20,201 nt of DNA from the IMG/VR virus record IMGVR_UViG_3300009481_000147, positions 1 through 20,201 of that record. One strand, written 5' to 3'. Position 1 is the first letter of the stretch. Each line of letters begins with the position of its first letter. The stretch comes from a virus. The notes beneath the pieces are model-generated. The model saw only the letters and a list, made by a program, of their open reading frames with translations. It was not told the origin of the DNA and did not search any database. Both the position numbers and the translations under genes were made by a program. Of this stretch, positions 1-20,201 are shown piece after piece.

Positions 1-17
1 AAGATGATAGAGTCAGA

Positions 18-419
18 ATGCAATTAAAGATTGATGAATTAACAAACGGAGTTCGTTTAGACGGACTTGATGTTGTGGTTACAATGTATCATCCAGTCAG
101 ACATCAGACAGACGGAACACCAGATATATTAGCAGACGGAACAAAAATTACAATACATAAAGCATCAGAATATAATTATGTTGCGGTTAGTCGTAATCTA
201 TTGAAACGCTGGGGTGGTTGGTTAGACTTCGGAGATTTTATTATTCTAACTGGCACAGACGGAAAGGACGGAGTATATCAAGTCAAAGATACTATGAATA
301 GGAGATTTGTAAATCGTATTGATATATTAGAATCGCCTGGCGTCAAACCTTATAAGTTTACAGATGCTAAAATTAAAAAAGCAAACTTAAATGAGGATAT
401 AAAATTTATATCAGATTAA
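18..419 (+). CDS. 3D (Asp-Asp-Asp) domain protein, possible peptidoglycan-active lysis protein; N-terminus uncertain
   Basis: The protein is 133 residues from the first visible ATG. Its core (about residues 20-105) fits the short double-psi beta-barrel '3D' family related to the catalytic domain of MltA lytic transglycosylase: a 'VTMYHP' strand, 'TDGTPDILADGT', 'YVAVSRNLL', 'DGVYQVKDTMNRR' and 'RIDIL'. The two C-terminal family aspartates are visible (D91 in KDTMN, D102 in RIDIL). The first is not clear, because the 'AVSRN' segment has Asn where many relatives have Asp. Known relatives act on or bind cell-wall glycan, so an endolysin or wall-remodelling role is inferred. No signal peptide is visible, but the frame is open upstream to base 3 (codons D-D-R-V-R), so translation may start outside the window. 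There is no strong ribosome site before ATG 18. The C-terminal tail (105-133) is lysine-rich and unassigned. Confidence 0.7.
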   Translation: MQLKIDELTNGVRLDGLDVVVTMYHPVRHQTDGTPDILADGTKITIHKASEYNYVAVSRNLLKRWGGWLDFGDFIILTGTDGKDGVYQVKDTMNRRFVNRIDILESPGVKPYKFTDAKIKKANLNEDIKFISD

Positions 420-427
420 AAAAATAC

Positions 428-456
428 TTGACAAGTGAAAGAAAAAAGGTTATATT
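428..456 (+). promoter_or_regulatory. Sigma70-like promoter candidate
   Basis: TTGACA (428-433) is followed after exactly 17 bases by TATATT (451-456), 11 of 12 matches to the bacterial housekeeping promoter consensus. The -35 element lies in a perfect 11-base palindrome, ACTTGACAAGT (426-436). The predicted transcript start, about 463, falls inside the small gene whose ATG is at 457. The promoter could therefore serve the DUF4338 gene at 611 and those after it, but not full-length translation of the 457 gene. It would be a host-polymerase (early) promoter. In AT-rich DNA a chance match is possible. Confidence 0.45.
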
Positions 457-609
457 ATGAGTAAAAAAGAATACAAAAAATACCAAGAATCAGTTTGGTA
501 TAAGATAGAAAGATTTTTTGATAGACACAATCATCTAATGGAATTCATTAGAACACTATTGGCGTTTATAGTTCTATCATTACAACTATACATTATAGGA
601 AGGTTATAA
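457..609 (+). CDS. Small single-span membrane protein, 50 residues
   Basis: Reading from ATG 457 gives a 50-residue protein that stops at 607-609, one base before the next gene's ATG at 611. The N-terminal half is charged and lysine-rich (starts MSKKEYKKYQ). Residues about 33-47 form one hydrophobic segment (TLLAFIVLSLQLYII) ending in a short GRL tail, so a membrane protein with its basic N-terminus inside is likely. A weak ribosome site (AAAAAAGG, 442-449) precedes the ATG. The tight fit between the 18-419 gene and the 611 gene, together with the clear basic/hydrophobic layout, supports a real gene. I do not recognise the family. Its position beside a cell-wall-type protein allows a lysis accessory role, which is speculation. 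Confidence 0.55.
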   Translation: MSKKEYKKYQESVWYKIERFFDRHNHLMEFIRTLLAFIVLSLQLYIIGRL

Positions 610-610
610 G

Positions 611-1801
611 ATGAGTTTTGAAAATTTCTTTGGAGAAGCAGAGTTTAATTACGAATTAGAGAAAAAGAAGTTCATAGATAATATGGACTTTCTAAAAGAT
701 ATGTCAGTAGAGGAATCTACACTATGGAAGAAATGGGAAGAGTTTAACAAAGACCCACAATTCTTTATGGATAGAGCAGACACAATCGATAGATTAGAAA
801 AGACTATCTGGCAACCAACAGACATATTCAATAAAGAACAAACAATTCAAGAAATCAATTCAATCAGTCCAATAGTTGAACCAGTAGAACAAGGTAATGC
901 GAAAGCAAATGAAGATTGGATTCTAACAAGACGACTAATTCACTCAATGGAGTTCACGCCTAATCCAGGTCGTAATCTTAAATTTTATGTAAAAGATAAA
1001 TCAACTAATAAAGTATTAGGTTTGATTTGTTTAGGAAGTGATGTTACGAGTTTAGGAGTTAGAGATGATATGATTGGGTGGACTAAGGAAAATAAATTTA
1101 AAGAGGGTAAACTAAATCACACTGCAATTGGAACCACGATATGTTGTGTTCAACCATTGGGTTTCAATATGTTGGGTGGTAAGTTAGTAGCACAAATGGT
1201 TACATCAAAGGTAGTTCGTGATACTTGGAAAAAAGTGTATGGACAAACATTAGTTGGTATATCCACTACCGCTTTGTATGGTATTCACTCAATGTATAAT
1301 GGAATACCACAATGGAAAACTCTTGGTGAAACCAAAGGTAAGATTAGTTTAAAACCAGATGACAAGTTTTATGATGTCTGGCACCATTGGTTAAAAGAAA
1401 ACAAGTTTGAAGAGTATGATAAAAAAGTTGGACAACCAAAAGGTGCACTGCCAGTTACTGGTATCAAACAAAAAATAATTCAAATGATATATCAAGAGTT
1501 AGGAATTAAACGAGCGAAGTATGAACACGGATTTAAACGAGGTGCATATTTCGCAAATGTATATCAAAACGGAAAAGAATTTCTTAGAAGTGAAATCAAT
1601 GAAGATGAACTTATAATTAGAAATATGTTCGATAGAGATATTGAATACATTGATAGTTGGTGGAAACGAAAAGCAGTAAATCGTTATACTAAATTATTAG
1701 AACAAAATAAAATCAGACCAGAAAAACTATTCTACTCAGGTATGATAAACATATCTTGGGAAGAAGCAAAAGAAAAATATTTAGGAGATATTGGAAGATG
1801 A
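611..1801 (+). CDS. DUF4338 (DruA-like) family protein
   Basis: The protein is 396 residues. About residues 110-245 match the DUF4338 pattern as I know it, the domain found in DruA of Druantia defence systems and in many phages: 'EFTPNPGRNLKFYV', then 'KVLGLICLGSD', then 'VRDDMIGW' (R151-W157), then 'NMLGGKLVAQMV', 'RDTWKKVYGQ' and 'YNGIPQWKTLGETKGK'. The C-terminal part (about 280-396) has the 'HGFKRGAYFANVY..GKEFLR' and 'WWKRKAVNRYTKLL' segments that I associate with the T4-like phage branch. The first 100 residues are charged and helical. The biochemical activity of the family is not established, so I assign none. The ribosome site GGAAGG (598-603) sits before ATG 611. The stop overlaps the next start (ATGA at 1798-1801), suggesting coupling with the HD-domain gene. 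Context puts it among nucleic-acid and transcription genes rather than structural genes. Confidence 0.8.
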   Translation: MSFENFFGEAEFNYELEKKKFIDNMDFLKDMSVEESTLWKKWEEFNKDPQFFMDRADTIDRLEKTIWQPTDIFNKEQTIQEINSISPIVEPVEQGNAKANEDWILTRRLIHSMEFTPNPGRNLKFYVKDKSTNKVLGLICLGSDVTSLGVRDDMIGWTKENKFKEGKLNHTAIGTTICCVQPLGFNMLGGKLVAQMVTSKVVRDTWKKVYGQTLVGISTTALYGIHSMYNGIPQWKTLGETKGKISLKPDDKFYDVWHHWLKENKFEEYDKKVGQPKGALPVTGIKQKIIQMIYQELGIKRAKYEHGFKRGAYFANVYQNGKEFLRSEINEDELIIRNMFDRDIEYIDSWWKRKAVNRYTKLLEQNKIRPEKLFYSGMINISWEEAKEKYLGDIGR

Positions 1802-2598
1802 CATTAACAGAACAACAAATAACAGATAACTATAAAGAGTTAAGAAAGATTATCAATGATACATTTAGTGATTTAAGATTAGATAAACTAAATCATATGT
1901 ACGATGACTTAGAAGATAGAATGGTGGTAGCACCAGCGAGTTCAGTAGAACACTATCACAATTCAAAGGTTGGTGGATATGTAGAACACATATTACACGT
2001 GGTAAAATTTTCACTAAAAATTAAAAAGTTATGGGAAGACATAGGAGCAACGATTGACTTCACAGATGAAGAATTAGTTTTCGCAGCTCTACACCACGAC
2101 TTAGGTAAAGTTGGTGATGAGTTAGGAAACGAACTATACACACCAAACGAATCCGAGTGGCACATTAAAAACCAAGGTAAGATTTATAACTTTAATCCAG
2201 ACATAGAACATATGAACGTTACGGATAGAGTTTTCTTTTTATTACAACACTATGGTATCAAATATTCTCTACAAGAATTTTATGGTATTAGATTAGCGGA
2301 CGGAATGTATGAAGACGCTAATCAGAGTTATCTAAAAATATCAATGCCACATATGATGTTAAGAACACACATAGCGACTATACTTCACCAAGCAGATATG
2401 ATGGCGACACATTACGAAAGAGATGTGTGGAAAAATGGAAACAAGATAGAAGCTAAAAAAGTAGAACAATCAGTAAGTAAAATTAAAGGTGCGGTTGGTA
2501 AACAAGTTGAAGCGAACAATGAAGTTAAAGAAAAGTTTAACACCAAAACCACAGACGCTAAAGATATATTTAATGAATTGTTTGGAGAGAAAAAATGA
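1798..2598 (+). CDS. HD-domain phosphohydrolase
   Basis: The protein is 266 residues from ATG 1798. I prefer this start to the in-frame ATG at 1756 because the latter would overlap the previous gene by 46 bases, while GGAG at 1784-1787 serves 1798. HD-superfamily metal ligands are visible in order: H64 in 'GGYVEH', H100-D101 in 'AALHHDLGKVGD', and D200 in 'HQADMMA'. The region from about 50 to 205 is helical, as expected. HD proteins hydrolyse phosphoesters (nucleotides, cyclic nucleotides or RNA 3' ends). The substrate here cannot be read from the sequence. The extra residues between the second and last ligand ('NESEWHIKNQGKIYNF') resemble members seen in marine T4-like phages. The C-terminus (215-266) is a lysine/glutamate-rich helix. 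Stop and start overlap the next gene (ATGA at 2595-2598). Confidence 0.85.
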   Translation: MTLTEQQITDNYKELRKIINDTFSDLRLDKLNHMYDDLEDRMVVAPASSVEHYHNSKVGGYVEHILHVVKFSLKIKKLWEDIGATIDFTDEELVFAALHHDLGKVGDELGNELYTPNESEWHIKNQGKIYNFNPDIEHMNVTDRVFFLLQHYGIKYSLQEFYGIRLADGMYEDANQSYLKISMPHMMLRTHIATILHQADMMATHYERDVWKNGNKIEAKKVEQSVSKIKGAVGKQVEANNEVKEKFNTKTTDAKDIFNELFGEKK

Positions 2599-2846
2599 TA
2601 GGATACATATTACTAACACTATTTGTTTTAATATTAAGTTGGACTACATTTAATCTAACGAGGAAAGTAGAAAGATTAGAAACTTGGATTGAGAACTATG
2701 CAGAGAGAATACAAGAAACTAAAAGAATATTAGACGAAGTAGATATAAAAGGTAGTTTTGAAGCTGACGATGAAATAGGTGTAGTGTTTCAATCAATCAA
2801 AGAAGCAGTAGACGAGATAAACGAAATAACAGAAGAGGAGTTATAA
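2595..2846 (+). CDS. Membrane-anchored coiled-coil protein, conserved small phage protein
   Basis: The protein is 83 residues. Residues 2-20 are one strongly hydrophobic segment (IGYILLTLFVLILSWTTF), followed by a long charged helix (about 22-83) with coiled-coil character and an acidic stretch 'FEADDEIGVVF'. The layout (N-terminal anchor, 'NLTRKVERLE' linker, 'G.FEADDEIG..F..IKEA' tail) is one I recognise from small proteins of unknown function next to the late sigma gene in marine T4-like phages. Its ATG overlaps the end of the HD gene, and its stop overlaps the next start (TAATG at 2844-2848), so it is probably translationally coupled on both sides. The function is unknown. It could tether a partner at the membrane, but nothing in the sequence identifies that partner. 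Confidence 0.75.
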   Translation: MIGYILLTLFVLILSWTTFNLTRKVERLETWIENYAERIQETKRILDEVDIKGSFEADDEIGVVFQSIKEAVDEINEITEEEL

Positions 2847-3571
2847 TGCCGAGAAAAGCAAAAAAGGGTTCACCAAGATATTACTTCCACCAAGGAACAG
2901 AAGACGCAATCATTAGACATAATAAAGAAACTCGTCCACATATGAGGGAACGAATTTACAATGAGCATATCAGAACACCTTTTGAGAAATTGGCAGAAAA
3001 TATAATTCATACATTTAAGTTTTATTACTTTGATGTTCCGAGTGAAGATGTTAAACACGAAGTAGTAAGTTTCTTATATATGAATATGCATAAGTTTACC
3101 GAAGGTAAAGGAAAAGCATTTAGTTATTTCAGTATCGTCGCAAAGAATTATTTAATTCTACACAACAATAATAATTACAAAAAACTTAAACAACACGAGG
3201 GTGAAGAAGTTACGGATTACAAAAGAGATGCTATGTGGGAAACCAATAGAGCAGATATTTTGGAAGGACAAAAAGAGTATATGGATTTGTTCATAGAGTA
3301 TTGGGATAACAACTTGACTACCGTGTTCAAAAGAAAACAAGACATTGATGTCGCTAACTCAGTATTATATTTAATGGAACAAAGAAAAAATATTGAGAAC
3401 TTTAATAAGAAAGCATTATATATTCTGATTAGAGAAATGACTGGTTCTAACACACAACACATTACTCGTGTTATAAATGTTTTGAAAAAACATCATAGTA
3501 ATTTACAAAAAAACTATCGCGCTACAGGTTCTATTGAAACTAAATGGACAGGTAGTTGGGATATACTATAA
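2846..3571 (+). CDS. gp55-like sigma factor for late transcription
   Basis: The protein is 241 residues. About residues 35-105 resemble sigma region 2 of T4 gp55-type factors: helices 'RIYNEHIRTPFEKLAENII', then 'EDVKHEVVSFLYMNMHKF', then the diagnostic 'GKGKAFSYFSIVAKNYLI', which forms the -10 recognition and melting helix in the family. Around residues 190-218 a second helical segment ('LIREMTGSNTQHITRVINVL') looks like a helix-turn-helix, similar to a reduced region 4. The last residues end in 'GSWDIL'; T4 gp55 uses a short hydrophobic/acidic C-terminal tail to bind the sliding clamp, so this may be an equivalent (inference). T4 gp55 recognises TATAAATA, and exactly that octamer lies at 4131-4138, in front of the structural operon. 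Together these make the assignment strong. Confidence 0.8.
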   Translation: MPRKAKKGSPRYYFHQGTEDAIIRHNKETRPHMRERIYNEHIRTPFEKLAENIIHTFKFYYFDVPSEDVKHEVVSFLYMNMHKFTEGKGKAFSYFSIVAKNYLILHNNNNYKKLKQHEGEEVTDYKRDAMWETNRADILEGQKEYMDLFIEYWDNNLTTVFKRKQDIDVANSVLYLMEQRKNIENFNKKALYILIREMTGSNTQHITRVINVLKKHHSNLQKNYRATGSIETKWTGSWDIL

Positions 3572-3574
3572 TAT

Positions 3575-3580
3575 GGAGGA
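3575..3580 (+). promoter_or_regulatory. Strong ribosome binding site fixing the Hc1-like start
   Basis: GGAGGA is one of the strongest anti-Shine-Dalgarno matches in the window. It lies seven bases before ATG 3588 and excludes the upstream in-frame ATGs at 3534 and 3573. It implies a high translation rate for the Hc1-like protein, as expected for an abundant DNA-binding protein. Confidence 0.75.
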
Positions 3581-3587
3581 TATACAT

Positions 3588-3770
3588 ATGAGTAAAATCG
3601 ATGAACTATATTCACAACTAAGTGGTTTGTTTACAGAATTTGAAACAAATCATCAAACTAATGTTAACACCGGCAATAAAGCAGCTGGAACAAGAGCTCG
3701 TAAAGCACTTGGTGAAGTTAAAAAGTTAGTTACAGAATATAGAAAAGCTTCAGTAGAAGCGAGTAGATAA
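3588..3770 (+). CDS. Histone H1-like (Hc1-type) DNA-binding protein
   Basis: The protein is 60 residues. The start at 3588 is set by a strong ribosome site, GGAGGA at 3575-3580, seven bases upstream; a longer in-frame reading would run back into the sigma gene. The sequence 'NTGNKAAGTRARKAL' (about 27-41) followed by 'KKLVTEYRKASVEA' is close to the N-terminal helical part of Hc1 histone-like proteins of Chlamydiae and of short Bacteroidota relatives ('GNKAAGTRARK..L...KL..EFRK.S'). It lacks the long lysine/alanine repeats of chlamydial Hc1. The expected role is DNA compaction or nucleoid binding, either packaging-related or acting on the host chromosome (inference). It is the last gene before the terminator at 3783-3806, so it would be at the 3' end of the left-hand transcript. 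Confidence 0.75.
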   Translation: MSKIDELYSQLSGLFTEFETNHQTNVNTGNKAAGTRARKALGEVKKLVTEYRKASVEASR

Positions 3771-3782
3771 CATATAGAAAAA

Positions 3783-3806
3783 AAGGGCAGTATCTCTACT
3801 GCCCTT
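3783..3806. terminator. Bidirectional rho-independent terminator
   Basis: A perfect 10-base inverted repeat (AAGGGCAGTA, 3783-3792; TACTGCCCTT, 3797-3806) flanks a TCTC loop. It sits between two convergent genes. On the minus strand the stem is followed by a run of seven T (complement of A-run 3778-3784), a classic terminator for the 3819-4040 gene. On the plus strand the following tract (CTTCTTAA) is poorer in T, but the stem can still end the Hc1-side transcript. Confidence 0.9.
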
Positions 3807-3818
3807 CTTAATCCACCT

Positions 3819-4040
3819 TTATTTGTTGAGTAATCCAAGTATCACGATTAGTGATATAAATCCAGCAAATCCTGCATTACCAATTAGATTCACCAAACTA
3901 ATCAAATTACCAACAATGTCAATTCCTAAGAATCCCCCTACAAATACTAATTGTACGAGAACACCTAAGCCGATTATGTGAAGTAGTAAGTCTTTAATTC
4001 CACCTACTGCGTCCATAATCATTTTGATTGTGTCTTTCAT
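3819..4040 (-). CDS. Small hydrophobic membrane protein (holin-like candidate)
   Basis: This is the only minus-strand gene, 73 residues. After a short amphipathic N-terminus (MKDTIKMIMDAVGGIKD) nearly everything is hydrophobic, with two probable membrane spans at about 18-40 and 43-70, ending in 'GLLNK'. On the minus strand AAAGGGGG (4049-4056) lies eight bases before the ATG, a good ribosome site, and the terminator at 3783-3806 follows the stop, so this is a self-contained transcription unit. Size and two-span layout are compatible with a phage holin, and a 3D-domain protein lies upstream at 18-419. However, there is no holin-specific motif I can point to, and opposite orientation to all other genes is unusual for a lysis gene. 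'Membrane protein' is secure; 'holin' is a guess. Confidence 0.7.
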   Translation of the reverse strand: MKDTIKMIMDAVGGIKDLLLHIIGLGVLVQLVFVGGFLGIDIVGNLISLVNLIGNAGFAGFISLIVILGLLNK

Positions 4041-4066
4041 TTTAGTTTCCCCCTTTAAATGAACAA

Positions 4067-4088
4067 AAATCGGCCTTGAAACCGATTT
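4067..4088. repeat. Inverted repeat in the divergent control region
   Basis: The arms AAATCGG (4067-4073) and CCGATTT (4082-4088) are perfect 7-base complements around an 8-base loop. A TATAAT hexamer (4091-4096) begins two bases after the right arm, and the start of the minus-strand gene lies 27 bases to the left. Read on the minus strand the hairpin is followed by T-rich sequence, so it could be a leader attenuator for the 3819-4040 gene, or an operator between the two divergent units. No single role is proven by the sequence. Confidence 0.55.
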
Positions 4089-4130
4089 CGTATAATAACT
4101 ATATATGAATATACAAAAAATTAATTGGTA

Positions 4131-4138
4131 TATAAATA
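4131..4138 (+). promoter_or_regulatory. T4-type late promoter (TATAAATA)
   Basis: This is an exact match to the T4 late promoter octamer recognised by gp55. It lies in the 146-base non-coding gap and is correctly oriented 49 bases before the first structural gene. Transcription would begin near 4145, leaving a leader of about 42 bases with a TTAGG ribosome site at 4174-4178. By eye I found no other exact TATAAATA on the plus strand. The cognate gp55-like factor is encoded at 2846-3571. Confidence 0.75.
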
Positions 4139-4186
4139 TATATTCCTATTTTTTAACATTTAACTATTTATTGTTAGGTAAAAACT

Positions 4187-4576
4187 ATGGCAAAAGATTA
4201 CGAAATATTCGAAGGAAAAACTTTATCTGATGTATTTAAAGACATCTACGATAATTCCAAAACCAATAAAACACAATTAGAAGTATTGATGAAAGAGGTT
4301 GTGGGATTTATCAAAGACGGAGATACGGCCGTTCAGATTATTCCTATGTTAAAAGAATATTTAGAAATCAATGTCAAGAACGATGAACAACTTGTAAAGT
4401 TAGCAACAATCGTTCAAAGAATTACAGCAGCAGAAAAGAAAATATCGGATAGTGGAGATGAGTTTGGTTTATCGGAAAATGAAAAACAACAACTTATGGA
4501 TGCTATTGAAAACGATGTTCAAGAGTTACAAATCAAAAAAGACGAAATAGAAAGTTCTATCAGTAAGGAAAATTAA
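4187..4576 (+). CDS. Conserved hypothetical protein, first gene of the late structural operon
   Basis: The protein is 129 residues and almost entirely helical: a segment 'LSDVFKDIYDNSKTNKTQLEVLMKEV' is followed by long charged helices to the C-terminus (about 75-129: 'ITAAEKKISDSG' and then a Glu/Lys/Gln-rich coiled coil). There is no signal peptide or membrane span. I do not recognise a named family. As first gene after the late promoter, and sharing a TAATG stop/start overlap with the spike/hub gene, it is probably a tail-assembly helper or small virion protein. The all-helical composition favours a chaperone or an internal structural rod over an enzyme. Confidence 0.7.
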   Translation: MAKDYEIFEGKTLSDVFKDIYDNSKTNKTQLEVLMKEVVGFIKDGDTAVQIIPMLKEYLEINVKNDEQLVKLATIVQRITAAEKKISDSGDEFGLSENEKQQLMDAIENDVQELQIKKDEIESSISKEN

Positions 4577-5952
4577 TGGCCTATACAGAAACAGACGCTG
4601 GGTCTGGTTTAGATAATGTATTTGATAATTCATATATAACTAAAAGTGAATTGTATGCAATACTCGACCAGCTCAAAGAGCAAACACGATTTTATGAATT
4701 AGAAGTTTTTGAAGTTGTGGAGATAGATGAAAATCCAGCACAGGTTGTTGGTAGATATGTTTTTTCTGAACAAGGCGATTCAATAGACGAAATAGACGGT
4801 AGAACTTTTTTACCATTAAACTCAAATATTTTACAATACCCTTTACGAGGCGAGTTATGGTTAGGTATGGGTTACAAAGGACAACATTATTATTTAGCGA
4901 GATTGAGTGAAAATATTGACAATATAAACTTTGAGAAGTTTAATGAAAGTTCAAGAGTTCCAATCCAAACTACTGAATTATATAGAGGTAGAAATGTAGA
5001 CGGTTCAGACTTTGTCGATATAGTTCCAATAACACCAGATGTAAGTATTGGTGATACATTGGTTCAAGGTAGGTTTAATAATTATTTAAAAATAGGTAAT
5101 ACAGAAAATACTTCAAGTATAGAAATAAGAAATAGTGATAGTTCATTATTTCAAATGACAAATGAAAAGAAAATTAATTTATTCTCGGAAAACGATATCA
5201 ATATACAATCAGTTAGTGGAGATGTAAACATTCAGTCTGATGATAAAATTACACTTAAACCAACCAATAGTACAATTGAATTTGACATAAAAGAAAGTGG
5301 TAATGGTAAGATAGTAAATATAACTAATGAAGGTGTTCCTTTTCCAGAGTTAAATTTAGCAGGATTTATGAAACAAATAAACGGAGTAAAAAAAGTATTT
5401 GAAGGATTGCAAGCCGGAGTTCCTTTACTACCAAGTCCTTTTGGAATAAAGAAAATTGTAGAGGGATTAAAAGGTGCAAAAGATTTTATAGACGCCACCA
5501 TAAATTTAGAGTTTTTAGACCAAGATGTATTAACCACAAGAACACTTGGGGAACTACAATCCGCACTACCAATACCTGAAGGTTTTGGAAATATAATAAC
5601 TGATGTAACAAACATTACTGATGAACAATTATCAAAAGTTGATAAGTTATTAGAAGAGGCAGATAAGTTGAAACAAAAAAATGATGAGATTCGTTCTGCT
5701 ATTAACTTAACTGATGAAGATGAAGCTAGAAATTTATTTAACAATTTTGATGATAGTATTCCCGGCGTATCATCTATTAAAGAAGCATTGTCCATAACTA
5801 ATAGTGATACAGGTTGGCAAAATTTTAAAGATATGGGTGGACTTGATGAGTTTGACGAATTTCAAACTAAAACAGAAAATACCGCAAACGGAGCAAAAAC
5901 TATCAAGTCATACAAAAATTTATTTAATAGAATAGGAGTAAATAATGAATAA
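4576..5952 (+). CDS. Baseplate hub/spike protein, gp5-like (OB-fold plus beta-repeat), no lysozyme domain
   Basis: The protein is 458 residues. Residues about 30-120 are predicted beta-rich, with the 'YELEVFEVVEIDENP' start that I associate with the OB-fold domain of gp5-like hub proteins in marine T4-like phages. The segment 'GDTLVQGRFNNYLKIG' (about 158-174) is a conserved feature of these proteins. Then comes a short stretch of regular beta repeats ('INLFSENDINIQSVSGDVNI', 'DDKITLKP'; about 195-235), like the beta-helix of gp5 and VgrG spikes. The C-terminal 200 residues switch to helical and coiled-coil sequence. T4 gp5 carries a lysozyme domain between OB-fold and beta-helix; none fits here. 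The gene overlaps the next by eight bases. Confidence 0.75.
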   Translation: MAYTETDAGSGLDNVFDNSYITKSELYAILDQLKEQTRFYELEVFEVVEIDENPAQVVGRYVFSEQGDSIDEIDGRTFLPLNSNILQYPLRGELWLGMGYKGQHYYLARLSENIDNINFEKFNESSRVPIQTTELYRGRNVDGSDFVDIVPITPDVSIGDTLVQGRFNNYLKIGNTENTSSIEIRNSDSSLFQMTNEKKINLFSENDINIQSVSGDVNIQSDDKITLKPTNSTIEFDIKESGNGKIVNITNEGVPFPELNLAGFMKQINGVKKVFEGLQAGVPLLPSPFGIKKIVEGLKGAKDFIDATINLEFLDQDVLTTRTLGELQSALPIPEGFGNIITDVTNITDEQLSKVDKLLEEADKLKQKNDEIRSAINLTDEDEARNLFNNFDDSIPGVSSIKEALSITNSDTGWQNFKDMGGLDEFDEFQTKTENTANGAKTIKSYKNLFNRIGVNNE

Positions 5953-6430
5953 AAATAAGTTAAGAAATATTATTGAATTAGTTGTTCGTAAAGAAGTCAA
6001 AAAACAACTAAGTGAGATATTTATTAATGAAAAAGAAGAAATCAAATTAGCAGAAACGATTTCTAAACCTAAACCTAAAAAGGTTATCAATAAACCTAAA
6101 AAACAATACACAAAAAACACAGCGTTAAATGAGGTATTGAACCAAACCAAACCATTAGGAGCACCAATGGAAGATGATGAATATCCAACATTAGGCGGTG
6201 GAGTATTAGGTAGTGATAATATGGCAGAAGTATTAGGATACGGAGATTTAGGTAGAGGACAGAATAAAGAAAGAGCGAGAGAAATGGCAGCAGTTGATAC
6301 AATTAAAAAAGCTGGTGTTTCAGTAGACGCAGTTCCTGAAGATGTTCAGAATGCATTAACTCGTGATTATTCTGGTTTAATGAAAGCGATAAATAATAAG
6401 AAAAAAGGCGAAGGTGGGTTTAGACCATAA
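5945..6430 (+). CDS. Conserved hypothetical tail-operon protein with Lys/Pro-rich linker
   Basis: The protein is 161 residues. ATG 5945 overlaps the spike gene's end and is preceded by GGAG at 5934-5937. Residues 1-38 form a charged helix ('LRNIIELVVRKEVKKQLSEI'), 40-57 a Lys/Pro-rich linker ('KPKPKKVINKPKK'), and 60-161 a compact segment with 'ALNEVLNQTKPLG', a glycine-rich turn 'LGGGVLG' and a helical C-terminus ending in basic residues. I recognise the overall layout (N-terminal 'LR.II...VRKE' helix, middle 'ALNEVLN') from unnamed proteins beside baseplate genes in T4-like marine phages. The family has no function that I know. Placement between hub and gp25 genes suggests a baseplate or assembly role. 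Confidence 0.7.
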   Translation: MNKNKLRNIIELVVRKEVKKQLSEIFINEKEEIKLAETISKPKPKKVINKPKKQYTKNTALNEVLNQTKPLGAPMEDDEYPTLGGGVLGSDNMAEVLGYGDLGRGQNKERAREMAAVDTIKKAGVSVDAVPEDVQNALTRDYSGLMKAINNKKKGEGGFRP

Positions 6431-6837
6431 TGGCAAGAAGTGTAAGAGAAATAGATAGAAACGATGACAAGTATGTCGGAATAAGATTTCCATTGGACCA
6501 TAGTCCTGAGGGGTTCTTTTATAAAACGAAAACTGTCTTAGAACAATCAAAAGCAAACTTACAAAACTTGTTACTAACCACACCTGGTGAAAGAATATTT
6601 CAGCCAGAATTTGGCTCACAATTAAAAAACATTGTGTTTGAACAAGGTGAAGATATTCCAAATAGAATAGAAGAAGCTATTCGTTCAGCTACTGATTCTT
6701 TTTTATCATATATCAATATAATTAATGTATTCACTATACAAGAAAAAAATCAAGTCAATATACAGGTAGAATTTTCAGTTCCTTTAAATCCAGATACAAT
6801 TGAAATATTAAACTTTGACTTTAGAATTGGAGATTAG
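6430..6837 (+). CDS. Baseplate wedge protein, gp25/W family
   Basis: The protein is 135 residues, the usual length of the gp25-like family. The signature segment is 'LLLTTPGERIFQPEFGSQLK' (about 47-66), followed by a spaced 'FEQ' and a helix 'PNRIEEAIRSATDSFLSYI'. The C-terminal strands ('QVNIQVEFSVPLN..TIEILNFDF') close the fold. In T4, gp25 binds the gp6/gp7 core of the wedge and templates sheath assembly; in P2 the equivalent is W. The protein is often mis-called a lysozyme from an old annotation. TAATG overlap with the previous gene and only two bases before the gp6-type gene agree with its partners being co-produced. Confidence 0.92.
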   Translation: MARSVREIDRNDDKYVGIRFPLDHSPEGFFYKTKTVLEQSKANLQNLLLTTPGERIFQPEFGSQLKNIVFEQGEDIPNRIEEAIRSATDSFLSYINIINVFTIQEKNQVNIQVEFSVPLNPDTIEILNFDFRIGD

Positions 6838-6839
6838 AA

Positions 6840-8816
6840 ATGCCCGATTACGGAACAAATAAAAAAGTAGTTAAAAAAGAACTCAACTATATCGGTAGAG
6901 ATTTTACCGACATTAGAGAAAATCTAATTGAGTTTGCGAAATCATATTTCCCAACACAATACAATGATTTCAATGAAGCATCACCAGGTATGATGTTTGT
7001 TGAAATGGCTGCTTATGTTGGAGATGTACTGAATTACTATGTTGACAATCAGTTTAGAGAAACATTAATTCAATTCGCAGAAGAAAGAAAAAATGTATTA
7101 TCAATTGCACAATCATACGGATATAAACCAAGATTAGCCACACCTTCAACGGTTGAACTAACTTTCACGGTAGATGTTCCTTCCAAATTAGAAAATGGTG
7201 AGTATAAAGCAGATTTAGACTACGCAGGTAAACTTGCGGCAAACTCTACATTTACAGCAACAAATGGTACAGAATTTACTTTGTTAGATGATATAGATTT
7301 TAAAGTATCAAGTTCATTAGATACTATGGAGATAGAAGTATTACCGCCAACATCAGGAACTAATCCAACAAACTTCCGATTAACAAAACGAGGTTTAGTA
7401 CAATCTGGTGATAGAGAAGAGGAAACATTTACATTTACAAATGCAAAAGAGTTTGATAAGATTGTACTATCCAATGATAAAGTAACTTCTATCGTTGAGG
7501 TTGTTGATAGTGATAATAACAAATACTATGAGGTTCCATTTTTAGCACAAGACACTGTATTTGAAGATGAGGAAAATACAACACTTAATGACCCGGAACT
7601 ATCAGAATTTAAAAATGACGCTCCTTATTTATTAAAACTTATAAAGACTGCTCGAAGATTTACAACAAGAGTTCGTGATGACAATAAAATGGAATTACGA
7701 TTTGGTAGTGGTGTTAGTGATAATGCAGACGAAGAGTTGATTCCAAATCCAGACAATGTTGGTTCAAGATTAGGTTTAGGTATATCAAGATTAGATGATA
7801 GTTTTGACCCAAGTAATTTCTTAAAAACACAAACATTTGGATTAGCACCCAGCAACACAACACTTACTGTAACTTATAATTATGGTGGAGCAGTAGAACA
7901 CAATGTTAGTTCTAATTCAATAAATGCATTTAGTAGAAAACTATATACTAATAGTACAACAGGTTTAAGTAGTGATTTACAAGACACATCAAATGCAAGT
8001 TTAACCGTAACTAACGAAAACCCTTCATCAGGCGGAGCTTCAACAGAAACAATTACAGAAATAAAACAAAATGCATCTGCTTACTTTAATGCACAAAATC
8101 GTGCAGTAACAAAAGCAGACTATATAACAAGAGTTTACTCTTTACCACAAAAGTATGGTAATGTAGCAAAAGCGTATATAGTTCAAGATGAACAATTAGA
8201 AACAAATGGACAACTACAAGTTATTAATGGTGTTACGATTGATACAAGAAGAGACCAAGCCAACACCGTTCTAAATCCATTAGCGTTGAATATGTATTTG
8301 TTAGGATACGACTCAAACAAAAATTTAGTCAGAATGAATAGAGCCGTCAAAGAAAATATTAAATTATATCTTTCACAATATAGATTATTAACAGACGCTA
8401 TAAATCTAAAAGATGGATATGTTGTAAACATTGGTGTAAAATTTAATATTGTGGTAAAACGAGGATACAATAAAAATGATGTATTGTTTAAATCAATACA
8501 AAAGGTAAAAGAGTTTTTCCAAACAGAAAAATGGCAAATAGGACAACCAATCGTGTTAAGTGATTTAGCATATCAGATTTCGTTAGTTGACGGAGTAGTA
8601 TCATTAGTTCCACCAGAAATTAATAATCCTAATAAAGAATTAATACTTATCGAAAATAAAAACTCAACATTCCACGGAGATACTTATAGTGATAATATTT
8701 ATGATATGTTATCGGCTACAAAGGACGGAATAGTTTACACATCAGTAGACCCAAGTATATTTGAATTGAAGTTCCCTAATAGTGATATTGAGGGTAAAGT
8801 AGTGGGAGATAAATAA
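6840..8816 (+). CDS. Baseplate wedge protein, gp6/J family
   Basis: The protein is 658 residues, like T4 gp6 (660). The start of the family is visible: 'YIGRDFTDIRENLIEFAKSY' (about 17-36), with 'SPGMMFVEMAAYVGDVLNYY' soon after (about 49-68). The central part is beta-rich. 'AVTKADYITRVYSLPQKYGN' with 'VAKAYIV' next (about 421-447) and 'VNIGVKFNIVV' followed by 'GQPIVLSDLAYQISLVDGVV' match the C-terminal domain shared with J-type baseplate proteins. In T4, gp6 dimers make the continuous ring that holds the wedges together and transmits contraction. Ribosome site GGAG lies at 6830-6833. The stop overlaps the next start (TAATG). Confidence 0.9.
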   Translation: MPDYGTNKKVVKKELNYIGRDFTDIRENLIEFAKSYFPTQYNDFNEASPGMMFVEMAAYVGDVLNYYVDNQFRETLIQFAEERKNVLSIAQSYGYKPRLATPSTVELTFTVDVPSKLENGEYKADLDYAGKLAANSTFTATNGTEFTLLDDIDFKVSSSLDTMEIEVLPPTSGTNPTNFRLTKRGLVQSGDREEETFTFTNAKEFDKIVLSNDKVTSIVEVVDSDNNKYYEVPFLAQDTVFEDEENTTLNDPELSEFKNDAPYLLKLIKTARRFTTRVRDDNKMELRFGSGVSDNADEELIPNPDNVGSRLGLGISRLDDSFDPSNFLKTQTFGLAPSNTTLTVTYNYGGAVEHNVSSNSINAFSRKLYTNSTTGLSSDLQDTSNASLTVTNENPSSGGASTETITEIKQNASAYFNAQNRAVTKADYITRVYSLPQKYGNVAKAYIVQDEQLETNGQLQVINGVTIDTRRDQANTVLNPLALNMYLLGYDSNKNLVRMNRAVKENIKLYLSQYRLLTDAINLKDGYVVNIGVKFNIVVKRGYNKNDVLFKSIQKVKEFFQTEKWQIGQPIVLSDLAYQISLVDGVVSLVPPEINNPNKELILIENKNSTFHGDTYSDNIYDMLSATKDGIVYTSVDPSIFELKFPNSDIEGKVVGDK

Positions 8817-9976
8817 TGCATTATTTTGAATTTGGAAAAAGAGATACAACACTTTATTCAGGTGGAACAACCGCATCAAGAAATACAGGTTTAGATGAAA
8901 TATTAGAAATTAATAAAGTTGTAAACAACAATGGTACGGTAGGAAATGTATCAAGAATATTAATTGACTTTGATTTATCCTACATATCAAAATCCATACA
9001 AGACGGAAAAATACCTTCTACGGCAAAATATTATTTAAATTTATATGACGCAACATCAGAAGAAGTTGAAGCAGAACAACCACTACACATTTATATGGTT
9101 AGTGGTAGTTGGAAACAAGGAACAGGAAAACTTGACCACGACCCAGTAACACAAGACGGAGCGAGTTATCAATATAGAGACCACGAGGCGAAAACACCTT
9201 GGGTAACAGGTTCAGTATTGACTGACGGAGGTGCTTGGTTTACCGCAAGTGTTGACGGACAATATGAAGTTTCTACATCATACGACTTAACATTTGATAA
9301 ACGAGATGTTAGAGCAGATGTAACTGACTTGGTTAATAATCATATTTATTCAAGTTCAGTATACCCGAACAACGGTTTTATTGTCAAAAGAGAAGATAGT
9401 GGTTCTCACGGAGCGCATCCAAGTTCTTCTATGTTTGACTTTGACGCTGGACAAGAGGGTGATAGTTCAAGGTTAGGAAATCTAAAATACTTTTCTCGTG
9501 ATACACATACAATTTATCCACCTAAATTAGAAGTAGTTTGGGACGATAGTTCTTACTCAACAGGAAGTTTATCGCCTTTATCAACAACAGATTTAGAAAG
9601 GTTAAAAATATATTTCCAAAATTTAAGAGAAGAATACAAAGAAGATTCAATCGTGAAGTTTAGAATAGTCGGTAGAGAGTTATATCCAACAACTACTTTT
9701 GCAACTACACCGGCCGAATTGACGATTAAGTATCTACCAAGTGCATCGGCTTTTTATGAAGTTCGTGATGCGGATACCGAAGAAGTAATTATACCTTATG
9801 GTAGTGGTTCAAGAATTAGTTGTGATTCAACAGGTAATTTTTTTAGAGTTCAAATGAACGGACTACAAGCAGAGAGAAATTACAGATTTGCATTCAAGGT
9901 TGTTAGTGGTAGTGGAACAACAGATGAACAAATAAATTTCTATGATGATAACTATGATTTTAGAGTAGTGAGATAA
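8816..9976 (+). CDS. Baseplate/tail structural protein with DNRLRE-like beta-sandwich
   Basis: The protein is 386 residues. The N-terminal half resembles DNRLRE-type jelly-roll domains: 'KRDTTLYSGGTTASRNTGLD', 'RILIDFDLSYIS', 'YLNLYDAT', then tryptophan-rich 'SGSWKQGTGK' and 'TPWVTGSVLTDGGAWFTAS', ending with a 'DVRADVTDLVNNHI' strand (about 165-180). The C-terminal part (about 245-386) is another beta domain with 'FYEVRDADTEEVIIP', 'RISCDSTGNFF' and 'GLQAERNYRFAFKVV', which I have seen in unnamed virion proteins next to gp6 in marine T4-likes. Its position directly after gp6 is where T4 has gp7 and gp8. It is certainly a virion-type beta protein; equivalence to gp8 is not shown. GGGAG at 8804-8808 is its ribosome site. 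Confidence 0.7.
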   Translation: MHYFEFGKRDTTLYSGGTTASRNTGLDEILEINKVVNNNGTVGNVSRILIDFDLSYISKSIQDGKIPSTAKYYLNLYDATSEEVEAEQPLHIYMVSGSWKQGTGKLDHDPVTQDGASYQYRDHEAKTPWVTGSVLTDGGAWFTASVDGQYEVSTSYDLTFDKRDVRADVTDLVNNHIYSSSVYPNNGFIVKREDSGSHGAHPSSSMFDFDAGQEGDSSRLGNLKYFSRDTHTIYPPKLEVVWDDSSYSTGSLSPLSTTDLERLKIYFQNLREEYKEDSIVKFRIVGRELYPTTTFATTPAELTIKYLPSASAFYEVRDADTEEVIIPYGSGSRISCDSTGNFFRVQMNGLQAERNYRFAFKVVSGSGTTDEQINFYDDNYDFRVVR

Positions 9977-10692
9977 TGCCTTATTTACCGTCAGACGCAG
10001 AAAAAAAATCTGAATTGTATAATAAGATTATCAATGCCAATAGATTTGAATTATCAAGTAGGATAGAAAATTTAAAAAATCAACAGAATATATCTGGTTC
10101 GATTGACGCCAACACACCACTTAGAGATGATGAAGGTTTCTTAGTTTCATTTGAATCGGAAGAAGCAGGTATAGCTTTGGAAGAATCTTTTGAAGATGTT
10201 CGTTTACAAAATACACAAAGATTTTATACTAAAAAAGTAGAAAATGATTTTACATTTTTTATTCCAAAATCACAAACAGATGATAGTATCGAAGTAACTG
10301 AAACTGAGGAAGTATCAGAAGAAGAGGTAGAATTTCAAATGACCAATAGAGATTTTTTAATTCAATTTGTCAACGAATACTTTTCAGAAGAGTTTGACCC
10401 AGATATGTCGACAAAATTATTACACTCAAGGATTATACAATTTTTTAATGAAAATAGAAATGATATAAAAGGTCGTAATGCTAAAGGTTGGGAAAAGTTT
10501 AGACTAAACAAAGACCGAGAGGTAAGAGGAATTAGTAGAAGAAGATATAAAAGAATGAAAAAAGATTTAAAAAATTTCACTTACGATGAAGTAATAGAAA
10601 ACCACATTTATAGAACATATAGAGGACAAGAAATATGGTTAAAACTTGGATTACCATATGTTGAAGATAAATCACCAGGCAAAGACTCATAA
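9976..10692 (+). CDS. Hypothetical protein in the baseplate cluster
   Basis: The protein is 238 residues. The N-terminal third is helical ('EKKSELYNKIINANRFELSS'), the middle is very acidic ('SIEVTETEEVSEEEVEF', about 104-120), and the C-terminal half is basic and helical ('NDIKGRNAKGWEKFRLNKDR', 'SRRRYKRMKKDLKNFTYDEV'). This sharp acidic-to-basic switch suggests two domains or an intramolecular contact. I do not recognise a family. It overlaps both neighbours by one base (TAATG), so dosage is probably linked to the flanking structural proteins. A virion or assembly function is inferred from position only. Confidence 0.65.
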   Translation: MPYLPSDAEKKSELYNKIINANRFELSSRIENLKNQQNISGSIDANTPLRDDEGFLVSFESEEAGIALEESFEDVRLQNTQRFYTKKVENDFTFFIPKSQTDDSIEVTETEEVSEEEVEFQMTNRDFLIQFVNEYFSEEFDPDMSTKLLHSRIIQFFNENRNDIKGRNAKGWEKFRLNKDREVRGISRRRYKRMKKDLKNFTYDEVIENHIYRTYRGQEIWLKLGLPYVEDKSPGKDS

Positions 10693-11579
10693 TGGCAGAA
10701 TACGGATTTACACAAAAAGAAATACAGAATTACGAATCTCTTAAACGAGTTTATAGTAGTTGGGGTAGAGATGTAGAAAATGATTATTTAAAATTATGCG
10801 TTTATGATTTAGAGGGTAATTTACTACAAGAAAAGATATTAGGTTTAGATAGTGTTAGTCTTGAAAATGATGGAGATTTTGTTGACTTAAAAATAGGACA
10901 ACATCTTAGAGATTGTGGATATACTGAAGGTGAGTATGATGTTGAATATAGATTCCTGAGAAGACTCGCCGGTAGAGAACAAATAGTTTTTGTCGATGAT
11001 AATGGTAAAGTTTACAATCGTAAAATAGAAGAAAAAGAAATAAACGGAGAAATAAAATTCTTTACTTACATAGGTGAGGATAAAGATACAACAATAAGGA
11101 AAGAAGTTTTTCCAAGAGAACTTAAATACATTGGTTCTGAAATATCACCTGATAGAACTGAAATGGTTTTAGAATTAGATTCACAAATTAAAAATGCAGA
11201 ATATAAAATTAATTTAAATGAAATGGGGCAGTTAATTGAATATCAACCAAAAGGTACAATTAAATTTGATTCAAAAGAACCATACATTTTAGAGTTTGAA
11301 ATCAGTCCAAACGAAAGAGGGTTTACACAAAATATGGTAGGTGGAGAACTAATCATACCAGACTTATATAAAGTTACAGGATTTGAAGATTCAGACAACA
11401 CAGACTTACCAGATGATGAAAGTGATTTTGATTTTATTGATGCGTACGAATTAGACAACGAAGTTCCCACATACACCAATGAAGAATTAATCGAAATACT
11501 AAATGATGAAGATTCAACAGAAGAAGAACAATTTTATGCGGACCAAGCATTACAAGATAGGGCGTACGATAGAAGATAA
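10692..11579 (+). CDS. Predicted virion structural protein, beta-rich with acidic tail
   Basis: The protein is 295 residues. The segment from about 25 to 125 is beta-rich ('VENDYLKLCVYDLEGNLLQE', 'LKIGQHLRDCGYTEGEYDVE', 'YRFLRRLAG'), a pattern I have seen at the N-terminus of large structural proteins in marine T4-like phages. A second beta segment (about 140-225) contains 'ISPDRTEMVLELDSQI'. The tail (230-295) is strongly acidic with 'YTNEELIEILNDED' and 'EEQFYADQALQDRAYDRR', perhaps a docking helix. It overlaps the preceding gene and the 1162-residue baseplate gene by one base each. No enzymatic motif is visible; the role is inferred. Confidence 0.65.
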   Translation: MAEYGFTQKEIQNYESLKRVYSSWGRDVENDYLKLCVYDLEGNLLQEKILGLDSVSLENDGDFVDLKIGQHLRDCGYTEGEYDVEYRFLRRLAGREQIVFVDDNGKVYNRKIEEKEINGEIKFFTYIGEDKDTTIRKEVFPRELKYIGSEISPDRTEMVLELDSQIKNAEYKINLNEMGQLIEYQPKGTIKFDSKEPYILEFEISPNERGFTQNMVGGELIIPDLYKVTGFEDSDNTDLPDDESDFDFIDAYELDNEVPTYTNEELIEILNDEDSTEEEQFYADQALQDRAYDRR

Positions 11580-14500
11580 TGGCAAAGACATTTAGAGATA
11601 TAGAGATAGATGAAGTTTTTCTAAACGAGGATATTAATATTCCAGGTCAGGCGAGAGAAAATATTCGATTTAGATTAACTGGTAGAGGTTCAGCAGTTAC
11701 AAGTGGTGGAAAGCCAATCAGTCCTACTGAAACTATCGTAACATCAAAATCTGCAAACGCTAAATTATCCAACAGAGATTATGTGGCGAAGATTGAAGAA
11801 GTTATAGATGCTAATAGAGTTCGTGTTTCATTAAGTTATAATGACGGAGTAAATCTTGTAAAACATAAAGGCGATGACCAAGTATCCAATAGATTTAAAA
11901 ACTTTAGAGTTAATTATATAAAAAATAATATCGATAGATACAAGACTTATGTTAAAATCGGTAATGATTATTATCTTGTTGTTAATTCAAAAATAAATGA
12001 AGAGGGAACTAAACGTGTTGTAAAACTAAAACAACCACTTCAACCAAATGTTGAAGCAGGTGATAAATTTGTTTTTGTTGAAAAAAGATTAGAAACTTAT
12101 CGTGATAAAGTTAGATTAGAACCTTTTACAGAAACAGAAGATGATGGACTATTTCTAAGATTACCAAACTTTAATTCAGTAGATAATCCAATAAACTTTC
12201 AAGGAACAAATTATCAAACTCATACAGGTTTGTTAAGCTCTAATGATGAGGACTCACGAGATATTGAAAGACTATTGACATCGGGTAGTTTATTAGATGT
12301 TCAACCAAATATAGATTATCAAAAGACAACCACAGACTTAAATCTACAAGCAGATGACGCTGGGTTTGGAAACTTTGTTAACTTTTCAAATGCGGAAACA
12401 AGATTAGAAAACTTTAAAAAGAAATTAGAATTAATTGAAGGATACAATTCGGAAAGTTCTTCATTAGTTAATGTAACGAGTTCGTTGTCCACGATACAAG
12501 AAATAGAAAGAAAAAGACAACGAGTTAAAAATTCATTTGACCCGTTTGAACATTATATGTATTTTGAAAGTTCTTCTTTTGTAAGTTCATCAGCAGGATT
12601 ATTCCACGACACTGCTTGGCCGAAAACCAACTCAACAAAACCTTATACATTACAATCAGTATCAGCAGCATCAGATTGGTTCAGTACCAGAATAGCAAGT
12701 GCTTCTCAATATGACCAAGGTAATATGAATTCATTAAGAAATTCTTTGCCGGAACACATTTACGCAGATACAAAAAATAATGTATTTTTAGAATTTATGG
12801 ATATGGTTGGACAACAATTTGATGAGGTCTGGACATACACAAAATCAATTACAGATTTAAACGTTCGTGTTAATAATCTATCAGAGGGTATTTCAAAAGA
12901 TGTTGCGGTTCATTATGCAAACGCTCTTGGTATGGATTTATTCAATGGTAATGACATTATGATTTTACCGACATACCTACTTGGTAAAGCATCAGACGGA
13001 AGTGATTTATTCGAATCCCCACAAGAAGAAATTACAGAAAAGATTTGGAAAAGAATATTAGCCAACTTACCTTTCTTTATTAAATCAAAAGGAACGGAAA
13101 GAGCATTAAAAGGATTATTGAATTGTTATGGTATTCCAAGTTCAATGTTGAGAGTTAGAGAATATGGTGGGCCTGATAAAGGAACAAGAGTAAGTTATGA
13201 AATTAAAAGGAAGTTCACAAGAGCGACAGATTTTAGAGCGGCACAATATATTCAATCTAATTGGAAAGCAGCAGCTGACGGATTAATTCCAGACACAATA
13301 GAATTTAGATTTAGAAGTCCCAAATCACAAGACCAAGTATTATTGCAAAAAGATGATGATTTCGCTATTTCATTACAAGATAACGGAGAAACTGATAACT
13401 ACGGACATTTAAGATTTACAATTAGTGGTTCAGACGGAAGTGTAAACTTCATAACTTCATCACAACAAGAATTCTATAATGATGAAATGTGGTCAGTAAT
13501 GTTGACAAGAAAATCAGCCAGTAATGACTTAGAGTTTGATAGTGATAGTATTCACGCAAGTTCATCTTTTGAATTGACAACTAAATACTATGAACCAACA
13601 AGACAAAAGATTTTATATCAAGATAGTCAAAGTATGGAAGTAACCGCATCTGCAATTAATGCGGCATTTACTTCGAGTGGACATATATTCTTAGGTGGTA
13701 GTGGAAGTTCTTTCGGAACACAATTTACAGGTTCATTAATGGAGTATCGTCTATATTCAGAACCACTAAGTCAAAGTATATTTGACAATCACGTTAGGGC
13801 ACCAAAAGCATATAATGGAAACCATTACGAATCTTCTTATGATAAGTTATTGGTTCGTTATCAACTTGATGAAAATAAAAACTTATCATCATCAGCGACA
13901 GCTTCCAATACGGCACACGACTTAACCTATGAAGAACACAGTGTTGATGTGGTTGGATTTACGGGAAATCATACAAGAACACTTGTGGACCAAGAAAAAT
14001 TAAGAGTGCCGGATATTGGCCCTTCTCGTAGAAATGCGACTAAGATTAGAATAGAAGATACAACCATTGATAAAACAGAAGGTAAAGATGTTTTGTACAT
14101 CAATCAAAGAAAAGAACAATCTAATGATGACTTCGCACCAAAAGACGACCACAAGTTAGGAATTTATTTCTCACCAACAGATGTTGTAAATGAAGACATA
14201 ATGTATAGTATTGCAGATTTTAATTTTGATGATTTTATCGGAGACCCAAGAGATGAGTTCAAGCCCATATATAAAGATTTAAGAGATAAGAGAAATGAGT
14301 ATTTCAAAAGATATCATATGTCTAATAATTTCTTTGATTATTTAAGAATATTACAATTTTATGATTCAGGTATCTTTGATACATTAGAACAATTAGTTCC
14401 AGCGAGAGCAAAATCAACAACAGGTGTGTTGATTGAACCGAATATATTAGAGCGTTCAAAACAAGTCATAGGTTTACAACCTGAATTTGATAATCGATAT

Positions 14501-15067
14501 TTTGAAAACGCTGGAGATGGCGATGAGGGAGTGTTAGTAACGAGATTTATATCAGGTTCCGATAATAATTACTTTATACCAAATGGTGAGTACACAACTT
14601 ACAACGGAGATATAAACTTAGCGTTCTTTGATACAGGTTCATCATTAGGATTTTTAAACAATCGTTCAATAATGATATTAAACGATATAGATAAACGAGG
14701 TGAATACGGAACATTGTATGCGACAGCGAGTATCAATTCTGGTTCACACAACAATATATTTACAGAAGTTTTACAACCAAACATTAGTAGTTCAAGGTTG
14801 TCAGAAAAAGGACAAATAGAGGAGTTTTTCTATTCAAGTTCATTTAGTGCTTCGATAGGGCCAACATTAGCTTATAGTTCATCTTTCACAGAATCAGATG
14901 TAGAAAGTATGGCTTTATCAACAGGACTATTTAGGGCATTTGTACAAGGTATAAAAATTACAAACGATAATTCAATTGACGGAGAAGATGCGGTTATCAT
15001 CAACGAAGTCGCACCTACTGTATTGAAAACACAAGATTCAAATACAAGTAAGTTGAGAACAGAATAA
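11579..15067 (+). CDS. Large baseplate protein with tail-protein-I-like core and LamG-like domain
   Basis: At 1162 residues this is the largest complete gene. The segment at about 485-535 ('IWKRILANLPFFIKSKGTER', 'ALKGLLNCYGIPSSMLRVRE') is the hallmark of the tail-protein-I/baseplate-wedge core that pairs with J/gp6 proteins. About residues 573-735 look like a concanavalin-type (LamG-like) beta-sandwich: 'TIEFRFRSPKSQDQVLLQKD', 'GHLRFTISGSDGSVNFITSS', 'EMWSVMLTRKS' and a closing 'GHIFLGG', 'GSLMEYRLYSEPLS'. Such domains bind sugars or proteins. The N-terminal 250 residues are beta-rich, and the C-terminal 400 contain a helical patch ('HMSNNFFDYLRILQFYDSGI') and further beta sequence. By size and order it corresponds best to T4 gp7, perhaps merged with receptor-side functions, but that equivalence is inferred. 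Confidence 0.75.
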   Translation: MAKTFRDIEIDEVFLNEDINIPGQARENIRFRLTGRGSAVTSGGKPISPTETIVTSKSANAKLSNRDYVAKIEEVIDANRVRVSLSYNDGVNLVKHKGDDQVSNRFKNFRVNYIKNNIDRYKTYVKIGNDYYLVVNSKINEEGTKRVVKLKQPLQPNVEAGDKFVFVEKRLETYRDKVRLEPFTETEDDGLFLRLPNFNSVDNPINFQGTNYQTHTGLLSSNDEDSRDIERLLTSGSLLDVQPNIDYQKTTTDLNLQADDAGFGNFVNFSNAETRLENFKKKLELIEGYNSESSSLVNVTSSLSTIQEIERKRQRVKNSFDPFEHYMYFESSSFVSSSAGLFHDTAWPKTNSTKPYTLQSVSAASDWFSTRIASASQYDQGNMNSLRNSLPEHIYADTKNNVFLEFMDMVGQQFDEVWTYTKSITDLNVRVNNLSEGISKDVAVHYANALGMDLFNGNDIMILPTYLLGKASDGSDLFESPQEEITEKIWKRILANLPFFIKSKGTERALKGLLNCYGIPSSMLRVREYGGPDKGTRVSYEIKRKFTRATDFRAAQYIQSNWKAAADGLIPDTIEFRFRSPKSQDQVLLQKDDDFAISLQDNGETDNYGHLRFTISGSDGSVNFITSSQQEFYNDEMWSVMLTRKSASNDLEFDSDSIHASSSFELTTKYYEPTRQKILYQDSQSMEVTASAINAAFTSSGHIFLGGSGSSFGTQFTGSLMEYRLYSEPLSQSIFDNHVRAPKAYNGNHYESSYDKLLVRYQLDENKNLSSSATASNTAHDLTYEEHSVDVVGFTGNHTRTLVDQEKLRVPDIGPSRRNATKIRIEDTTIDKTEGKDVLYINQRKEQSNDDFAPKDDHKLGIYFSPTDVVNEDIMYSIADFNFDDFIGDPRDEFKPIYKDLRDKRNEYFKRYHMSNNFFDYLRILQFYDSGIFDTLEQLVPARAKSTTGVLIEPNILERSKQVIGLQPEFDNRYFENAGDGDEGVLVTRFISGSDNNYFIPNGEYTTYNGDINLAFFDTGSSLGFLNNRSIMILNDIDKRGEYGTLYATASINSGSHNNIFTEVLQPNISSSRLSEKGQIEEFFYSSSFSASIGPTLAYSSSFTESDVESMALSTGLFRAFVQGIKITNDNSIDGEDAVIINEVAPTVLKTQDSNTSKLRTE

Positions 15068-15087
15068 ACAATGGAAAATTTAACTTT

Positions 15088-15105
15088 CTTATATTTATTA
15101 ATGAA
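15088..15105 (+). promoter_or_regulatory. Shared 18-base intergenic element, copy 1
   Basis: CTTATATTTATTAATGAA lies in the 76-base gap before the 15144 gene and differs at one position from the element at 17963-17980 before the 18002 gene. The core TATATTTA is a two-mismatch relative of the late promoter octamer TATAAATA; the reverse strand reads TAATAAATATA. A late promoter variant is the simplest reading, but an RNA processing or structural role is possible. Confidence 0.45.
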
Positions 15106-15143
15106 AAAGAATAGTTATATCATTTCCACAGGAGCAAAATAAA

Positions 15144-15899
15144 ATGGGATTTTTAGATAATACAAGTATAACAGTAGACGCTATTTTGACAAAAAAAGGT
15201 CGTGAACTTTTGTCAAGAGGGCAGAATGAATTTAGAATTACAAAATTTGCGTTAGCAGATGATGAAATTGATTACAATCTTTACGATACATCACACCCAA
15301 ACGGAACAAACTTTTATAGTGCAGTAATAGAAAATATGCCACTATTAGAAGCGTTTGTAGATGAAAATCAATTAATGAGATATAAACTCTCAACACTTCC
15401 AAAGGAAACAAACAAACTTCCTATATTGGAATTACCAAGTCCTTCATTGAGTTTCAATGGTGCAGGAATTACACAAACAATATCACCAAACACTCGTAAT
15501 GGAATAGACCAAGATTACACATTTACATTATTTAATGCAGATGTTGCTAACTTAACATTAAGTGGTACGGCGTCAAGTCCAAGACCAGATTTAAGAAGAG
15601 ATACTTCAGGTGAAGACCTTATTCCACCTTCACAAAGACCAAGACCAAGAAGTAGAAGTTTCAACCCAGATTTACTTGATGATTCAAGAGATTTTATCAT
15701 TGGTAATGGAGTAACAACACCAGTATTCTTAAATGAAGCAGAAAGAAAACGCTCTATATCAGTAGTTGGTAAAAGTGTTAGAGTTATTTCAAGGTCTTTA
15801 ACGGCAGATACAAACACAAACATATCAGTAACGGGTAATCAATCAGGTGCTCAATTCACTTTACCGATTACCGTAAAAGCTGACCCATCAAGAATATAG
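15144..15899 (+). CDS. Tail-associated structural protein with Pro/Arg-rich segment
   Basis: The protein is 251 residues. Ribosome site GGAG lies at 15131-15134. Residues 1-95 carry a pattern I know from virion proteins of marine T4-like phages: 'ITVDAILTKKGRELL', 'FRITKFALADDEIDYNLYD', 'IENMPLLEAFVDENQLMRYK' and 'LSTLP'. Residues about 138-178 form an unusual Pro/Arg/Ser-rich, low-complexity linker ('PPSQRPRPRSRSFNP'), followed by a beta-rich C-terminal domain (185-251: 'SISVVGKSVRVISRSL', 'FTLPITVKAD'). The exact role in the particle is unknown. It stands at the head of a three-gene set behind the shared 18-base element, so it may be expressed separately from the baseplate block. Confidence 0.7.
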   Translation: MGFLDNTSITVDAILTKKGRELLSRGQNEFRITKFALADDEIDYNLYDTSHPNGTNFYSAVIENMPLLEAFVDENQLMRYKLSTLPKETNKLPILELPSPSLSFNGAGITQTISPNTRNGIDQDYTFTLFNADVANLTLSGTASSPRPDLRRDTSGEDLIPPSQRPRPRSRSFNPDLLDDSRDFIIGNGVTTPVFLNEAERKRSISVVGKSVRVISRSLTADTNTNISVTGNQSGAQFTLPITVKADPSRI

Positions 15900-15908
15900 G
15901 AGTAAGTA

Positions 15909-16952
15909 ATGGCATTTAAAAGATTCAATCCAGCAGACGACATAGTTGAAAATCAGAAGACTACAATATCAAGTGGTTTATGGAGTGGTGGAAGTGCAAC
16001 TCTTACTTCGTTCTTTACTCAATCAGCTAATGGAAATATAACAGGTTCTTTTTTAGAACTTTACAATGAGGACCCAAATCTATCAAGTTCAGCAGAATCT
16101 CAATTCTCAGTTGGATATGCACACATTGACGGAAGTGGTTCAGCAGGTAATACAACTAAACTAACAACAGGTGGTAGACAGACAGCCGCACTTTATAGTC
16201 AGTTTAGAAATGTATTGTTAGCACCAAACACAACACACTTTGAGTTTACAAGCTCACCAACAGCTTCAGGTGATAAAGACTTTTACTTTGTATCTTTCCA
16301 AAGAGCAAGACAAAGAGAAAAGATTGACCCAGGTAATTGGGAGATAAAACTAAGTGGTAATATGCCAGTACAACTTAAAGATGATACAATTACATTGATT
16401 GATGATAGTGGTGCAACTACAAACCCTACCGTTAATCAAGGTGGTAGAGTATTTAATGTTGTTAGTGGTTCTATATCTGACGGTATCAACACAACAGCAG
16501 CGAACGAACCTTCAGCAAATGGTGGTTCATATGGATTATTCTATCCTGACTTAGGATTGATATTGTTAAATGCGCCTAAGTTAGAAGTTAGTGGTGGTTT
16601 AGGAACTCACGCAAGAAGTGCTGATACATTTGATGACAGACCAAAAGCATTCTTTAACGCTCTTGTTTCTGGTTCAAGTTTCCAAGCAAGAAGAGAAGAA
16701 GAAATTAGTTCAACTAACTTCTTTGTTCGTGTAAACAACAAAGACTTTAACTTCAGTGCTAACCCAACTTTCTCGACAGGTTCAGACGGAAGTTTGACAC
16801 AAGCTTCTTTCTTTAAAGACCCTAAAACTTTTATTACACAAGTGGGACTTTATAATGATGAGAACGAATTGTTGGCGATTGCTAAGTTATCAAAACCAAT
16901 ATTAAAATCATATTCAAGGGAAGCTATTATTAAAGTGAAACTTGATTTTTAG
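15909..16952 (+). CDS. Tail structural protein, paralogue of the next gene
   Basis: The protein is 347 residues, serine/glycine/threonine-rich and beta-rich throughout. N-terminal features 'FLELYNEDPNLSSSAESQFS' and 'GYAHIDGSGS' are familiar from marine phage virion proteins. The last 41 residues ('TFITQVGLYNDENELLAIAK' then 'LSKPI') align without gaps to the last 41 of the 16962 product with 18 identities, and upstream pieces correspond too ('YGLFYPDLGLILL' with 'GNIFYEQGLLVFT'; 'FFVRVNNKDFNF' with 'YEYRVSAKPFEF'). The two genes therefore look like an old duplication. GGAG at 15899-15902 overlaps the previous stop and serves ATG 15909. Confidence 0.75.
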   Translation: MAFKRFNPADDIVENQKTTISSGLWSGGSATLTSFFTQSANGNITGSFLELYNEDPNLSSSAESQFSVGYAHIDGSGSAGNTTKLTTGGRQTAALYSQFRNVLLAPNTTHFEFTSSPTASGDKDFYFVSFQRARQREKIDPGNWEIKLSGNMPVQLKDDTITLIDDSGATTNPTVNQGGRVFNVVSGSISDGINTTAANEPSANGGSYGLFYPDLGLILLNAPKLEVSGGLGTHARSADTFDDRPKAFFNALVSGSSFQARREEEISSTNFFVRVNNKDFNFSANPTFSTGSDGSLTQASFFKDPKTFITQVGLYNDENELLAIAKLSKPILKSYSREAIIKVKLDF

Positions 16953-16961
16953 GACTACCTA

Positions 16962-17951
16962 ATGTTCAAAAATCTCGACCTAAATAACGACGCTACAATA
17001 AAGTCTTTTAAGTCTTTCAAAAACTTTACATTTACAAATAATGATAGTGGGAGCGGTGTATTCGCAATCAAAGCCAGAACAGGTTCATTGTATAATTATG
17101 TAAGTTCATCTGATGAAATCATCACAATAACTAATGATTCTACATCTACAAACTTTTTCGCATATCCAACTTATGTGATGTTAAATAATCTATATTATTC
17201 TAAACACGGACGAGAGTATGTAAGGTCAGGTTCTATGAATAGAAATTTACATAGTTCCGCATCAGTCATAAGTGTGGCGAGAGAATTGTTTGGAGAAAAA
17301 ATAAAACCAGAAAGTATCGAGTTAACAGCTACGGTCGGTGGTGAAACCTTTACAATCAAAGATGACGGAGAGGGTAATTTATATGATAATGCTTTCTCAT
17401 CAAGTTTCTCAACTTTCAAAACAAACAAATTTCAAAGTGGTAGTTCAACTACTGCGGCAACTCGTGGAAGTGGTTCAGAAGTAGGTAACATTTTCTACGA
17501 ACAAGGACTATTAGTATTCACAGATACAGGTTCTTACAAAGATGTTGGATTTGGAACATCTTATACTTTAAAGTATCAATCAACACAAACACACTACGAA
17601 TATGAATATCGTGTGTCAGCAAAACCTTTTGAGTTCAATACTTCAACAAATATCAGTTTAACACCTGATAGAAGTGGTAGCCAAACAATTTCTGAAGGTG
17701 TGGTTTCAATGTCAAACTTTTTCCCACCAAGTCATTTACCGACTGGTCAAGGAACAGGTAGTTATGCCACATTTTATAACGCAGCCACCGAATCATTAGG
17801 TATAGTAACAGGTTCAGAATTTCAACCTTTCGTAACAGATATAGGTTTGTATAGTGAGAATAATGAACTATTAGCTCACGGAAAACTCGCAAAGCCAGTC
17901 AAATTATCTAAGGATATCGAAACTACTTTTGTAGTTAGGTTCGATGTATAA
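16962..17951 (+). CDS. Tail structural protein, paralogue of the previous gene
   Basis: The protein is 329 residues, beta-rich, with Ser/Thr/Asn-rich surface segments. The C-terminal block 'PFVTDIGLYSENNELLAHGK' then 'LAKPV' repeats that of the 15909 product at identical spacing from the end. The N-terminal 110 residues ('SFKNFTFTNNDSGSGVFAIK', 'FFAYPTYVMLNNLYYSKHGR') are distinct, so the conserved part is probably the assembly or trimerisation module and the variable part the exposed one (inference). AGGA at 16951-16954 within the previous stop region is the ribosome site. The gene ends 50 bases before the exported-protein gene. Confidence 0.7.
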   Translation: MFKNLDLNNDATIKSFKSFKNFTFTNNDSGSGVFAIKARTGSLYNYVSSSDEIITITNDSTSTNFFAYPTYVMLNNLYYSKHGREYVRSGSMNRNLHSSASVISVARELFGEKIKPESIELTATVGGETFTIKDDGEGNLYDNAFSSSFSTFKTNKFQSGSSTTAATRGSGSEVGNIFYEQGLLVFTDTGSYKDVGFGTSYTLKYQSTQTHYEYEYRVSAKPFEFNTSTNISLTPDRSGSQTISEGVVSMSNFFPPSHLPTGQGTGSYATFYNAATESLGIVTGSEFQPFVTDIGLYSENNELLAHGKLAKPVKLSKDIETTFVVRFDV

Positions 17952-17962
17952 TATTTCTTAAT

Positions 17963-17980
17963 CTTATATTTATTATTGAA
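17963..17980 (+). promoter_or_regulatory. Shared 18-base intergenic element, copy 2
   Basis: CTTATATTTATTATTGAA matches the element at 15088-15105 at 17 of 18 positions and lies 21 bases before ATG 18002 in the 50-base gap. If it acts as a -10-type late element, the leader would be very short but would still contain the GGAG site at 17992-17995. Confidence 0.45.
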
Positions 17981-18001
17981 TTAAACTCAACGGAGAAAAC
18001 A

Positions 18002-20201
18002 ATGTTTCAGTTTATGAAAAAAATGGTTATGTCAGCAGTTATGTTTGGACTTGTCTTTGGACAATCCCCAATCATAAGAGTTAAACAATTAGGTAGCTGG
18101 GATTCACCACAAACTTGGTGGAAAGATTCAGTTAACCAAGAATTAGACGATTTTTTAGCACAAGACACCGACAATCAAGCGTTTGATAATAATAACTTTG
18201 ATATTTGGAGAGATAAAGTCTTGGAAATGGAAGTTACTGTCGATGATAATGGTGCAGATTTAACTACACTTAGATTTGATATTGCATTTGATAATGACTT
18301 AATTACTTGGATTGAAGATGGTGAATATGCCGATGAAACAAACGGACACACCGCTTGGAGTCAAGGAGATTCACGAGTAATTAAAGGTAGTCACATTGCG
18401 GATTGGGACGAAGGAGATGACTCAACTGATGATTATTCTTTTGAAGTAGTTCACTTTTCTAATGTAGGTTATCAAGACTCATTGGCAGTTGGTACTTCTC
18501 AAACACTAAAAGAAGAATCAATATCCGATACAAGATACGATTGGTTAAGAATTACTATGGTATCACACGGAAAAGATGAAGACAATGACGGAACACCAGA
18601 TAAAACATTTGGTAATGGTGACGGAGAAGAAATTCAAGTTCTTAGATTAAAATTTAAGATAAATGATGTTGTTGATGACTTCGCACCAAGAGCGTTTAGA
18701 ATACCAACATTTTATGACGGAAATTCAGGATACTACACATATGTATCTGATGATTATTTATTAGATTATAAAGTTTACATAGACGGAAATTGGGGACACC
18801 ACAAAACAGCAGACAGAACTTATAATGGTGGTGCTCGTGGAGACATTACACTTCACCCAAAACTTGTTGATGTTGAAGGATATATGAGATATATCGGAGA
18901 ATATGATGGTTCATCATTTACAAGAAACAAATATCCATTTATGAAAGTTATTTTTGAATTAGACGAATCTAATCCAGATAATCTTTCTAATTGGAGAAAT
19001 CCAAGAGATATTAATTATCCAACAAGTAATACAGACGAATCTTTAAATGATGATGTTATGGGTAGTTATGATGACGCTGGAACATTTGCATTAGGGTATC
19101 AACATATGAGATACTACGAACAAAACTTTGGAACAACATCAGACCAGAAAATCCAAAACGACGGATTTAGAGGAGTTAGTTATTGGTATTGGACATACAC
19201 AGATGATAAAGGATACTTTAATATTTCTTTACCACGAAACAACAGATATCGTGTATCGTTCTGGCCACCAGAAGCAGATGATAAAGTTGGAGTAAGTGGA
19301 AATGAACACACCACCTATACCTTAGATAGAGGTGGTATCACCAATATAGCAGACGCAAGAAAATCATTTAATTTCCAATCAAATAGATTTGAACAAGATG
19401 ATGAAATTGATAACATAACACCAAGTTCTTATTTAATCGGAGATGTTGACGGAGATGATGTATTTCAATTAAACGATACATACTTTGTATGGGCATACAC
19501 ATCAGGAGTGTTTGAAACATCATACACACACTACAACGGAGAAACTTATCAACAATGGTCAAGTATTGATAATTTAAAATCTAATGGTACTTCAGAAACT
19601 TTAAATTATTATCAAGCACACGACGGAAGTACAAGAAACCAAAGACGAGAGTTCAGTATATTTGTTGATGATGATTTAGCACAAGAAACCGAAACACTTG
19701 ATGAAGACGGTGGTGGTGTTGCTTGGTTTAATCCTTTGATGGACGATGTTCAAACAGGATTAGATACATTATCAATTAAATTAGGAGCAGGTAGTTCTAC
19801 ATTTGGAGATGATGTAAATCCAGATTATTACTTTACTCGACCAGATGGAGTAGGTACTTCTAAACAAGTAGATATTGTTGGAACTGATAACGATAGTGAT
19901 ATCGCATACTACTTTACAGGTGATTTAAATTTAACAGGTTTAAAAGTTGATAACAATGGAACATCAGAAACACCAAGTATTGATAGTAATGTTAATACAT
20001 TTTATCGTTGGGGAACAGGAACAGCACCAACAGAATGGGCAAGAACATCAGAAAGAACTTTACCAACAACAACAGATGTTCGTTTATCATTACCAGAAGA
20101 AGGTACGGTAAAAGTTCAAATGGGTAATCAAGTTGTAGTTCCTTTAACCATTACACCAATCGTAGATGAGTTAACAGGCAAACCAACCAAGATAGCAGGA
20201 T
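18002..20201 (+). CDS. Exported protein with dockerin/cohesin-like features, truncated by the window edge
   Basis: The frame is open from ATG 18002 to the last base, at least 733 codons, with GGAG at 17992-17995. The N-terminus is a textbook Sec signal peptide: basic start (MFQFMKK), hydrophobic core (MVMSAVMFGLVFG), likely cut before Q21 or nearby. The mature part is rich in Asp, Tyr, Trp and Asn and beta-rich. Residues 192-200 ('DEDNDGTPD') form an Asp-rich calcium-type loop. Residues 479-494 ('IGDVDGDDVFQLNDTY') fit a dockerin-type loop with Asp at positions 1, 3, 5 and 12 (D481, D483, D485, D492). The last visible part, 'DVRLSLPEEGTVKVQMGNQV' and then 'VVPLTI', resembles the first strands of a cohesin domain. 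Alternatives are a tail fibre/adhesin or a secreted host-surface protein. Function is not assigned. Confidence 0.75.
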   Translation, partial: MFQFMKKMVMSAVMFGLVFGQSPIIRVKQLGSWDSPQTWWKDSVNQELDDFLAQDTDNQAFDNNNFDIWRDKVLEMEVTVDDNGADLTTLRFDIAFDNDLITWIEDGEYADETNGHTAWSQGDSRVIKGSHIADWDEGDDSTDDYSFEVVHFSNVGYQDSLAVGTSQTLKEESISDTRYDWLRITMVSHGKDEDNDGTPDKTFGNGDGEEIQVLRLKFKINDVVDDFAPRAFRIPTFYDGNSGYYTYVSDDYLLDYKVYIDGNWGHHKTADRTYNGGARGDITLHPKLVDVEGYMRYIGEYDGSSFTRNKYPFMKVIFELDESNPDNLSNWRNPRDINYPTSNTDESLNDDVMGSYDDAGTFALGYQHMRYYEQNFGTTSDQKIQNDGFRGVSYWYWTYTDDKGYFNISLPRNNRYRVSFWPPEADDKVGVSGNEHTTYTLDRGGITNIADARKSFNFQSNRFEQDDEIDNITPSSYLIGDVDGDDVFQLNDTYFVWAYTSGVFETSYTHYNGETYQQWSSIDNLKSNGTSETLNYYQAHDGSTRNQRREFSIFVDDDLAQETETLDEDGGGVAWFNPLMDDVQTGLDTLSIKLGAGSSTFGDDVNPDYYFTRPDGVGTSKQVDIVGTDNDSDIAYYFTGDLNLTGLKVDNNGTSETPSIDSNVNTFYRWGTGTAPTEWARTSERTLPTTTDVRLSLPEEGTVKVQMGNQVVVPLTITPIVDELTGKPTKIAG

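Follow-up and report, generated by a model that had tools for sequence, protein, structure and literature searches.

Loss of GATC and other restriction-type sites across a clade of T4-like marine phages

Why should a stretch of viral DNA some 20 kb long hold not a single GATC or CATG? The window analysed here, meaning the whole of the linear record IMGVR_UViG_3300009481_000147 (20,201 nt; labelled G000 in our set), is probably a fragment, and comes from a T4-like marine phage. Megablast with the window as query gave no DNA-level match in any annotated phage; among cultured phages Microcystis phage Mel-JY01 (44%) comes closest by gp6, followed by Flavobacterium phage immuto (40%). As signs of lifestyle there are the T4-like baseplate genes, and a by-eye look through the translated lists of these fragmentary records showed no integrase. 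The features of the window referred to below are:

1..20201, either strand: no GATC and no CATG (exact counts and shuffles)
611..1801, + strand: DruA-family protein (PF14236, Pfam E 8e-25; PHROG 19197)
1798..2598, + strand: HD-domain phosphohydrolase (PHROG 28876, E 9e-12)
1997..2000, with others starting at 2216, 12013, 12861 and 13791, no strand assigned: ACGT sites (exact count)
5726..5729, no strand assigned: the sole CTAG (exact count and shuffle)
6430..6837, + strand: gp25-like baseplate wedge protein (PHROG 261 and 43)
6840..8816, + strand: gp6-like baseplate wedge protein, source of the clade tree (PHROG 219, E 1e-26)
18002..20200, + strand: secreted-type protein with a signal-like N-terminus, conserved in the clade and incomplete at the window end

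Both absences had been claimed by a sequence-only reading of the window, and an exact string count agrees with them. Base composition predicts 58 of each site, close to the 60 or so that had been estimated, and a second-order Markov model predicts 73 GATC and 49 CATG. When synonymous codons are shuffled within the coding regions, 56.4 GATC and 29.8 CATG are expected, and the lowest counts among 300 such shuffles were 43 and 21, so that the zeros lie far outside expectation (Poisson P 3e-25 for GATC and 1e-13 for CATG). Codon choice follows suit, as had also been noticed by eye: Asp ahead of a codon starting with C is written GAC in 29/29 cases, compared to 124/480 elsewhere, and a C precedes the ATG of Met in 0/92.

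The losses in the window extend to sites that the first reading had missed, namely CTAG (1 against 42–44 expected, P 2e-17), ACGT (5 against 37–46, P 1e-14), CGCG (1 against 7–10) and, more mildly, GTAC (22–23 against about 55, P 4e-7). Its argument that palindromes are not lost in general holds for GGCC, CCGG and AGCT, though GTAC, which it listed only as present, is depleted; GGCC, CCGG, AGCT, TGCA, TTAA and ATAT are all close to or mildly under expectation, and the loss is therefore not one of palindromes as such. If a site counts as eliminated, following PMC6286503, when its observed/expected ratio is below 0.1 with more than 15 expected, GATC (0/56), CATG (0/30) and CTAG (1/42) are eliminated from the window and ACGT (5/46, or 0.11) is borderline. 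That all this should stem from mutation bias, composition, codon preference or a library or assembly artefact is scarcely credible: the genomes are indeed AT-rich and skewed in codon use, but the codon and Markov controls reject the idea, and single-letter neighbours of GATC such as GATA and GATG are over-represented in the window.

The pattern is not peculiar to this record. Two scans of viral contigs gathered about 128 loci, and on a gp6 tree, a quick one whose deepest joins (L170, L171, L106) are unsure, the GATC-free clade containing the window forms one supported group (SH-aLRT 99). GATC is at zero in every contig of the clade but L062, which has one site. Pooling 50 non-redundant contigs (658 kb, with counts halved, both strands having been counted) gives 1 GATC against about 2,285 expected, 44 CATG against 1,819, 152 CTAG against 1,464, 226 ACGT against 1,359, 345 GTAC against 1,730 and 535 TCGA against 1,266. 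Against the codon shuffle the clade has 1 GATC for 1,597 expected, and the ratios are 0.00 for GATC, 0.04 for CATG, 0.12 for CTAG, 0.14 for ACGT, 0.19 for GTAC and 0.39 for TCGA. With at least five tetramers and several degenerate sites depleted, the proposal that only GATC and CATG specificities were at work proved too narrow; the depletion is real and stronger than had been described, and the interpretation first put on it is partly supported. Records of 54, 43 and 32 kb are also without GATC (200, 139 and 99 expected), and the pattern is therefore not confined to baseplate genes. Most outgroups and a binned bacterial genome lack the depletion. Contigs from the same metagenome differ by clade, which excludes an artefact: in 3300028925 the outgroups L097 and L098 have 20/53 and 16/50 GATC where G002 has 0/139, and in 3300030099 the outgroup L105 has 13/43 where L009 has 0/32.

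Within the clade, the sites other than GATC come and go. The gp6 tree requires a minimum of 6 changes of state for ACGT, 5 for TCGA and 2 for CTAG, and close relatives can differ sharply. For instance, ACGT stands at 29/41 (observed/expected) in L008–L009 but at 0/33 in their sisters L006–L007 (P 4e-8), and CTAG at 39/59 in L086–L160 but at 0/14 in L121 (P 2e-4). Similarly, CATG is at 115/268 in G004 compared to 6/146 in G001, although G004 has GATC at 0/231. A mutational process common to close relatives would not make sisters of the same composition lose different sites. A one-at-a-time substitution test on close relatives was also made, but its counts of sites "created" are unused, since neighbouring substitutions interact.

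The depletion is confined to recognition-type sequences and does not take in all palindromes, as is most easily seen for degenerate sites in the clade. CASTG is at 0.22 of expectation and CAWTG at 1.24, GTSAC at 0.38 and GTWAC at 0.85, AGSCT at 0.21 and AGWCT at 0.97, CTRYAG at 0.24 and CTYRAG at 0.52, and ACWGT at 0.22 and ACSGT at 0.66. Three of the depleted forms are the sites of known enzymes (CASTG of TspRI, GTSAC of Tsp45I and CTRYAG of SfcI). The same degenerate sites are mostly near 1 in outgroup phages, in immuto and in the cellular contigs of a metagenome-assembled genome (MAG) discussed below, NAT163; CASTG is low in one outgroup as well. Among non-palindromic sequences, GGATG and CCATC are at 0.40 and 0.47 of expectation in the clade, and these depletions, together with that of GTCTC, are suggestive only as restriction sites, codon-pair effects being only partly controlled. 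Separately, CCTCC/GGAGG is at 0.14 of expectation in the coding regions of the core clade; this loss probably reflects avoidance of internal Shine-Dalgarno (ribosome-binding) motifs, which it resembles, and is set apart from restriction avoidance here.

From these observations we infer that the sites were likely cleared by long purifying selection from orthodox Type II restriction enzymes of the hosts. Restriction by the host, already proposed from the window, is the best-supported cause, given the sharp specificities, the turnover between lineages, the fixation across the clade and the absence of the pattern from most outside relatives and from the cellular genome. An unmodified incoming genome would become cuttable by a host Type II enzyme at any new GATC and, under lesser pressure, at a new CATG, CTAG, ACGT, GTAC or one of a few degenerate sites; mutations creating a site would be removed, leaving codons chosen so as to avoid it in all frames. 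The pressure on GATC would be ancient and constant, and the other specificities would wax and wane with the enzymes of the hosts that each lineage encounters. The phage DNA may plausibly be unmodified at the lost sites, as had been suggested, though relatives encode the putative modification proteins described below. Roughly one viral genome in ten shows complete or near-complete elimination, chiefly of sites of orthodox Type II enzymes and chiefly among dsDNA phages that are not temperate (PMC6286503).

As to which hosts are involved, PorV/PorQ-, SusC- and GroEL-like proteins encoded by members of the clade point to Bacteroidota or a phylum close to it. The gene of the PorV/PorQ family (type IX secretion) lies in phage record G001 at 44163–45008, with homologues in G005 and G007, and the SusC- and GroEL-like proteins were identified by eye in G004. 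The last protein of the window (18002..20200) has relatives at 55–76% in G001, G005 and G007, and a search of genome contigs with it matched a single MAG, the Flavobacteriaceae genome NAT163, on contig L130. The two viral contigs of this MAG have 0/36 and 0/37 GATC, where the site reaches 0.89 of its expected number in the cellular contigs; the viral contigs are probably co-binned, and are therefore weak evidence on the host. Hosts carrying both GATC and CATG enzymes, which had been expected, were not identified: in the 251 genomes of NAT163's family DpnII-family enzymes occur in 5 and NlaIII-like (ICEA) enzymes in 2, and a search of NAT163 for both found neither. Such rarity fits poorly with an absolute and permanent exclusion of GATC, unless the true host group carries the enzymes far more often, or other enzyme families are responsible.

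The constancy of the GATC zero could also be read as the mark of a fixed phage gene. A phage-encoded nuclease for GATC (perhaps also CATG), used against host DNA, would leave the phage to remove its own sites and not to methylate them as chloroviruses do. This is improbable in our judgement, though GATC exclusion is constant across the clade while other sites turn over, and a Dam-family methyltransferase occurs in four contigs, two of them long members, all GATC-free over the stretches covered. In 14 fragmentary virus records no DpnII, ICEA or MutH/Sau3AI-type domain was found (the ICEA search was silent in the control too), and the remaining depleted sites would need another cause. A very remote prospect is that losing GATC lets the phages evade methyl-directed mismatch repair or nicking of the MutH type. 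Precisely this has been proposed for phiX174, which is likewise devoid of GATC, and absence of the site raises the phage mutation rate (PMC5014478). The loss, however, is not limited to GATC, so that CATG, CTAG, ACGT, GTAC and the degenerate sites are left unexplained, and MutH was not found in NAT163. Additionally, Dam/MutH repair is not known outside some Gammaproteobacteria, which counts against such a reading.

Candidates for further defences are encoded in the clade. DruA-family genes are widespread, with one to several per relative (the window at 611–1801, G002 at 40046–40636, G004 at 9037–9768). The AlphaFold model of the window's protein is of good confidence (pLDDT 86) and has as its best PDB matches mostly GNAT acyltransferases, though these matches are weak (E 5e-3); with its predicted GNAT-like core the protein is a possible DNA-modification or anti-restriction enzyme. 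Mom, too, belongs to the GNAT fold class. One small DruA-family member matches the DruA profile and, weakly, that of Mom, and this double match and the predicted fold hint that the two may be related acyltransferases. No Mom domain was found in the window fragment; Mom itself (PF25680) occurs in the GATC-free record G003 (22706–23449, − strand, E 6e-49), with homologues in L111–L113. In G004, also GATC-free, there are apparently two tandem Mom family proteins (9768–10535 and 10519–11322, + strand). The best solved match of the Dam-family methyltransferase is DpnIIA (E 6e-8), with a score under the NCBIfam dam cut-off. It adjoins a NodU-type carbamoyltransferase in two GATC-free records (G001 697–3059 and G002 36095–38517). 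A phage relative of the latter makes 5-carbamoyloxymethylcytosine (PMC8670742), and by analogy the clade's enzyme might modify DNA; neither a dCMP hydroxymethylase nor a thymidylate synthase was noticed beside it. With Mom, DruA-family and Dam-family proteins all present among the relatives, there may be several layers of defence, and the phages of this clade may use modified bases alongside site loss.

Could modification even determine which sites are lost? If Mom/DruA-type adenine hypermodification blocked many nucleases, only the sites that cannot be modified would need losing. The Mom of phage Mu acts in the context (C/G)A(C/G), which GATC, CATG, CTAG and GTAC all lack, and Mom is found in G003 and G004 and DruA-family genes across the clade. 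TGCA, AGCT and TTAA also lack this context yet are little depleted, the outgroup L116–L117 has Mom together with many GATC, and Mom was found in only a few contigs of the clade, so that we give the explanation little credence. A composite, in which a constant agent (a phage GATC nuclease or a core host nuclease) would fix the GATC zero and Mom/DruA modification would cover the protectable sites, also seems unlikely to us; if true, site loss and modification would be two halves of a single anti-restriction scheme.

On the preferred reading, that of selection by host enzymes, the clade would be a natural record of the restriction specificities carried by uncultured hosts, its tree would allow the gains and losses of each restriction pressure to be ordered, and the set of lost sites would be a clue to the host available from sequence alone. 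There are practical consequences as well: binning and host prediction based on tetranucleotides will be distorted for such viruses, and GATC cutters (e.g. DpnII in Hi-C) will leave DNA of the clade uncut.

Site elimination is a known strategy, with phage K and phiX174 as examples, and what is unusual here is its breadth and its fixation across a clade. The restriction-site avoidance described in prokaryotic viruses by Rusinov et al. 2018 (PMC6286503) is alike in that short palindromic Type II sites are nearly gone from a dsDNA tailed phage, but differs in that the present losses take in several tetramers together with degenerate sites, one of them fixed at zero across a whole uncultured clade. 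Staphylococcus phage K has eliminated GATC from its 140-kb genome, against Sau3A (review PMC6532042), and like the clade is a large myovirus with total elimination; its host enzyme is known, whereas no cognate enzyme was found for the clade, which loses CATG, CTAG and ACGT too. By contrast phiX174, without GATC in 5.4 kb, is a small ssDNA phage and is not multi-site as described (PMC5014478). A distant cultured relative, Microcystis phage Mel-JY01 (PP395634; L171, L183, L184 and L185 in our set), has an annotated DNA modification methylase (107922–108704). Its 185 kb have GATC at 0/~347 and CTAG at 0/~153, with GAATTC and GATATC also at 0, but it differs from the clade in retaining CATG, ACGT and GTAC and in having a cyanobacterial host.
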